Shown: positions 1 to 64,000 of the stretch, piece by piece
Numbering within the stretch: the stretch's first letter is position 1
How the letters are laid out: every line of letters begins with the position of its first letter
From: an uncultured Winogradskyella sp.
GTDB taxonomy: Bacteria > Bacteroidota > Bacteroidia > Flavobacteriales > Flavobacteriaceae
Assembly: GCF_937958655.1 (NCBI RefSeq)
Contig: NZ_CALGNH010000003.1
Span: forward strand, 1 to 64,000
Reading direction: 5' to 3'
DNA: 64,000 bases
The notes under the pieces: generated by a model
The model's input: only the letters and a program-made list of their open reading frames with translations
Told to the model about the DNA's origin: nothing
The model's database searches: none
Position numbers and translations under genes: made by a program

Positions 1-84
1 GTGTTTTACTAAGTATATTTCAAAGTATTTTATTTCAAATGCTTAAAGAAGATGTGAAACTACGGGATAGAAGAAATTAAAACA

Positions 85-115
85 TTGTTGAGGTGTAAAA
101 AAATACGTATTTTTG
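85..115 (+). promoter_or_regulatory. Candidate Bacteroidota promoter of tig
   Basis: A TATTTTTG box at 108-115 fits the phylum's -7 consensus TAnnTTTG. TTG triplets at 85-87 and 88-90 lie 17-20 bases upstream, where the -33 element is expected. The predicted start of transcription is about 10-15 bases before the trigger factor ATG. This is consensus matching only. Confidence 0.5.
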
Positions 116-136
116 CGCCCTTAAATTAAGAGAAGA

Positions 137-1459
137 ATGAATATTACAAAGGAGCAAATCGATGAGCTTAATGCGATTATTAAGGTAGACATCGCTAAAG
201 ATGATTATCAAGATAAAGTGCAGTCTATTTTAAAGGATTACCGTAAAACGGCAAATATCCCAGGTTTTAGAAAAGGACACGTGCCTATGGGACTTGTTCA
301 AAAGCAATACGGAATGGCAGTTCGTGTAGATGAAGTGAATAAATTGCTTCAAGATGCACTAGGTAAATTTCTTTCTGAAGAAAAAATAGATGTACTTGGG
401 AATCCACTTCCTAAAAATCAGGAAGATTTTGATTGGGATTTAGATGATTATAGTTTTGAATTTGAATTAGGAATGGCTCCTAAATTTGATATAGATCTTA
501 AACCTAAGAAAGCAATTGTAGGATATGAGATTTATGCAGATGATAAAATGATCGAAAATCAACTTACTACAATTCAAAAGCAATATGGTAAGTTAATCTC
601 TCAAACTGAAGTGGCAAAAGATAGCGAAGTTACGGGTGCTTTTGTAAATGAAGAATTAGAGCTTGATAATACTGCTACTTTTGAAATTGCTCAACTAAAA
701 GGAAAGAAAAATACAGATGCTTTTCTTGGGGCAAAAGTAGGTGATGTGATCACTGTGAAAACAAAAAGTCTTTTCAGTGAAGCACATAGCTATCAAAATG
801 CACTAAAGAAAACTGAAGAAGAAGCAAAAGAACTAAATGCAGAAGTTGCTTTTACAATTTCAGAAGTAAATTCAAGAGAGCTTGCAGAATTTGATCAAGA
901 TTTATTTGATAAGCTATATGGGAAAGATGCTGTAAAAACAGTAACTGAGCTTAAAGAAAAAATGAAGGAAGATGCAGCTAAGCAATTCCAGCAGCAAAGC
1001 GATCAGCAGTTAATGAATGATGTGACTGATCACCTTATAGCAGAAACAAAATTTGATTTACCAGCAGATTTTCTTCAAAAATGGATCCAATCTACAGGAG
1101 AAAACCCAATGACTATAGAAGAAGCTATAGAAGAATATAACCGTTCTGAAAAAGGACTACGTTATCAACTTATAGAAGGAAAACTTATTCAAGAAAATAA
1201 CTTGCAAGTAACCTTTGAAGAGCTTAAAACATATGCAAAGGATATGATCAAAATGCAAATGATGCAATATGGTCAAATGAACCCTGAAGACAAAGAATTA
1301 GAAGACATTGCAGCACGTATTCTAGGGAATCAAGAAGAAGTAAAAAGACTTTCTGAACAGCTAATGAATCAAAAAATGTTAACTTTCTTTAAGGAAAATG
1401 TAAACCTTAAGACTAAGAAGGTAACTTTTGATGAATTTGTAAAGGAAGTATACAATTAG
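137..1459 (+). CDS. tig: Trigger factor, ribosome-associated chaperone
   Basis: Ribosome-bound folding chaperone and peptidyl-prolyl isomerase that meets nascent chains at the exit tunnel. At 440 residues it has the family's usual length. The N-terminal ribosome-binding domain is visible around residues 30-50, including the conserved IPGFRKGHVP motif that docks near ribosomal protein L23. The middle region corresponds to the FKBP-like domain, and the C-terminal third is a charged helical arm with a Met/Gln-rich stretch. Bacteroidota trigger factors diverge strongly in the FKBP domain, so isomerase activity is not certain. It sits directly upstream of clpP and clpX, the classic tig-clpP-clpX order, but a terminator-like hairpin follows it. 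Confidence 0.96.
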   Translation: MNITKEQIDELNAIIKVDIAKDDYQDKVQSILKDYRKTANIPGFRKGHVPMGLVQKQYGMAVRVDEVNKLLQDALGKFLSEEKIDVLGNPLPKNQEDFDWDLDDYSFEFELGMAPKFDIDLKPKKAIVGYEIYADDKMIENQLTTIQKQYGKLISQTEVAKDSEVTGAFVNEELELDNTATFEIAQLKGKKNTDAFLGAKVGDVITVKTKSLFSEAHSYQNALKKTEEEAKELNAEVAFTISEVNSRELAEFDQDLFDKLYGKDAVKTVTELKEKMKEDAAKQFQQQSDQQLMNDVTDHLIAETKFDLPADFLQKWIQSTGENPMTIEEAIEEYNRSEKGLRYQLIEGKLIQENNLQVTFEELKTYAKDMIKMQMMQYGQMNPEDKELEDIAARILGNQEEVKRLSEQLMNQKMLTFFKENVNLKTKKVTFDEFVKEVYN

Positions 1460-1490
1460 AATACTTGTCTATAAATAAGTATCTTTAAGG

Positions 1491-1521
1491 CGTTTTACTT
1501 TTAGGAGTAAAACGTTTTTTT
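1491..1521 (+). terminator. Intrinsic terminator after tig
   Basis: Perfect 9-bp stem CGTTTTACT (1491-1499) and AGTAAAACG (1506-1514) with a six-base loop and a seven-base T run. It separates tig from clpP, so the two may be transcribed separately. Confidence 0.85.
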
Positions 1522-1548
1522 GTAATATAAAAATCGTATTAATAATAT

Positions 1549-2223
1549 ATGGACTACGGAAAAGAGTTTAAAAATTTTGCAATTAAAGACCAAGGTATAA
1601 GTTCTACTTACTATGAAAAGATCGTAAGTAGTATGATGCCAGTAGGGCTTACTCCAAATATCATAGAAGAGCGTCAAATGAATATTGCTATATTTGATGT
1701 ATTTTCTCGTTTAATGATGGATCGTATCATATTTTTAGGTACAGGAGTTAATGACCAAGTCGCAAATATCATTCAGGCACAACTACTATTTTTACAAAGT
1801 ACAGACGCGTCAAAAGATATTCAGATTTATATTAATTCGCCAGGTGGTTCGGTATACGCAGGTTTAGGAATCTATGATACTATGCAGTTTGTAAAGCCAG
1901 ATGTGGCAACAATTTGTACAGGTATAGCAGCATCTATGGCAGCGGTATTATTATGTGCTGGTGAAAAAGGAAAACGTTCGGCATTAAAGCACTCTCGTGT
2001 AATGATACACCAACCAATGAGTGGTACTCAAGGACAAGTATCAGATATGGAAATTGCTGTACGAGAAACAATAAAGGTAAAAGAAGAACTATACAATATC
2101 ATTTCTAGCCACTCAGGTAAATCTTACGAACAAGTAGAGAAAGACTCAGATAGAGATTACTGGATGAAGTCTGATGAGGCATTAGCATATGGAATGATTG
2201 ATGAAGTTTTAGAACGCAAGTAA
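1549..2223 (+). CDS. clpP: ATP-dependent Clp protease proteolytic subunit ClpP
   Basis: Serine peptidase that forms the tetradecameric proteolytic chamber fed by ClpX or ClpA-type unfoldases in the cytoplasm. At 224 residues it has the usual length including an N-terminal propeptide. The catalytic Ser is residue 129 in the GIAASMAAV motif and the catalytic His is residue 154 in MIHQP, with conserved INSPGG and GEKGKR segments. The partner unfoldase gene clpX lies about 190 bp downstream on the same strand. A dispersed repeat sits in the gap, so co-transcription is plausible but not shown. Confidence 0.97.
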   Translation: MDYGKEFKNFAIKDQGISSTYYEKIVSSMMPVGLTPNIIEERQMNIAIFDVFSRLMMDRIIFLGTGVNDQVANIIQAQLLFLQSTDASKDIQIYINSPGGSVYAGLGIYDTMQFVKPDVATICTGIAASMAAVLLCAGEKGKRSALKHSRVMIHQPMSGTQGQVSDMEIAVRETIKVKEELYNIISSHSGKSYEQVEKDSDRDYWMKSDEALAYGMIDEVLERK

Positions 2224-2254
2224 TAGTAGTTGCTTACGACTAAATAATGGTTGT

Positions 2255-2309
2255 TGTCATTGCGAGTTCTGTTGCGAGGAACGAAGCAAACTAGGACGTG
2301 GCAATCTCT
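2255..2309. repeat. Dispersed flavobacterial repeat (TGTCATTGCGAG type)
   Basis: Starts with TGTCATTGCGAG, continues with GCGAGGAACGAAGCAA and ends with GCAATCTC. Related sequences occur at 7544-7570, 18917-18944 and 20251-20319. It fills much of the clpP-clpX gap and is not coding. Confidence 0.6.
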
Positions 2310-2410
2310 TAATTAAGTGATACGTTTTTGATGAAAATGATAACAACTAATACTAGACTAAAATTGAAGATATTCCCATTTCCATGGGAACTTAACTATA
2401 GATATTTAAG

Positions 2411-3640
2411 ATGGCAAAAGAAGAATTAGAATGCTCATTTTGTGGTAGGAAAAAGCCAGAAACCAATTTATTAATTGCTGGGTTAGATGCGCATATTTGT
2501 GATCGCTGTATTGAACAGGCGCATGGTATCGTCATTGAAGAATCCAAGCAAACGGGTAATACAGAGTTGAGTGCTGAGTTAATGCTAAGGAAGCCAAAAG
2601 AGATTAAAGCTTTCTTAGATGAATATATCATAGGACAAGAATATACTAAGCGTGTCATGTCTGTTGCCGTATATAATCACTACAAGCGTTTATTACAACC
2701 TCCTTCTGATGATGATATTGAAATACAGAAAAGTAATATCATTATGGTGGGACAAACAGGTACTGGTAAAACATTAATGGCAAAAACAGTTGCCAGAATG
2801 TTGAATGTACCTCTTGCTATTGTTGATGCAACGGTTTTAACCGAAGCTGGCTATGTTGGTGAAGATGTAGAGAGTATTTTAACACGTTTATTACAAGCTG
2901 CAGATTATAATCTAGAAAAAGCACAACGTGGTATCGTATTCATTGATGAGATTGATAAGATTGCACGTAAGAGTGATAACCCATCAATTACAAGAGATGT
3001 TTCAGGTGAAGGAGTTCAGCAAGCTTTATTAAAATTATTAGAGGGAACTGTAGTTAATGTGCCGCCTAAAGGAGGGCGTAAACATCCAGATCAAAAGTTT
3101 ATTGAAGTAAATACGGAGCATATTTTATTTATTGCTGGTGGAGCTTTTGATGGTATTGAGCGCGTTATTACTAAACGTCTTAACATGCAAGCCATTGGTT
3201 ATAGTTCTATAAAAGATGATAATGTTGATGATGATAATATTTTACAGTATATCATTCCAAAGGATTTAAAGGACTTTGGATTAATTCCTGAAATTATCGG
3301 ACGACTGCCGGTATTAACTCATATGGATCCTTTAGATGCGAATACATTAAGAGCAATTTTAACTGAGCCTAAGAATGCCATTATAAAGCAATACAAAAAG
3401 TTATTTGCTATGGATGAAGTCGAGTTTAGTATTACGGAAGGGGCCTTAAACTATATTGTGGAAAAAGCTATAGAATATAAATTGGGTGCACGAGGCTTGC
3501 GTTCTTTGTGTGAAGAGATATTAACCGAAGCCATGTTTGATTTACCTGGTTCGGGAGAGACTAAACTTAATGTGACTAAAGCTTATGCCGAAGACAGGTT
3601 GTCTAAATCTACATTAAAGAAACTGAAAGCTGTGTCATAG
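2411..3640 (+). CDS. clpX: ATP-dependent Clp protease ATP-binding subunit ClpX
   Basis: Hexameric AAA+ unfoldase that delivers tagged substrates into ClpP. At 409 residues it is the usual length. The N-terminal zinc-binding domain shows two CxxC pairs (CSFC and CDRC, residues 9-33). It is followed by a Walker A motif GQTGTGKT near residue 115, a Walker B motif FIDEID near residue 178 and a sensor-2 segment GARGLRS near residue 360. The ATG at 2411 places the zinc finger at the expected distance from the N terminus. A strong terminator follows. Confidence 0.97.
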
Positions 3641-3662
3641 CTCATGTAAAACTACATAAATT

Positions 3663-3700
3663 AAAACCCACAAGCTATACTAAAACTTGTGGGTTTTTTA
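3663..3700 (+). terminator. Intrinsic terminator after clpX
   Basis: Stem AAACCCACAAG with CTTGTGGGTTT, a loop of about a dozen bases and a T run. The complementary A run upstream means it could also act on the convergent minus-strand transcript of the hydrolase gene. Confidence 0.85.
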
Positions 3701-3719
3701 TAAGAACAAATCTAATATT

Positions 3720-5804
3720 CTAATTTATAATAATCTGAAAACTCTCTGTTGTACCGTTATGCGAGAGTATAAGGGTATAAGTTCCCGTTAAAAACCCAGA
3801 CACATCAAAGGTAGTAGGGTTAAAGGCAGAAGTGGTATTATAAACCGAAATACCAGAACTGTTGAACAACTGAATGTTAAAGTTAAGGTTAGGGTCAATA
3901 GTGCCATGTGGTACAGACTTTATCTTTACCGTAAGATTATCACTTGTAGGTACGGGATAAACTTCATAATAGTCCGAGGACAATGTGCCAGGAGCACTAC
4001 CACCACAATTTCCAGCACAAGAGTTTATGGTATAGGTGAGATTTTGCCAATCTGACCATCCACAAATGTTCCGTGTCCTTACCCTAAACTCAAAATCCTT
4101 ATTACAGTTAGGGTATAGGATGACGTATCTGTCGTTAGAATTATCAAAATCTCTAGACCACGTTACATCTGTAGTGATCTTTTCCCACTCTATTTCTAAG
4201 ACATCTTGGTTGCTCGGTGTAAAGTTAAGTTCTAGACCAATATCTGGGCAGTTGCCACCATTACCAGAACTGATATGGTTAATAGTATTAGGATCTATTT
4301 CTACAATTGAGCTCACTATTGGTGAACCAACATAGATATCTTTGGTAAACAACATATTGTTAACACCACATCGCTGACTGTCAATGATTAAACGTAAGGT
4401 CACTGGTCCACTGGCATTACCGTTTCTGGATAATGTAATACTATTGCTATTAGTACCAGAGGTAACATTGACCACACCAGTAGAGACCACATTCCAACTG
4501 TAGGTGTCTGCTCCTGCGGGAAATGAGAATGTAGGATTACCAAAACAAAAGGCATCTACACCAGTAATTTCTTCATTACCACAAGTAAAGGTACAATTAA
4601 AACTATCTTCGTCATTTGCAATAGTATTTAACTCTAAAGCTAGCCAATCACCGTTTCTAGTATTAAATGAAATATGCTGTTCATTGGCACCACTAGGATC
4701 AAATGATGTCGTATAATTATCAAAGGGAATAGCAAGACTTCCTGTTGGTGGGTCAGCCGAATTATATTTTTTTATATAATCTGGATTACCTAGGGTAGTA
4801 GTTCCTCCACCAACATCAAGTGCAGTTGGTGTTGGTATAAAATTAAAGCTATTGGCTGATCTACCAACAAGGTTTAAGTTATATAACCAATCATTAGTTT
4901 CGCTATCATTGATATCCGAAAGGTCAAAAGTTACATTAAAAGCTCCTCCAGGATAAGAATCAAGGGGTAATTGTACTGCGTTAGGATTATTGAATTCCTG
5001 ATCAGTAATATTAATGGAATACGAAAGCGATGTAATAAGAAAATCAATTTTTTTGGTAATTCTAATACGACCTTTGTAAATATTGTTAGACTGGCCAACA
5101 TTTGGTAATGTCTTGGCTTCAAACCTTGCGTTAAAGTTCGTACGACCTGGTAACAGACCAGCTAAATAAGCTGGATTTTCCAGAATTGCCGCCAGACCTA
5201 TATAAACAATGCTCTCATACCCAAACAAGGTAGGGTAAAAATTTAAAAGGATATCTGCAAATATGGTCGGCTCCACATCTCCACTTAAGTACAATAATTC
5301 TTGTTGTGGACCAACTTCTTGAAAATTGGCACAGTGGCTCCCGTTGCTTATGGCAATGTTTCTAGTTTGTATTGGATAGCCTTTATTCTGTAGTTCCGTT
5401 TGCCAAGTCTCAAACTCAGAATTATCTAGGTTAAAATTACCGTTTATGTTGTTGGACAACAGCTGTCTTGTACCTGGGCTGTTAAATACGTTTTGCAAAT
5501 CGCTTATGGTTATAGAACCACCGCCAGCGGCAGGTAACGGTAAATTGCCAAGAGGAGTACTCACAAATTGGTCTGCTAAGTGCCGTGCAAAGTATTGTAT
5601 ACCAAGAGGGATATTGGCACCTTGGTGCGGTGCGTCGTGGCTTATGTACAAGCTGGTATCGTGATCCAAACTAGGATTGTCCTCCATGTCTGCCAAGGCG
5701 TAACGAGCAATGACGCCTCCCATACTTTGACCCAAGACCACGTTTTGTATATTTGGGTCTGTTTTAGTGTCGTTTACCCACTCAATAATATCTTCCAACA
5801 ACAA
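3720..5804 (-). CDS. C-terminal part of a frameshifted secreted alpha/beta-hydrolase with T9SS sorting domain
   Basis: This reading frame and the one at 5921-6934 are two halves of one gene. Coding in this frame really extends upstream to about 5933. The part shown begins inside an alpha/beta-hydrolase fold. GQSMGG is the nucleophile elbow (GxSxG, lipase/esterase type), and SHDAPHQGAN a few dozen residues later is the usual lipase segment. Several beta-rich, Ig- or PKD-like domains with paired cysteines follow. The last roughly 80 residues form a type IX secretion sorting domain (YPVPTSDNLTVKI ... GTYTLILSHNG), so the intact protein would be exported and attached to or released from the cell surface. 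The substrate is unknown. The intact product would be about 1070 residues. No good start codon lies at the 5' end of this half, so it is probably not translated alone. Confidence 0.75.
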   Translation of the reverse strand: MLLEDIIEWVNDTKTDPNIQNVVLGQSMGGVIARYALADMEDNPSLDHDTSLYISHDAPHQGANIPLGIQYFARHLADQFVSTPLGNLPLPAAGGGSITISDLQNVFNSPGTRQLLSNNINGNFNLDNSEFETWQTELQNKGYPIQTRNIAISNGSHCANFQEVGPQQELLYLSGDVEPTIFADILLNFYPTLFGYESIVYIGLAAILENPAYLAGLLPGRTNFNARFEAKTLPNVGQSNNIYKGRIRITKKIDFLITSLSYSINITDQEFNNPNAVQLPLDSYPGGAFNVTFDLSDINDSETNDWLYNLNLVGRSANSFNFIPTPTALDVGGGTTTLGNPDYIKKYNSADPPTGSLAIPFDNYTTSFDPSGANEQHISFNTRNGDWLALELNTIANDEDSFNCTFTCGNEEITGVDAFCFGNPTFSFPAGADTYSWNVVSTGVVNVTSGTNSNSITLSRNGNASGPVTLRLIIDSQRCGVNNMLFTKDIYVGSPIVSSIVEIDPNTINHISSGNGGNCPDIGLELNFTPSNQDVLEIEWEKITTDVTWSRDFDNSNDRYVILYPNCNKDFEFRVRTRNICGWSDWQNLTYTINSCAGNCGGSAPGTLSSDYYEVYPVPTSDNLTVKIKSVPHGTIDPNLNFNIQLFNSSGISVYNTTSAFNPTTFDVSGFLTGTYTLILSHNGTTESFQIIIN

Positions 5805-5920
5805 GGCATTGCGCCTGAGGTCGTCCCTGCCTTGGTCCCAGTTGACATAGATGATGTCGTAATCGTCGATTTCAGTTCTAAGATTTAGTGAAGCATTTCG
5901 AGCCTCTTGTCTAAAGCTTA

Positions 5921-6934
5921 CTATAACATTTCCCCTAATGGATTTTCAGTGCCCAACAGCCCACTTTCAAAGCCTTCTGCCACAATAAGCGGTCTATCAA
6001 TGGTGCCACAAAAGTTACCACCAGCATAAGCAATCTGTATCGTTGCTGAGTTGGCAATGCCTTGAAATTGCTGTGTGCCTTGAAACTCAATTTGATCAAA
6101 AGCTAAACTCTCTGGGTTGGCAGGATTGCAAGATTCTGTAGTTAAACGTTTAGTTGAAACGATCGGTGCGTTTTGGTTACCCACAATAAGTTTACTGTGG
6201 CTATAGAGTACCTGGTTATTGGTCAACGTCAGCTTATAGTCCCAATCGTAAGTGCCTTCATTGGTGTAACTTAGGTTAATGCTTTGGTCTAAGGTCAAGG
6301 TTTGGTAACCATTACCATCATTAAAATCTATGGCAATACTTTGTACTTGGGCATCTTGGTTGGTGTACCATAGGTTAGTAGGTAGTTTTACGATCATATT
6401 TTTGTAGTTATAACTTAGTATGGGCGCAGTCATCATAAACACATCGTCGGTTTCATAAGGGTCTTGCCATACGCCATTGTCGTACTTATCGTAAAGTTTG
6501 TCGTTGTTAATGGTAATATCGTCTGGGTAGGCATCTTCTCGCAAGCGAGAATACTTGTAATACAAACCAGAAATGGCTATGGTATAAGGTAAACGCTCTG
6601 CTTGCCAGTTGGCCTCAAATACATTAGGATCTATGAGATCGGTAACATTGGTTTGGGTACGAGCCATAAGTAATGTGTTGTAACCAGAGGTATAGATACC
6701 CTTATGGACGTAGTTGGTATCACTGGCCACGCCATTATAAGAGCGTATGTCCACAAATTCCATGGCATAGTCGAGTAAAAGGTGGTGCGGTACTTTGGTA
6801 AGGTCTACACCTGCAAAGACGTCGTTGATGGTGTTTTTATAGTCGTGGGAAACGGTTTGGGCCTGGGTTGTAGTGCAAACAAAAAACAGCACAATAATCA
6901 AAGCCCTTAAGTATTGGGTAATCTTAATTTTCAT
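5921..6934 (-). CDS. N-terminal part of the frameshifted secreted hydrolase
   Basis: Starts with a clear signal peptide (hydrophobic core ALIIVLFFVC, cleavage after TTTQA). About 290 residues of beta-rich sequence follow, then the first strand of the hydrolase domain (DRPLIVAEGFESGLLGTENP). The frame stops at 5921-5923, but the protein continues in another frame (RQEARNAS, DDYDIIYVNWDQGRDDLRRNALLLEDII) straight into the downstream half. The switch falls at a run of four G on the coding strand (C run 5932-5935 on the plus strand). Restoring one G makes a single open gene, 3720-6934. As it stands the product would be an inactive exported fragment. Confidence 0.7.
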   Translation of the reverse strand: MKIKITQYLRALIIVLFFVCTTTQAQTVSHDYKNTINDVFAGVDLTKVPHHLLLDYAMEFVDIRSYNGVASDTNYVHKGIYTSGYNTLLMARTQTNVTDLIDPNVFEANWQAERLPYTIAISGLYYKYSRLREDAYPDDITINNDKLYDKYDNGVWQDPYETDDVFMMTAPILSYNYKNMIVKLPTNLWYTNQDAQVQSIAIDFNDGNGYQTLTLDQSINLSYTNEGTYDWDYKLTLTNNQVLYSHSKLIVGNQNAPIVSTKRLTTESCNPANPESLAFDQIEFQGTQQFQGIANSATIQIAYAGGNFCGTIDRPLIVAEGFESGLLGTENPLGEML

Positions 6935-6982
6935 AAATTAGTGAATTGAATAGTTAAACTTAGTTTTATAGGTTTAATTTTA

Positions 6983-7010
6983 GGCCTGATGTGTTGCAGC
7001 ACATCGGGCC
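6983..7010. other. Hairpin between the DUF6252-like and hydrolase genes
   Basis: GGCCTGATGTG (6983-6993) pairs with CACATCGGGCC (7000-7010) with one mismatch and a six-base loop. No T run follows on either strand, so it does not look like a standard terminator. It may be an intra-operon processing or attenuation hairpin. Confidence 0.5.
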
Positions 7011-7020
7011 TTGTATTTAA

Positions 7021-7281
7021 TTACTGGGTAAACTGCATGTCAAAACGTCCTTCCCTGATTTGTCTTAGGTCTCCATTTTGGTCGATAACATCAAAAAAGA
7101 ACGTACCAGAGACTGTTTGGTTGTTCAAGTCTAGGTGTGTTATGGTTAATTGACCCGAATTTTCATGATCAGTATCAAAGATATCTCCATTATATAAGTA
7201 CTTGCCAGAAGCACCACCAATGGTAAATTCGGAAACTAAAGTATATGTCTCATCTTCTTCAAGAGTCTTAGCATTTGTAGA
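7021..7281 (-). pseudogene. C-terminal remnant of the DUF6252-like lipoprotein, out of frame
   Basis: Reading the minus strand from about 7281 to the stop at 7021-7023 gives a continuous sequence. It starts STNAKTLEEDETYTLVSEF, passes through QLTITHLDLNNQTVSGTFFF, and ends REGRFDMQFTQ. This is the C-terminal half expected for the lipoprotein whose N-terminal half is at 7236-7583. The two frames meet at a (TC)4 tract; removing one TC unit joins them into a protein of about 186 residues. It has no start codon of its own in a sensible place. The GTFFFDV segment followed by a final basic-aromatic strand is typical of small secreted beta-sandwich lipoproteins of this family. Confidence 0.7.
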
Positions 7282-7583
7282 GAGAGACCAATTAAATTAA
7301 AGTTTTCATCTCTTTTTGATGCTTGAAGAGTAAAATATCTTTCACCATTTATGAGTTGGTAAACACAATCCAAAGGGTTAGTGCCACCACCTGGTAAAAA
7401 GGGCTCACCGTCCAATAACGCACCAAAGGTATTAGCACCAGTCTGAGTAGCAAGTGGCAGTTGGTCTATTGGGTTGGTTAGGCCAGCATCGTCGTCGTTG
7501 TTGCAAGATGTAAGAGTTAAAAGGCAGAGAAGTAAAATTGTAAAGATTCCTCGAGAAGCTCGGAATGACAGTATAGCTTTCAT
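7236..7583 (-). CDS. DUF6252-like lipoprotein, N-terminal part, frameshifted
   Basis: Lipoprotein signal with lipobox LTSC (Cys 27) followed by NNDDD, an acidic tail after the Cys like those that send Bacteroidota lipoproteins to the surface. The mature part carries ATQTGANTFGALLDGEPFLPGGG, which I recognise as the start of DUF6252-type proteins of unknown function. After FNLIGLS the frame is lost at a (TC)4 tract (plus-strand 7279-7287), so the last 16 residues are out-of-frame noise. The true C terminus is encoded at 7021-7281. The first 13 residues are largely encoded by a dispersed repeat (7544-7570), unusual for a signal peptide. It lies upstream of the broken hydrolase gene and probably shares its transcript. 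Confidence 0.65.
   Translation of the reverse strand: MKAILSFRASRGIFTILLLCLLTLTSCNNDDDAGLTNPIDQLPLATQTGANTFGALLDGEPFLPGGGTNPLDCVYQLINGERYFTLQASKRDENFNLIGLSLQMLRLLKKMRHIL
7544..7570 (-). repeat. Dispersed repeat inside a lipoprotein signal-peptide region
   Basis: On the minus strand it reads TGTCATTCCGAGCTTCTCG then AGGAATCT, a variant of the repeat family seen at 2255-2309. It is translated as the n-region of the DUF6252-like lipoprotein (residues 5-13, LSFRASRGI). Confidence 0.6.
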
Positions 7584-8044
7584 AATATATTTATTTGGGT
7601 TAGAAATAATATAATGGTTTTTAGTGAGTTTTGTTTACGGTTTTACCATAAATAATGTTAAGCTTTTATTAAGCATACATTATTTTGTTTGTGGCAAAGT
7701 TATAGGAAGTAATCACACGCTACTATACGTATAAGTACGTATTTGCATAAGTTTAACAGTCTAGGTTTACATTACACTTATGGTTTAGTGCACCGCAATT
7801 TCAGGACTAGACAAGTGATAAAAAGAAACCACAATCTTAGATTGTGGTTTTTTGTTAGTTAGGATTATTAATTAAATATTGCTTGCAATATTTTATAAAC
7901 TGTAATAAATAGCACATTTATTTACAGCTAATATAGAAGCAATTTTAAACCTGAGTTCTTATGAGTTTAATTTTTGGTTAAAGGTGATTGTATTCTCGTT
8001 TAACGAAATGTATAGGTTGTTTTTTTCGTTAAAGTGTAAGCCTT
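7584..8044. other. Intergenic region of 461 bp without a gene
   Basis: I see no coding sequence here. It holds a bidirectional hairpin terminator (7825-7856) and a small palindrome ATACGT-6-ACGTAT (7725-7742). It also holds a TAACTTTG box on the minus strand (7695-7702) that could be a -7 element for the lipoprotein-hydrolase unit, though no -33 box is evident. Confidence 0.5.
7825..7856. terminator. Bidirectional terminator hairpin
   Basis: AAACCACAATC and GATTGTGGTTT form an 11-bp perfect stem with a TTA loop, followed by TTTTTTG on the plus strand and a T-rich run on the minus strand. Most likely it ends the minus-strand transcript of the PD40 gene at 8045-9277. Confidence 0.7.
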
Positions 8045-9277
8045 CTACTTCTTGGTTAACGTACCGTTGGTCGATAGTTTTAAATCTTCCTTATATGCCA
8101 AATTTAATTTTGTATCAGTAGATTTAAAAGATACTACTGCATCTTCATAACCATTTTTTATGGTTTTTATTTTGTACTGCTCAAAAGGTCTAATTTTAAA
8201 TCTGTATGTAGCGTCTTTACCAGTAGTTTGACGCTCTATTTCATTACCCTTATTATCATAAAGTACTACCGTAATGTTAGGTAAGGTGTTATCTTCTTTA
8301 TCAAAAATGATACCTTCTAAATCTTGGTAAATTGCTCTGGCATTAAATTTATACATATTAAAGCGCATTCCATCATTACCTTCGTTAGAAGAGAATACAC
8401 CTTTATCGTTATCTAAAAGCGTAAATGCTACCTCATCTCTAATAGAATTTATTTTAATTCCTAAGTTACGCGGCTCAGAGTAATCTAATTCTCCATAAAT
8501 GTTGGTAATGAAAATATCGAAACCACCTTGACTAGAGTGACCTTTAGAAGAGAAAAATAATTCTCCACCGTCTTTAGAGGTGTGTGGATATTTTTCATCG
8601 AGCTCAGTATTAATTGTAGGTCCCAAATTTATGGGTGTACCCAAAGTTCCGTTTTTGCTCAATGGTGCTTTGTATAGGTCAAAACCACCAAGTCCTCCTT
8701 CCATATTAGAAGAAAAAAACAAAAATTTACCATCGGTTGATACGTGAGGATTTTCTATAGAATGCGCTTCACTATTAAAGATTGCTGGTGTATGATCTTT
8801 CCAATTTCCGTAAGAATCTTTTTCTAACTGTGCAGAGTATAATTGGTAATTAGCAGCATTTTTGCGCTTACTTCTTGTGTAAAAAATAGTGTGCTCATCT
8901 GGTGTAAATGAAACTTGTCCTTCGCTACCTCTGGTATTTAAAATTCTACTAAATAATATAGGAGTTGAAAAATCAGAATTAGATTTTACAATATCAGAGC
9001 AAAACAAATTGGTATATGGTAAACCTGTAGTTTCATCCGTTCCGTTACCAATAGCGCCAATTTTTTTAGAAGAAACAATGACTAACTTATCTCTAAAAAC
9101 AGCAGCTGGGATCTCAGAATATTCAGAATTTATTTTGGTTACATTAACATCAAAAAGATAACCACTGTTATTATAAGTTGCTATTTTTTTAGTTTTTGCA
9201 GTACCATCTATAGTACTAAATGGCAAGTACACACCAACTAGTACTACTGTTAACAATAGTTGTATTGTAGATTTCAT
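8045..9277 (-). CDS. PD40 beta-propeller protein with carboxypeptidase-regulatory-like domain
   Basis: Exported protein with an N-terminal signal peptide (hydrophobic LLLTVVLVGVYL). Repeated motifs such as FTPDEHTIFYTRS, STDGKFLFFSSNMEGGLGGFDLY and SKDGGELFFSSKGHSSQGGFDIF are PD40/WD40-like propeller blades covering residues 90-310. Residues 320-400 form a carboxypeptidase-regulatory (CNA-B-like) beta-sandwich (LEGIIFDKEDNTLPNITVVLYDNKG). Relatives in Bacteroidota, including PorE-type T9SS components, usually carry an OmpA domain at the C terminus and TPRs at the N terminus; both are absent here. The role is probably envelope-associated but unknown. It stands alone, with a terminator downstream. 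Confidence 0.8.
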   Translation of the reverse strand: MKSTIQLLLTVVLVGVYLPFSTIDGTAKTKKIATYNNSGYLFDVNVTKINSEYSEIPAAVFRDKLVIVSSKKIGAIGNGTDETTGLPYTNLFCSDIVKSNSDFSTPILFSRILNTRGSEGQVSFTPDEHTIFYTRSKRKNAANYQLYSAQLEKDSYGNWKDHTPAIFNSEAHSIENPHVSTDGKFLFFSSNMEGGLGGFDLYKAPLSKNGTLGTPINLGPTINTELDEKYPHTSKDGGELFFSSKGHSSQGGFDIFITNIYGELDYSEPRNLGIKINSIRDEVAFTLLDNDKGVFSSNEGNDGMRFNMYKFNARAIYQDLEGIIFDKEDNTLPNITVVLYDNKGNEIERQTTGKDATYRFKIRPFEQYKIKTIKNGYEDAVVSFKSTDTKLNLAYKEDLKLSTNGTLTKK

Positions 9278-9411
9278 AAAGAGGGTAAAAATGGATTAAA
9301 ATACCGAAATTACTAAAAATCTTAATTACTCTTAAATTAAAGTAGTCTTTTTTAGATAAACAGACTATTTATCTGATGATTAATAGTTTTTTACAATAAT
9401 TAACGATTAAC

Positions 9412-10929
9412 TTAATAGCTATTAAGTTTAAGTAATGCATCTATATAATCTCTGGTGTTTGATAGTCGAGGTACCTTGTGTTGGCCTCCTAATTTGTCAT
9501 TTTCCTTAAGCCAATCATAGAACAAATTTTTTCTACCACAATGAATTTTAGGCTTATTAAGCGTCATATTATTATAACGCTTAGCCTCGTAATCGGAGTT
9601 TAGAGCCTTAAGTGCGTTATCAAATAGTTCTTCAAAATAAGACATATTTTCTGGTGGCTTTTTAAATTCAATAATCCACTCGTGTGCACCTTTTTCTTTG
9701 CCACTCATAAAAATTGGTGCAGCTGTGTAATCTACAATTTCGGCAGCTGTTCTTTTACAGACTTTTTTTAAAGCATCTTCGGCATTTTCTATAATCAGTT
9801 CTTCACCAAAAGCATTAATATGGTGTTTAGTTCTGCCCGAAACTTTTATTCGATGCGGTTTTAGACTTACAAATCGTATGGTGTCACCTATTTTGTAACG
9901 CCAAAGTCCGGCATTGGTGGTTATAACTACAGCATAGTTTTTGTTAAGCTCTACATCACTTAAAGAAACGACGTTTTGGTCTTTAGTGCCATAGGTGTCC
10001 ATAGGAATAAATTCATAGAAAATACCATAGTCTAGCATCAATAATAAATCACCAGAATAATTTTGATCTTGTATGGCAAAAAAACCTTCAGAGGCATTAT
10101 AGATTTCGTAATACTTAAAGTCTTTTTTTGGTAAAATAGCTCTGTATTGTTCAATGTAAGGGTTAAAGCTTACACCTCCATGAAAATAGACTTCAAGGTT
10201 AGGCCATACGTCTAATAAATTAGATTTTCCTGTGGTTTCTAAAACATTGTTGAGTAAAACGAGCATCCAAGAGGGTACACCAGCTAAACTGGTTACGTTT
10301 TCGTTAATAGTCTCGTCAACAATAGCTTGCATTTTAGTTTCCCATTCGCTCATAAGAGAAACTTTACTACTTGGTGTACTACTAAATTCTGCCCAAAATG
10401 GCATATTATCTATAAGTATTGCACTAAGGTCTCCAAAAACAGTACCGTTTTCTTTGTAAAGTTCTTTACTGCCTCCTAAACGCAAACTTTTGCCAGTAAA
10501 TAATTGTGCATTTTCATTATTATTAAGGTACATGCAGAGCAAATCTTTGCTGGCTGCATAGTGGCAATCTTCAAGAGAATCTGTGCTTACAGGTATAAAT
10601 TTGCTCTTTGCATTGGTAGTTCCGCTAGATTTTGCAAACCATTTTATAGGCCTTGGCCAAAAGATATTTTGCTCGCCATTTCTAGAGCGCTCAATCAGAG
10701 GTTGAATAACTTCATAATTAACGATAGGAACACGTTCACTAAACGCTTTATAGCTTTTAATAGATGCAAAATCATACTGTTTACCGATCTCTGTATCTTT
10801 TGCAAATTTTAATAAGCTAAATAGTAATTCGTTTTGTACTTCGTTAGGGTATTTTAAAAACAATTCAATCTGATGAAATCGTTTTTTTAAAAACCACGAA
10901 GCAATGGAATTAACAATAGGAATTGGCAT
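9412..10929 (-). CDS. GH3 auxin-responsive-promoter family protein (acyl-adenylate-forming enzyme)
   Basis: At 505 residues this matches bacterial members of the GH3 family (Pfam GH3). The plant homologues are acyl-acid amido synthetases that adenylate a carboxylate and couple it to an amino acid. Visible family features are the FAKSSGTTNAKSKFIP nucleotide-binding loop near residue 95, the YNASEGFFA segment near residue 280 and the LWRYKIGDTIRF motif near residue 350. The bacterial substrate is unknown. It is cytoplasmic, with no signal peptide, and is divergent from the DUF2797 gene with only 54 bp between starts. Confidence 0.88.
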   Translation of the reverse strand: MPIPIVNSIASWFLKKRFHQIELFLKYPNEVQNELLFSLLKFAKDTEIGKQYDFASIKSYKAFSERVPIVNYEVIQPLIERSRNGEQNIFWPRPIKWFAKSSGTTNAKSKFIPVSTDSLEDCHYAASKDLLCMYLNNNENAQLFTGKSLRLGGSKELYKENGTVFGDLSAILIDNMPFWAEFSSTPSSKVSLMSEWETKMQAIVDETINENVTSLAGVPSWMLVLLNNVLETTGKSNLLDVWPNLEVYFHGGVSFNPYIEQYRAILPKKDFKYYEIYNASEGFFAIQDQNYSGDLLLMLDYGIFYEFIPMDTYGTKDQNVVSLSDVELNKNYAVVITTNAGLWRYKIGDTIRFVSLKPHRIKVSGRTKHHINAFGEELIIENAEDALKKVCKRTAAEIVDYTAAPIFMSGKEKGAHEWIIEFKKPPENMSYFEELFDNALKALNSDYEAKRYNNMTLNKPKIHCGRKNLFYDWLKENDKLGGQHKVPRLSNTRDYIDALLKLNSY

Positions 10930-10983
10930 GGATTTCTTTTCTTTTGGCTAATTTAGCATTGCTAAAAATACTAAATTTCTTTT

Positions 10984-11775
10984 ATGGTTTACACTGGTGT
11001 ACTTACTAAAATGCAGACCGAGTTTTTAGAACCGATCCAATACTATTTAATTTTTGAAAATGATTTTATTCACATGAATCAACTATTAAATAAGTTCATT
11101 ACTATAAAACTTGCAGGGCACGAGTGTTTAAGCTGTAAGTTAGATCGGCCTATATACAGACAAGGATTTTGTAAAAGTTGTTTTTTTGATAAACCTCTTG
11201 CAGGTGATTGGATAATGCGACCAGAATTAAGTACTGCGCATTTAGACAAAGAAGATAGAGACTTAGCTTACGAAAAAAAGGTGCAGCTACAACCACATAT
11301 TGTATATTTAGCAAACTCTAGTAACGTAAAAGTTGGTGTAACTCGAAAAAGCCAGGTGCCCACGCGTTGGATAGACCAAGGAGCGCACGAAGCTATAGAA
11401 ATAGTTGAAGTGCCTAATCGCTATTTGGCAGGCATTACAGAGGTTGCTTTAAAAGAACATGTTGCCGATAAAACAAACTGGAGGAAAATGTTGAAAAATG
11501 AAATTGAAGATGTTAATCTAACCGAATGGAGAACAACCTTAAAGCCATTTATACCCAAGGAGGTTGAGGCTTATTTTATCGAAAGCAACTCAGAAACCCA
11601 TTTAAAATTTCCGGTGCATCAATATCCTGAAAAGCCAAATAGTCTTAACCTAAAAAAGCAGTTAGACTATTCTGGAAAATTAGTAGGTCTAAAAGGTCAA
11701 TATCTCATATTTGAAGACAACACAGTGTTTAATATCCGCGCTAACGAAGGGCTTGTAGTAGAGCTAAGTCTTTAA
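10984..11775 (+). CDS. DUF2797 domain-containing protein
   Basis: 263 residues, no signal peptide. The N-terminal MVYTGVLTKMQTEF opening and a four-cysteine cluster (CLSC ... CKSC, residues 45-65, probably zinc-binding) are characteristic of DUF2797 proteins. The central VKVGVTRKSQVPTRWIDQGA segment resembles a GIY-YIG-like nuclease core, as noted for this family. No function is established. The 3' end overlaps the convergent LysE-type gene by 4 bp. Confidence 0.85.
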   Translation: MVYTGVLTKMQTEFLEPIQYYLIFENDFIHMNQLLNKFITIKLAGHECLSCKLDRPIYRQGFCKSCFFDKPLAGDWIMRPELSTAHLDKEDRDLAYEKKVQLQPHIVYLANSSNVKVGVTRKSQVPTRWIDQGAHEAIEIVEVPNRYLAGITEVALKEHVADKTNWRKMLKNEIEDVNLTEWRTTLKPFIPKEVEAYFIESNSETHLKFPVHQYPEKPNSLNLKKQLDYSGKLVGLKGQYLIFEDNTVFNIRANEGLVVELSL

Positions 11776-12404
11776 ATAAAATAGAGTTTAAAAACGTTAA
11801 TTAAACCAATAAGAAATAACAAACTGCCTGTAACCTTATTGAGTATGAGGTTAATGTTTTTAAATCTGTGTTTTATCAATAAACAAAACTTACTGTAGAG
11901 GTATAGTGTAATTAATTTCCCAGCATAAACTCCAACAAAAAATAGAAAAAGATTAAGTAAAGGGGATTGAAGCGTTAACATAATAGTGTTAGTGTTAATC
12001 ACCCCAAATATAACTAGCCAATAAATTAACACAGGTGGGTTTAGTACTCCTAAGAAAAAGCCAGTTGCATATTTAGATTGTAATAACGTTTTGGTGTTAT
12101 TTGAGGGTTTAGATTTGTCTTTGTTAGATTTAAAGAATAAAAACCCGCCAACTCCTAGCAGTATTATGGCAATTAAAACTTGTAACCATTGGTTAGATTT
12201 AAAAAAATCCTTAACCACCATATTACAATGTAATGCGTAATAAGATAATATAACTTCGGCAATACCTGCCGTTACAGCTATCTTTAGTGCTTGGTTGGCA
12301 TTTTCTCTTAATGTTGTATTAATAACAGCAATATTTGAAGCGCCAAGCGGTAATGCTCCTATAATGCATGCTATAAGTCCAATAAAAAAGTAAAGCAAAA
12401 TCAT
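11772..12404 (-). CDS. LysE-family transporter
   Basis: 210-residue inner-membrane protein with about six hydrophobic segments. The N-terminal half carries the GALPLGASNIAVIN signature near residues 16-30 and the second repeat shows GFFLGVLNPPVLIYW near residue 115, both typical of LysE/RhtB amino-acid exporters. The exported substrate cannot be read from the sequence. Its stop overlaps the convergent DUF2797 gene. Confidence 0.8.
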   Translation of the reverse strand: MILLYFFIGLIACIIGALPLGASNIAVINTTLRENANQALKIAVTAGIAEVILSYYALHCNMVVKDFFKSNQWLQVLIAIILLGVGGFLFFKSNKDKSKPSNNTKTLLQSKYATGFFLGVLNPPVLIYWLVIFGVINTNTIMLTLQSPLLNLFLFFVGVYAGKLITLYLYSKFCLLIKHRFKNINLILNKVTGSLLFLIGLINVFKLYFI

Positions 12405-12450
12405 GTGTCTTTTGTAGGCAATAGATTAAGAAACTTACAGAAAAGAGCAT

Positions 12451-12482
12451 AAAAAAAAGAGTAACAAATTGTTACTCTTTTG
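12451..12482 (-). terminator. Terminator downstream of rpsU
   Basis: AAAGAGTAACAA (12456-12467) pairs perfectly with TTGTTACTCTTT (12469-12480). On the minus strand a run of eight T follows the stem, so it ends the rpsU transcript. Confidence 0.8.
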
Positions 12483-12508
12483 AAACTTTAAATTATATAA
12501 AATGATAT

Positions 12509-12703
12509 TTATACCTCTTCTTGGTCTCTTAAATTCTGAATGTATTGCGCTTTTTGAATTTCTCTTCTACGCTTTACAGAAGGCTTAGTGAAATAACGAG
12601 ATTCTCTTAAGTTTTGCATTATTTGCACGTTTCTGTGCTTACGCTTATAACGCTTAAGAGCTCTTTCAATGTTTTCTCCTTCTTTGATTTCGATTTTAAT
12701 CAT
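12509..12703 (-). CDS. rpsU: 30S ribosomal protein S21
   Basis: 64 residues, highly basic, with the S21 pattern GENIERALKRYKRKHRN near the N terminus and FTKPSVKRRREIQKAQYIQ after it. S21 binds the 30S platform near the anti-Shine-Dalgarno of 16S rRNA. It lies 81 bp downstream of the primary sigma factor gene, an arrangement reminiscent of the rpsU-dnaG-rpoD macromolecular synthesis operon. A TATATTTG box on the minus strand (12750-12757) could give it its own promoter. Confidence 0.95.
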   Translation of the reverse strand: MIKIEIKEGENIERALKRYKRKHRNVQIMQNLRESRYFTKPSVKRRREIQKAQYIQNLRDQEEV

Positions 12704-12784
12704 CTTATAAATATATTGTTATAATGTCTTATTTCCTTCAAATGGTCGGCAAATATATGCTAACTATTTGAAAATAAAAAATTA

Positions 12785-13648
12785 TTATCCTAAATAAGTT
12801 TTAAGAATTTTACTCTTACTGGCATGTCTTAAGCGCCTAATTCCTTTTTCTCTAATTTGGCGAACGCGTTCTCTTGTTAAATCGTAGATACTACCTATTT
12901 CCTCTAAGGTCATTGGTGGCTGATCTCCGATGCCAAAATTTAAACGAATAACATCACTTTCTTTTTGGGTTAATGTGTCTAGAGCACGCTCAATTTCTAC
13001 ATTTAAGGACGCTTTCATTAAGTCTTTGTCTGGTCTAGGCGATTCGCTCTCGCTCACAACATCGTAAAGACTAAATGTTTCACCTTCTTTTAGTGGTGCA
13101 TCCATAGATAAATGACGACCAGAATTTTTCATGGATTGCTTTACCTCTCGTACACTAATATCTAACTCGCGTGCAATTTCTGTTGCATTTGGCGGTCTTT
13201 GGTGTATTTGCTCTAAATGAGAAAAGGTTTTGTTTATTTTGTTTATGGTACCAATTTTATTCAGTGGCAGTCTTACAATACGCGATTGTTCTGCTAAGGC
13301 TTGTAAAATAGCTTGTCTTATCCACCATACGGCATAAGATATAAACTTAAAACCTCTAGTTTCATCAAAACGTTTCGCCGCTTTTACTAAGCCTGCATTA
13401 CCTTCATTAATTAAATCTGGTAATTTTAAGCCTTGGTTTTGGTACTGTTTAGCTACGGATACTACAAATCTTAAATTAGCTGTAGTTAATTTATCAAGCG
13501 CTACTTGATCACCTTTTTTTATGCGTTGAGCTAATTCCACTTCCTCTTCAGCAGTGATCAGTGGTATTTTACTAATGTCTTGTAGGTATTTGTCTAGGGA
13601 TTTGTCTTCTCTGTTAGTTACCTGTTTGGTAATCTTAAGTTGCCTCAT
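12785..13648 (-). CDS. rpoD: Primary RNA polymerase sigma factor (RpoD/SigA family, short Bacteroidota type)
   Basis: 287 residues, the length of the Bacteroidota housekeeping sigma factor, which lacks the long region 1.1 of proteobacterial sigma-70. Region 1.2 is visible at [16 protein letters not shown] and region 2 at [16 protein letters not shown] to [10 protein letters not shown] (residues 80-135). Region 3 includes [10 protein letters not shown]. Region 4 is the helix-turn-helix [19 protein letters not shown] near residues 245-265. It recognises the TAnnTTTG/TTG promoters proposed elsewhere in this window. S21 lies downstream. Confidence 0.95.
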
Positions 13649-13759
13649 GAACTATTTTAGAATTTGTGAACCTACATTATAACGGAATAATTAAGAATTC
13701 CAAAAAAATAAACAAGTATTAACAAAAATTGGGAAAATTATGTGGTTTTAACGTAAAAA

Positions 13760-16390
13760 TCACTGGTTTTTGGTAGAATCTTGTGGTTTATTATTCTTGT
13801 TTTTTCCGAAAATCCCTCCCAAAACAGAATTAACACCTTCCTTAATTTTATCTTTTGGGTTTTTATTTGTGCTGTCTGTTTGTGTGGTATTAGGATTTTC
13901 ACCTAATACTCCGTCTAGTAAATCATTAAGTTGATCTGCACCTTGCTCTAATAGTTTTTGTTTTTGTAGTTCTAAGAGTTGCTTGGTTAAATTAGCCACT
14001 CCACTTGTTAAGTCTGTTGAAATATTTGGGCTAGAAAAATTACCACTTATATTGGCTGTAACTGGTATGCTAATCTTATCCACCTCACTATCATTAATCT
14101 TACCAATTAAACGATTAACTTCTCCGCCTAAATACTTGGCAGGTACTTGCATTACAACATTGTATTGTAAAGTATTTGCGAAGGTGTGAGCACCAGAAAC
14201 TTCAATAGGAATATCCTTGTAATTGATGGTGAAGGGTTTTACCTGTACTGTACCATTTTTAAAACTGAGGCGTGTGTTTATGTTTTGTTTTAATTTTTCA
14301 AGATCTATAAAATTAAGTTGCTTATCTAACCCTCCAATTAGAGGGCTTTTGCTTGTATCAATATTAGATGTTAAGATTTCTGCAAGCGCTTTGCCTGAAA
14401 TAGTACTTAAGTCTGGTGCAAAATTTTCGTCTAAAAATCCGCTGATGTCAATAGTAGAGTTTAGCTTTCCTTGTATCACTTTAGCAATTGGAGCTAAAAC
14501 CTTTAGCATATCTAAATCTTTAAAAGACTGCGAAATATCAAATTGTTGCATGGCCAATTTCATATCAAATTTTGGTTTTGCATCTTTGGTAGAAACGTTG
14601 CCAGTAATTCCTAACTGACCATTAAATATATCCGTGGTCATATTGCTAAGGTTGGCATTTTGGTCTTTAATACGCAATTGTCCTTTTACATTCTTTAAAT
14701 TGAGATTATCGTAGATTACGGTATTAGCGTTTGCCGTAATGGTGCAGTCTAAAAAGTCTGGAATTTTTAAAGACTCTTTCTTAGATGTGGTTTTGTTAGA
14801 TTTGAGAGTAGCTGTTTCATCTTCTACCATAAAATCTGAAATAGCAAACGTATTACTATCAACGTTAAAATTTCCTTGTAGCTTTTTATCACTTAACAAA
14901 AAACCTAATAAATTATTGATAGTGCCAGTAGCGGAAAAATCGCTTTTTCCGGTAAGTGCATCAAAACTATTAAGGCTAACAGTGCCAGGTTTAAAGTTTA
15001 AATTGGCTGTGTTAATTTGTATGGGGTTAACGATATCTTCAGAAGAAAATATAAAATCTGAAATGGATACACTGCCTTTGTTCTTAATACGCTGGTAGGC
15101 ATTGGTTTCAATAGCATTCATATCAAAGGATGTATTGAGTTTCCCTTTTAAAATACCGCTGAGTTGATTGTCTAATTCAACAGGATATGCTTTTGTAATA
15201 TTTGCCAAATTTAACACGCCGTCTAAATTTGCATCAACTAGCATATTACTCGTTAGGTTTTTTATATGTGCTTCTGACTTAAAAACGTCTCGATCAATTT
15301 TAAAATCGAGTTGGTTGAGGTCAATGTACGTGTCGTCTGCATTACCAGTGGTATTTTTAATAGATGCATTAATAATTATATTTTCAACGCTTTTTGGTAA
15401 ATCAGGATATTTAAAAGAGGCGTTGTTAGATTGCATATTTATATCTAAAGTTGGTATGGTTTCTTCTGATATTAGCCCTTTTATGGTGCCTGCAACGGTA
15501 AAGTTTCCTTTTGTATTTACGTTTCCAATATTTTTTACATATTCTTTAGGTATAACAGCAAGGAAATTTTTAAAGGACGATTCTGGGTTTTTAAAACTAA
15601 TGTCAAGGTGTTGCCCATCTTCACCCATTTGTACATAACCTTTAAATTCTAAGGGTAAAGCGTTTATAAAGCCTTTGTTATCTTTAAAGGTGTACTTTTC
15701 ATCTTCTAAATTAAGGTCAATTAGAGCATTGAGTTTAATTCTATTGTTATTGAGGTAATTAGTACTGTCAATAGCCATGCTAACTTTTGCCTCTGTTTTT
15801 GTGTCTAATTCAGAAACGTCTCCAGAAAATATGCCGTTACCGGAGTGGTTTATTTCGGTGAGATAAAATTCGGTATTGGCAATTTCGTCAATGTAGGTAA
15901 AGGCACTGTTGTTAATTTCGTAATGTTCAATATCAAAACTAAAAGGTGTAGCGTTTGTATCTTCTATGTGAGAATTAATATTTTCTTCTTCTTTAATTAT
16001 GTCATAATTAGTTGTTCCATTTTTATTGGTTTTTATTGTTAAAAGCAACTCATCTGCTATAATTTCCTTAACCGTTAATGGTGCTTCCGTTCCTTTTAAA
16101 AGTTGCCCAATAGGCATCTCAAAGGCTAGAGACTTAGCGGTTGCTAAAGTTTCGCCAGCAAAGGGAGCTCTATTTGTAATTTTTAAGGTTTCTATATTGA
16201 TTTCCGCTTTAGGGAAACTACTAATTAGGCTTAAGCTAATGTCATTAAAACTTAAATCAGCATTAAGGTTTTTATCTGCATAATTTTGCACTATGGTATC
16301 GATTTTAGATTCTAAAACAAATGGAATTGCAACGAGTATTGCAACAAAAATGAGTAAGATGATTCCAATAATTTTGAAAGTTTTCTTCAT
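13760..16390 (-). CDS. AsmA-like family protein
   Basis: 876 residues with a single N-terminal membrane anchor (IIGIILLIFVAILVAIPFVL). A long periplasmic beta-rich repeat region follows, ending in an AsmA C-terminal segment (residues 680-800, including NINTRLSFKNGTVQVKPFTI). The tail is low-complexity and charged. AsmA/TamB-type proteins are thought to form grooves that carry lipids between membranes. The substrate here is unknown. Monocistronic by spacing. Confidence 0.85.
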   Translation of the reverse strand: MKKTFKIIGIILLIFVAILVAIPFVLESKIDTIVQNYADKNLNADLSFNDISLSLISSFPKAEINIETLKITNRAPFAGETLATAKSLAFEMPIGQLLKGTEAPLTVKEIIADELLLTIKTNKNGTTNYDIIKEEENINSHIEDTNATPFSFDIEHYEINNSAFTYIDEIANTEFYLTEINHSGNGIFSGDVSELDTKTEAKVSMAIDSTNYLNNNRIKLNALIDLNLEDEKYTFKDNKGFINALPLEFKGYVQMGEDGQHLDISFKNPESSFKNFLAVIPKEYVKNIGNVNTKGNFTVAGTIKGLISEETIPTLDINMQSNNASFKYPDLPKSVENIIINASIKNTTGNADDTYIDLNQLDFKIDRDVFKSEAHIKNLTSNMLVDANLDGVLNLANITKAYPVELDNQLSGILKGKLNTSFDMNAIETNAYQRIKNKGSVSISDFIFSSEDIVNPIQINTANLNFKPGTVSLNSFDALTGKSDFSATGTINNLLGFLLSDKKLQGNFNVDSNTFAISDFMVEDETATLKSNKTTSKKESLKIPDFLDCTITANANTVIYDNLNLKNVKGQLRIKDQNANLSNMTTDIFNGQLGITGNVSTKDAKPKFDMKLAMQQFDISQSFKDLDMLKVLAPIAKVIQGKLNSTIDISGFLDENFAPDLSTISGKALAEILTSNIDTSKSPLIGGLDKQLNFIDLEKLKQNINTRLSFKNGTVQVKPFTINYKDIPIEVSGAHTFANTLQYNVVMQVPAKYLGGEVNRLIGKINDSEVDKISIPVTANISGNFSSPNISTDLTSGVANLTKQLLELQKQKLLEQGADQLNDLLDGVLGENPNTTQTDSTNKNPKDKIKEGVNSVLGGIFGKNKNNKPQDSTKNQ

Positions 16391-16488
16391 AGTATGGTAT
16401 AATGCTTTTAGCTATAGTTACGTAAAATTTCTTAAAAAAACTTGCTTCACTAACAAAGTTTAAGAAGATTTTAATGTTTCATTTGTTC

Positions 16489-17193
16489 TTATAACAAATT
16501 TATTTCCTCATTTACTTTAAGTTTAAATCGTCTTCTAAATAAGTAAACACCAAGGTAAAGAAAAGGTGTGTCAAAAAAGGCTACCAATATTTTAAATAAA
16601 AAACCACTTATAACTAGACCTTTAAAACTAGACCATGGCAAGACTTCAAAATAACAAAGTAGACTAATAATTGATAAGGTATCTATAAATTGCGATAGCC
16701 AAGTAGAGAAGTTATTTCTTAACCACAGATGTTTTCCTTGCGTTAAATTTTTCCAGAAATGATAAATTCTAATGTCAATAAACTGTGCAAATAAATATGC
16801 AAACATGCTAGAGCTTACCGCTATAATAGTTTTGCTAAAAACAAATTTAAAAGTAGTATCGTCTAATGGCGAATTATCTAAAGCAGGTGCTGCATCTGCA
16901 ACTAAAATAATACCGACAGAAAATAATGACGCAATAATACCAGCCACTACAATATCGTTAGCGCGTTTTTTACCATAAATTTCACTAATTAAATCTGTAA
17001 TTAAAAAGGTGATAGGGTAAGGTAATATGCCTACAGAAATTTCAAAAAGAGGACTTCCAAAAATCTCTATCTGTAGCGGATACCAATAAAAAAACTTCTG
17101 AAAGATTAAATTTGAAACAACAAGAGCGGTAAGAAAAAGGGCACCTAATAACAGATAAATGCGTTGCGCTAAAAGTTTGTCTTTAGTGGACAT
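16489..17193 (-). CDS. Queuosine precursor transporter (VUT/YhhQ family)
   Basis: 234 residues with about six membrane segments. The PYPITFLITDLISEIYGKKRANDIV segment (residues 57-82) is the hallmark of the YhhQ/VUT family, which imports 7-cyano- or 7-aminomethyl-7-deazaguanine for tRNA queuosine. A second conserved part, NFSTWLSQFIDTLSIISL, lies near residue 160. It is divergent from folK across 71 bp. Confidence 0.88.
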   Translation of the reverse strand: MSTKDKLLAQRIYLLLGALFLTALVVSNLIFQKFFYWYPLQIEIFGSPLFEISVGILPYPITFLITDLISEIYGKKRANDIVVAGIIASLFSVGIILVADAAPALDNSPLDDTTFKFVFSKTIIAVSSSMFAYLFAQFIDIRIYHFWKNLTQGKHLWLRNNFSTWLSQFIDTLSIISLLCYFEVLPWSSFKGLVISGFLFKILVAFFDTPFLYLGVYLFRRRFKLKVNEEINLL

Positions 17194-17264
17194 TAAAATT
17201 GGTTAATAAATTGTTGAGGTAAAGATAATCTATTAATAATTGTTTTGTTTAATTTGCTTATTAC

Positions 17265-18398
17265 ATGATACCAACTAAAACTGTTTACATAGCATTAGGG
17301 AGTAACAAAGGCAACAAATTGCAAAATATGCAGACTGCTATAAATGCTATTTTTAAAACCGTTGGTGCTGTGCATAAAATTTCTAAAGTATATAAAACAC
17401 CAGCTTTGGGTTTTGAGGGTGACGATTTTTATAACGCCTGTATAAAAATAGAAACCGAACTTAAGCCTAGAGCTATTTTAAAGGAGCTTAAGTGTATAGA
17501 AAAAGAATTAGGACGTTCTGTAAAAACAACCGAGGGTTATGAGTCTCGCGAAATGGATTTAGATATCCTTTTTTATAGTGACGACAGTGTTGAAGAAGAG
17601 ACATTGGTAATTCCGCATAGGCAATTGCATAAGCGCAGGTTTGTTTTGCAACCTTTACAAGATATTGCAAAAGACTTTAGACATTGTAGATTAGGCAAAA
17701 CTATTTCTGAGTTATTAGATATCTGTGAGGACGATTCTGAAATTACACCAATTAATATTTGGTTAAAAAACCCAAGAAAGGATTATGGTTTTAGCAACAA
17801 TAATTTTATTGCTATTGAAGGAAATATTGGTGCAGGTAAAACGAGCTTATCAAAAAAAATTGCTAAAGATTTTAATGCTAAACTTATACTAGAACGTTTT
17901 GCGGATAATCCGTTTTTACCAAAATTTTACGAGCATCCAGAGCGGTACGCCTTTACCTTAGAGATGTCTTTTTTAGCGGATCGTTACCAACAAATTAGTG
18001 ACGATTTATCGCAATTAGATTTGTTTAAGGATTTTATGGTAAGTGATTATGATGTGCATAAGTCCTTGGTTTTCTCCAAGGTTACTTTAGCAGAGGACGA
18101 GTTTAGGTTGTATCGGAAGCTATTTTACCAGGTATATAAAGATATTGCTAGGCCAGATTTGTACGTTTATCTCTACCAAAATACAGCGCAACTGCAAGCA
18201 AATATTAAGAAACGTGGTCGTAAATACGAATCTGACATAAAGGATGAGTATTTAGAAAAAATCAATTCAGGCTATCTCGAATTTTTAAAATCCCAAACCG
18301 ATTTAAATATTAAAATAATTGATATTTCAGATAAAGATTTTTTAAAAAATAGAGCAGATTATTTATGGTTACTTAATGAGATTAATGATGGAATATAA
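17265..18398 (+). CDS. folK: Fusion of FolK (HPPK) and deoxynucleoside kinase
   Basis: A 377-residue bifunctional protein common in Bacteroidota. Residues 1-155 are 6-hydroxymethyl-7,8-dihydropterin pyrophosphokinase, with YIALGSNKGN at the N terminus and REMDLDILFY for the metal-binding aspartates. HPPK makes a folate precursor. Residues 178-377 are a deoxynucleoside kinase with a P-loop IEGNIGAGKTSL and an LID-like segment KKRGRKYE. Joining folate synthesis with nucleotide salvage is functionally sensible, since both feed thymidylate synthesis. The downstream gene overlaps its end. Confidence 0.93.
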   Translation: MIPTKTVYIALGSNKGNKLQNMQTAINAIFKTVGAVHKISKVYKTPALGFEGDDFYNACIKIETELKPRAILKELKCIEKELGRSVKTTEGYESREMDLDILFYSDDSVEEETLVIPHRQLHKRRFVLQPLQDIAKDFRHCRLGKTISELLDICEDDSEITPINIWLKNPRKDYGFSNNNFIAIEGNIGAGKTSLSKKIAKDFNAKLILERFADNPFLPKFYEHPERYAFTLEMSFLADRYQQISDDLSQLDLFKDFMVSDYDVHKSLVFSKVTLAEDEFRLYRKLFYQVYKDIARPDLYVYLYQNTAQLQANIKKRGRKYESDIKDEYLEKINSGYLEFLKSQTDLNIKIIDISDKDFLKNRADYLWLLNEINDGI

Positions 18399-18867
18399 AG
18401 TTGTTGAGTGCAAAGAGATAAAAATTGTAGGTGTGAGCGCGCCCGCTAGTTTTATAACGAATAAAGACGTTACGCCTCAATTGGCAAAGCAATTTATGCC
18501 AAGGTTAAATGCGGTTAGCGCTAAAAAGGATAATTACCGCATATCACTTCAAAACTACAATGGTTTTAATCTTAAGACATTTAATCCCAATACAATTTTT
18601 GAAAAATGGATAGGTGTAGAGGTTAGTGATTTTGTGGATGTGCCAAAAGAAATGCAGAGCTTAACGATTTCTAGTGGTAACTATTTGGTGATTGATTTTA
18701 AAGGTTCTATTCCAGAATTTATGCAGTTCTGGCAGCATATTCATTTAAAATGGTTACCCAAATCGGAATTTGAGTTAGACAGCAGACCACATTTTGAACG
18801 TTTGCCACAAAGTTATAGTCCAATGAACTCGGTTAATGAAGAAGAGATTTGGATTCCTGTAAAATGA
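18388..18867 (+). CDS. GyrI-like / AraC effector-binding domain protein
   Basis: About 160 residues without a DNA-binding domain. The sequence has the bacterial-transcription-factor effector-binding fold pattern (SBP_bac/GyrI-like), with a C-terminal IHLKWLPKSEFELDSRPHFERLP segment. Such stand-alone domains bind small molecules; the ligand is unknown. Several ATGs are possible (18376, 18385, 18388). I prefer 18388, which overlaps the end of the folK fusion by 11 bp and begins MEYKVVECKEIKIVG. The stop codon lies inside a perfect 17-bp inverted repeat. Confidence 0.75.
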   Translation: MEYKVVECKEIKIVGVSAPASFITNKDVTPQLAKQFMPRLNAVSAKKDNYRISLQNYNGFNLKTFNPNTIFEKWIGVEVSDFVDVPKEMQSLTISSGNYLVIDFKGSIPEFMQFWQHIHLKWLPKSEFELDSRPHFERLPQSYSPMNSVNEEEIWIPVK

Positions 18868-18891
18868 CAATTTTTTGTCATTTTACAGGAA
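18854..18891. terminator. Perfect 17-bp inverted repeat over a stop codon, likely terminator
   Basis: TTCCTGTAAAATGACAA (18854-18870) is followed by four T and its exact reverse complement (18875-18891). The first arm contains the last codons and the stop of the GyrI-like gene. It lies between convergent genes and likely limits read-through both ways, although no classic T run follows. Confidence 0.6.
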
Positions 18892-18916
18892 GTTAAATCT
18901 CAAATTAACTTTATCT

Positions 18917-18944
18917 GAGATTTCTCATTATGCTCAAAATGACA
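18917..18944 (-). repeat. Dispersed flavobacterial repeat (TGTCATTTTGAG variant)
   Basis: On the minus strand it begins TGTCATTTTGAG and ends GAGAAATCTC, the same frame as the family at 2255-2309 and 20251-20319. It sits between convergent genes. Confidence 0.5.
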
Positions 18945-18949
18945 GTATG

Positions 18950-19621
18950 CTAAAAAACTTTATAGAGATTAGTCACAATCCTACCTTTATTATTGTCTAA
19001 AACTATCTCATTTAGAAACTCGGTTGATTTCACTTTAAAATTAAAAGGCTCAGCTAACAGATCAACTCCACTATTTTGTTTTAATCGAATACCTTGACTT
19101 GCAATTTTATCTTTGTTTGGTTCAAAATTTCCAGAAGGAATATGTTCGGTAATAATAATGTACTTGTAATGAGAAAGTTTATCAACAATGCGTTTAATCT
19201 CCTTATTAGATAAATGCTGAAGGACTTGCCTTAGAATAATACCATCTGCATGTGGTAGCCCATCTTTAGAAATATCTAAACAGTGAAACTCTAGATTATC
19301 TGCTTTAAATAATTTTTTATTTCTATCGATTAAAGTTTCAACAATATCAATAGCTACATATTTTGAAGTATATGGCACGAGTTGCTTACCAATATTAAAA
19401 TCTCCACAACCTAAATCGCAAACCTTAAGTTTGCTTTTATGAGATTTTAAAAAATCAGAAACGGTTTTTATATAAAACTTCACGGTGTTATGCTCGTGTG
19501 AACCAAAACCAGAATAGAAATCAGAGTCTTTTCCGCCCCAAAGATGTTGCTCGTAAATCTGTTGCATTACGGCTTTGGTTGGCCAAGGTTGCTTTTGTTT
19601 CATTTTTTCTGTGTTTGTCAT
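18950..19621 (-). CDS. Class I SAM-dependent methyltransferase
   Basis: Motif I (VCDLGCGDFNIG) near residue 68 of the shorter form and motif II (YVAIDIVETLIDRN) mark a Rossmann-fold S-adenosylmethionine methyltransferase. GIILRQVLQHLSNKEI is the typical post-IV segment. The substrate is unknown. An in-frame ATG exists at 19663, but the extra 14 residues come from repeat-like sequence. I choose the ATG at 19621 (MTNTEKMKQ), giving about 223 residues. Confidence 0.8.
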   Translation of the reverse strand: MTNTEKMKQKQPWPTKAVMQQIYEQHLWGGKDSDFYSGFGSHEHNTVKFYIKTVSDFLKSHKSKLKVCDLGCGDFNIGKQLVPYTSKYVAIDIVETLIDRNKKLFKADNLEFHCLDISKDGLPHADGIILRQVLQHLSNKEIKRIVDKLSHYKYIIITEHIPSGNFEPNKDKIASQGIRLKQNSGVDLLAEPFNFKVKSTEFLNEIVLDNNKGRIVTNLYKVF

Positions 19622-19680
19622 TCCTGTAAAGGTTAAGTAATTCGAGGATAAAATTAATGACAAGAAAAGTTTAATCTTTC

Positions 19681-19722
19681 TAACTTCTAACTTCTAACTT
19701 CTAACTTCTAACTTCTAACTTC
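19681..19722. repeat. Tandem heptanucleotide repeat, six copies of TAACTTC
   Basis: Six perfect head-to-tail copies of TAACTTC. On the minus strand this is GAAGTTA and covers the last codons and the stop of the SpoU-type methyltransferase. Seven is not a multiple of three, so copy-number change would alter the protein's C terminus. Confidence 0.95.
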
Positions 19723-20237
19723 GAAAACACATCCCAAATTACAACACCTGCACTAACAGAAATATTCAAAGAATGTTTAGTCCCAAATTGCGGAATTTCA
19801 ATCACCACATCACTGTTAGACACTACGGCTTGTTGTACACCTTTAACTTCATTGCCAAAAACAAAAGCATATTTGGTTTTAGGCTGAGGTTTAAAATCAT
19901 TTAGCATTGTTGCGTTTTCGGCTTGTTCAATAGAACAAATATTTACACCTTCAGCTTTTAATTTTTTAATGACATCTTGCGTATGTTCGTGGTATTCCCA
20001 ATCCACAGTTTCTGTGCTTCCTAAGGCCGTTTTTCTTATGTCATTATGTGGTGGTTGAGCGGTAATACCACAGAGGTAAATCTTTTCTATTAAAAATGCA
20101 TCACTAGTTCTAAATACAGAGCCAATATTGTTGAGACTTCTAATATTGTCAAGAATTATGATGATGGGTGATTTTTCAGCGTGTTTAAATTCTGAAATTT
20201 CTAAGCGGTCTAGTTCTTCGTTTTTTAGTTTTCTCAT
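19701..20237 (-). CDS. TrmH/SpoU-family RNA 2'-O-ribose methyltransferase
   Basis: 178 residues with the SPOUT knot motifs. NIRSLNNIGSVFRTSDAF (residues 32-50) is motif 1, FVFGNEVKGV is motif 2, and IPQFGTKHSLNISVSAGVVIWD is motif 3 at the C terminus. The short length without an N-terminal substrate-binding domain resembles TrmH-type tRNA enzymes, but the target RNA cannot be assigned. The final residues KLEVRS and the stop lie in a heptanucleotide tandem repeat. Confidence 0.88.
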   Translation of the reverse strand: MRKLKNEELDRLEISEFKHAEKSPIIIILDNIRSLNNIGSVFRTSDAFLIEKIYLCGITAQPPHNDIRKTALGSTETVDWEYHEHTQDVIKKLKAEGVNICSIEQAENATMLNDFKPQPKTKYAFVFGNEVKGVQQAVVSNSDVVIEIPQFGTKHSLNISVSAGVVIWDVFSKLEVRS

Positions 20238-20250
20238 AATCTAATATGCT

Positions 20251-20319
20251 ATTGCGAGCTTTGCGAAGCAATCTATCACTTGTAATGAGATTAATTCGTC
20301 CTGCGTCCTCGCAATGACA
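20251..20319. repeat. Paired inverted copies of the dispersed repeat
   Basis: ATTGCGAGCTTTGCGAAGCA at 20251-20270 is followed about 20 bases later by an inverted copy (GAGATTAATTCGTCCTGCG ... CTCGCAATGACA, 20287-20319). The pair could fold as a long hairpin, resembling REP/BIME-type elements. It lies between the divergent methyltransferase and mutS genes. Confidence 0.65.
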
Positions 20320-20447
20320 ATATGTTACCAATTTTATCAACACTTGTAAATAACTTATAGCTTTTCAGCTTCAATAAACCTCAAATTATAAGTAAATTAG
20401 CAGACTTGCGTTCCCGACGGCTGTCCGGACAAAAATACACAAATCTC

Positions 20448-23060
20448 TTGGCTAAAAAGGCAAAAAAAGAAACACCATTAATGAAGCAGTACAATGCTAT
20501 TAAAGCAAAGTATCCTGATGCATTATTGTTGTTTAGGGTTGGTGATTTTTATGAAACTTTTGGTAGTGATGCTGTTAAGGCATCTAAGATTTTAGACATC
20601 ATCCTTACCAAGCGAGGGGCTGGTAGTGATAGTGAAACGGAACTGGCAGGTTTTCCGCATCATTCATTAAACACCTATTTACCCAAATTGGTGAGAGCAG
20701 GTGAGCGTGTGGCAATCTGCGACCAATTAGAAGATCCAAAGCAAACCAAAAAAATTGTAAAACGAGGTGTTACAGAACTTGTAACGCCAGGTGTGGCCTT
20801 AAATGATGATATCCTACATTCAAAATCTAACAATTTTTTATGTGCCGTTCATTTTGACAAAAAGTATATAGGTGTTGCATTCTTAGATATATCTACAGGC
20901 GAATTTTTAACCTCGCAAGGAGATGCTGAGTATATTGATAAGTTGTTGCAAAATTTTAACCCTAGTGAGGTTTTAATTTCTAAGCAAAGCCGAAAAGATT
21001 TTACAGAAATATTTGGTAACGACTTTCATACATTTTACTTAGAAGATTGGGTGTTTCAAGCAGACTATGCTCATGAAACACTTACTAAACACTTTAATAC
21101 AAAAACACTCAAAGGCTTTGGTATAGAGGATTTGTACGAAGGTATTATAGCCTCTGGTGTGGTGTTACATTATTTAAGTGAAACACGACACAGCAAACTC
21201 GAACATATTGCAACAATTTCTAGAATCGCTACGGACGATTACGTGTGGATGGATAAATTTACCATTAGAAATCTAGAGCTATATCATTCTACAAACGCCA
21301 ATGCCGTTACGCTCATTAACGTTATAGATAAGACCATTTCTGCGATGGGAGGACGCACGCTTAAACGTTGGTTGGCGCTACCACTAAAGCATGCAGATAA
21401 GATTAAGCAACGCCATGAGGTCGTGCAATTTTTATTAGATAATGAGTCGGTGTTGCAAAAGATTCAAGGTCAAATAAAGCATATTGGTGATATTGAGCGT
21501 TTAATCTCAAAAATTGCAACAACAAAAGTCTCTCCGCGCGAAGTTATTCAGCTAAAAAATTCGTTAGAAGCTATAGTACCCATTAAATCGGTTGCAGAAA
21601 CTTGTACCAATGAAGCCTTAAAAATTATAGGTGGTAACCTTAATAATTGTGATTTACTAAGAGACAAAATAAAGGAAACTCTTAATGAAGAAGCTCCAGT
21701 AAATGTGTTAAAAGGAAATACCATTGCCGAAGGTTTTTCTAAAGAGCTCGATGAGCTGAGAGGGCTGTCTAAATCAGGTAAAGACTATTTAGACGCTATG
21801 CTTAAGTGCGAAAGTGAACGCACAGGTATTCCGTCACTAAAAATTGCGTCTAATAATGTATTTGGATACTATATTGAAGTACGCAATACGCACAGAGATA
21901 AAGTGCCAGAAGAATGGATACGTAAGCAAACCTTAGTAAATGCGGAGCGTTACATTACTGAAGAACTTAAAGAATACGAAGCTAAAATACTTGGAGCTGA
22001 AGAACGTATTTTGGCTATAGAACAGCAACGCTTTAATGAGCTTGTACTTTGGATGCATCAATTTATTATTCAGGTACAACAGAATGCGCAAGGTATTGGG
22101 CAGTTAGATTGTTTGTGTGGCTTTGCAAGTTTAGCCAAGGCTAATGCCTATAACTATCCACAAATAGATGATAGTTTTGATTTAGAAATAAAAGAAGGTC
22201 GTCATCCCGTTATAGAAAAGCAGCTGCCACTTGGCGAAGCCTATATCGCTAATGATGTATATCTCGATAGAGAATCCCAGCAAATTATTATGATTACCGG
22301 ACCTAATATGTCTGGTAAATCTGCTATATTAAGACAAACGGCATTAATAGTTTTATTAGCTCAAATAGGAAGTTTTGTACCAGCTAAAGAGGCTAGAATC
22401 GGTCTGGTCGATAAGATTTTTACGCGTGTAGGAGCGAGTGATAACATCTCAATGGGCGAATCTACCTTTATGGTAGAGATGAATGAAACAGCATCTATTC
22501 TTAATAATATTTCTGAGCGAAGCTTAGTACTTTTAGATGAAATTGGTCGAGGTACAAGCACGTATGATGGAATTTCTATCGCTTGGGCCATTAGTGAATA
22601 CCTGCACGAACATCCTGCACGTCCTAAAACGCTATTCGCAACACATTATCATGAGCTTAATGAAATGACGGAAACCTTCTTAAGAATTAAGAATTTTAAC
22701 GTTGCAGTTAAAGAATTAAAAGATAATGTGCTTTTTGTGCGTAAGCTGGTAGAAGGTGGTAGTGAGCATAGCTTTGGAATTCATGTAGCAAAAATGGCAG
22801 GTATGCCGCAACAAGTTATTAGAAGAGCAAATAAGATACTGTCTAAGTTAGAAAAATCGCATTCTAGCGAAGAGTTAACGGATAAAGTAAAGTCCTTAAA
22901 AGATGATATGCAACTCAGCTTTTTTAATTTGGACGATCCATTATTAGAAGAGATTAAAGATGAAATCTTACATACAGATATAGATACATTGACACCTGTA
23001 GAAGCCTTAATGAAGCTTAATGAAATTAAACGTATGTTGGTAAAGAAAAAACAAGCATAG
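20448..23060 (+). CDS. mutS: DNA mismatch repair protein MutS
   Basis: About 870 residues. Domain I has the mismatch-reading motif [11 protein letters not shown] (Phe-x-Glu) near residue 28. The clamp and lever domains follow. The C-terminal ATPase has Walker [10 protein letters not shown] near residue 615, Walker [13 protein letters not shown] and the FATHYHEL segment. The protein recognises mispairs and recruits MutL. No ATG fits the N terminus. The open frame begins with a TTG at 20406, but those 14 codons are unusually GC-rich and unlike MutS. The TTG at 20448 gives [15 protein letters not shown], the normal flavobacterial opening. Confidence 0.93.
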
Positions 23061-23087
23061 CCAAGGTTAATTTATTTAAAAAAAATC

Positions 23088-23117
23088 TTTGCAATTCTAA
23101 GAAATAGTTTAAATTTG
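23088..23117 (+). promoter_or_regulatory. Promoter of the tRNA-Gly/tRNA-Leu unit
   Basis: TTTG at 23088-23091 and TAAATTTG at 23110-23117, separated by 18 bases, match the Bacteroidota primary-sigma consensus exactly. The first tRNA begins 39 bases downstream. Confidence 0.72.
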
Positions 23118-23155
23118 CAACCGCTTTTAAAGCGAATCGTTCATTAAAAGACTAC

Positions 23156-23227
23156 GCGAAAGTAGCTCAGGGGTAGAGCATCACCTTGCCAAGGTGAGGG
23201 TCGCGGGTTCAAATCCCGTCTTTCGCT
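23156..23227 (+). tRNA. tRNA-Gly (anticodon GCC)
   Basis: Acceptor stem GCGAAAG with CTTTCGC, a D arm with AGCTCAGGGGTAGAGC, anticodon loop TTGCCAA (anticodon GCC) on a TCACC/GGTGA stem, and a T arm with GGTTCAAATCC. The discriminator is T and the 3' CCA is not encoded. Confidence 0.97.
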
Positions 23228-23270
23228 CTATACAATATATACCAAATAGATTACAGTCTGTAATCTTGAT

Positions 23271-23354
23271 GCTGAAGTGGTGGAATTGGTAGACACGTTG
23301 GACTTAAAATCCAATGTCCATTAGGACGTACGGGTTCAAGTCCCGTCTTCAGTA
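23271..23354 (+). tRNA. tRNA-Leu (anticodon TAA)
   Basis: Acceptor GCTGAAG with CTTCAGT (G:T at position 1), a D arm with GGTGGAATTGGTAGACAC, stem TTGGA/TCCAA around loop CTTAAAA (anticodon TAA), a long class II variable arm, and a T arm with GGTTCAAGTCC. CCA is not encoded. It shares a transcript with tRNA-Gly 43 bp upstream. Confidence 0.96.
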
Positions 23355-23360
23355 CAAAAA

Positions 23361-23389
23361 AAGTCAAAACGAAAGTTTTGGCTTTTTTT
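23361..23389 (+). terminator. Terminator of the tRNA unit
   Basis: AAGTCAAAAC (23361-23370) and GTTTTGGCTT (23375-23384) form a 10-bp stem with one G:T pair and a GAAA tetraloop, followed by a T run. Confidence 0.88.
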
Positions 23390-23583
23390 ATTTATAACAA
23401 TTAAGTAAATTTTTTTAAAGTTTGATGAAAAATCAAAATAAAATAGGTTTTAGTTATTAGTGATGCGTAATGGTTTAAGAGCCATTATTTTTAATAATTA
23501 AATAATGTTACAGCTTGTAATACTGCACTTTAGTTATTATTACTTAATTTAAATTTACTATCTTTTCCCCCAAAAAATTAGTC

Positions 23584-24519
23584 ATGAAATTTATTAATAC
23601 AGTATTGCTCCTCATTTTTTTATGTGCAATTCAATGGTCTAATTCTCAAGAGAATAGTAATAGAGATATAGAGTTTATAACTATTGATAATGATGGTAAT
23701 AATATAATTACGATTAGAGAAATGCGTTCCTATTACCGAGGTAAACTTAGTAAATATGGGAAGATGATAGATTATAAGAAAATCTTTTATGCTTTAGATG
23801 CTAACGAAAACTCCATACTAACCTTAAGTGAATATTTAAAAGGGGAGGATTGGTTGTTGGCCTATAAATATTTTGATAGATGGCAGTTTAAAGAAGATTT
23901 TGTTTTACTGGAACAAAACCAAAACCAAGATGAAGGTAAAAATAAAGACAACAACAAGGGCAGGGATAAGAATGCTCAGATGGATCTAAATACCTTAAGA
24001 AGAAATAGATTTAATGTTATTGATAGTAATAATAATGGAGCACTAACCCTTGCTGAAACTCAAAATTTTTATAGGGGTAAGTTTAATTTAAGAACGGGTG
24101 AACCTATTAATGGAATAATCGAATTTTTTGCGTTTGATTCTAATAACGATAAAATTATAACCATTGAAGAATTTAGTAAAAGACCAATGTGGCGTATAGT
24201 TTATGAACGTGTTAAGGGTTATAGAGCTCAAAAAGACACAACAAATTCAGAATCACTTTCTGAAGCTTATGTTAATAATCAAATTAAGATTTTTAGCGAA
24301 GTAGATTCAAATAAAGATTATAAGATCAGTTATGACGAATTGGAGCGCTTTTATAATGGTAAATTTGATGCTGATGGATTACCTATGAATGCATTATTTC
24401 AATTTTATGGCTTTGATAAAAATGAGGATAATTTTATAGAACTCGCTGAGTTTGCTGAAAAGATTGATCTTAAATTAGCTAGGAAACGTTACATTGTTGA
24501 AAAGACTGCGAGTAACTAA
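23584..24519 (+). CDS. Secreted EF-hand protein with six calcium-binding motifs
   Basis: 311 residues with a signal peptide (VLLLIFLCAIQWSNSQ). Six EF-hand loops are visible in three pairs: DNDGNNIITIRE, DANENSILTLSE, DSNNNGALTLAE, DSNNDKIITIEE, DSNKDYKISYDE and DKNEDNFIELAE. Each pair is followed by a similar spacer containing FYRGKF or FYNGKF, so the protein is an internal triplication of a roughly 90-residue unit. A basic, Gln/Asn/Lys-rich linker separates pair 1 from pair 2. It is probably a calcium-binding periplasmic or surface protein of unknown role. It lies 5' of the glucan-locus regulator on the same strand. Confidence 0.8.
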   Translation: MKFINTVLLLIFLCAIQWSNSQENSNRDIEFITIDNDGNNIITIREMRSYYRGKLSKYGKMIDYKKIFYALDANENSILTLSEYLKGEDWLLAYKYFDRWQFKEDFVLLEQNQNQDEGKNKDNNKGRDKNAQMDLNTLRRNRFNVIDSNNNGALTLAETQNFYRGKFNLRTGEPINGIIEFFAFDSNNDKIITIEEFSKRPMWRIVYERVKGYRAQKDTTNSESLSEAYVNNQIKIFSEVDSNKDYKISYDELERFYNGKFDADGLPMNALFQFYGFDKNEDNFIELAEFAEKIDLKLARKRYIVEKTASN

Positions 24520-24778
24520 TTAATCGTATTTATAAATGTTGCTTTTATCATTTTAGTTATAGCTTTTAATTAAAGCTACCTTTATAAAAATTTTCGCATG
24601 TATAGTGATTTATTTGTCTAATTGGCTAAGTGTTGCTTACATAACATTTAAAATCAATAACACTACATAGACGGTAGTAATCCCTTTATTTGCTTATATT
24701 AGTACCAAACAAGGTTGTATTTTTAAAAGTCATTCAATTACATTCTATATGTAACTAACTAAGGCTGTGAAATTAATT

Positions 24779-27577
24779 ATGGTAAAAAGGTTATTACGTT
24801 TAATAGTACTATTCGTAAGTGTATTTGCTTTTACACAAGAGATACCACCAATAGGTATTTTTACTCCACAAGATTATAAAGCTGAGGATCAAAATTGGTC
24901 TATAACACAATTTAAAAATAACTTTATTTACGCAGCTAATAATGCAGGATTATTAGAGTATAATGGTTCGTCTTGGAGATTATTTAGCTCGGCTAATAAC
25001 GATATTTTAAGGTCGGTAACAGCCGTTGGTGATAGAATTTATTCTGGTGGCTATATGGATTTTGGTTATTGGATAAAAGACGATTACGGTGATTTTCAAT
25101 ACACCTCACTTTCTTCCGACAGAAATATTTCTGTTAAAGAAGATGAGGAATTTTGGCAGATCATAGATCTAGAGGGTTATATGTTATTTCAATCTTTAGA
25201 GCGTATCTATATTTATAACGTTACAGAAGATAGTTTTAAAATTATTGAATCCAAGGTAAGGATCAATAAAATGTTCAAAATAGAGGATACTATCTATTTT
25301 CAGAAAGATGGAGTAGGCTTATTTAAGATAGAAAATGGTAAAGAAATTTTAGTTTTTGAAGCAGGCTTTTTAAATAACCAAGAACTCATAAACATTTATA
25401 ATACCACTGAAGGGCTGCTGCTTCATACAAAATTTGAAGGTTTTTTTCTTTTAAAAGGTGGTAATGACGTTAGCCCGTGGAATATAGGAACCAATGCCTA
25501 TTTAAGGAGTATAAGCGCTTACAGTAGTATTAAATTACGAAATGGTAATTATATAATAGGAACAGTTTCAAATGGTATTATTGAAATTAATAGTCAAGGT
25601 AAAGTTTTGCTTAATATTAACCAAACTGATGGTTTAAGTAATAATACAGTACTTTCAATAAAAGAAGATATTGGCGGAAATGTTTGGTTAGCATTAGATA
25701 ACGGTATTAATGTTTTAAACCTTAACTCTGCCTTTAAGGCTTATAAAGATACTTTAGGTGTGTTAGGTACAGTCTATAGCTCTGCAATATTGGGACAAAA
25801 TTTGTATTTAGGCACAAATCAAGGATTATTCTATAGGGAGCAAAATGCAAATGATGATTTTAAATTTATAAAAGGTACAAAAGGCCAAGTGTGGACCCTA
25901 AAAGTTATAGGAGATCAGCTTTTATGTGGGCACGATCAAGGTACATTTTTGATAAGTAATGATAAAGCCACTAAAATAGCTGAAGAAATAGGAACATGGG
26001 TTATAAAGCGTGTAAATGGAGCGCCAAATCTTTTGATACAAGGCAATTATAAAGGCTTAAATATTCTTGAATTTGATAATAAAAAATGGAAATTTAGAAA
26101 TAAAATCCAAGGCTTCGATATATCCTCTAGATTCATTGAGTTTATTTCTCCCTATGAAGTACTTGTAAACCATGAATATAAAGGTATTTATAAAATAACT
26201 ATTGATAACAAGTATAGAAAGGTTACCGATTATAAGAAAGTACTACAAAAAAAAGGAGTAAAATCTGGTATCGTTACTTATAACAATAAATTGCTTTATA
26301 ATTCTGATGAAGGTATCTCTGAATACGATAAGCATTCGGAACGATTCGTTAAAGACAGTGTATTAAGTCAGTTATTTTGTTGTGATAAATTTGTCTCGGG
26401 TAAGCTTATAAATGACAAAAATAATAGACTTTGGGGTTTTGTAAAAAACGAAATCATTTATATAGAACCTGGTGTTTTATCTGATAAGCCAGTCATTAAT
26501 TCGGTTGCTGTGCCATTGGGCTTGCGTAAAACAAAACCTGGATATGAAAATGTATTAGCCATTAATAGTACTAACTATTTAATAGGAACAACAGATGGCT
26601 ATTTCATATTAGATTTGGCTAAGACTAAACATAAGCCAAATAAACTATTTCTCAACGCTATAGCATATAACTCCAGGCATAATGAAACTACACCAGTCAA
26701 TTTAACGCAGACTATTAAATTATCAAATGCCGATAATAGCATTAATTTTAAGTATAGTGTCCCAAAGTACGATGAGTTTTCTAATATTAAATACCAATAC
26801 CGATTAAAAGGCATATATGATAACTGGAGCGATTGGTCTAATAAATCCGAAGTTACCTTTGAAAATTTACCCCATGGAACGTATAAGTTTGAAGCCAGAG
26901 CATCTATAAGTGGGTTACTATCAGAGAATGTTTTATCCTATGAATTTCTAATAGAGAAGCCATGGTATTTAAAGCCATTAGCAATCGCATCTTATATCCT
27001 GCTAGCTTTAGCGCTTGGTTATGCGGTTCATTATTTTAATTTAAGACATTATAAGAAGCAAAAACAAAAATTATTAGAGCATAATGAAAGAGAATTAAAG
27101 CTTGAGCAACTCGAAAATAAACGACGATTAATTCAGTTTAAAAATAAAAATCTTCAATTAGATATTGACAATAAAAACAGAGAGTTAGGTACGGCAACCA
27201 TGAATTTGGTTAAAAGAAATGAGCTTTTAAATAACATTAAAGAATCCTTAGTTAAGAGTAAATCCTTAGATGACATTAAGCATGTTGTAAGAGTAATAAA
27301 TTCTAATCTTAACAATACAAGTGATTGGAAATTATTTGAAGAAGCCTTCAATAATGTAGACAAAGATTTTATGAAAAGAATTAAAAAATTGCACCCAGCA
27401 ATTACACCTAACGATCTTAGGTTGTGTGCTTACTTAAGGCTTAATCTATCCTCTAAAGAGATTGCACCATTATTAAATATATCTCATAAAAGTGTTGAAG
27501 TAAAACGTTATAGATTACGAAAAAAAATGGATTTAGACCATGATCAAAGCCTTACAAACTATATTTTAGAAATATAA
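24779..27577 (+). CDS. Transmembrane propeller/Y_Y_Y regulator with LuxR-type HTH
   Basis: About 932 residues in order: signal peptide, a periplasmic beta-propeller of two-component-regulator type repeats (e.g. LSNNTVLSIKEDIGGNVWLALDNGINVL), a Y_Y_Y domain (residues 670-725, YQYRLKGIYDNWSDWS), one membrane helix (ASYILLALALGYAVHYF), a long Lys/Glu-rich coiled coil, and a C-terminal LuxR-type helix-turn-helix (LSSKEIAPLLNISHKSVEVKRYRLRKK). This is the sensor layout of hybrid two-component systems of polysaccharide loci, but histidine kinase and receiver domains are absent, so signalling must pass directly to a membrane-tethered DNA-binding domain. Its position 267 bp upstream of the glucan genes suggests it controls them. 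A GTG at 24767 is an alternative start; the ATG at 24779 gives a better signal peptide. Confidence 0.85.
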   Translation: MVKRLLRLIVLFVSVFAFTQEIPPIGIFTPQDYKAEDQNWSITQFKNNFIYAANNAGLLEYNGSSWRLFSSANNDILRSVTAVGDRIYSGGYMDFGYWIKDDYGDFQYTSLSSDRNISVKEDEEFWQIIDLEGYMLFQSLERIYIYNVTEDSFKIIESKVRINKMFKIEDTIYFQKDGVGLFKIENGKEILVFEAGFLNNQELINIYNTTEGLLLHTKFEGFFLLKGGNDVSPWNIGTNAYLRSISAYSSIKLRNGNYIIGTVSNGIIEINSQGKVLLNINQTDGLSNNTVLSIKEDIGGNVWLALDNGINVLNLNSAFKAYKDTLGVLGTVYSSAILGQNLYLGTNQGLFYREQNANDDFKFIKGTKGQVWTLKVIGDQLLCGHDQGTFLISNDKATKIAEEIGTWVIKRVNGAPNLLIQGNYKGLNILEFDNKKWKFRNKIQGFDISSRFIEFISPYEVLVNHEYKGIYKITIDNKYRKVTDYKKVLQKKGVKSGIVTYNNKLLYNSDEGISEYDKHSERFVKDSVLSQLFCCDKFVSGKLINDKNNRLWGFVKNEIIYIEPGVLSDKPVINSVAVPLGLRKTKPGYENVLAINSTNYLIGTTDGYFILDLAKTKHKPNKLFLNAIAYNSRHNETTPVNLTQTIKLSNADNSINFKYSVPKYDEFSNIKYQYRLKGIYDNWSDWSNKSEVTFENLPHGTYKFEARASISGLLSENVLSYEFLIEKPWYLKPLAIASYILLALALGYAVHYFNLRHYKKQKQKLLEHNERELKLEQLENKRRLIQFKNKNLQLDIDNKNRELGTATMNLVKRNELLNNIKESLVKSKSLDDIKHVVRVINSNLNNTSDWKLFEEAFNNVDKDFMKRIKKLHPAITPNDLRLCAYLRLNLSSKEIAPLLNISHKSVEVKRYRLRKKMDLDHDQSLTNYILEI

Positions 27578-27579
27578 GA

Positions 27580-27620
27580 CCTATACAATTTTATATATAC
27601 ACTATACATTACCTATACAA
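27580..27620. promoter_or_regulatory. Two inverted copies of the TTGTATAGG motif
   Basis: CCTATACAA occurs at 27580-27588 and again at 27612-27620, a start-to-start spacing of 32 bp (about three helical turns). Its reverse complement TTGTATAGG recurs at 27747-27755 and 45544-45552. Candidate operator half-sites for a regulator of the glucan locus; inference from recurrence only. Confidence 0.45.
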
Positions 27621-27746
27621 ATCTATAGTAAAGCCCCCTTAATTGATTGTTTTTAAATTTTAGACGTTAAGTCAAAGTCGCAATTCTACATGCATTTCAC
27701 TTAATTATTCGTAATTTTTAACCACTCTTAATGCAATGTATATTTT

Positions 27747-27755
27747 TTGTATAGG
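27747..27755 (+). promoter_or_regulatory. TTGTATAGG motif upstream of the first glucan gene
   Basis: TTGTATAGG preceded by a T run, 90 bp before the preferred start of the GH-barrel fusion gene. The same T-rich context and motif occur 70 bp before the T9SS glycan-binding gene at 45622. Confidence 0.45.
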
Positions 27756-27844
27756 GTTTGTTTAATAAATTAACAAAATTTAAGATTATGTTTAAGTTTA
27801 TTAAATGTGTAACTAATCAAAAAGAAAAACTTAAAATAAAGACT

Positions 27845-30800
27845 ATGAAAAAATACTTTCTTAAGTTACTAATGTTATGTCTTTCTATTCAAGTTTTTGG
27901 ACAAGCGGACAATGTATCCGTCCAAAAAAGCATCGAGGGAATGAAGTTGATTGTAAATGGCGAAGATTTTATAATTAATGGTATGAATTGGGACTACATT
28001 CCTATTGGTACTAATACGCTCACAGCAAATTTCTGGAAAAAATCTGATGATGTTATTAAAGTGGGTTTAGATTCAGAAATGTCCCTACTTAGAAATATGG
28101 GTGTTAATGTTATTAGACAATATACTGGTGTACCGGCAAGATGGATTAAATACATTTATGAGAATTACGGAATTTATACCATGATAAATCATTCATTTGG
28201 TAGGTATGGATTAACCTTAAACGGAGTTTGGACACCCATAACTATCTACGATGATAAGGTGACTCAAGAATTTTTAATGAATGAAGTAACTACCCTTGTA
28301 AATGAGTATAAAGATACTCCAGGGCTGTTAATGTATTTATTGGGTAATGAAAATAACTATGGTTTATTCTGGCAAGGTGCAGACACAGAAGATTTTCCAG
28401 ATGACGAAGAGCAAAAAGCATTTATTGGAGAAAAACGAGGGAGACCAATGTACAGATTAATGAATGAAGCCGCCAAAGTTATGAAAGAACTTGATGCCTC
28501 ACATCCTGTAGCTATATGTAATGGAGATGCCTTATTTATAGATATTGTTGCCGAAGAATGTACAGACGTCGATATTTATGGTACTAACACCTACAGAGGT
28601 GCATCCTTTACAGATATGTTTAATGTTGTTAAAGAAAAGCTAGATATGCCATTAATGTTTACCGAGTTTGGCGCAGATGCTTTTAATACCAAGGAAAATC
28701 GTGAAGATCAGAAAGCACAAGCATACTATATGGTCAATAACTGGAAAGAAATTTACCAACATGCATCTGGCTTAGGTAAAACAGGAATTTCTATAGGAGG
28801 TTTTACATTTCAATTTAGTGACGGCTGGTGGAAATATGATTTTGATAATCGCGCAAATGCAGAAGTACATGATAATAATGCATCTTGGTCAAATGGTGGG
28901 TATCCAAACGATTTAGAGCCAGGCAGAAATAATATGAACGAAGAGTGGTTTGGGATCTGTGCAAAAGGTCCAACTAATCAAAGAGGTTTATACGATTTGT
29001 ATCCAAGAGCAGCCTATTATGCTTTAAAAGAAGCACATCAACTCAACCCTTATGACGAAGGTGTAACAGCAGCGACTGTTGCAAGTTACTTTAAGAGTAT
29101 TGAACTTATGGACGCTGTTTTAAGAGCAAGAGGAGATAAAGCAGCACTAGGTGGTAATGATTCCGAAAAAATTAGGTTAAGTCAGTTGACCGCTAAGTTT
29201 ACAACATTTAATACTGGTGGAAGTTTAATTACAACACCAGACAATCCAGACCCAGAATCAAATGCTGTTCCTAATCAATTAGGATTTGATCATATGCAAT
29301 CTTATTTTATAGGTGTTGAGGGAAATCCTGCACCTAACGTAAGAGCAGAAGTAAACCTTAATGTAGTGGGTAATGTAGCAAGAAATCCAATAGATGAAAT
29401 CTTTTATGAAAGTATAACAAGACCCTTAACTCTAGAAACTCAGAATGGGCAAACCGTGCCGAGAGATGTGAATAGAGTTAATGTTTACCAAGCAGAATTT
29501 GAGTGGAATGCTAAAGATTTTGATTTAAGAGGTTTTTATAGAACAGGACATTATCATTGGCAATACGAAGGGGATTTCTTTGGGTTATATCCTGAGGCTA
29601 ATTATGGGCCAAACCTGGATATTTATGGTGGTGAAATTCTTGGATTAGAAATAGACGGTAAAGGTTCTTTTGAAGGTTTAAAAGCCGCTTTTGGACCTCA
29701 ATTATGGTGGGCGGCTAATCCAACAGCCTTATTAAAATACCAGCGCAAAATTGGTAAATTTGATATTACCGGTATTTATCATAGAGATTTAGAAACTGAT
29801 CTTCAGTTTGATGATACGGGACGTCGTGTGTTAGACCCAAATCAAACCCGAAGTGGTATCATACCTGCATTTCCTACCGAACGTGCAACAATAGCTGTAG
29901 AGCGTGAGTTTGGTAAGTTAGGTCTTATTTTTGGGGGTATTTGGGCTGGTAGTCCTTTAAACGGAAGTTCCTTTCAAGATTTTAGAGACGGCAACGTTTT
30001 TGTAGATAAAGTCTCAAGCAAGGATAATTGGGGAGGGAAAGCAAAGATTACTTACCAAGGTGGTAAATTTAATTGGTATGCTCAAGGAGCTATCATGGGT
30101 TTAGTCGCTAATGGTGGAGCCGATGCCACTCAAACATTTACAGGTTGGAAACTAAAAGATAGTGGTAGTGGTAATATGACTAACTTTTTAACTGGTTTTA
30201 CGTATTCGTTCAACAACTTTCAGATTGCACCAAACTTTATGTGGCAGCAACCTATTGTAGATCCAATGCCAAATGGAGTAGATGCGCCAGGACGTTTAAG
30301 AAATGTTATAGATGATCCTTTTGCAGTAAGAGGAGGTAACAGAGAAACTACAGCAGGTGAAATTCTTTTTACCTACGATCCTACGCCAGGAACATGGATG
30401 TATCAGTGGGATAATGACAGATCCGAAGACGCAAAATTTGCTATGAACTTAGGTTTTGTATACCGCCATTTACCAACAACCCAAGATGCGCATATTGGCT
30501 TCTTAGCAAACCGTACATTTTTTGCGTTTCCAAGGTCTGCTCCGGCGCAAGATTTATGGGAAGTACACTCTAGAGTGGTTTCTAAATTAAACTCAGATTT
30601 TGGCATTATAGGTAACTTCTATTATGGTAATGGTCAGGGTAATGGAGATAGTGATAGAACAATTACCAGATTTGGTGGTGATATAAGAGCCATTTACAAA
30701 AAAATGAAATTAGAAACCCATCTTAAGGTTAATGATTGGGGACCGTTTGATTATCATAGAGACTTTAACTTAACATTTCCATTGCAGTTAATGGTAGATG

Positions 30801-31027
30801 TATCAACCTCGTTAGGTAAACCAGACTGGTTTATTTTACCAAGTACAACAGTTGGTATCAGAGGAACATGGCGTTCGTTAAACGCATTTTCTCCAAGGTA
30901 TTCTCCACTTGCTACACCAGCTAATGCAGATAATCCTAACCAACCGCCAATCCTTAGTCCTGTTGGTTTTCCTAATGGTTCAGAATGGGAGATTAGAACG
31001 TACGTCCACATTAATATTGGAAAATAA
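27845..31027 (+). CDS. Glycosidase-like TIM barrel fused to a putative outer-membrane beta-barrel
   Basis: About 1060 residues. The preferred start, ATG 27845, gives a signal peptide (MKKYFLKLLMLCLSIQVFGQ); an ATG at 27758 would add an unlikely 29-residue basic leader. Residues 30-420 resemble the catalytic (beta/alpha)8 domain of GH2-type enzymes, with INGMNWDY early, a likely acid/base Glu 169 in LLGNENN and a likely nucleophile Glu 274 in FTEFGADAF. The GH2 sandwich domains are missing. From about residue 470 the sequence consists of alternating polar/hydrophobic strands separated by Asn/Gly/Asp-rich loops, and the protein ends in a strand (EWEIRTYVHINIG). This fits an outer-membrane beta-barrel. 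It is the first gene of the beta-1,3-glucan locus, 7 bp before a glycan-binding lipoprotein. Exact glycosidase family and substrate are not certain. Confidence 0.7.
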   Translation: MKKYFLKLLMLCLSIQVFGQADNVSVQKSIEGMKLIVNGEDFIINGMNWDYIPIGTNTLTANFWKKSDDVIKVGLDSEMSLLRNMGVNVIRQYTGVPARWIKYIYENYGIYTMINHSFGRYGLTLNGVWTPITIYDDKVTQEFLMNEVTTLVNEYKDTPGLLMYLLGNENNYGLFWQGADTEDFPDDEEQKAFIGEKRGRPMYRLMNEAAKVMKELDASHPVAICNGDALFIDIVAEECTDVDIYGTNTYRGASFTDMFNVVKEKLDMPLMFTEFGADAFNTKENREDQKAQAYYMVNNWKEIYQHASGLGKTGISIGGFTFQFSDGWWKYDFDNRANAEVHDNNASWSNGGYPNDLEPGRNNMNEEWFGICAKGPTNQRGLYDLYPRAAYYALKEAHQLNPYDEGVTAATVASYFKSIELMDAVLRARGDKAALGGNDSEKIRLSQLTAKFTTFNTGGSLITTPDNPDPESNAVPNQLGFDHMQSYFIGVEGNPAPNVRAEVNLNVVGNVARNPIDEIFYESITRPLTLETQNGQTVPRDVNRVNVYQAEFEWNAKDFDLRGFYRTGHYHWQYEGDFFGLYPEANYGPNLDIYGGEILGLEIDGKGSFEGLKAAFGPQLWWAANPTALLKYQRKIGKFDITGIYHRDLETDLQFDDTGRRVLDPNQTRSGIIPAFPTERATIAVEREFGKLGLIFGGIWAGSPLNGSSFQDFRDGNVFVDKVSSKDNWGGKAKITYQGGKFNWYAQGAIMGLVANGGADATQTFTGWKLKDSGSGNMTNFLTGFTYSFNNFQIAPNFMWQQPIVDPMPNGVDAPGRLRNVIDDPFAVRGGNRETTAGEILFTYDPTPGTWMYQWDNDRSEDAKFAMNLGFVYRHLPTTQDAHIGFLANRTFFAFPRSAPAQDLWEVHSRVVSKLNSDFGIIGNFYYGNGQGNGDSDRTITRFGGDIRAIYKKMKLETHLKVNDWGPFDYHRDFNLTFPLQLMVDVSTSLGKPDWFILPSTTVGIRGTWRSLNAFSPRYSPLATPANADNPNQPPILSPVGFPNGSEWEIRTYVHINIGK

Positions 31028-31034
31028 TTGAGTA

Positions 31035-32543
31035 ATGATGAAAAAAATAAAATATAATAATTTGAAAAGGATATGTTTTGCAGCATTAGTATTTATGCTT
31101 GCGTTAGGATGTGAAAGAGATTTAACAGAAGAGGTCCAATTAGCTACATTTCCTTCTATTGGCGAAGTATTTACAGATGCACCAGTAAATCTAACAGATC
31201 AATTTTTTGTCTCATTTGATCCTGCACAAGGAGCAAATACGGAAGGCTTTGGTGTAGATACTAATGTGGCATTCCAAGGCACCACATCTATACGTATAGA
31301 TGTACCTGCTTCAAACGATCCCAATGGTGGCTTTATAGGTGGCATTTTTAGAGATCGTGGAGAAGGTAGAAATTTAACACAGTACGATGCACTGACTTTT
31401 TGGGCAAGAGGTTCTACAACAGGTACTTTAGGCGAAGTTGGTTTTGGAACGGATTTTTTAGGTGGACAATTCCCGGTGAGTCGCTCTAATATACAACTGA
31501 CTACGAATTGGAAAAAATACGTTATACCAATACCAGATGCTTCAAAATTGGTTCAAGAAAAAGGCATGTTCTTGTTTGCTGCTGGTGGATTGGATGTCCT
31601 TGGTGATGGTCCAAATGGAAATGAAATCGGTTGGACATTTTGGTTAGACGAAATTAGATTTGAGACTTTAGGAACCAATTTAGCAGTAAATACAGAGATT
31701 TTAAATGGTCAGGATATTGTTATTCAGGGATTCGCAGGTACTAATTTAGAGATCACAGGTTTATCACAAACTATTAATCTTGGAACAGGTGAAAATGTAG
31801 ATATTAATGTAGCACCAGCATATTTCAATTTTTTAAACTCTAACCCATCTGTAGCAACAGTAACAGAATCAGGTCTGGTTTCTGTAGCTGGGAATTCTGG
31901 CACAACCATTATTACTGGACAAATCAATGGTATTGAAGCAAATGGCTCATTAGAAGTAACGTCAAACGGTCAGTTTCCTGTTGCACCTATACCAACACGA
32001 GATTCAGGAGATGTTATTTCACTTTTTAGTGATGCGTATTCTAACGTGCCAGTTAGACACTATAATGGCTTTTTTGCGCCATTTCAAACAACCATGGGAG
32101 GTGCAGGGTCAGATCCAAATAATGTAGACATACAAGGTACTTTACCAGACGGTTCTTTAGATAACATTATTAATTATACACAACTAAATTTTGTAAGTAT
32201 AGGTACCTACGATACTGTACCACTTGTTGATGTGAGTACGATGACACACCTACATATAAATATTAATGTTAGAGAAGCTATTGATCCAAGCGATTTTATA
32301 AGGTTAGAAATTGAAAGTGGCACATTTACGGGCTCAACTGGCAACGGCAGTTTTATACTTTCATCAGCATTTTTAACAAACCCTGCTAATGTTAATGATG
32401 ATGGATGGGTAACTGTTGAGGTTCCACTTTCAAGTTTTTCAGGTAATATAGATTTTTCAGAATTAGGTCAACTATTCTTTATTTCAGATGCTACCATCTC
32501 AGATATATGGGTAGATAACGTATATTTTTATAATGATAATTAA
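31035..32543 (+). CDS. Surface glycan-binding lipoprotein with two CBM-like domains and an Ig-like domain
   Basis: 502 residues. Lipobox LALGC (Cys 26). Residues 50-210 form a CBM-like jelly roll ending FWLDEIRFE. A bacterial Ig-like (Big2) domain with SNPSVATVTESGLVSVAG lies at about 235-310. Residues 320-500 form a second jelly roll (PTRDSGDVISLFSDAYSNVPV ... DIWVDNVYFY), a type seen attached to flavobacterial laminarinases and repeated in the protein at 45622-47019. No catalytic residues are evident. I infer a laminarin-binding surface protein taking the place of SusE/F-type proteins. It is followed 14 bp later by the GH16 gene. Confidence 0.75.
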   Translation: MMKKIKYNNLKRICFAALVFMLALGCERDLTEEVQLATFPSIGEVFTDAPVNLTDQFFVSFDPAQGANTEGFGVDTNVAFQGTTSIRIDVPASNDPNGGFIGGIFRDRGEGRNLTQYDALTFWARGSTTGTLGEVGFGTDFLGGQFPVSRSNIQLTTNWKKYVIPIPDASKLVQEKGMFLFAAGGLDVLGDGPNGNEIGWTFWLDEIRFETLGTNLAVNTEILNGQDIVIQGFAGTNLEITGLSQTINLGTGENVDINVAPAYFNFLNSNPSVATVTESGLVSVAGNSGTTIITGQINGIEANGSLEVTSNGQFPVAPIPTRDSGDVISLFSDAYSNVPVRHYNGFFAPFQTTMGGAGSDPNNVDIQGTLPDGSLDNIINYTQLNFVSIGTYDTVPLVDVSTMTHLHININVREAIDPSDFIRLEIESGTFTGSTGNGSFILSSAFLTNPANVNDDGWVTVEVPLSSFSGNIDFSELGQLFFISDATISDIWVDNVYFYNDN

Positions 32544-32557
32544 AAGACAGTAAAACG

Positions 32558-33394
32558 ATGATGAGACACATAAAATATATATTAGGTACTATGGCAATAC
32601 TATTATTTGCCTGCGATTTAGACGAAACACAAGAAGTAGCAACATTAACCAATCTAGTATGGGAGGATAATTTTGACACTGACGGAGCGCCAGATCCTAC
32701 AAAATGGGCTTTTGAAATAGGAGATGGAACAGCGCAAGGTATACCAGGATGGGGAAATAACGAGCTACAATACTATACAGATCGTCCAGAAAATGTTAGA
32801 GTGCAGAGCGGAGTGTTGGAAATTACAGCAAGACAAGAAGCTTTTAATGGTTCTAATTATACCTCTGCAAGACTTATAACTAGAGGCTTGTTTCAGAGAA
32901 AATATGGGCGTTTTGAAGCGCGTATAAAACTACCAACAGGTCAAGGTTACTGGCCTGCATTTTGGATGCTTGGTGATGATAATAACGGTACTGAAGTTTG
33001 GCCTAATATAGGCGAAATAGATATTATGGAATATCTTGGGGATGAACCAACAAAAGTATTTGGTACAATACATGGACCAGCCTATTCTGGCGGTGAATCT
33101 ATTTCTAAAGAATACAATCTTTTAAATGACAGGTTTGATACAGGTTTTCACATCTTTGGAATAGAATGGGGACCAAGTTATATCAACTTTTATGTTGATG
33201 ATGTGTTATATCAAACCTTAACACCGCAAGACGTAGAAGAAGAAACTAATGGTGAAGGTCGCTGGATATTTGATGATAGAGCGTTTTATATGATTCTTAA
33301 CGTTGCAGTTGGAGGTAATTTACCAGGACCGCCTAGTCCAGATACTATTTTTCCGCAGAGCATGGTCGTAGATTACGTAAGAGTTTATAATTAA
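32558..33394 (+). CDS. GH16 endo-beta-1,3-glucanase (laminarinase), lipoprotein
   Basis: 278 residues. Lipobox LLFAC is followed by an acidic stretch. The GH16 beta-jelly-roll fold is clear: WEDNFDTDGAPDPTKWAFEIG at the start, NNELQYYTDRPENVRV, RLITRGLFQRKYGRFEARIKLP, and the catalytic signature EIDIME at residues 153-158 (nucleophile Glu 153, acid/base Glu 158). YWPAFWMLG precedes it, and a C-terminal VDYVRVYN strand closes the domain. The family includes laminarinases with exactly these motifs. Anchored in the envelope, it would cut laminarin into oligosaccharides. No extra CBM is fused; neighbours supply glycan-binding domains. Confidence 0.93.
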   Translation: MMRHIKYILGTMAILLFACDLDETQEVATLTNLVWEDNFDTDGAPDPTKWAFEIGDGTAQGIPGWGNNELQYYTDRPENVRVQSGVLEITARQEAFNGSNYTSARLITRGLFQRKYGRFEARIKLPTGQGYWPAFWMLGDDNNGTEVWPNIGEIDIMEYLGDEPTKVFGTIHGPAYSGGESISKEYNLLNDRFDTGFHIFGIEWGPSYINFYVDDVLYQTLTPQDVEEETNGEGRWIFDDRAFYMILNVAVGGNLPGPPSPDTIFPQSMVVDYVRVYN

Positions 33395-33407
33395 TAAAGT
33401 GAGTCAG

Positions 33408-34247
33408 ATGAAAACAATTTATAAAATAACTAAACTTTTAATGGTCTCACTAGTTGTAATGGTTATGTCTTGTGAGGATAATGAAAGTGGTGTAGATATT
33501 ATTGGTTTAGAAGCTAATTTTACCTACACGATCAATGCTAGGACTATTACATTTACCAACATATCTAATGACGCTGTTGATTATAGTTGGGATTTTGGTG
33601 ATGGTGACGTCTCTTCACTTATAAGTCCCATTAAAACCTATGAGGCTAATGGTACATATACGGTTGTTTTAACTGCTTTTGATGCGGTGGGTAACTCAGA
33701 GACAACAGAAGAAACTTTTGTAATAGATATACCAATATGTATAGACGAGACCAGTGAGAATATAGACCCTGCAAATGGACCTATAAATTGGACCTTTCTA
33801 ACCACAGACGGCTCAACAACATTTAGTGCATTTGGTGCTACGGCAGGTTTTATAGTGGGTAATCCGGTAATAGATAATGTAAATCAAAGCTGTAATGTAC
33901 AGCGTTTTGAAAAAACACCAGGCTGTCAAACGTTTGCAGGCTTAGGAGTTGCTTTAGCGTCACCGATAGACTTTTCTACAACAACTAATAAAACATTTAC
34001 AATGAAGGTGTTGGCAGAAAATCAACTAACCGAAGTAACTTTAAGGTTAGAGTTTATGTCATTTCCTAATACAGAACCCTCGCAAGATAGAGTAGCCACA
34101 ATAACACAACTAGGAGAATGGCAAGAATTAACCTTTGACTTTACAGATATACCATCGGGTACGTTTCAAAGTATGATTATCTATTTTGAAAGAGATGCAA
34201 CTTGTGATGGAGATATCTACTATTTTGATGATATCATTCAGCAATAA
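33408..34247 (+). CDS. PKD-domain glycan-binding lipoprotein
   Basis: About 279 residues. Lipobox VMSC. A PKD domain (ISNDAVDYSWDFGDGDVSS ... YTVVLTAFDAVGNSE) occupies residues 35-110. A CBM-like beta-sandwich rich in aromatic and acidic residues extends to the C terminus (DGDIYYFDDI). No catalytic signature is visible. I infer a surface glucan-binding protein of the kind found next to GH16 laminarinases. An in-frame GTG at 33399 precedes the chosen ATG at 33408, which starts directly at a normal lipoprotein signal. Confidence 0.75.
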   Translation: MKTIYKITKLLMVSLVVMVMSCEDNESGVDIIGLEANFTYTINARTITFTNISNDAVDYSWDFGDGDVSSLISPIKTYEANGTYTVVLTAFDAVGNSETTEETFVIDIPICIDETSENIDPANGPINWTFLTTDGSTTFSAFGATAGFIVGNPVIDNVNQSCNVQRFEKTPGCQTFAGLGVALASPIDFSTTTNKTFTMKVLAENQLTEVTLRLEFMSFPNTEPSQDRVATITQLGEWQELTFDFTDIPSGTFQSMIIYFERDATCDGDIYYFDDIIQQ

Positions 34248-34353
34248 GCGCAATTCAGAAAGCATTTAAATTAAACAACAGCACACACAATTATTAATTT
34301 TCAAAATTTTGGTGGTAAGCAGAGCTTATCATTAAAGTTGAATTACTTAGCCA

Positions 34354-37300
34354 ATGTCTAAAACAGAATTATTAGATAATAATATAGAGTTAGAGCGCGT
34401 ATCTATTAATGATAGAGCCTATTTTAAAATTACCAACAGTGATTTAATGCGACCATTTTTTATGACCATAGTCAGTGATTCTAATCACTGGATGTTTATA
34501 TCTAGTAACGGTGGGCTTACGGCAGGTCGTAAAAATTCTGAATATGCATTATTTCCATACTATTCTGATGATAAGATTACAGAGTCCTCCGAAATAACAG
34601 GATCTAAGTCTATTTTTCAGGTAGAAAAAAAGGGTCAGCGCTATATATGGGAGCCCTTTTCAATTCGTTTTAAAGATAATTATAATACCAAAACTAACCT
34701 TTATAAGAGTGTTTATGGTGATGCTATAATTTTTGAAGAAATAAATTTAGATTTAGAACTATCCTTTAAATACGAATGGTGTTCAACGGACGCTTACGGT
34801 TTTGTTAAGAAGTCGACCTTGTATAATCAATCAGGGTTACCAGTTACCATAGATATTTTAGATGGTATACAAAATGTTATACCCTATGGAGTAAGTAGTG
34901 CTTTGCAAAATGCAAGTAGTAATTTGGTAGATGCCTATAAACGCACCGAATTGGTTAAGCAATCTGGCATAGCCATATTTGCATTAAGTGCTATTATAGT
35001 AGATAAAGCCGAACCAAGCGAGGCGCTCAAAGCCAATATAGCTTGGTCTTTAGGGTTGGATAATCCTAAGTATTTATTGTCTTCATTGCAGTTAGATGCC
35101 TTTAGGAATTTTAAGGACGTACAGCAAGAGGAAGATATTAAGGCAGAAAAAGGAGCTTATTTTGTGAATTCAAAAATTGAATTAAAAGAGCAACAGCAAA
35201 AAGAATGGGTGCTAGTTGCAGAGGTTAATCAAGATACGTCCGATGTTATTAAAATATCAGAAGACATCATAAAAAATGATGATTTACCTTCTAAGCTCAA
35301 TAAGAACATAGCGTTAGGAACTAAAGCGCTCATAAAATTAAATGCAGCCTCCGATGCCATACAGTTAACCTCAGATACGCTAAGAGATACGAGACATTTT
35401 TCAAATACGCTTTTTAATATTATGCGAGGAGGCATCTTTGATGATGGTTATGGAATTGAAAAATGGGATTTTAAAACATATCTATTTAAGGCTAACAATG
35501 AAGTGGCGCAAAGGCAAACAGATGTTATAGATCAATTAGAAACCAAATTTACGGTTTCGGATTTAAAAGCAGTTGCTACTAGGAGTGAGGATAAAGATTT
35601 TCAGCGTCTGTGCTTAGAGTATATGCCCTTAAAGTTTAGTCGTCGTCATGGAGATCCTAGCCGTCCTTGGAACAAATTTTCAATTAATACAAGGAACGAA
35701 ATCGATGGTTCAAAAATTTTGGATTATGAAGGGAACTGGCGAGATATATTTCAAAATTGGGAAGCCTTAGCGCATTCGTTTCCCGAATTTATAGAATCTA
35801 TGATTCATAAGTTTTTAAATGCCTCAACTTTTGATGGTTATAACCCTTACCGAGTAACAAAAGGTGGTTTTGATTGGGAAACTATTGAGCCAGATGATCC
35901 ATGGTCTTACATAGGTTATTGGGGAGATCATCAGATTATTTATTTACTTAAGTTTTTAGAGTTTTTAGAAAATTATAAACCAGGTAAATTAAACCAATTA
36001 TTTAACAAAGCTATTTTTGTTTATGCTAATGTACCCTATAGAATAAAAGCCTATAAAGATGTATTACATAATCCTAAAGATACTATAGCGTTTAATGAAG
36101 CATTAGATAAACAAATAAGAACTAAACGCAATACTATTGGTGCAGATGGTGCATTGCTTTGCTATGATAATGGCACCGTAGTCCGTGCTAACTTTATTGA
36201 AAAGATTCTGGCAACAACGCTTTCAAAATTATCTAATTTTATTCCAGAAGGTGGTATATGGATGAATACCCAAAGACCAGAATGGAATGATGCTAATAAT
36301 GCTTTAGTCGGTAATGGCGTATCCATGGTAACCCTCTATTATTTAAGGAGATTTTTAAAGTTTTTTAATGGTGTTTTTGAAAATGCAACTGAAGAAAGTG
36401 TTGATGTCTCCGTAGAGCTAACAACGTTTTTTAATGATATAAAAGTAGCCTTTAGTACCAATCAAGCCCTTTTAAACACAACTATAAGTGACGTAGATAG
36501 AAAGAAAATTTTAGACGCTTTAGGTTCTGCAGGTAGCCATTTTAGAGAGCGTATCTACACGCAGTCATTTTCTGGTGACAAATCTAAACTTAGTCTTAAG
36601 GATATTAAGACATTTACAAAGCTAGCCTTAAAATACTTAGAGCATTCCATAGCATCTAATAGGCGCCAAGATCATATGTACCATGCCTATAATCTTATGA
36701 CGGTTAAAAACAAAAAGGAGATTTCCATTGCTCATTTAGATGAAATGTTAGAAGGACAAGTCGCTGTATTGAGTTCTGGTTATTTAAGTTCTAAACAAAA
36801 CTTAGCTGTTTTAGATGGTCTTAAGCAGAGCAAGCTTTTTAGAAGCGATCAGTATAGTTACATCTTATATCCATATAAAGATTTAAGAGGGTTTATGGAT
36901 CGCAACACCATACCATTAGAGGCCGTAGAAGGTTCAGATTTATTAAAAAAACTTGTTTCAGATGAAAATGCCCAAATCCTAAAAAAAGATATAGAGGGTA
37001 ACTATCACTTTAATGGTAATTTTAAGAATGCTAACGATTTAGAAAACGCATTAAATCACTTACAGGAAGACGATTACAAGGTGTTGGTAAAAAGTGATAC
37101 ACCATATATCCTTCAAATATTTGAGAATATTTTTAATCACAAGGCCTTTACAGGGCGCTCAGGAACCTTCTATGGTTATGAAGGTTTAGGCTCTATTTAT
37201 TGGCACATGGTTTCCAAATTGCAATTAGCGGTTATGGAATGTTGTCAAAAAGCGATTAGGGAAAATGAATCTGATGAAATCATAGGACGATTATTAGAAC

Positions 37301-37800
37301 ATTATTACGAAATCAATGAAGGCATAGGTGTACACAAGTCACCAGAATTGTATGGTGCTTTTCCAACAGATGCTTATTCGCATACACCAGCTGGTAAAGG
37401 AGCACAGCAACCAGGAATGACTGGGCAAGTTAAAGAGGATATTTTATGCCGTTTTGGTGAACTGGGTGTTTTTATAAGCCACGGCACATTAACATTTAAT
37501 CCTTGTATGCTAAGAAAAGATGAGTTTTTGTTAGCATCAAAAGTGTTTGAGTATACCAATATACTAGGTGATGCTTCAACCCTAAATCTTAATAAAGGAG
37601 AACTGGCCTTTACATATTGTCAAATCCCTATAGTATACGTTTTGTCAGATCATAATAAGATAGAAGTTAAGTATACAAACGGTAATAGTGTCCCTATTGA
37701 TAATTTACATCTCAATACTGAAATAAGTAAAGCGGTTTTTAGTCGTACTAATGTTATTAAACAGATTAAGGTGCATATAAATACAAACATTTTAAAATAA
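34354..37800 (+). CDS. GH149-like beta-1,3-glucan phosphorylase
   Basis: 1148 residues with no signal peptide, hence cytoplasmic. Size and layout fit GH149, a family of bacterial and protist beta-1,3-glucan phosphorylases related to GH94. An N-terminal beta-sandwich covers about 1-320, followed by an (alpha/alpha)6 catalytic barrel. Signatures are EGNWRDIFQNWEALA (near 470), GGFDWETIEPDDPWSYIGYWGDHQ (near 510) and PEWNDANNALVGNG (near 642). Asp 646 in that last motif aligns in context with the GH94 catalytic acid. The reaction would be phosphorolysis of beta-1,3-gluco-oligosaccharides to glucose-1-phosphate, saving ATP after import by the symporter encoded at 40605. Beta-1,3-glucan specificity is supported by the flanking GH16, GH17 and GH30 genes. 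Family assignment is from memory of sequence features. Confidence 0.78.
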   Translation: MSKTELLDNNIELERVSINDRAYFKITNSDLMRPFFMTIVSDSNHWMFISSNGGLTAGRKNSEYALFPYYSDDKITESSEITGSKSIFQVEKKGQRYIWEPFSIRFKDNYNTKTNLYKSVYGDAIIFEEINLDLELSFKYEWCSTDAYGFVKKSTLYNQSGLPVTIDILDGIQNVIPYGVSSALQNASSNLVDAYKRTELVKQSGIAIFALSAIIVDKAEPSEALKANIAWSLGLDNPKYLLSSLQLDAFRNFKDVQQEEDIKAEKGAYFVNSKIELKEQQQKEWVLVAEVNQDTSDVIKISEDIIKNDDLPSKLNKNIALGTKALIKLNAASDAIQLTSDTLRDTRHFSNTLFNIMRGGIFDDGYGIEKWDFKTYLFKANNEVAQRQTDVIDQLETKFTVSDLKAVATRSEDKDFQRLCLEYMPLKFSRRHGDPSRPWNKFSINTRNEIDGSKILDYEGNWRDIFQNWEALAHSFPEFIESMIHKFLNASTFDGYNPYRVTKGGFDWETIEPDDPWSYIGYWGDHQIIYLLKFLEFLENYKPGKLNQLFNKAIFVYANVPYRIKAYKDVLHNPKDTIAFNEALDKQIRTKRNTIGADGALLCYDNGTVVRANFIEKILATTLSKLSNFIPEGGIWMNTQRPEWNDANNALVGNGVSMVTLYYLRRFLKFFNGVFENATEESVDVSVELTTFFNDIKVAFSTNQALLNTTISDVDRKKILDALGSAGSHFRERIYTQSFSGDKSKLSLKDIKTFTKLALKYLEHSIASNRRQDHMYHAYNLMTVKNKKEISIAHLDEMLEGQVAVLSSGYLSSKQNLAVLDGLKQSKLFRSDQYSYILYPYKDLRGFMDRNTIPLEAVEGSDLLKKLVSDENAQILKKDIEGNYHFNGNFKNANDLENALNHLQEDDYKVLVKSDTPYILQIFENIFNHKAFTGRSGTFYGYEGLGSIYWHMVSKLQLAVMECCQKAIRENESDEIIGRLLEHYYEINEGIGVHKSPELYGAFPTDAYSHTPAGKGAQQPGMTGQVKEDILCRFGELGVFISHGTLTFNPCMLRKDEFLLASKVFEYTNILGDASTLNLNKGELAFTYCQIPIVYVLSDHNKIEVKYTNGNSVPIDNLHLNTEISKAVFSRTNVIKQIKVHINTNILK

Positions 37801-37812
37801 AATGTGTTTAGG

Positions 37813-39102
37813 ATGAGAAAAAGTTATGTTATAATTATTAGTTTTTCTCTAATGCTTTTAGTGTCTTGTGGTAAAACCAAAACAGAGAACACATTAGTTA
37901 TACAGAGTCTTAAAGAAGTTACAGCTAAGGATATATTAGGAAACTCAGCGTATTTAGCAATCTCTTATGGAGGTTACAGAAAAAAATCTAGAGATAGTCA
38001 GCCGACTATATCAGAGTTAAAAGAGGATTTAAAAATCTTATCGGCAATGGGCATTAAGGTATTGCGAACTTATAACGTTCAGACTAAATTTCCTCATGCC
38101 TCAAACGTACTTAAAGCAATTTCAGAATTAAAAACAGAGGATAAAAATTTTGAAATGTATGTAATGTTAGGGGCTTGGATAGATTGCCTAAATGCTTGGA
38201 CAGAAGCACCAAACCACAACGTTGAGAGTCCAAATAATGAAGGGGAGATTAAAAGAGTTGTAGCGCTTGCAAATCAATATCCAGATATCGTTAAGATTAT
38301 AGCTGTAGGCAACGAAGCTATGGTAAAATGGGCAGCTTCTTATTATGTACAACCCTCAATAATCTTAAAATGGGTAAAACACCTTCAGAAGTTAAAGGAT
38401 AACGGACAGCTGCCAAAAGATCTTTGGATTACTAGCTCAGATGATTTTGCATCTTGGGGAGGAGGCGAAGCACAATATCATGTAGCGGATTTAGAACAAC
38501 TTATAAAGGCGGTAGATTTTATATCTATGCATACCTATCCTTTTCATAATACACATTATAATCCAGAGTTCTGGGGAGTGCCAAAAGCCCATGCGGATAT
38601 ACCAGATGCAACCAAAATAGAAATGGCAATGGAGCGTGCTCTAAAGTTTGCGCAAAAACAGTACGATAGCGTTACCAATTACATGAAAAGTCTTGGTGTA
38701 AATAAGCCTATACATATTGGCGAAACGGGTTGGGCGACAAGATCTAATGGGTTTTATGGAGACAATTGCTCTCGTGCCGCAGACCAGTATAAACAAGGTC
38801 TTTATTACAAATCAATTAGGAATTGGACAAATAATGCTAGTATCTCTTGTTTTTACTTTGAAGCCTTTAATGAACAATGGAAAGATGCTGGTAATCCAAA
38901 AGGATCAGAAAATCATTTTGGCTTATTTACAATCGATGGAAAAGCTAAATATCCGATTTGGGATTTGGTAGATCAAGGTGTTTTTGATGGGTTAACTAGA
39001 AATGGTAATACAATTTCAAAAACATATAATGGTAATAAAGAAGCACTTTTAAAGCCGGTTTTGGTGCCACCAATTAATGAAGAAATAATGGTAAACAGAT
39101 AA
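37813..39102 (+). CDS. GH17-like beta-1,3-glucanase/glucosidase lipoprotein
   Basis: About 429 residues. Lipobox LVSC (Cys 19). The (beta/alpha)8 fold shows GH17 signatures: LSAMGIKVLRTYN, the acid/base Glu in IIAVGNEAMVKW (about residue 168) and the nucleophile Glu in IHIGETGWATRS (about 304). FEAFNEQWKDAGNPKGSENHFGLF near the end is typical of the family. It should act on beta-1,3-gluco-oligosaccharides in the periplasm or at the surface. A GTG at 37804 is an alternative start; the ATG at 37813 begins a normal signal. Spacing to GH149 upstream is 12 bp and to GH30 downstream 3 bp. Confidence 0.88.
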   Translation: MRKSYVIIISFSLMLLVSCGKTKTENTLVIQSLKEVTAKDILGNSAYLAISYGGYRKKSRDSQPTISELKEDLKILSAMGIKVLRTYNVQTKFPHASNVLKAISELKTEDKNFEMYVMLGAWIDCLNAWTEAPNHNVESPNNEGEIKRVVALANQYPDIVKIIAVGNEAMVKWAASYYVQPSIILKWVKHLQKLKDNGQLPKDLWITSSDDFASWGGGEAQYHVADLEQLIKAVDFISMHTYPFHNTHYNPEFWGVPKAHADIPDATKIEMAMERALKFAQKQYDSVTNYMKSLGVNKPIHIGETGWATRSNGFYGDNCSRAADQYKQGLYYKSIRNWTNNASISCFYFEAFNEQWKDAGNPKGSENHFGLFTIDGKAKYPIWDLVDQGVFDGLTRNGNTISKTYNGNKEALLKPVLVPPINEEIMVNR

Positions 39103-39105
39103 TAT

Positions 39106-40593
39106 ATGAAGTTAGTTAAATGGAATATGTGTTGTCTTTTAATTTTGGTTATGGCATGTGCAAATTATCAAAAAAAAGAACTTAAAGTTCAGGTTTTTGA
39201 AACTTCCGCAAGTGGTAATAAAATGCAACAAATAACTGAATTTAATAAAGAAGATGTAGTATCTCATATTAGTATTGATCCTAGCAAAAAGTTTCAAACC
39301 ATTACGGGTTTTGGAGGTGCATTTACGGAGTCCTCAGCTTATTTGCTAAATAAATTAAGTAAAAAAAACAGAGATACCATAATGAGAGCTTACTTTGGAA
39401 AAGATGGAGCTAATTATTCATTATGTAGAACACATATGAACTCTTGTGATTTTTCTTTAAATCAATATTCTTATGCACCAACAGAAGATATTGAGTTAAA
39501 AGATTTTTCTGTAAACGAGGATATGGATGATTTAATACCAATGATTAAAGAAGCTTATGCTATATCTCAAGAGGGTTTTAAATTATTTGCCTCACCTTGG
39601 ACCGCACCACCATGGATGAAGGATAACAAAGAATGGGTAGGCGGTAAACTCTTAAAGGAACACTATCCCACTTGGGCATTGTTCTTTTCAAAATATATTG
39701 AAGCCTATAAAGAACAAGGTATTGAGCTTTGGGGATTTACAGTTGAGAATGAACCTCATGGTAACGGTAATAATTGGGAAAGCATGCATTTTACACCAAA
39801 GGAAATGACGGATTTTGTGCAATATTATTTAGGGCCAAAATTAGAAGCGGATGGTCATGGTGATAAAACTATTTTAGGATATGACCAAAATAGAGAAGGC
39901 ATAAAAGAGTGGGTAGATGTAATGTATGCTACAGACGAGTCTTCAAAATATTATGATGGCACAGCAATTCACTGGTACGAAAGTACCTATGAAGTATTCC
40001 CCAAAGCCTTGCAATATGCACACAAAAAAGCTCCTGATAAATACCTGATAGAAACAGAAGGCTGCATAGACTCTGAAGTGCCAGCATGGAAAGATGATGT
40101 ATGGTACTGGAAAAAAGAAGCAACAGATTGGGGTTACGACTGGAGAGAAGAAGAAAAAAAGTATTTACATCCTAAATATGCTCCGGTAAATAGATATGCA
40201 AGAGATATTATAGGTTGCTTAAATAATTGGGTAGATGGCTGGGTAGATTGGAATATGATTTTAAACAGACAAGGCGGTCCAAATTGGTTTAAGAATTGGT
40301 GTGCTGCGCCAGTAATTGTAGATGAAGACGCAGACGAAGTTTACTTTACACCATTGTACTATACCATGGCACATTTTAGTAAATATATTAGACCTGGCGC
40401 CGAAATTGTTCATGTTAATAAAACGGATGATGAGTTATTGGTATCGGCAGCATTAAATCCAGATAAAAGTTTAGCAATTGTCATTTTTAATGAAGGTGAA
40501 ATACCTAAAAGCTTCAATTTAAATTATGATGGAAAAACAAAAGTGATTGGAATTAATAGACAGGCTTTACAAACGATAATACTAACTAAATAA
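39106..40593 (+). CDS. GH30 family beta-glucosidase/beta-1,6-glucanase lipoprotein
   Basis: 495 residues. Lipobox LVMAC (Cys 18). GH30 motifs: GFGGAFTESSAYLLNKL, SPWTAPPWMKDN, acid/base Glu 216 in FTVENEPHG and nucleophile Glu 318 in LIETEGC. A C-terminal beta-sandwich ends the protein. In laminarin loci GH30 enzymes remove beta-1,6 side branches, so this protein likely debranches laminarin. Subfamily cannot be fixed by eye; glucosylceramidase-like GH30_1 or GH30_3 is most likely. Co-transcribed with GH17 upstream and the symporter downstream. Confidence 0.92.
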   Translation: MKLVKWNMCCLLILVMACANYQKKELKVQVFETSASGNKMQQITEFNKEDVVSHISIDPSKKFQTITGFGGAFTESSAYLLNKLSKKNRDTIMRAYFGKDGANYSLCRTHMNSCDFSLNQYSYAPTEDIELKDFSVNEDMDDLIPMIKEAYAISQEGFKLFASPWTAPPWMKDNKEWVGGKLLKEHYPTWALFFSKYIEAYKEQGIELWGFTVENEPHGNGNNWESMHFTPKEMTDFVQYYLGPKLEADGHGDKTILGYDQNREGIKEWVDVMYATDESSKYYDGTAIHWYESTYEVFPKALQYAHKKAPDKYLIETEGCIDSEVPAWKDDVWYWKKEATDWGYDWREEEKKYLHPKYAPVNRYARDIIGCLNNWVDGWVDWNMILNRQGGPNWFKNWCAAPVIVDEDADEVYFTPLYYTMAHFSKYIRPGAEIVHVNKTDDELLVSAALNPDKSLAIVIFNEGEIPKSFNLNYDGKTKVIGINRQALQTIILTK

Positions 40594-40604
40594 CAATTAA
40601 TATT

Positions 40605-42017
40605 ATGTCAACATTTATAAACAAAGTTCCATTTGGCCAAAAAGTAGCCTTTGGTTTTGGTATGCTTGCCAATCAAATGTTTCCTGCTGCACTTGGGGTA
40701 TTTATAATTGTACTAGTTCAAGATTTACGATTTGCGCCATTACTTTGGGGAGTTATTCAGTTTGCACCAAGATTATTCGATGCAATTACAGATCCAATTA
40801 TGGGTTTTATCTCCGATAATACACGTTCAAAATGGGGAAGGAGAAGAGCTTATGTCTTTGTAGGCGGTATAATTATGGGTCTGGCTTATGTAACGATGTG
40901 GCAATTGTTTAAGGAGAATGGCACAACATTTAATTTTTGGTATTTCTTCTTATGGTCCTTAGTTTTTTATTTAGGATTAACCATTTTTAGCGTGCCCTAT
41001 GTTGCCATAGGTTATGAAATGAGTGATGATTTTCACGAACGTACCCAAATAATGGCTATAGCCCAATGGATAGGTCAATGGGCTTGGGTCATTGCACCAT
41101 GGTTTTGGGTTATATTGTACGATCCAAATTGGTTTCCAAAGGGTGCGGATTACGGAGTTAGGGAACTTTCAGTTTGGGTGGCAATTCCTTGTACTATTTT
41201 TGCTCTAATACCAGCACTATTTATTAAAAGTAAATCTACATCAGATAGAGAAGACTTTGTACCTATTAGTCTTAGAAGTATAATTAGTAGTATCTCAGAA
41301 ATCTTTAAATCTGCTTTTGCAGCATTTAAAATTCCAGAATTTAAACGTATTGCAGTTGCCACATTTTTAGTGTTTAATTCTTTTAATGTTATTGCTGCGT
41401 TTACACCCTTAATTATATGGCATCACATGTTTAATAGTGACCAAGCTGCTGCAGGCATTTGGCCGTCAATGCATGGTAGTGTAGGTGCTTTATGTACCAC
41501 ATTTTTAGTAATACCATTGGTAACTTTTATGGCTAAACGAATTGGCAAAAAGAAAACCTTTATGATATCACAATCAATTTCAATAATCGGTTATATATTA
41601 TTTTGGTTTTTATTTATAGAAGGAAAGCCACACCTCTTTTTATATGCACTACCGTTTCACTCATTTGGAATTGGTGGTTTGTTTACAATAATGATGTCTA
41701 TGACTGCAGATGTATGTGATTTGGATGAGTTGCAAACAGGTAAACGTCGCGAAGGTGTTCTTGGTGCCGTTTATTGGTGGATGGTTAAAGTAGGTTACGG
41801 ATTTTCAGCCTTACTAGGTGGAACTATCTTATGGATAGTTGGTTTTGAAGCAGAAGCAGTTACAACATCTTCCGTTACAGGGATAAGATCGTTTTACTCC
41901 TGTCTTCCAATTCTTGGAGTTTTAGGTGCGTTATGGGTTATGAAAGGCTATAATTTAACAGAAGAACGTGCTAATGAAGTCCGTAAAGAATTAAAAGAGC
42001 GTAAGTTAAAATCATAA
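40605..42017 (+). CDS. Sugar:cation symporter of the GPH/MFS type
   Basis: 470 residues with about 12 membrane segments and no cleavable signal. The segments DAITDPIMGFISDNTRSKWGRRRAY near residue 60 and MTADVCDLDELQTGKRREG near residue 370 are characteristic of the glycoside-pentoside-hexuronide:cation symporters. In this locus it would carry glucose or short beta-1,3-gluco-oligosaccharides into the cytoplasm, where the GH149-like phosphorylase acts. Spacing of 11 bp to the GH30 gene supports a shared operon. Confidence 0.88.
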   Translation: MSTFINKVPFGQKVAFGFGMLANQMFPAALGVFIIVLVQDLRFAPLLWGVIQFAPRLFDAITDPIMGFISDNTRSKWGRRRAYVFVGGIIMGLAYVTMWQLFKENGTTFNFWYFFLWSLVFYLGLTIFSVPYVAIGYEMSDDFHERTQIMAIAQWIGQWAWVIAPWFWVILYDPNWFPKGADYGVRELSVWVAIPCTIFALIPALFIKSKSTSDREDFVPISLRSIISSISEIFKSAFAAFKIPEFKRIAVATFLVFNSFNVIAAFTPLIIWHHMFNSDQAAAGIWPSMHGSVGALCTTFLVIPLVTFMAKRIGKKKTFMISQSISIIGYILFWFLFIEGKPHLFLYALPFHSFGIGGLFTIMMSMTADVCDLDELQTGKRREGVLGAVYWWMVKVGYGFSALLGGTILWIVGFEAEAVTTSSVTGIRSFYSCLPILGVLGALWVMKGYNLTEERANEVRKELKERKLKS

Positions 42018-42106
42018 TACGAAGTCATTAATTTTAACTGCTTTAGTATTATGAGGCCATAGTATTTGTATATCTTTACTAATAGATGTTAATATTTTAA
42101 TTTAAA

Positions 42107-45100
42107 ATGAAAAAGAATAGCATTAAATCTATAGTTTTAGTTAGCGTTCCTCTGTTAATTTTTGCATGTAATAACACACCTAAAAGAGATTTAAACCCTA
42201 AAGAATTAGTGGGCGGTTTTGAATTGCTAAACTCAGATCTTACAGGTGTAGATTTTAACAATTCTATTAGGGTTTCAAAAAAATTACATCACTATTATTT
42301 TGGTCAAATTTATTTAGGGTCTGGTGTCGCTATTGGTGATTTAAATAACGATGGGCTACCAGAACTATTCTTTGGCGGCAATCAGGTCGCAGATCGATTA
42401 TACCTTAATAAAGGAGATTTTAAGTTTGAAAATATTACCAAAAAATCTAAAGTTGGTAAAAATTCAGGTTGGACATGGGGAGTAACTATGGCAGACGTTA
42501 ACGCTGACGGTTTTTTAGATATCTATGTAAGTAGAAATGGATATTCTTTTAATAAAGAAGATCGTAAAAATCAATTATACATAAACAATGGGGATTTAAC
42601 ATTTACCGAATCTGCTAGTGCGTATGGCTTAGCTGATATTGGTTTTTCTACCCAAGCTGTATTTTTTGATATGGACAACGATGGTGACCTAGACATGTAT
42701 CAGTTAAATCAGCCACCAGATAAAAAAATAATGTTGTCAAAAAACCTGCCGAAGCACGAGTACAGGCATTTTTTAGATCGTATTTATAGAAACGATAATG
42801 GTAAGTTTAAGGATGTGTCTAGAGACGCAGGTATATCGAGGCAACTGGCTTATGGCTTAAGCGTTATTGCATCAGATTTTAATAATGATGGCTATATAGA
42901 TTTATATGTGGCAAATGATTATGTAATGCCAGATTTTATGTATTACAATAATGGTGACGGAACGTTTACCAATGTTATTAATGAAGAATTAAAACATATT
43001 ACCCAATTGAGTATGGGTTCTGATACGGGTGATATTAATAATGATGGCACTTTAGATTTAATAACAACAGATATGATGCCAGAAGATCATTACAGGTCTA
43101 AAACCAATATGGCATCTATGAGTACAGAAGTGTTTAATGCAGTAGTAGAGGCAGGTGGGCACCGTCAATATATGACCAATACACTTCAGATTAATACAGG
43201 CCTTGGAAGCTTTTCTGATATAGGAAACATGGCTGGTATTTCTAGTACAGATTGGAGTTGGTCTAGTCTTATTGTAGATTTAGACAATGATGGTTGGAAA
43301 GATATCATTGTTTCCAACGGAGTTAAGAAAGATTATGATAATAATGATTATAGAAATCAGTTAAGTCAATTAGATCCTAATAAAACTACTGTAGATGAGT
43401 TTTTTAGATTAAGCCAAGAGGCTCCGTCAGAAGTCATTTCTAATTATGCATTTAAAAATAAAGGAAATTTGGAATTTGAAAAAGTCGCTAAGAAGTGGAG
43501 TTTTGATACACCAAGTTTTTCCAATGGAATGGCTTATGGAGATTTAGATAATGACGGTGACCTAGACGTGGTTGTTAATAATATAGATGCCGAAGCTTTT
43601 ATTTATAAGAATAAGGCTAACGGAAATTTTTTAAAAATAAATCCCATTGGTCCTAAGGCTAATCCATTTGGTTTAGGTGCAAAAGCCATTATAAATTATG
43701 GCAATAGCACTCAAATTGCTGAAAACTTTGTAACTCGTGGTTATTTTTCGTCAGTAGAACCAGGGTTGTTTTTTGGCTTGGGCAAACAAAAAGAAATAGA
43801 CGAGCTTAAAGTGGTATGGCAAGATGGTAAAGTTAACCGTTTTAAAAATATTACAGCCAATACAATAATAGACGCAGATTACAGTAAAGCTGTAATGCCG
43901 ACGGAAAAAGGTAAAGACAACAAAACACTTATTTCTAAATTAAACAGTAAAGATTTTGGTATAAATTTTTCTCATAAAGAGAATGATTTTAATGAATATA
44001 CCGAAGAAATATTATTACCACATAATGTCTCTCAAAATGGACCGTATTCAGCCGTAGGTGATATAAATGGAGATGGCTTAGAGGATATTTTTATTGGTGG
44101 AGCATCCAATCAATCGGGTGTGTTATACACACAAACAGAAAATGGTAAATTTAACGAGAATACAACGCAGCCTTGGGCCAAAGATATAAAGGCAGAAGAC
44201 TTAGGCTGCTTGTTTATTGATGTAGATAATGATAAAGATTTAGATCTATTTATAGCTAGTGGTGGTAGTGAATATAAACAAGGAGATGTTGTCTTAAGAG
44301 ATCGATTATACATTAATGACGGAGTAGGTAACTTCATAAAATCGAATAATAGTTTGCCAGATATTAGAGAAAGCTCGCAAGTTGTTAAATATTCTGACAT
44401 CGACAACGATGGTGATTATGATCTTTTTGTTGGTACACGCTTAATTGCTGGTAAATACACTTACCCTGCCACTAGCTATATTTTAATAAATAATGGTGGT
44501 GTATTTAAAAAAGCGACTAATGCTATAGCACCATCATTACAACATATTGGAATGGTAACAGATGCTGTTTTTACAGATTTAGATACAGATGGCGACGACG
44601 ATTTAATGATTGTTGGTGAGTGGATGGAAATAAAGGCACTAATTAACACAAATGGTGTTTTTGAAGATAAATCAGAAGCATATAACCTCGGTAATACCAG
44701 AGGTATTTGGTGGTCTATTACAGCGTCGGATTTAGATGGTGATGGTGATGATGATTACATTTTAGGCAATTTAGGTAAAAACAATAAGTTTAAAGCTTCG
44801 GTAGAGCACCCTTTTAAAGTATATACCAACGATTTTGATGGAAATGGTACTAATGATATTGTTTTAGCCAAATATTATAAAGATGATTATGTCCCATTGC
44901 GTGGTAGAGAGTGTACGAGTCAGCAAATGCCTTACGTAGCAGATAAATTTGAGAACTACGATAGCTTTGCCTCATCTAAATTAATAGATATACTTCCCGA
45001 AGAAAAAATTGAGGATGCAGTCGTTTATGAAATTAAGAGTTTTGAAAGTATTATTTTAATTAACGAAAACGGTAAACTTGTAAAGAAGGCCTTGCCAAAT

Positions 45101-45403
45101 CAAGTACAAACGTCACCCTTAAAATCCTCTGTAGTATTAGACGTAAATAAAGATGGTAATTTAGATATTATCTCAGTAGGTAATCATTATGGAGTAGAAG
45201 TAGAAACAACCAGATACGATGCTGGTTATGGAGGTGTGCTTCTAAATAAAGGAGACCATAATTTTAGTTTTTTACCAGCAACGCAAAGTGGCTTCTATGT
45301 GCCGTTAGATAGCAGAATTATTAAGCCGCTTAAACTTAAAGGAGAATTAATGCTATTGGTGTTAAATAATAACGATAAACCCTCACTGTTTAAATTAAAT
45401 TGA
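42107..45403 (+). CDS. VCBS/FG-GAP repeat lipoprotein with ASPIC-UnbV domain (CRTAC1-like)
   Basis: 1098 residues. Lipobox LIFAC. Fourteen calcium-binding DxDxDG-type repeats are visible in two groups of seven: DLNNDG, DVNADG, DMDNDG, DFNNDG, DINNDG, DLDNDGW and DLDNDGD, then DINGDG, DVDNDK, DIDNDG, DLDTDG, DLDGDG, DFDGNG and DVNKDG. Between the groups lies an ASPIC/UnbV domain (PGLFFGLGKQKEIDELKVVWQDGKVNRF, residues 550-590). This suggests two beta-propellers joined by the ASPIC domain. Function is not known. Such proteins recur in polysaccharide loci and may bind glycan or organise a surface complex. It follows the symporter by 89 bp. Confidence 0.85.
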   Translation: MKKNSIKSIVLVSVPLLIFACNNTPKRDLNPKELVGGFELLNSDLTGVDFNNSIRVSKKLHHYYFGQIYLGSGVAIGDLNNDGLPELFFGGNQVADRLYLNKGDFKFENITKKSKVGKNSGWTWGVTMADVNADGFLDIYVSRNGYSFNKEDRKNQLYINNGDLTFTESASAYGLADIGFSTQAVFFDMDNDGDLDMYQLNQPPDKKIMLSKNLPKHEYRHFLDRIYRNDNGKFKDVSRDAGISRQLAYGLSVIASDFNNDGYIDLYVANDYVMPDFMYYNNGDGTFTNVINEELKHITQLSMGSDTGDINNDGTLDLITTDMMPEDHYRSKTNMASMSTEVFNAVVEAGGHRQYMTNTLQINTGLGSFSDIGNMAGISSTDWSWSSLIVDLDNDGWKDIIVSNGVKKDYDNNDYRNQLSQLDPNKTTVDEFFRLSQEAPSEVISNYAFKNKGNLEFEKVAKKWSFDTPSFSNGMAYGDLDNDGDLDVVVNNIDAEAFIYKNKANGNFLKINPIGPKANPFGLGAKAIINYGNSTQIAENFVTRGYFSSVEPGLFFGLGKQKEIDELKVVWQDGKVNRFKNITANTIIDADYSKAVMPTEKGKDNKTLISKLNSKDFGINFSHKENDFNEYTEEILLPHNVSQNGPYSAVGDINGDGLEDIFIGGASNQSGVLYTQTENGKFNENTTQPWAKDIKAEDLGCLFIDVDNDKDLDLFIASGGSEYKQGDVVLRDRLYINDGVGNFIKSNNSLPDIRESSQVVKYSDIDNDGDYDLFVGTRLIAGKYTYPATSYILINNGGVFKKATNAIAPSLQHIGMVTDAVFTDLDTDGDDDLMIVGEWMEIKALINTNGVFEDKSEAYNLGNTRGIWWSITASDLDGDGDDDYILGNLGKNNKFKASVEHPFKVYTNDFDGNGTNDIVLAKYYKDDYVPLRGRECTSQQMPYVADKFENYDSFASSKLIDILPEEKIEDAVVYEIKSFESIILINENGKLVKKALPNQVQTSPLKSSVVLDVNKDGNLDIISVGNHYGVEVETTRYDAGYGGVLLNKGDHNFSFLPATQSGFYVPLDSRIIKPLKLKGELMLLVLNNNDKPSLFKLN

Positions 45404-45621
45404 TTTAAAGCGTTAAAAATTACTTGTATAGTTAGGCTAATTTAGTTTGTACTACTTTTTTTTAATTTAAATTAATGAAAATCAAGCAGTTGATAATTTA
45501 AAAAAAATAATCATTTTTCGGTTTTATTAGGCTTGTATGGTTTTTGTATAGGCATAAAATAACTTGTAATTGCCAAAAATTCATTTAATTGCATGCAGTA
45601 TTAACAAATAACTAAAAAAGT
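45404..45621 (+). promoter_or_regulatory. Regulatory gap with TTGTATAGG motif
   Basis: 218-bp non-coding gap. TTGTATAGG occurs at 45544-45552, the truncated copy TTGTATAG at 45424-45431 and a near copy TTGTATGG at 45533-45540. The motif is shared with the gap before the first glucan gene, suggesting that the downstream gene is a second unit under the same control. No terminator-like hairpin was seen after the VCBS gene. Confidence 0.4.
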
Positions 45622-47019
45622 ATGAAGAAAATTACATTTTTCATTGCGATGATGACCATAACATTTGGGTTCTCGCAAGAGCTTATTACCAATGGCGATT
45701 TTCAAACTGGTATGGCAGGAGACTGGTATAGTGGAGGAGAAAATCAACCTATTGAAATCGTTGATCTTGGAGGGGGTGAATTCGTTTTCCAAGCAAACGT
45801 TGCTAGCGTTACTGATGCGTGGCGAGTAAACTTAAGTCAACTTGTGGATTTAGAAGATAATACCACTTATGACCTTACGTTTGATGCTTTTACAGACACC
45901 GCAACAGGCACAAGAACTATGACAACTACCTTAGGTCAAGCAGGGGCACCTTTTGGTGCAACCATGTCAGAGGAACTTACATTAACAGACACCCCTCAGA
46001 CTTTTAATTTTTCAATTACCACAACTTTTGATACCGCAAATACGGCTTCAGATAACCCTGGAAGTAGACTAATTTTTGATATGGGTGCAGATACAGGTTT
46101 TGTATTTATTGATAATGTTTCTCTGGTATTATCTAATTCTAGTTGTAATAACAACGGTATGATGGATGGTGATGAAACTGGTGTAGATTGTGGTGGATCT
46201 AATTGTGCTCCCTGCGTGGTAGTGCCACCTGGACCAGCACCCCTACCTACCTCACCAGATGGTGAAACTCTTAGTCTTTATGACGGTAACCTAGCAGGTG
46301 ATGTAACAAGTTTTACTACAAATTGGCCTTTTGCATACGATTTTGGAAATCCGCCAACTGAAATAGATTCAGATCCTGGAGCAGATGTAAACGGAATTTG
46401 GGGATTAGACCTAGGGGTTGCAGGATATGGACAAGGGGAAGGACCTATTGATGCGTCTATTTATGGTTTCTTGTCTTTTGACTATTGGTATACTCCAAAC
46501 GCAGGAACTTCTGGTTTTAGATTTGAAATTATACATAACAACCCATCGGTTCAAGGATTCGTATACGAAATCGGTCCTGGTATGGATGATGAAGAAACAA
46601 CCGTAGAAGAGCAATGGACTAAAGTAGTTATTCCATTATCTTATTTCGTGGCCTTAGGTTTTGATGAAACAGCGTTCTTTCAATGGAAATTTGATCCTTA
46701 CATGCAGTCTGTAGATAACGCAGGTATTCTTTATGTAGATAATATTCTACTAACGCAGAATAACCCGCTATCAATTGATAGCTTCGAAACCTCTCAATTT
46801 ACCGCGTTCCCTAACCCAACGACTAACAATTGGAATATTAAAGGCAATGCCCTTATCAATTCAATAGCAGTTTATGATTTATTGGGTAAGCAAGTTAGTG
46901 CATTAGTTCCTAATGCTACTGAAGCTACAATTGATGCAACCTCCTTAAATTCTGGTATTTATTTTGCAAGAATTGAAGGGTTAAATGGGTCTCAAACAGT
47001 TAAACTTGTTAAGGAATAA
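45622..47019 (+). CDS. T9SS-exported glycan-binding protein with two CBM-like domains
   Basis: 465 residues. Signal peptide (FFIAMMTITFGFSQ). Residues 20-170 are a CBM4/9-like jelly roll (ELITNGDFQTGMAGDWYSGG). A short Cys-rich linker (CNNNGMMDGDETGVDCGGSNCAPC) follows. Residues 215-385 resemble the C-terminal jelly roll of the lipoprotein at 31035 (PDGETLSLYDGNLAGDV ... GILYVDNILLTQ). The last roughly 75 residues are a T9SS type A sorting domain (FTAFPNPTTNNWNIKG ... GIYFARIEGLNGSQTVKLVKE). No catalytic residues are evident. It is probably a cell-surface laminarin-binding protein. Preceded by the shared TTGTATAGG motif and followed by a strong terminator. Confidence 0.82.
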   Translation: MKKITFFIAMMTITFGFSQELITNGDFQTGMAGDWYSGGENQPIEIVDLGGGEFVFQANVASVTDAWRVNLSQLVDLEDNTTYDLTFDAFTDTATGTRTMTTTLGQAGAPFGATMSEELTLTDTPQTFNFSITTTFDTANTASDNPGSRLIFDMGADTGFVFIDNVSLVLSNSSCNNNGMMDGDETGVDCGGSNCAPCVVVPPGPAPLPTSPDGETLSLYDGNLAGDVTSFTTNWPFAYDFGNPPTEIDSDPGADVNGIWGLDLGVAGYGQGEGPIDASIYGFLSFDYWYTPNAGTSGFRFEIIHNNPSVQGFVYEIGPGMDDEETTVEEQWTKVVIPLSYFVALGFDETAFFQWKFDPYMQSVDNAGILYVDNILLTQNNPLSIDSFETSQFTAFPNPTTNNWNIKGNALINSIAVYDLLGKQVSALVPNATEATIDATSLNSGIYFARIEGLNGSQTVKLVKE

Positions 47020-47047
47020 CAAAGATTAATAGTAATTTAATGATTAA

Positions 47048-47081
47048 AGCGTGTTTACTTTTGGGTAAACACGCTTTTTTT
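47048..47081 (+). terminator. Strong intrinsic terminator ending the glucan locus
   Basis: AGCGTGTTTAC (47048-47058) pairs perfectly with GTAAACACGCT (47065-47075) and is followed by seven T. It separates the glucan genes from the DUF255-LacI pair. Confidence 0.92.
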
Positions 47082-47109
47082 ATAACTTCACTTTTATATA
47101 ATTAATAAC

Positions 47110-49224
47110 ATGTTGAAAAACTTAGTTTATAATATTGTTTTACTGTTAATGTGTTTTGGGTGTAATCAAAATAATAGTAAGACGGCTTCAGAAAGTGAAA
47201 AAGCCAATGATTTAATACATGAGACAAGTCCTTATTTGTTACAACATGCTTATAATCCTGTAGATTGGAAAGCATGGAACCAAGAGACCCTTCAGCAAGC
47301 TAAAGATCAAAATAAGTTAATCGTGGTATCTGTGGGTTATTCTGCATGTCATTGGTGTCATGTTATGGAAGAGGAAAGTTTTGAGAATGATTCTATAGCC
47401 AAACTAATGAACCGAAATTTTATAAATATTAAGGTAGATAGGGAAGAACGACCAGATGTAGATCAGTTATATATGAGTGCTGTACAATTAATGACTGGTA
47501 GTGGTGGTTGGCCATTAAATTGTATTACGCTTCCAGATGGAAGACCTGTATTTGGAGGAACGTATTTTACAAAAACCCAATGGCAAAAGATTTTAGAAGA
47601 TATGTCTGCCTTATACACCGAGAATCCTGCGAAAATGATAAGTTATGCAGAGCAGTTGACTGAAGGTATAAAAAAATCAGATTTAATAACAGTTGCAGAC
47701 AAGGACATCGCCTGTAATAAAGCATCATTTAAAACCGCTATTACTAAAATTGAAACATTACTAGACTATGAATTTGGTGGGCAGAAAGGCGAGCCAAAGT
47801 TCCCTATGCCTACATTTCTCAATCTATTACTACGCTACAGTTACCAAACCAATAACCAACAACTACAAAACTATGTAATGACCACATTAACAAAGATGTC
47901 TAATGGCGGTATATACGATCATGTGGGTGGTGGTTTTTCTAGATATTCAGTAGATGAAAAATGGCATATTCCACATTTTGAGAAAATGCTGTACGATAAT
48001 GCACAATTAATTAGTTTATATTCTAAAGCCTATCAAATTTCTTCTAGCCCAAATTTTAAAACAGTAGTAGCAGAAACAATTAATTTTATTGATAACGAGC
48101 TTACGGATGCTAAAGGAGGATTTTATGCCGCTTTAGATGCAGATAGCGCCAATACTAATAATGAACTAGAAGAAGGAGCCTATTACATTTGGCAAGAAGA
48201 AGAATTAAGAGCAATTTTGAAATCGGACTTTGAGTTGTTTAGTAAGTATTATAATATTAATACTACAGGGAAATGGGAGGATGATAAATATGTGCTTTAT
48301 AAAACCATCTCCGACGATAATTTTATTAAAAAGAATACCCTTAACAGTTCTGAGTTTAATATAAAATTAAAGGACTGGAAAAAAAAATTGAGCGCTGCCA
48401 GAAAGCAAAGAACACTACCAAGAAAAGACGATAAAGTCTTAACATCCTGGAATGCTATAATGCTAAAAGGATTATTAGATGCATATAGAGCTTTTGGGAC
48501 TATAGATTACTTAGAAAAAGCAAAAAGAAATGCAAAATTTATAGTAGAACTTCAAATGAATTCAGAAGGCAAACTCTTTCATAACTATAAAAACGGTGTG
48601 AGCTCAGTAGATGGATTTGCAGAAGATTATGCACATACTATCAGTGCTTTTATAGACTTGTATCAGATAACCAGTAATGAAGAATGGTTGCGTTTAGCCA
48701 ATACCTTAATGCAATATAGTTTGGATCATCTTGGTAATGACGACAACAAAATGTTTTACTTTACATCCCAAAAAGAATCTGATTTAATAACAAGAAAAAC
48801 AGAAGTTTACGATAATGTTATAGCGTCCTCTAACTCAGTGTTTGCAGAGAGCCTTTTTAAATTAGGGCATTATTATGGGAATAAAGCGTATTCAGATCGT
48901 GCAAAACAAATGCTGAAAAACGTTAATGAGGATATGTTAAAAACACCTTCGGCATACACTAATTGGTTAAATTTGTATTTAAATTATGCTAATGCTTACT
49001 ACGAGGTTGCCATTTCAGGAAAAGAAGCTACTAAATTGTTAAATCAACTTAATAAATACTATATTCCAAACATATTGATTTCAGCTTCTAAATCTGAAAG
49101 TAACTTACCATTATTAAAAAATAAATATATAATAGACGAAACACTAGTTTACGTTTGTGTAAATGGTACCTGTAAACTACCAGTAAATTCAATAGAAAAG
49201 GCCATGAGTCAGATATCTAAATAA
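47110..49224 (+). CDS. DUF255 thioredoxin-domain lipoprotein (YyaL/SSP411 family)
   Basis: 704 residues. Lipobox with Cys 18 (CFGC). The family opening [24 protein letters not shown] is followed by a thioredoxin-like domain with the [10 protein letters not shown] motif (CxxC, residues 80-90). An (alpha/alpha)6-barrel C-terminal part resembles AGE-type isomerase folds ([32 protein letters not shown]). Its human relative is SPATA20. The biochemical role is unproven. Most bacterial members are cytoplasmic; the lipoprotein signal here suggests an envelope version. It lies 6 bp before the LacI-type regulator, so the pair is probably an operon. Confidence 0.88.
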
Positions 49225-49230
49225 TTTAAA

Positions 49231-50229
49231 ATGACAACACTAAAGGAATTAGCTAAGCGTTTAAATATATCCATTTCAACGGTATCAAAAGCATTAAATG
49301 ATAGTCATGAAATTAGTGATATAACTAAAAAGCGTGTCAACAACCTTGCTGAGGAATTAAATTATAAACCAAACCGAATAGCCCAACAGCTTAAAAATAA
49401 TAAAACAAAAACTATAGGTGTTATCTTACCAACGGTAATAAATCCATTTTTTGCGGAAGTACTGCATGGTATTGAAATAACTGCTACAAATTTTAATTAC
49501 GACATTATTGTCTGCCTATCTAATGAGTCCTTAGAAAAGGAAAAGCGGAGCATTGAGTTACTCTCAAATGGAAGTGTCGACGGTTTTATTATTGCGGTAG
49601 CAAGAGAAAGTCAAGTTAATGGAGTGTCAAAACACATAAAAGAAGCTATAGACCGTAAAATCCCAGTATTAATGTTTGATAGGGTAATGCATGATATTAC
49701 TTGTAATAAAGTTGTAGTTGATGATTTTAAATCCGTGTATACAGCTACAGATTTTTTAATTAATGAGGATAAACGAAGCAACATACTTTTAGTAAGTAAT
49801 ATAGAAGAACTTAGTGTTGGTAAGTTAAGAACGTTGGGTTATGAAAAAGCGATACAAGAAAATGAATTAACGAGTAATATTTTGAAATTAGATAATGTAG
49901 AAAATATAGATGAAACCATTTATAACTATCTTAAAGCAAATAAATCTATAGATGCTATACTTTCCTTAGATCATATTACAGGTATTGTAGCTATAAACAT
50001 GGCTAAAAAATTAGGGTTAAAAATACCAGAGGACTTATCTGTTATTGGCTTTGGATACGAGCATACAAATCTACTCTCTAGTCCAAAAATATCCATTATT
50101 CATCAAAAGGCTCACCAGATAGGTGAGATGTCTGTTAAATTGCTCTTACAGCAATTAAATACAGATAATTATGGATTAGAAACAACCATAGTGCCAAGTG
50201 AACTTAAACTAGGTAGATCTACAAAATAA
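49231..50229 (+). CDS. LacI-family transcriptional regulator
   Basis: 332 residues. N-terminal HTH with hinge (TLKELAKRLNISISTVSKALNDSHEISDITKKRV), then a periplasmic-binding-protein-like effector domain (IGVILPTVINPFFAEVLHGIE; DGFIIAVARES; IPVLMFDRV; DAILSLDHITGIVA; SVIGFGYEHTNLLSSPKIS). It should bind a sugar or sugar phosphate and control nearby genes, plausibly the glucan locus, but that is inferred only from proximity. It ends in a terminator and faces the convergent small lipoprotein gene. Confidence 0.92.
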   Translation: MTTLKELAKRLNISISTVSKALNDSHEISDITKKRVNNLAEELNYKPNRIAQQLKNNKTKTIGVILPTVINPFFAEVLHGIEITATNFNYDIIVCLSNESLEKEKRSIELLSNGSVDGFIIAVARESQVNGVSKHIKEAIDRKIPVLMFDRVMHDITCNKVVVDDFKSVYTATDFLINEDKRSNILLVSNIEELSVGKLRTLGYEKAIQENELTSNILKLDNVENIDETIYNYLKANKSIDAILSLDHITGIVAINMAKKLGLKIPEDLSVIGFGYEHTNLLSSPKISIIHQKAHQIGEMSVKLLLQQLNTDNYGLETTIVPSELKLGRSTK

Positions 50230-50232
50230 AAA

Positions 50233-50258
50233 AAGCCTGATTGGCATCAGACTTTTTT
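50233..50258 (+). terminator. Terminator after the LacI gene
   Basis: AAGCCTGAT (50233-50241) pairs with ATCAGACTT (50246-50254) with one mismatch, loop TGGC, and six T follow. It may also serve the convergent gene through its A-rich upstream side. Confidence 0.75.
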
Positions 50259-50279
50259 ATAACTTAAAAAGAAGTTGTA

Positions 50280-50639
50280 TTAATTTCCTTTTAATTTATC
50301 GGCAGCGTTATCAATAGCATCATTACCAGCTTGCTTAGCCTTATCTACAGCGTCATTACCAGCTTTTTTCACATTATCAACAGCGTCGTTAGCGGCATCT
50401 TTAACGTCATTAGCCATATTTTCAGCACCTTCTTTTACGTTATCCACAGCATCGCTTGCTGCGTCTGCTGCATCACCAGCAGCATCTTCAACGGCATCTG
50501 CTGCATTGTCAATAGCATCACCAGCTGAATTCGCTGCTTCCTCAATAGCGTTTTCTGTTTTTTCTTTTGTTTCTCTACAAGATGTAAATGATAATCCAAG
50601 TACAGCTACAAGAACCAAACTTAATAGAACTTTTTTCAT
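50280..50639 (-). CDS. Small Ala/Asp/Asn-rich helical lipoprotein (YtxH-like)
   Basis: 119 residues. Lipobox SFTSC (Cys 21). The mature part consists of imperfect repeats around DAxDNAADAVEDAAxDAAD and DAVDNVKKAGNDAVDKAK, expected to be one long amphipathic helix. Such low-complexity lipoproteins are often annotated as YtxH-like or LEA-like stress proteins. I do not recognise a specific function. No obvious operon partner. Confidence 0.7.
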   Translation of the reverse strand: MKKVLLSLVLVAVLGLSFTSCRETKEKTENAIEEAANSAGDAIDNAADAVEDAAGDAADAASDAVDNVKEGAENMANDVKDAANDAVDNVKKAGNDAVDKAKQAGNDAIDNAADKLKGN

Positions 50640-50724
50640 TGTTTTTAGTTTTAGTGTTAATTGTTAATGCCCTAAAATACTAATTTTAACATATTTAAAT
50701 GTGGAATTACGGATATATTTAATT

Positions 50725-51960
50725 TTAAAGACTAATCGTATCCAAAATTTTATGAACTGCACCTTTATTTTCTAGAATAAAATCGCTGTTAATCTTGCCT
50801 TTTTGTTTGGTCAGTTTTTCGTCTAATAGTAAAGCATTTAATTTATTAGATAATTCCTGTGAAGTTGAAACTGAATCAACACCACCTTTAGAAATTAATG
50901 CTTTAGCTTCAGGAAATTTATCGTAATTATTACCAATTAGAATGGGTATGCCAAACACAGCAGGTTCTAATATATTATGGAGTCCAGTAGAGCCAGCTGC
51001 ACCACCAACATAAACGATATGTGCATAACTGTAAATTTTACTTAAATAGCCAATAGTATCAAGAATAAAAACGTCGTATTCAGATACATTTTTATCTGCC
51101 ATGTCCGAAAAACAGATTGTCTTTTTAGTAAGTTCGGCTTTAATTTTAGTTATGTAATTTTTTTTGATATTGTGCGGTGCTATTAAAAATTTTAGCTCCT
51201 TATTTTGGTTTTTATTAATAAAATCAAAAAATAATTTATCATCTGCTGGCCATGTACTTCCAAATACAACACAGGTTTTAGTATTAATGAATTTTTTGAT
51301 AAAAGGAATATTGTTGTCTAATTTTAACTGATTAAAAACTCTATCAAATCTAGTATCACCGGATACCGATACATTTTTAAAGCCATTAGTATTAAGTAGA
51401 TTTTTAGAATTTTGATCCTGAGTATAAATATGATTAAATGCTGATAATGAAGATCGCATTAAGCCGCCATACCATTTAAAAAAGCTCTGATCTTGTCTAA
51501 ACACAGCAGAGATTAACAGCGCGTTTATATTTCGTTTTTTAATGACGTATAAAACGTTAGGCCAAATTTCGTATTTCACAAAAATGATTAAAGTAGGATT
51601 AACAATAGTTAAGAATTGCTTAGCATTTGCTAAGCTATCCATTGGCATGTAAACTGCCACGTCCGCAATTTTTGCATTTTTTCTAACCTCAAAACCCGAT
51701 GGAGAGAAGAAAGTTAAAACTATTTTATAATCAGGATATCTTCTTCTTAAAGCCTCAAAAACAGGTAAACCTTGCTCGTACTCGCCTAAAGATGCGCAGT
51801 GGAACCAAAATGTTTTATCATTCGGTTCGATTTTAGATCTCAAGGTTTTAAGGGATACTTTTCTACCATTAACACCAAGTTTTAATTTGGTATTAAATTT
51901 TGCCAAAAGTTTTATCGCAAAACTTGCTATAAAAATTCCTATTGAATAGAGTAGTCTCAA
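50725..51960 (-). CDS. waaA: 3-deoxy-D-manno-octulosonic acid (Kdo) transferase
   Basis: 411 residues. N-terminal membrane anchor, then FWFHCASLGEYEQGLPVFEALRRRYP, the hallmark of KdtA/WaaA. A GT-B second half follows, with VFGSTWPADDKLFF, VYVGGAAGSTGLHNILEPAVFGIPILIGNNYDKFPEA. The enzyme transfers Kdo from CMP-Kdo to lipid A precursors at the inner membrane. It is divergent from the DegT-GalE operon. Confidence 0.95.
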   Translation of the reverse strand: MRLLYSIGIFIASFAIKLLAKFNTKLKLGVNGRKVSLKTLRSKIEPNDKTFWFHCASLGEYEQGLPVFEALRRRYPDYKIVLTFFSPSGFEVRKNAKIADVAVYMPMDSLANAKQFLTIVNPTLIIFVKYEIWPNVLYVIKKRNINALLISAVFRQDQSFFKWYGGLMRSSLSAFNHIYTQDQNSKNLLNTNGFKNVSVSGDTRFDRVFNQLKLDNNIPFIKKFINTKTCVVFGSTWPADDKLFFDFINKNQNKELKFLIAPHNIKKNYITKIKAELTKKTICFSDMADKNVSEYDVFILDTIGYLSKIYSYAHIVYVGGAAGSTGLHNILEPAVFGIPILIGNNYDKFPEAKALISKGGVDSVSTSQELSNKLNALLLDEKLTKQKGKINSDFILENKGAVHKILDTISL

Positions 51961-52080
51961 TGTCTAAGATTTGTGCTAAAATACATTTCTTTCAATAAAT
52001 TGCATTGGCATAGCGATTACAATTTTGTATTTTCGCTTTGGTGCATTGGCATCATTAGTGATAATTAGAAATTTTCGAAT

Positions 52081-53239
52081 GAAAAAAATACAGATGGTAG
52101 ACCTTCAAGGTCAGTATGCTAAAATCAAAGCTGTTGTAGATCCTTCTATCCAAGAAGTAATGGATAGCGCTGCATTTATTAATGGTCCAAAAGTGCATAA
52201 ATTTCAAAAAAATCTTGAAGATTATCTAGGCGTAAAACATGTTATTCCTTGTGCTAACGGAACTGATGCTTTGCAGATAGCTATGATGGGTTTGGGTTTA
52301 GAACCAGGCGATGAGGTGATTACTGCAGATTTTACATTTGCCGCAACGGTTGAGGTTATTGCACTTCTTAGGTTAACGCCTGTTTTAGTAGATGTAGACC
52401 CTGTAACGTTTAATATTGATATAGCGGCTATTGAAAAAGCCATTACACCAAAAACAAAGGCTATAGTACCAGTACATTTATTTGGATTAGCCGCAGATAT
52501 GGATACTATAATGCAACTGGCAAAGAAGCATAATTTATACGTTATAGAAGATAATGCGCAGGGTATAGGTGCAAATTATACACATACCGACGGCTCTAAA
52601 ACCAAAACAGGTGCAATTGGTCATGTAGCTTCCACATCATTTTTCCCGTCTAAAAATTTGGGATGTTATGGAGATGGAGGTGCTATTTTTACAAACGATG
52701 ACGATTTAGCGCATACCATAAGAGGTATTGTTAATCATGGTATGTATAAGCGTTATCATCATGATGTTGTTGGTGTTAACTCTAGATTAGATTCTATACA
52801 AGCCGTAGTGTTAGATGCTAAACTTGTTTATTTAGACGCTTATAATGCAGCAAGACGCAGCGCTGCCCAAAAGTATTCAGAAGCTTTTAAAGGTTATTCT
52901 CATATTATGACACCAAGTGGTAAAACGGAATGCAAAGGCATTTGCAATACGTGCGATTGTCATGTATTTCATCAATATACTTTAACTTTAAAAGGAATCG
53001 ATAGAGATGCGTTAGTGCAGCATCTCCAAGCAAATAATATTCCATGTGGTGTGTATTACCCTATCCCTTTACACAAGCAAAAAGCTTATGAGGATGAACG
53101 CTATATAGAATCGGATTTTACGGTGACCAATCAATTGGTGAAATCCGTAATTTCTTTACCAATGCATACAGAGCTAGAAGATGATCAGATAGAGTTTATC
53201 ACAAAGACAATAATAGATTTTATAGACAATAACGCTTAA
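52081..53239 (+). CDS. DegT/DnrJ/EryC1/StrS-family PLP aminotransferase
   Basis: About 385 residues from ATG 52081 (MKKIQMVDLQGQYAKI); a TTG at 52025 would add 18 unlikely residues. Family features: HVIPCANGTDALQIAM, VIEDNAQGIGA and the PLP-lysine in SFFPSKNLGCYGDGGA. These enzymes aminate nucleotide-bound keto sugars for surface polysaccharides. A short Cys-rich insertion (ECKGICNTCDCH, about residues 285-300) precedes the conserved HQYTL strand. It forms an operon with galE (4-bp gap). The sugar made is unknown. Confidence 0.93.
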
Positions 53240-53243
53240 TTAT

Positions 53244-54263
53244 ATGAAAATATTAGTAACAGGTGGTTTAGGTTTCATTGGTTCTCACACTGTAGTAGAA
53301 TTACAGCATGAAGGTTTTGAAGTCGTTATAATTGATGATTTAAGTAATGCCTCTATTGATGTTTTAGAAGGGATTACAAAAATAACAGGGACGAAGCCAC
53401 ATTTTAAAGCCTTAGATTTAAAGGTTAAAGCCGATGTTCAACAATTTTTTGAAGCGCATAAGGATATAGCTGGTGTTATTCACTTTGCAGCAAGCAAGGC
53501 AGTTGGTGAGAGTGTCCAAAGTCCATTAAAGTACTATGAAAATAATATAAACACCTTAGTTTATGTACTGCAAGAACTAAGTCAGTTAACCCATAAAAAT
53601 TTTATATTCAGCTCATCATGCACGGTTTATGGACAAGCTGATGAATTACCAATTAGTGAAAACGCTCCCGTAAAACCAGCGGAATCTCCATACGGAAATA
53701 CAAAGCAGATAGGAGAAGAAATTATAAGAGATGCCTGTAAAGTAGATCAATCACTAAACAGTATAGCTTTACGATACTTTAATCCTATTGGTGCTCATTC
53801 ATCGGCCGAAATTGGAGAATTGCCAATTGGAGCACCTCAAAATCTAGTGCCATATATAACACAAACCGCTGTGGGATTACGAGATCAGTTATCTGTTTTT
53901 GGTGATGATTATCCAACAAAGGACGGCACCTGTGTTAGAGATTATATTCACGTCGTAGATTTAGCAAAAGCGCATGTGGTAGCATTACAACGCTTAATAG
54001 CTTCTAAAAATAAATCTAATTTCGAAATTTTCAATTTAGGCACAGGTAAAGGAAGCTCTGTGCTAGAAGTTGTTAAATCATTTGAAAAAGTATCTGGTAC
54101 TAAACTCAATTATAAAATAGTAGCGCGTCGAGACGGAGATGTTACTGAGGCTTATGCAGAAACAACAAAAGCTAGTAATGATTTAGGTTGGAAAACTGAA
54201 CTTACACTAGATGATGCTATGGCTTCTGCATGGAAATGGGAACAAAAAATTAGAAACAAATAA
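53244..54263 (+). CDS. galE: UDP-glucose 4-epimerase
   Basis: 339 residues, extended short-chain dehydrogenase fold. NAD-binding GGLGFIGSH at the N terminus, catalytic Ser region FSSSCTVYG, the YGNTK Tyr/Lys pair near residue 150, and the GalE-specific RYFNPIGAH, NLVPYITQTAVG and GDDYPTKDGTCVRDYIHVVDLA segments. It interconverts UDP-glucose and UDP-galactose for envelope polysaccharides. Sits tightly between the aminotransferase and amidohydrolase genes (gaps of 4 and 3 bp). Confidence 0.96.
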   Translation: MKILVTGGLGFIGSHTVVELQHEGFEVVIIDDLSNASIDVLEGITKITGTKPHFKALDLKVKADVQQFFEAHKDIAGVIHFAASKAVGESVQSPLKYYENNINTLVYVLQELSQLTHKNFIFSSSCTVYGQADELPISENAPVKPAESPYGNTKQIGEEIIRDACKVDQSLNSIALRYFNPIGAHSSAEIGELPIGAPQNLVPYITQTAVGLRDQLSVFGDDYPTKDGTCVRDYIHVVDLAKAHVVALQRLIASKNKSNFEIFNLGTGKGSSVLEVVKSFEKVSGTKLNYKIVARRDGDVTEAYAETTKASNDLGWKTELTLDDAMASAWKWEQKIRNK

Positions 54264-54266
54264 TCT

Positions 54267-55544
54267 ATGAAAACTTTACTTCAATTAATTGTATTATTAG
54301 TTTCAACAACACTAGCTGCGCAGCAGACTTATTTGCATTGTGGTAAACTCATAGATACTAAATCTGGTAAAGTACTCACACAAAAAACAATTGTAGTTTC
54401 TGGTAATAAAATTATAGCTGTGAATGACGGTTATACAATACCAACACATATTGAATATAATGTTGTAGATCTAACATCAAAGACAGTAATGCCTGGGCTA
54501 ATAGATATGCATGTGCATATTGAGCATGAGACCAATCCTAAAAAATATCTACAAGCCTACACGCAAAACGCTGCTGATATTGCATTTGGTTCTGTTAAGT
54601 ATGCTGAGATTACCTTATTGAATGGGTTTACTACAGTGAGAGATTTGGGAGGTTCTGGTGTTAATGTGTCTTTACGAAATGCTATTAATACTGGTAAAGT
54701 TGATGGTCCCAGAATTTTTACCGCAGAAAAAGCACTCGCAACTACTGGTGGTCATGCAGACCCAACTAATGGAGCTAAGCGAAGTTTAATGGGAGATCCA
54801 GGGCCAAAAGAAGGTGTAGTAAACGGTGTTGAGGATGCTAAAAAAGCTGTAAGGCAACGTTATAAAAATGGTGCAGATCTCATAAAAATAACAGCTACAG
54901 GAGGTGTATTGAGTGTGGCTAAAAACGGACAGAATCCTCAATTTACTATTGAAGAAATAAAAGCCATTTGTGAAACTGCTAAAGACTACGGGTTTCATGT
55001 AGCTGCGCATGCTCATGGCGACAATGGTATACAACGGGCTATTTTAGGTGGTGTTAAAACCATAGAGCATGGTACATTGATGAGCGCAGAGACTATGGAT
55101 TTAATGAAAAAGTATGATGTGTATTTAGTGCCAACCATAAGTGCAGGTAAGTTTGTTTCAGACAAAGCTAAAATAGAGGGTTACTATCCTGATATTATTG
55201 TACCTAAAGCTTTGGATATTGGTCCAAAAATTCAAGATATGTTTTCTAGAGCTTATAAAGCAGGTGTTGGTATTGCCTTTGGTACTGATGCAGCGGTCTT
55301 TTATCATGGTGACAATGGAAAAGAATTTGGGTATATGGTTGAAGCAGGAATGCCAGCTATGGAGGCCATACAAAGTGCCACAATAACCAATGCTATGCTT
55401 CTAAAAATGCAGAATCAGCTTGGTCAGATTAAAGCGGGTTATTTAGCAGATATTATAGCCGTTGATAGAGATCCTAACTTAGATGTTTCAGTTATGCAAA
55501 ACGTAACTTTTGTAATGAAAGATGGCAAGATTTATAAACAGTAG
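54267..55544 (+). CDS. Secreted metal-dependent amidohydrolase (imidazolonepropionase-like)
   Basis: 425 residues. Signal peptide cleaved near LAAQQ. An amidohydrolase-superfamily TIM barrel with the first metal-binding motif MPGLIDMHVHIEH, the carboxylated-lysine region ADLIKITATGGV, histidines in HVAAHAHGDNG and KTIEHGTL, and the last Asp in IAFGTDAAVFYHG. The closest functional relatives are periplasmic Xaa-Pro/aryldialkylphosphatase-like prolidases, but the substrate cannot be set. It ends 1 bp from the convergent lspA. Confidence 0.88.
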   Translation: MKTLLQLIVLLVSTTLAAQQTYLHCGKLIDTKSGKVLTQKTIVVSGNKIIAVNDGYTIPTHIEYNVVDLTSKTVMPGLIDMHVHIEHETNPKKYLQAYTQNAADIAFGSVKYAEITLLNGFTTVRDLGGSGVNVSLRNAINTGKVDGPRIFTAEKALATTGGHADPTNGAKRSLMGDPGPKEGVVNGVEDAKKAVRQRYKNGADLIKITATGGVLSVAKNGQNPQFTIEEIKAICETAKDYGFHVAAHAHGDNGIQRAILGGVKTIEHGTLMSAETMDLMKKYDVYLVPTISAGKFVSDKAKIEGYYPDIIVPKALDIGPKIQDMFSRAYKAGVGIAFGTDAAVFYHGDNGKEFGYMVEAGMPAMEAIQSATITNAMLLKMQNQLGQIKAGYLADIIAVDRDPNLDVSVMQNVTFVMKDGKIYKQ

Positions 55545-55545
55545 C

Positions 55546-56055
55546 TTATTCTGTTTTTAGTTTTTTTACGTTCTTTTTGCTAGTAAAAATTCCACTAAGT
55601 AATAATAGTATCATCCCAGTGGTAACCGAGAGATCTGCAACGTTAAAGATGCCTGTTTTAAATACTCCTCCTAAATCAATAAAGAAAAAGTCCGTAACCT
55701 GGCCGTAAATTATTCGGTCGAAAACATTTGCTATACCTCCGCCAATAATACAGCAAAAGGCAATAAGACTAAGACGGTCTAGTTCTCGAGTTTTTACAAT
55801 GTAGTAAATAACGTATATGAGAACTATAGTGGGTAAAACGAGTAAAAAAATAAGACGTAGTGTGGGATTCATATCACTTCCCATACCCAAAAAAGCACCT
55901 TTGTTCTCTACCCAAATTAACTGAAAATAATCTTTAATAATATTCATTCTACCTTTAGCTCCTTCAACCATATGAGTTCTAACGATGTTTTTAGAAATCT
56001 GGTCAATAGCGATATTAAAGACAATAAGAAGCGTAATAAATAGGTTTCTTTTCAA
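55546..56055 (-). CDS. lspA: Lipoprotein signal peptidase (signal peptidase II)
   Basis: 169 residues, four membrane helices. Conserved DQISKNIV near the N terminus, WVENKGAFLGMG, the first catalytic Asp in GGIANVFDRI and the second in VTDFFFIDL. It removes signal peptides of prolipoproteins, of which this window encodes at least eight. It lies 11 bp downstream of fabD. Confidence 0.95.
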   Translation of the reverse strand: MKRNLFITLLIVFNIAIDQISKNIVRTHMVEGAKGRMNIIKDYFQLIWVENKGAFLGMGSDMNPTLRLIFLLVLPTIVLIYVIYYIVKTRELDRLSLIAFCCIIGGGIANVFDRIIYGQVTDFFFIDLGGVFKTGIFNVADLSVTTGMILLLLSGIFTSKKNVKKLKTE

Positions 56056-56066
56056 AATTTAAGATT

Positions 56067-56960
56067 TTAGGCATTAGTATCAAACGTTGCCGAAGCAGTT
56101 TCAGTCTCTCTGTGGATTTTCTTAACCAAACCTTGTAAAACCTTACCAGGTCCAACTTCTGTAAAATGCGTTGCTCCATCTGCAATCATTTGCTGTACGG
56201 ATTGTGTCCACCTTACTGGCGCTGTTAATTGCAAAATTAAATTGGCTTTTATTTCGTTTTCATCTGTAATGGCAGAGGCTGTTACATTTTGATAAATAGG
56301 ACAATTGGGTTTGCTAAACGTTGTGTTTTCTATTGCAGCAGCTAATTCTTCGCGAGCAGGTTCCATTAATGGTGAATGAAAAGCTCCACCTACAGGCAGT
56401 ACTAAGGCGCGTCTTGCACCTTCTGTTTTAAGGGTTTCGCATGCTTTATTAATAGCATCAATTTCTCCAGAGATTACTAACTGGCCAGGACAGTTATAAT
56501 TAGCCGCAACAACAACACCATCTGTTGTACTACATACCTTTTCTACTACAGCGTCATCTAATCCTAAAACGGCAGCCATTGTACTTGGTTGCAATTCGCA
56601 AGCTTTTTGCATGGCCTGTGCACGTTGCGATACTAATTTTAAACCATCTTCAAATGTCAAAGCACCAGCAGCAACTAAGGCCGAGAATTCACCGAGAGAA
56701 TGACCAGCAACCATGTTCGGCTTAAATTGGTCACCTAGTGTTTTGGCTAGGATAACCGAATGTAAAAAGATTGCAGGTTGTGTTACCTTGGTTTCTTTAA
56801 GGTCTTCAGCAGAACCTTCAAACATAATGTCAGTTATAGAAAAGCCTAATATGTTATTAGCCTTTTCAAAAAGCTCTTGCGCTAAAGTTGAATTTTCGTA
56901 AAGGTCTAAACCCATACCAGAAAATTGAGCGCCTTGCCCTGGAAATATATATGCATTCAT
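56067..56960 (-). CDS. fabD: Malonyl-CoA:ACP transacylase FabD
   Basis: 297 residues. FPGQGAQFSGMG at the N terminus, nucleophile Ser 88 in GHSLGEF, the conserved VVISGE-like segment (GQLVISGE), GGAFHSPLM with the catalytic His, and ITLTAPVRW-type LQLTAPVRWTQSV. It loads malonyl groups onto ACP for fatty-acid synthesis. A TATTTTTG box (56982-56989 on the minus strand) just upstream may supply a promoter. Confidence 0.96.
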   Translation of the reverse strand: MNAYIFPGQGAQFSGMGLDLYENSTLAQELFEKANNILGFSITDIMFEGSAEDLKETKVTQPAIFLHSVILAKTLGDQFKPNMVAGHSLGEFSALVAAGALTFEDGLKLVSQRAQAMQKACELQPSTMAAVLGLDDAVVEKVCSTTDGVVVAANYNCPGQLVISGEIDAINKACETLKTEGARRALVLPVGGAFHSPLMEPAREELAAAIENTTFSKPNCPIYQNVTASAITDENEIKANLILQLTAPVRWTQSVQQMIADGATHFTEVGPGKVLQGLVKKIHRETETASATFDTNA

Positions 56961-56996
56961 AGAACTATCAATTTAGTGCTGCAAAAATAGGAATAT

Positions 56997-57551
56997 TTAT
57001 CGTTTTATGTAGGTAATAAAAGAAAACGGATAAGCATGCTTTTCATCAGCATCATGTGAGGTTCTCTCGATTTCTTTCCAAGTAGTGTTATCAATTTCTG
57101 GGAAGAAGGTATCTGCGTTTTTAAACGTGGAGTGTACGCGTGTAATTTCTAATTTATCTGCCAAACGCATGGATTGTTTGTAGATTTGTCCACCACCAAT
57201 AATAAAAGGCTGATTGTCTTTGCGGGCAGCATCAATAGCATCTTCAAGATTATTTACAATAATAACTCCATCTGGTGCTTTATAGTCTTGTTGCCTTGTA
57301 ATAACAATATGTGTTCTGTTTGGTAGTGGCTTAGGGAAGCTTTCAAATGTTTTACGTCCCATAATGATATAATGACCACTAGTTAGTTTTTTAAATCGTT
57401 TTAAGTCATTACTAAGGTGCCAAATTAAATCATTGTCTTTGCCTATAGCATTGTCTTCGCCAGCGGCTACAATTATGGTGAGTTCCCTAGACTTTTTTTT
57501 TTCTTCTATATGTGTTTGGTTATAAGCTGGTGATTGTGCTATTTTTTGTTC
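56997..57551 (-). CDS. folA: Dihydrofolate reductase, no canonical start codon
   Basis: The DHFR core is complete (about 160 residues, 56997-57479): TIIVAAGEDNAIGKDNDLIWHL, LKRFKKLTSGHYIIMGRKTFESFPKPLPNRTHIVITR, FIIGGGQIY and a C-terminal FSFITYIKR. The first ATG in frame (57362) lies inside the protein and would delete the substrate site. The frame is open upstream to a TAA at 57552-57554, and in those 63 codons there is no ATG, GTG, TTG or CTG. Above that TAA, in the same frame, is the 2TM protein. The simplest reading is a 2TM-DHFR fusion interrupted by a nonsense codon. Otherwise DHFR must start at a rare ATT/ATA (57471-57476) or be made by read-through. DHFR should be needed here because thyA (58574) is the folate-oxidising type. 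Confidence 0.8.
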   Translation of the reverse strand, partial: EQKIAQSPAYNQTHIEEKKKSRELTIIVAAGEDNAIGKDNDLIWHLSNDLKRFKKLTSGHYIIMGRKTFESFPKPLPNRTHIVITRQQDYKAPDGVIIVNNLEDAIDAARKDNQPFIIGGGQIYKQSMRLADKLEITRVHSTFKNADTFFPEIDNTTWKEIERTSHDADEKHAYPFSFITYIKR

Positions 57552-57917
57552 TTATTTTAACAACCCTTCTTTAAGCTTATCTATCCGTTGCTGTTGCTGA
57601 TTAACTAATTTTTCGAGTTGTTGTTTTTCCCATGCTTTACCCATAAACTTATTTGTAATAAATACGCTTATAAAGTGGTATGCAAATAGAAACAACCAAG
57701 CTAGTATAGCATAAACAAACCAATTGATGCCAGCTATGGTAAAATCTTTACCAATACCTAAAACTGTATTAGCTAAAATTAAAAAAACCGCACCAATTAA
57801 AAAGATGACAAAATGAATATATAATCGTTTTTTCTGACGAATTCTTTTTTGCGCATTTTCGATGAGTTCTAACTGCGATTGGTCTATGGTAGACACTTGT
57901 TTTTTTTTGCCGAACAT
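57552..57917 (-). CDS. 2TM domain protein, probably N-terminal part of a 2TM-DHFR fusion
   Basis: 121 residues: a basic N terminus, then ENAQKRIRQKKRLYIHFVIFLIG, two hydrophobic helices (FVIFLIGAVFLILANTVLG and WFVYAILAWLFLFAYHF) and the KFMGKAWEKQQLEKLV segment characteristic of the 2TM domain (PF13239). A Lys/Gln-rich tail runs to the stop. The stop is directly followed, in frame and without a start codon, by a linker and dihydrofolate reductase. I recall 2TM-DHFR fusions from other flavobacteria, which would explain this, but could not check. Divergent from the CBM48-like gene across 284 bp. Confidence 0.8.
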   Translation of the reverse strand: MFGKKKQVSTIDQSQLELIENAQKRIRQKKRLYIHFVIFLIGAVFLILANTVLGIGKDFTIAGINWFVYAILAWLFLFAYHFISVFITNKFMGKAWEKQQLEKLVNQQQQRIDKLKEGLLK

Positions 57918-58201
57918 ACGTTTTATTTTACCAGATAAAGATACTTTATTTTCCCTAAAACGGTATCGATTTTTTTTTAGGAGACTATTTTACTAATTTC
58001 ACAACAGATTCTACTGAAAATCAGTAATAAAGCTTTAAAATACAATTGTTAAAACCATAATTTTAACCTCTTAAAAGTATTAAGTTTACTAAAAAGTAAA
58101 GTTGATATTATGAAATTGATAATTCTTTCATTTTAAGTGGGTTTAATTATAAAATCTGCTTTTTTCTTTTATATTTTTGAACATTATTTAAAACTATAAT
58201 T

Positions 58202-58498
58202 ATGGCAATTAAAAAGCAGTATTTAAAAAGTAAGCCCCTTTGTAAGGTAACATTTTCTATTCCTGCAGAGGAGGCAAAAAGTGTAGCAGTTGTTGGAAGC
58301 TTTAACGAGTGGAATACTGAAGCTACAGAATTAAAGAAACTAAAGAACGGTACTTTTAAAGGTACTGTGGATTTAGAAAAAGACAACTCTTATGAGTTTA
58401 GATATGTTGTAGATGGAAATTACATCAATGACGAGCAAGCAGATGCTTATGCATGGAATGATTTTGCAGCAGCTGAAAATGGAGTATTAAATTTATAG
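58202..58498 (+). CDS. Isoamylase early-set (CBM48/AMPK-beta-like) domain protein
   Basis: 98 residues forming one Ig-like domain. VTFSIPAEEAKSVAVVGSFNEWN and FEFRYVVDGNYINDEQAD-type segments are typical of glycogen-binding early-set domains. No signal peptide, so cytoplasmic. It may bind glycogen or starch, or only retain the fold. A TATTTTTG box at 58172-58179 is a possible -7 promoter element. Confidence 0.85.
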   Translation: MAIKKQYLKSKPLCKVTFSIPAEEAKSVAVVGSFNEWNTEATELKKLKNGTFKGTVDLEKDNSYEFRYVVDGNYINDEQADAYAWNDFAAAENGVLNL

Positions 58499-58523
58499 AA
58501 TATTCTAGCTAATAATCTAAAAA

Positions 58524-58553
58524 AAAGCGTTTCAATCTTGAGACGCTTTTTTT
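58524..58553 (+). terminator. Terminator after the CBM48-like gene
   Basis: AAAGCGTTTCAA (58524-58535) with TTGAGACGCTTT (58538-58549), one G:T pair, then a T run of seven in total. The A run on the other side suits the convergent thyA transcript too. Confidence 0.88.
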
Positions 58554-58573
58554 GTGCTCTGAAAGACTCTTTT

Positions 58574-59398
58574 TTATACAGCCACAACACCTTTAATATG
58601 AGGATGTGGATTATAATCTACAAGTGTAAAATCTTCAAATTTAAAATTAAAGATATCTTTTACTTCAGGATTTAAGATCATTTTAGGTAATGGTCTAGGA
58701 TCTCTAGATAATTGTAACTCTAGCTGCTCCATATGGTTGTTATAGATATGTGCATCACCAAACGTGTGGATAAAGTCTCCAGGCTGGTAACCACAAACTT
58801 GTGCCATCATTAAGGTAAATAAAGCATAAGAAGCAATATTAAAAGGTACTCCTAAAAAGATATCTGCACTGCGCTGGTATAGTTGACAAGACAATTTACC
58901 GTCGGCTACATAAAACTGAAAAAAAGCATGGCAAGGTGGTAGAGCGGCTTTACCATTAGCTACATTTTCTGAAAATGATTTTGAGGTGTCTGGCAATACG
59001 GAAGGATTCCAAGCAGAAACTAACATTCTCCTACTGTTAGGATTCTGTTTAAGAGTTTGGATGACTTCCTTTATTTGGTCTATCTCTTCGCTAGCCCAAT
59101 TCCGCCATTGGTGGCCGTAAACAGGTCCTAGATCTCCTTTGTCATCTGCCCATTCATTCCAAATACGAACACCATTTTCTGTAAGGTAGTTGATATTAGT
59201 ATCTCCTTTTAAAAACCACAGTAATTCATAAATAATTGATTTTAAATGCAATTTTTTAGTGGTCACCATCGGAAATCCTTCGCTTAAATCAAATCGCATT
59301 TGATAGCCAAAGACACTCTTTGTGCCTGTACCTGTTCTGTCTCCTTTTTCATTTCCGTTTTCTAAAACGTGCTTTACTAAGTCGTGGTATTGTTTCAT
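58574..59398 (-). CDS. thyA: Thymidylate synthase ThyA
   Basis: 274 residues. [14 protein letters not shown] near residue 18, catalytic Cys 156 in [37 protein letters not shown] and GDAHIYNNH. It methylates dUMP using methylene-tetrahydrofolate and releases dihydrofolate, so it depends on DHFR; the folA-like gene is just over 1 kb away. The insert between Pro 136 and Ala 151 ([14 protein letters not shown]) is a normal Bacteroidota feature. Confidence 0.97.
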
Positions 59399-59412
59399 AG
59401 CCCATCTTCCGT

Positions 59413-59450
59413 CTTCCTACTTCGACTGCGCTCAGCACAGGCTTAGGAAG
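59413..59450. repeat. Dispersed repeat with CTTCGACTGCGCTCAGC core
   Basis: CTTCGACTGCGCTCAGC is a frequent intergenic element in flavobacterial genomes as I know them. Here it is bracketed by CTTCCTA and TAGGAAG, which can pair. It sits just upstream of thyA. Confidence 0.55.
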
Positions 59451-59585
59451 AAACTTTTACGAATAATTATAATTGTGTAAGACGAATTTAATTAAAATGA
59501 CTATTAAAGGCGTTAAATTTCTGTGCGCAGATATAAAAAGTTATTAACGGTAACAAGGTTTCCGCTTTGAGAATTAATGGGGCTT

Positions 59586-61313
59586 TTACCCAATAATCAT
59601 CCCAGCAATTGTAGCAGAAATTAATGAGGCAATAGTACCACCAATTAAGGCTTTAATACCAAATTTTGAGAGTTGCGTACGTTGGCCTGGTGCTAAAGAA
59701 CCAATACCTCCGATTTGTATACCTATGGAGGCAAAGTTGGCAAAACCACATAACATATAGGTTGCCATAATAATAGACTTTTCATAATTGAGGTGCGTAG
59801 CATTAGCTACATTTTTTAAATCTGCAAGTTGAATATAGCCGACAAATTCACTTGCAGCAAGTTTAATACCTAAAAGCTGTCCCATCATCATCATATCTTC
59901 TTTAGCAACACCTATCAACCACATCAAGGGTGCAAAGACAGTTCCTAAAATAGCTTCTAGTGAAAACGATTGGTATGGTGTGTTTGCAGCCATCCAACTA
60001 TTAAGTGAAGTTATTTCACCTGCCCAACCAAGAATACCATTTATCATGGCTATAAATGCAACAAACACTAACAACATGGCGCCTACATTAACAGCTAATT
60101 TTAAACCTTCAGTTGTTCCATTAGCAATGGCATCTAATAAGTTTGATCCAATTTTTTCTTGAGATACCTTAACATCGGTATTAATGCTTTCGGTTTGAGG
60201 AAATAATATTTTCGAAATAACTATTGCGCCAGGAGCTGCCATAACTGAAGCTGCTAAAAGATGTTTTGCATAAACTAATCGTAATGCAGGATCATCACCG
60301 CCCAAAAACCCAATATACGCTGCAAGCACAGCACCTGCAACGGTAGCCATACCACCAATCATCACTAACAGGATTTCGGATTTATTCATTTTTTCTAGAT
60401 AAGCCTTTATTAATAAAGGTGCTTCGGTTTGTCCTAGGAAAATGTTACCAGCAACACTTAAACTCTCTGCTCCAGATATTTTTAAAAGTTTAGTTAATAA
60501 CCAACCAAAAGCCTTTACTATTTTTTGAATAATACCTAAATAGAATAACACAGAGGTTAATGCTGAAAAGAATAAAATAGTTGGCAATACTTGGAAGGCA
60601 AATATGAATCCAAAGGTATCCATGTCCATTACCAAGCCATCAAATAAAAACTCACTTCCTGCTTTAGTAAAGTTTAATAAATCTATGAAACGCTGACCTA
60701 CCCATTCGAAGATAGTTTTTACGAATCCAACTTTAAGAACACCTATAGCTATTATTAATTGAAAGGCCAATCCAATACCAACCGTTTTCCAATTGATGGC
60801 TTTGCGGTTACTACTAAATAAAAAGGCGATAAAAATTAGAGTCACCATACCTAGAACACCTCTCCATAAGCTATTAAAACTAAAGCCTTGACTAGGTATG
60901 ATTCCCGTTAGGTTCGAATTGTCATAATTATTGCTTAATATTTCATTTTTAGCTTGTTTAAATTTTCCTTTATATGACCGCAGGTCTCTCTTAGAAGAAA
61001 TAAACAAAGTAGAATCAGTTAATGATATTCTATAGGTTTCAACAGTGTCTTTGGGAACTTCATAATATAGCAATAACAAATTATTTTGATATATATAGTC
61101 ACCATAAGATATTATAGAATTTTTGGATTTTTTAAATTCAAACAGCCCATTTTCAAAGTTCAAATATTTTAGATTTTCAATATCAAGTAAGCGTTCACCA
61201 AAACCAACTAACGTTTCATTTGGAACATATTCCCATGTTTTTTCTAGCTCTTGTGCTGTAATTGACGAAAGTCCAATAAAAATAGCAATAAGGGCCCTGA
61301 AAAATGAATTCAT
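59586..61313 (-). CDS. Concentrative nucleoside transporter (NupC/CNT) with an N-terminal exported domain
   Basis: 575 residues. Residues 1-20 are a signal peptide, and 21-145 form a beta-rich soluble domain (GERLLDIENLKYLNF ... SLTDSTLFISSKRDL) that would sit in the periplasm. The CNT transporter follows, with GQTEAPLLIKAYLEKMNKSE, GGMATVAGAVLAAYIGFLG and FANFASIGIQIGGIGSLAP motifs. It imports nucleosides with Na+ or H+. Ordinary NupC proteins are about 400 residues, so the extra domain accounts for the length. Neighbouring thyA fits nucleotide metabolism. Confidence 0.93.
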   Translation of the reverse strand: MNSFFRALIAIFIGLSSITAQELEKTWEYVPNETLVGFGERLLDIENLKYLNFENGLFEFKKSKNSIISYGDYIYQNNLLLLYYEVPKDTVETYRISLTDSTLFISSKRDLRSYKGKFKQAKNEILSNNYDNSNLTGIIPSQGFSFNSLWRGVLGMVTLIFIAFLFSSNRKAINWKTVGIGLAFQLIIAIGVLKVGFVKTIFEWVGQRFIDLLNFTKAGSEFLFDGLVMDMDTFGFIFAFQVLPTILFFSALTSVLFYLGIIQKIVKAFGWLLTKLLKISGAESLSVAGNIFLGQTEAPLLIKAYLEKMNKSEILLVMIGGMATVAGAVLAAYIGFLGGDDPALRLVYAKHLLAASVMAAPGAIVISKILFPQTESINTDVKVSQEKIGSNLLDAIANGTTEGLKLAVNVGAMLLVFVAFIAMINGILGWAGEITSLNSWMAANTPYQSFSLEAILGTVFAPLMWLIGVAKEDMMMMGQLLGIKLAASEFVGYIQLADLKNVANATHLNYEKSIIMATYMLCGFANFASIGIQIGGIGSLAPGQRTQLSKFGIKALIGGTIASLISATIAGMIIG

Positions 61314-61328
61314 GAAAAACTAGATTAG

Positions 61329-61943
61329 TTAACGTTTAGAAATTTCATCTCTAATTTTTGCAGCCTTTTCATAGTCCTCATTATTAACAGCGTCTTCTAG
61401 GAGTGTGTGAAGTTCTTCTAAAGATTTATCTATAAACCCATCTTGTTCTACTGCACCAGTTTCAATTTCTTCTGCAATAAGATCATCTACTAAGATACTA
61501 TCTTGTTCCTCATCCTCTTTATTAGGATTTACCTTAAGATAAATACCTGCTTTATCTAATATGTTTTTGTAGGTAAAAATAGGAGCTTGGAAACGCAATG
61601 CCAATGCAATGGCGTCACTGGTTCTTGCATCTATAATTTCTTCAATTCTATCGCGTTCACAAATAAGACTAGAGTAAAAGACACCGTCCACTAATTTATG
61701 TATGATGACTTGCTTTACAATAATATCGAAGCGATCTGCAAAATTCTTAAATAAATCATGAGTTAATGGACGTGGTGGACGAATTTCTTTTTCTAATGCA
61801 ATGGCAATAGACTGTGCCTCAAAGGCTCCAATTACAATTGGTAATTTTCTGTCGCCATCTACCTCATTAAGGATTAAGGCATAGGCTCCATTTTGGGTTT
61901 GACTGTAAGAAATTCCTTTAATATTTAATCGAACTAAGCTCAT
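61329..61943 (-). CDS. Bifunctional nuclease (DUF151) protein with UvrB/UvrC motif
   Basis: 204 residues. The BFN/DUF151 domain covers residues 1-135 (LPIVIGAFEAQSIAIALEKEIRPPRPLTHDL; DARTSDAIALALRFQAPIF). An acidic linker leads to a C-terminal UvrB/UvrC-type helical hairpin (LEELHTLLEDAVNNEDYEKAAKIRDEI). Plant relatives have nuclease activity; the bacterial role is unclear. It is 15 bp upstream of the transporter gene and probably in an operon with it. Confidence 0.9.
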   Translation of the reverse strand: MSLVRLNIKGISYSQTQNGAYALILNEVDGDRKLPIVIGAFEAQSIAIALEKEIRPPRPLTHDLFKNFADRFDIIVKQVIIHKLVDGVFYSSLICERDRIEEIIDARTSDAIALALRFQAPIFTYKNILDKAGIYLKVNPNKEDEEQDSILVDDLIAEEIETGAVEQDGFIDKSLEELHTLLEDAVNNEDYEKAAKIRDEISKR

Positions 61944-62045
61944 ATTATTATAAAACTACTCTATGAAAGAGGTTTTAGATTCTCCTTTTTTATCAAAAGG
62001 TTGACATTCTGTTTTTAGAATGTTGGGTTGGTTAAAAGACAAAGA

Positions 62046-62150
62046 ACTGTTTAAATTTGGACTTTACCAACTGCATTGCGTATAATTGGATTATTTTCTC
62101 AATACTTTCGACAAAACGTTGTTGTAAGAGATTGTATAAATTTAAACAGT
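62046..62150. repeat. Separated 13-bp inverted repeat upstream of the BFN gene
   Basis: ACTGTTTAAATTT (62046-62058) and its exact reverse complement AAATTTAAACAGT (62138-62150) bracket 79 bp in the 235-bp gap between etfA and the BFN gene. The bracketed segment has no gene. Confidence 0.5.
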
Positions 62151-62178
62151 CCTTTAATCTTATTACAAGGTAATAAAT

Positions 62179-63141
62179 TTATGCATTTTGAGCTTTAAAT
62201 GCTTTTAATTTTTCAATAAGTGTAGGTACAACTTCAAAGGCATCACCAACAACACCATAATCAGCAGCCTTAAAGAACGGAGCTTCTGGATCTGTGTTGA
62301 TGACCACTTTTACTTTGGAAGCATTTATACCTGCTAAATGCTGAATTGCACCAGATATACCTATAGCAATATACAAGTTAGAAGCTACTGGCTTACCTGT
62401 TTGGCCAACGTGTTCACTATGAGGTCTCCAGCCTAAATCAGATACTGGTTTAGAACATGCCGTGGCTGCACCAAGTACATCGGCTAACTCTTCAATCATG
62501 CCCCAATTTTCAGGCCCTTTTAAGCCTCTACCGCCAGAAACAACAACTTCGGCATCGGCAATGGATACTTTATCCGTTGCTTTATCTACTGAAGATACAT
62601 TAACTCCTGAATCTGGAATAGTAGGTGCAAAGTCTTCAACCGTAGCACTACCGCCAGACTCAACCAATCCAAAAGAATTGTTAGAAAGACCAACAATCTT
62701 CACGTCTGTATTAATTTCAGTATTTGCAAACGCCTTGTTAGTAAAAGTTGTACGTTTTACAGTAAAAGGTGCTATGCTCGAAGGCGCTTCAACTACATTA
62801 GAAACATAACCTGCTTCTAAACCAACTGCCAATAGAGGAGCTAAATATTTACTGTCTGCACTAGAGCTTAAGATAACCACATTAGAACCGTCTTGTTTCG
62901 ACGCTTGTTCTATAACTGCAGCATATTTTTTGGCATTAAATGTGTTTAGATCGGCATTGTTTACGGCTAAAACTTTAGAGGCACCATAAGCACCTAAAAG
63001 TGCGCTATCTTTTGCGTTTATGGCAACAGCTGTTACTGTTGTACCCAATTGATCTGCTACAGCCTTGGCGTAAGACACCACTTCCAAAGCTGCTTTTTTA
63101 AATTTTTCGTTTTCTGATTCTGTATATACTAATATGGACAT
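62179..63141 (-). CDS. etfA: Electron transfer flavoprotein subunit alpha
   Basis: About 320 residues. The N-terminal alpha/beta domain begins MSILVYTESENEKFKK; the C-terminal FAD domain has VVSGGRGLKGPENW, GAATACSKPVSDLGWRPHSEHVGQTGKPV and SGAIQHLAGINASKVKVVINTDPEAPFFKAADYGVVGD. It forms the ETF dimer with the EtfB encoded just upstream, passing electrons from acyl-CoA dehydrogenases to the quinone pool. An ATG at 63153 is possible, but 63141 gives the standard N terminus. Confidence 0.96.
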   Translation of the reverse strand: MSILVYTESENEKFKKAALEVVSYAKAVADQLGTTVTAVAINAKDSALLGAYGASKVLAVNNADLNTFNAKKYAAVIEQASKQDGSNVVILSSSADSKYLAPLLAVGLEAGYVSNVVEAPSSIAPFTVKRTTFTNKAFANTEINTDVKIVGLSNNSFGLVESGGSATVEDFAPTIPDSGVNVSSVDKATDKVSIADAEVVVSGGRGLKGPENWGMIEELADVLGAATACSKPVSDLGWRPHSEHVGQTGKPVASNLYIAIGISGAIQHLAGINASKVKVVINTDPEAPFFKAADYGVVGDAFEVVPTLIEKLKAFKAQNA

Positions 63142-63157
63142 AATGAGCCCCATCTAA

Positions 63158-63260
63158 CTTCCCCAGAGGGGAAGAACTTTACCTACGAGGGGTTAATAGG
63201 TTTTTTTGTTCAACATTATAATTTTTAGGTCGCTTCCATGAGTATCCTTCCTCTGGAAGG
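63158..63260. repeat. Small hairpin repeats between etfB and etfA
   Basis: CTTCCCCAGAGGGGAAG (63158-63174) is a perfect 7-bp hairpin, and CCTTCCTCTGGAAGG (63246-63260) a 6-bp one. Both resemble flavobacterial intergenic repeats. The two genes normally form an operon, so the repeats lie in the mRNA spacer. Confidence 0.6.
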
Positions 63261-63272
63261 CTTCGAGAAGGC

Positions 63273-64000
63273 TTATATCACCTTAGCTTCGTTATGAAGT
63301 AAGCTTACCAATTCATCTATATTATCAGCATCAACTAATTTAACGGTACCTTTAGGTGCTGGTTTTTCAAAGCTGACTGCTTTAGTTTCAGCGTTACCTT
63401 CAGCAGGCTCAACCACATTTAATGGTTTTTTACGTGCCATCATTATACCTCGCATATTAGGAATACGAAGATCGCTCTCTTCTACTAATCCTTTTTGCCC
63501 ACCGATGACTAATGGTAAAGCGGTGTTTACTGTTTCTTTTCCGCCATCAATTTCTCTTACTGCTTTTGCACTTGTGCCGTCAACTTCTAAAGAGATACAA
63601 TTGGTTACAAAATTGGCTCCTGTCATTGCCGCAAGCATTCCTGGGACCATGCCACCATTATAATCAATAGACTCTCTACCTGCAATTACCAAATCGTAAC
63701 CACCATCAGTCACAACTTTTGCAAGTTGTTTAGCTACAGCATAGCCGTCTGTTGCTTCGGTATTAACGCGTATTGCTGAATCAGCACCAATGGCCAATGC
63801 TTTTCTTAAGGTTGGTTCTGTTTCTGCACCACCAACATTAACAACATCTACGCTAGCGCCTTGTTTTTCCTTAAACCACATAGCGCGTGTTAAACCAAAT
63901 TCATCATTAGGATTAATTACAAATTGCACACCATTGGCGTCAAATTTTGTATCACCTTCGGTGAAATTAATCTTTGAAGTTGTATCAGGAACATGGCTGA
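63273..64000 (-). CDS. etfB: Electron transfer flavoprotein subunit beta, 5' end beyond the window
   Basis: The frame stays open to the window edge: SHVPDTTSKINF precedes VQFVINPNDEFGLTRAM, so the usual start (a few residues more) is outside. The visible 240 or so residues cover nearly the full length of about 248. Conserved segments are VINPNDEFGLTRA, YDLVIAGRESIDYNGGMVPGMLA and IPNMRGIMMARKKPL. EtfB binds AMP and completes the ETF heterodimer with EtfA downstream. A GTG at 63929 is internal and not the true start. Confidence 0.95.
   Translation of the reverse strand, partial: SHVPDTTSKINFTEGDTKFDANGVQFVINPNDEFGLTRAMWFKEKQGASVDVVNVGGAETEPTLRKALAIGADSAIRVNTEATDGYAVAKQLAKVVTDGGYDLVIAGRESIDYNGGMVPGMLAAMTGANFVTNCISLEVDGTSAKAVREIDGGKETVNTALPLVIGGQKGLVEESDLRIPNMRGIMMARKKPLNVVEPAEGNAETKAVSFEKPAPKGTVKLVDADNIDELVSLLHNEAKVI

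Follow-up and report, generated by a model that had tools for sequence, protein, structure and literature searches.

The window analyzed here, a 64,000-nucleotide stretch of DNA from an uncultured Winogradskyella sp., contained a beta-1,3-glucan locus (24767–47019) in which all genes are on the forward strand (Table 1). We give close to an even chance to the reading that this locus is a unit for the uptake and catabolism of laminarin (beta-1,3/1,6-glucan) in which a hydrolase-barrel fusion, instead of SusC/D, carries out the outer-membrane step. The computed support for this reading comprises the gene content, the fold and topology of the barrel, the fusion itself, its conservation, the absence of SusC/D from the locus and the lack, genome-wide, of a SusC orthologous to the locus type. 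The predicted outer-membrane barrel, fused to a "GH2" domain, is encoded within the locus and was missed in the preliminary description of this DNA.

Table 1. Coordinates of the glucan locus genes and of a nearby regulator in the window
Feature	Position	Strand	Evidence
Regulator, Y_Y_Y + LuxR-type HTH, 936 aa	24767..27577	+	Y_Y_Y above cut-off; GerE 23.1 vs cut-off 23.5
Hydrolase-barrel fusion: signal peptide, clan GH-A TIM barrel, helical linker, predicted 24-strand outer-membrane beta-barrel	27845..31027	+	
502-aa lipoprotein, CBM - Ig/Big - CBM, surface glycan-binding type	31035..32543	+	Model, fold/CBM matches
GH16 endo-beta-1,3-glucanase (laminarinase), probable surface lipoprotein	32558..33394	+	Pfam/NCBIfam; acidic residues after lipid Cys
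PKD-domain lipoprotein, probably glucan-binding	33399..34247	+	Pfam/NCBIfam
GH149 1,3-beta-glucan phosphorylase, without signal peptide	34354..37800	+	NF058639 1782 bits; 6hq6 1676 bits
GH17 endo-beta-1,3-glucanase, lipoprotein, probably periplasmic	37804..39102	+	6fcg 640 bits, residues 7–431
GH30 lipoprotein, probable beta-1,6-glucosidase (debranching), probably periplasmic	39106..40593	+	Activity by analogy with FbGH30 as described in PMC6246565
MFS_2/GPH-type inner-membrane symporter	40605..42017	+	Pfam MFS_2
FG-GAP / UnbV_ASPIC lipoprotein, 1098 aa	42107..45403	+	Pfam/NCBIfam
CBM4_9 protein + T9SS C-terminal sorting domain	45622..47019	+	Pfam/NCBIfam
LacI-family regulator, possibly of the glucan locus	49231..50229	+	Pfam/NCBIfam

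Gene content of the glucan locus

Searches with Pfam and NCBIfam profiles bore out the earlier proposal of a one-strand beta-1,3-glucan locus with GH16, GH17, GH30, a GPH-type symporter and GH149. The GH149, GH30 and GH17 models each had their sole match in the whole genome at this locus, and GH16 had a second site on contig C67. The symporter scored 189.7 bits with Pfam MFS_2 (cut-off 27) and 164.5 bits with NCBIfam TIGR00792, below that model's cut-off of 231.35. As in a PUL, co-directed CAZymes, glycan-binding proteins and a regulator for one substrate lie together. When compared across relatives, the gene order recurred in dozens of other genomes and is therefore not due to chance. The regulator at 24767 was found directly upstream of the fusion, or of SusC/D, across the genus, and because this position is constant it is probably part of the unit. 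Homologues of the LacI-family regulator were observed downstream of the GPH gene in several relatives.

After the lipid-bearing cysteine, the GH16, PKD and 502-aa families have acidic residues, as in SusD, and GH17 and GH30 have basic ones. The FG-GAP lipoprotein was 35–42% identical to three paralogues adjoining SusC/D pairs on contigs C45 and C62. The SusD fold is mainly helical. The 502-aa lipoprotein was ruled out as a SusD based on its predicted model (pLDDT 86), which was all-beta save for the signal helix and short helices, its matches to CBM22, CBM30, CBM11 and SGBP-B, and the absence of any PF07980 match contig-wide; no Pfam family was assigned to it.

The presumed GH149-like phosphorylase proved to be a true GH149, an NF058639 equivalog (cut-off 1150 bits; model positions 3–1134 of 1134, the full length), for which phosphorolysis is predicted from sequence. 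Because of this assignment, the lack of a signal peptide and the solved homologue 6hq6, cytoplasmic phosphorolysis is likely the final step of the glucan route. To describe the locus as built around phosphorolysis was too strong, as GH3 replaces GH149 in some of the Muricauda clusters presented in PMC13188888.

The predicted barrel and its fused hydrolase domain

The open reading frame of the fusion (27758–31027, 1089 aa, "GH2") likely starts at an internal ATG at ~27845, where the signal peptide begins. In the AlphaFold model the TIM barrel spans residues ~30–400, a predicted helical linker follows (409–440), and strands from residue 443 onward form a barrel of about 600 residues (443–1057), the C-terminal 60% of the fusion. 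The confidence of this model was middling (mean pLDDT 75, pTM 0.52), leaving it uncertain where the domains lie, how many strands there are and how wide the pore is.

That the C-terminal half is an outer-membrane beta-barrel is well supported by prediction. For 24 main strands, chosen by eye from the medium-confidence model of the whole fusion, the links alternated between long and short (mean 23.8 vs 4.8 residues, permutation p 4.5e-5). The hydrophobicity alternation of the strands was 2.79, compared to a mean of 1.47 and a maximum of 2.37 in 5000 within-strand column shuffles, with three of the 24 strands barely alternating (0.2, 0.9 and 0.4). By prediction, the fusion shows the features expected of such barrels: a signal peptide, an even count of amphipathic antiparallel strands and alternating links. 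The PDB fold list was dominated by matches to the TIM domain, and included BtuB at rank 40 (E 2.8e-8) as a loose match (TM 0.33 by target, rmsd 15.8). Matches in a viral library were to OmpC, autotransporter, SusC and OprO/P-type proteins (E 1.3e-7 to 3.7e-4) and were likewise loose (TM 0.12–0.28 by target, rmsd 14–39). Pfam identified no TonB-dependent transporter plug domain in the fusion and, in its N-terminal part, matched the TIM barrel alone.

The closest solved folds of the TIM domain were GH157 (Z 27.6), GH158 (Z 27.5) and a GH2 glucuronidase (27.1), which were tied. Its sequence matched the GH158 profile weakly (E 0.0017), and both expected glutamates (E169, E274) were at least 90% conserved across 43 sequences. 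The domain also passed PF02836, the Pfam GH2 TIM-barrel model (27.1 bits vs cut-off 21). GH2 enzymes have N-terminal sugar-binding and immunoglobulin-like sandwich domains; these had no Pfam match in the fusion, in which the TIM barrel starts directly after the signal peptide. The gene does not encode a plain GH2, as a predicted outer-membrane barrel makes up the C-terminal 60% of the protein.

We infer an import role for the barrel, as a glucan channel, together with the side and the activity of the TIM domain and the order of steps. Glucan would be bound and cut by the surface lipoproteins (GH16 laminarinase, CBM-Big-CBM and PKD proteins) and its fragments would cross through the predicted 24-strand barrel. 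The N-terminal TIM domain, most likely on the periplasmic side, would cleave the entering chain, making entry one-way. Periplasmic GH17 and GH30 would then trim and debranch, the GPH-type symporter would take short oligosaccharides inward, and GH149 with phosphate would convert them to glucose 1-phosphate. It is possible, although we hold this only tentatively, that the fusion represents a second, SusC/D-independent Bacteroidota glycan importer, a large beta-barrel with a fused endo-beta-1,3-glucanase in which cutting drives or traps entry and a CBM-type surface lipoprotein replaces SusD. Such an importer would be widespread (34/395 sampled Bacteroidota genomes), would belong to GH149 glucan loci and would have been overlooked on account of its annotation as a GH2 enzyme.

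Distribution of the fusion and alternative routes of entry

Of the 395 Bacteroidota genomes sampled, 34 encoded the barrel; it was in one frame with the TIM domain in 33 of them (1028–1090 aa), and GH149 accompanied it in 33. The fusion retained 59–81% identity in 42 relatives, both halves being conserved to the same degree (about 70%), and it headed the enzyme block in nearly all surveyed loci that contain the fusion and the block (the exception being L161). As loci were selected for having the fusion, this constancy results partly from selection.

The preliminary description reported no SusC or SusD in the window, and neither TIGR04056 (SusC; 33 matches genome-wide, 6 above cut-off) nor PF07980 (SusD; 5 matches) had a match on its contig, C3. 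Outside the window's family, SusC/D was found at none of 25 fused loci with 10 kb read upstream (~20 kb covered each), and these loci had no match at E 1 to SusC or SusD profiles built in the analysis. No TonB receptor was identified among the 18 tested of 32 large ORFs around them. Within the family, SusC/D lay between the regulator and the fusion at 10 of 23 scored loci and was absent from 13. Its presence and absence required at least eight changes on the fusion tree, where the row nearest to the window is a SusC/D bearer. None of the 13 genomes without SusC/D at the locus (the window's and 12 sisters) encoded a SusC more than 37% identical to the locus type. SusC/D is an optional component at the hydrolase-barrel locus, as it is absent from the 25 loci read outside the family, patchy inside it and, in the 13 family genomes lacking it, not replaced by an orthologous SusC elsewhere. 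The fusion also occurs near SusC/D or SusD in L026, L054, L069 and L080, and because of this coexistence, as in the 10 family members, it may be accessory to SusC/D. TIM-only homologues (about 430 aa) adjoin GH149 both with and without SusC/D, and the barrel has therefore not simply been exchanged for SusC.

Autotransporters are ordered as an N-terminal enzyme, a helical linker and a C-terminal barrel, and the classical translocator has ~12 strands. The fusion follows the same order (linker 409–440), has predicted helices immediately before strand 1 and had autotransporter beta-domains among its viral-library matches, which would fit an autotransporter-like barrel that anchors a TIM-type endo-glucanase on the cell surface while fragments enter elsewhere. 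We consider this unlikely: the barrel of about 600 residues has 24 predicted strands in the medium-confidence model, a GH16 lipoprotein bearing a signal of the surface type is already encoded at the locus, and among ten TIM-only homologues, two lipoproteins (L081, L082) have Lys directly after Cys, a hint of a periplasmic location (the others were mixed, or had no lipobox). Scavenging, in which oligosaccharides made outside by GH16 diffuse through general porins and the fusion is minor or unrelated, appears improbable. The genome does encode a Porin_10 protein, and a short-oligosaccharide role was proposed in PMC5827456 for Proteobacteria GH149 clusters without an outer-membrane transporter. 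However, the conservation of the fusion in 42 relatives, equal in both halves, and its leading position in the enzyme block argue against a minor role.

The preliminary description had allowed for a laminarin SusC/D pair elsewhere in the genome. A search identified no orthologue of the locus-type SusC, which is 53–67% identical among bearers in sister species; the closest SusC, on C45, was 35% identical (426 bits). It did reveal that the C45 pair lies in a beta-glycan locus with GH10, GH5, two GH3, a CBM4_9 protein and an FG-GAP paralogue (42%), without GH16, GH17 or GH30. This pair could help in trans, and Maribacter has an unlinked laminarin SusC/D, as documented in PMC11345257. That an unlinked pair, most likely that on C45, imports the fragments and the glucan locus merely processes them nevertheless seems to us quite unlikely. 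The 35% identity is at the level of other SusC proteins in sister genomes (32–37%), and the C62 SusC, from a GH32 locus, scored almost equally. The GH10, GH5 and GH3 set suggests xylan or beta-1,4/mixed-linkage glucan; the GH5 is endo-beta-1,4-glucanase-like, with endoglucanases, some of them beta-1,3-1,4-glucanases, as PDB matches. A close copy of the C45 SusC (82%) was found in one of 19 other genus genomes, itself a bearer of the locus SusC/D, whereas the 12 other genomes without SusC/D at the locus had no such copy at E 1e-180, and it is therefore not a general partner.

Laminarin ranks with the largest pools of carbon cycled in the sea. Its import is generally attributed to TonB-dependent SusC/D pairs, whose presence serves as a marker of laminarin use. 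If the hydrolase-barrel fusion performs the outer-membrane step, laminarin users escape SusC/D-based counts, there may be a second mechanism of "selfish" uptake, and the cleavage of bonds could replace TonB-borne energy. The genus provides a natural experiment, as its sister species share the locus but differ in whether it includes SusC/D.

Comparison with known laminarin systems

Among solved folds, the TIM domain best matched the endo-beta-1,3-glucanases of GH157 and GH158 (LaGH157, BuGH158), with weak sequence similarity and GH2 tied. Unlike the fusion, their solved chains (404–528 residues) have no outer-membrane barrel. The canonical SusC/D laminarin PULs (variants A–D), as outlined in PMC6298971, share GH16, GH17, GH30 and the presumed substrate with the window locus, but have a TonB-dependent SusC and a SusD lid, both of which it lacks. 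A susC/susD pair beside CAZymes, by which canonical PULs are recognized, is therefore absent here.

The SusCD-less GH149 locus type is largely already in print; the fused barrel has so far gone unremarked. "CAZyme clusters lacking susCD" were reported in 2018, with Bacteroidota GH149 beside GH16 and/or GH17 and GH3 and/or GH30, in the available text of PMC5827456, which contains none of the terms "porin", "GH2" or "beta-barrel". The same gene kinds are found in the Muricauda laminarin clusters of 2026, given in the accessible part of PMC13188888 as LuxR, GH2, one or two GH16, PKD and GH149, then GH17 - GH30_1 - MFS - GH17. That text calls the first enzyme a GH2 beta-glycosidase, in contrast to the hydrolase-barrel fusion identified here, does not contain "porin" or "outer membrane", and uses "barrel" solely for enzyme folds. 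Its strain Muricauda algicola AsT0115 (VCNI01000001) is our L039, in which the order was fusion - 502-aa family - GH16 - PKD - GH149 - GH17 - GH30 - GPH, with the fusion gene at the edge of the stretch read.

The laminarin PUL 2 of Formosa sp. Hel1_33_131 has the tags GH16 24690, GH17 24720, GH30 24730 and MFS-GH17 24740 in the sections of PMC6246565 (2018) devoted to it, where the PUL is laminarin-induced and its GH30 and GH17 were assayed. The fusion is not mentioned in those sections, and the porin that they discuss, FORMB_11920, belongs to a nitrogen cluster. A MAG labelled as this strain (L025) had GH16, PKD, GH149, GH17, GH30 and a 782-aa MFS-GH17, which fits these tags, and from gene order and locus tags we infer that its locus is PUL 2. 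Unlike the window locus, it had a SusC fragment, which followed the MFS gene at a distance of about 4 kb. The window locus is probably an orthologue of this laminarin-induced PUL.

Gene content of the locus and its first enzyme gene

Family scans confirmed the preliminary description of GH16, GH17 and GH30 enzymes, a GPH-type (MFS_2/GPH) symporter and a GH149-like phosphorylase encoded on one strand, and the phosphorylase was a genuine GH149 (NF058639, 1782 bits; PDB 6hq6, 1676 bits). Thirteen co-directed genes occupy positions 24767–50229 (+) of the window, the membership of the last two in the locus being doubtful. From the first enzyme gene to the symporter gene the intergenic links were 3–14 bp, except for 106 bp ahead of the GH149 gene. 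Residues 7–431 of the GH17 matched PDB 6fcg, and the GH16 matched solved laminarinases. The GH149, GH30 and GH17 genes were each found at one place in the genome, and GH16 had a second place on contig C67.

Coordinates of features of the locus, of the window's genome and of related loci
Sequence	Coordinates	Strand	Feature
Window	24767-27577	+	Y_Y_Y/LuxR-type regulator
Window	27845-31027	+	Hydrolase-barrel fusion
Window	31035-32543	+	502-aa lipoprotein
Window	40605-42017	+	Symporter
Window	42107-45403	+	FG-GAP/UnbV_ASPIC lipoprotein
Window	47110-49224	+	DsbH/DUF255 thioredoxin-like protein directly after the locus; GH76 similarity under cut-off
Window	49231-50229	+	Last of the thirteen genes
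Contig C45 (L227, L008, L228)	5801-30272		GH10-PKD, GH3, xylose-isomerase-like, GH5, CBM4_9, FG-GAP, SusD, SusC, hybrid two-component regulator, GH3-PA14
L008 (C45)	6142-9459		FG-GAP/UnbV_ASPIC lipoprotein
L010 (C62, GH32 locus)	3013-9686		FG-GAP/UnbV_ASPIC lipoproteins
L025 (MAG labelled Formosa sp. Hel1_33_131)	16218-18563		782-aa GPH symporter with C-terminal GH17-like domain
L154	10120-12702		T9SS-tailed GH81 or multi-CBM protein
L160	7461-10079		T9SS-tailed GH81 or multi-CBM protein
L162	9860-12631		T9SS-tailed GH81 or multi-CBM protein

The signal peptide of the first enzyme's open reading frame, labelled a 1089-aa GH2, starts at an internal ATG near position 27845, which is probably the true start. 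Pfam identified a GH2-type TIM barrel at the N-terminus and nothing else, the C-terminal 635 residues having no match over the cut-off. In an AlphaFold model of the full-length protein, made with 42 relatives (medium confidence; mean pLDDT 75, pTM 0.52), the TIM barrel extended to about residue 400 and was followed by a helical linker and then strands up to the C-terminus. By our own count on the model, leaving out a few short ones, there were 24 main strands, whose links were alternately long and short (mean 23.8 versus 4.8 residues; permutation p = 4.5e-5). Hydrophobicity alternation along the strands, on a scale altered so that W, Y and F were set to 3.0, exceeded that of all 5000 shuffles, with three of the 24 strands hardly alternating. 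Foldseek comparison of the whole model to the PDB placed the TonB transporter BtuB at rank 40, and the matches in the viral library included OmpC, autotransporter, SusC and OprO/P-type proteins. These barrel matches were loose (TM by target ≤0.33), from match lists filled by the TIM domain and with the barrel modelled only as part of the fusion.

The folds nearest to the TIM half were the endo-beta-1,3-glucanases GH157 (Z 27.6) and GH158 (Z 27.5), with a GH2 glucuronidase on a par (27.1). The pair of glutamates typical of clan GH-A enzymes was at least 90% conserved at both positions, and mean identity to the window's fusion among 39 full-length relatives was 70% in both halves. Together, the model topology, strand alternation, fold matches and conservation in both halves made it very probable that the product of this gene is an enzyme joined to an outer-membrane barrel.

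The 1089-aa frame and the 502-aa protein after it have the classic sizes and order of a SusC/SusD pair, a possibility ruled out as there was no SusC or SusD profile match and the 502-aa protein was all-beta. The model of the latter (pLDDT 86) matched CBM22, CBM30, CBM11 and SGBP-B structures, by which it is predicted to be of the surface glycan-binding type and not SusD.

Acidic residues after the lipid cysteine are a surface-export signal. Mean D/E counts in the six positions after this cysteine were 2.67 for SusD, 2.21 for the 502-aa family, 2.05 for GH16 and 3.17 for PKD proteins; GH17 and GH30 had fewer (0.74 and 1.11) and more K/R (1.45 and 1.46), and the FG-GAP proteins (2 of 3) had no acidic excess. 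The lipobox was recognised in 12/24 SusD, 52/94 502-aa family, 60/95 GH16, 30/39 PKD, 47/88 GH17 and 35/55 GH30 sequences, sets in which some rows may be false. These residue counts fit putative export of SusD, the 502-aa family, GH16 and PKD proteins to the surface, with GH17 and GH30 periplasmic.

SusC and SusD in the genome and at related loci

The window's assembly (3.03 Mb, 93 contigs, 99.7% complete) contained five SusD (PF07980) and six SusC (TIGR04056) proteins over the cut-off. None of these was on the window's contig, C3, and the reported absence of both from the 64 kb was thus upheld. A sixth SusD-like protein, from another Pfam family, was encoded on contig C60, where the part that was scanned contained a sulfotransferase-like protein and SusD-like_2. 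Profiles for SusC and SusD that we made ourselves from relatives recovered all six SusC and five PF07980-type SusD, indicating that they were sensitive enough for locus surveys. The scanned genes beside SusC/D on C62 (GH32, PfkB, LacI), C26 (secreted S8 protease, Porin_10) and C82 (sugar-oxidation genes: ThuA, sugar kinase and oxidoreductase, in a scan begun after the first 8 kb) point to substrates other than laminarin. At least four large FG-GAP/UnbV_ASPIC lipoproteins (~1100 aa, 35–42% identical) are encoded in this genome; three have a SusC/D pair as neighbour, and the group may be a recurrent companion of glycan import.

We compared the window's locus with 20 further loci from the genus and four from the family, 23 of which were scored and two unscored (L208 has the same sequence as L021). 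SusC/D lay between the regulator and fusion genes in 10 of the 23 and was absent from 13. In the scoring of fused loci inside and outside the family, five with less than 5 kb upstream (L122, L158, L168, L207 and L210) were scored "?" and left out, and L169 (genome G235), with the fusion gene in two frames as in L217 (G425), was unscored; the split may reflect decay or a sequencing error. At loci where both regulator and fusion were seen, the gap between them was 161–335 bp in 11 without SusC/D, 1065 bp in L217, whose fusion gene is split, and 6.7–8.1 kb in eight with SusC/D. The fusion gene was present throughout the compared loci, which were chosen for having it.

When 48 fusion proteins were placed on a tree, which is of the protein and not of species, the SusC/D label required at least eight changes and clustered no more than in shuffles (100–104 of 500 as low); the window's nearest row was L208, a SusC/D bearer at 81% identity. 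The L208 SusC was then sought in 20 whole genomes. Seven with a pair at the locus had this type of SusC at 53–100% identity. In the 13 without a pair, two of them assemblies less than 90% complete, the best match was 37%, and in five there was nothing at E 1e-100; the window's own best match was 35%, on C45. These findings indicated that the pair had disappeared or had never been acquired, and had not shifted to another place.

Distribution across the Bacteroidota

Of 395 evenly sampled Bacteroidota genomes, 70 encode GH149 and 34 the barrel half; 33 encode both. The barrel half was in a frame of 1028–1090 aa, i.e., fused, in 33 of the 34, the exception being G235 with its split gene. We read about 20 kb at each locus of the other 33 barrel genomes, and within these stretches no SusC/D was found at any of 25 fused loci outside the window's family with at least 10 kb upstream; four more outside the family were left out because the sequence was too short or the gene broken. 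Of 32 large unlabelled ORFs around these loci, the 18 scanned gave no match to a TonB receptor, and three of them matched nothing. The loci of G442, G409, G431 and G408 were left out of one 26-match set. In L154, L160 and L162, from more distant genomes, a T9SS-tailed protein adjoins the fusion and is a probable additional outside glucanase or binder.

A neat rule, by which homologues with the TIM half only (~430 aa) accompany SusC/D and fused ones do not, was considered. TIM-only loci L047, L081, L082, L084 and L172 had SusC/D, and the rule was weakened by those without it in the stretch read: L064, L070, L097, L189, L195 and L203, and L035, L076, L078, L179 and L199, the last five with at most ~2 kb upstream. 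An initial GH149 survey covered the best 80 loci and under-read the upstream side; its counts were replaced by those of fuller readings. Among 37 fusion-less GH149 loci of the phylum sample, many ending at contig ends, SusC/D exceeded 300 bits in two and gave a weak hit in L170, L184 and L185, so that lack of SusC/D close to GH149 is common in any case.

Candidate glucan port and known relatives

In the best-supported scheme, surface GH16 and binding proteins would ready the glucan, the hydrolase-barrel would let it in, cutting on entry, GH17 and GH30 would trim it in the periplasm, the symporter would carry the products inward, and GH149 would phosphorolyse them. The enzyme steps are based on established families and on assays of probable Formosa orthologues; the outer-membrane step is one that we infer. 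That the hydrolase-barrel is the locus's own outer-membrane glucan port has, in our judgement, close to an even chance. More tentatively, the Bacteroidota hydrolase-barrel may be a second, SusC/D-independent outer-membrane glycan import machine.

Surface display of the enzyme by the barrel is a live alternative, though rather unlikely. Import of laminarin fragments by an unlinked SusC/D pair is another, which we consider slightly less likely again. The likeliest such pair, that on C45, does sit among beta-glycan hydrolases and associated genes (GH10, an endoglucanase-like GH5, two GH3, CBM4_9 and FG-GAP), so the suggestion of a laminarin pair elsewhere in the genome retained this one candidate. 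C45 carries a second beta-glycan locus, for xylan or beta-glucan, and its scanned genes included no GH16, GH17, GH30 or GH149. A close copy of its SusC (82%) was found in just one of 19 other genus genomes at E 1e-180, and that genome has SusC/D at its fusion locus too; this rarity speaks against a general role as laminarin partner.

L025 contains two transporter-enzyme fusions, the MFS-GH17 and the hydrolase-barrel. A Formosa study lists PUL 2 as 24690 GH16, 24720 GH17, 24730 GH30 and 24740 MFS-GH17, with the assayed GH30 a beta-1,6-glucosidase and the GH17 an endo-beta-1,3-glucanase (PMC6246565). As these tags fit the gene order and the 782-aa MFS-GH17 frame of L025, PUL 2 is probably an orthologue of the window's locus, in which case FORMB_24670 and FORMB_24680 would be its fusion and 502-aa lipoprotein. 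Expressed laminarin PULs of three North Sea MAGs are given as "GH149-GH0-..." in another report (PMC10108472), whose GH0 may be the TIM family of the fusion, with or without the barrel. Our searches of the open-licence literature gave no account of a glucan locus in which a glycosidase is joined to a barrel of the outer membrane. The SusCD-less GH149 glucan locus as first noted is itself largely known already: an article from 2018 reports GH149 clusters that lack susCD (PMC5827456), and one from 2026 on Muricauda, which calls the first enzyme GH2, describes the same kinds of genes (PMC13188888). The hydrolase-barrel fusion is the new part.
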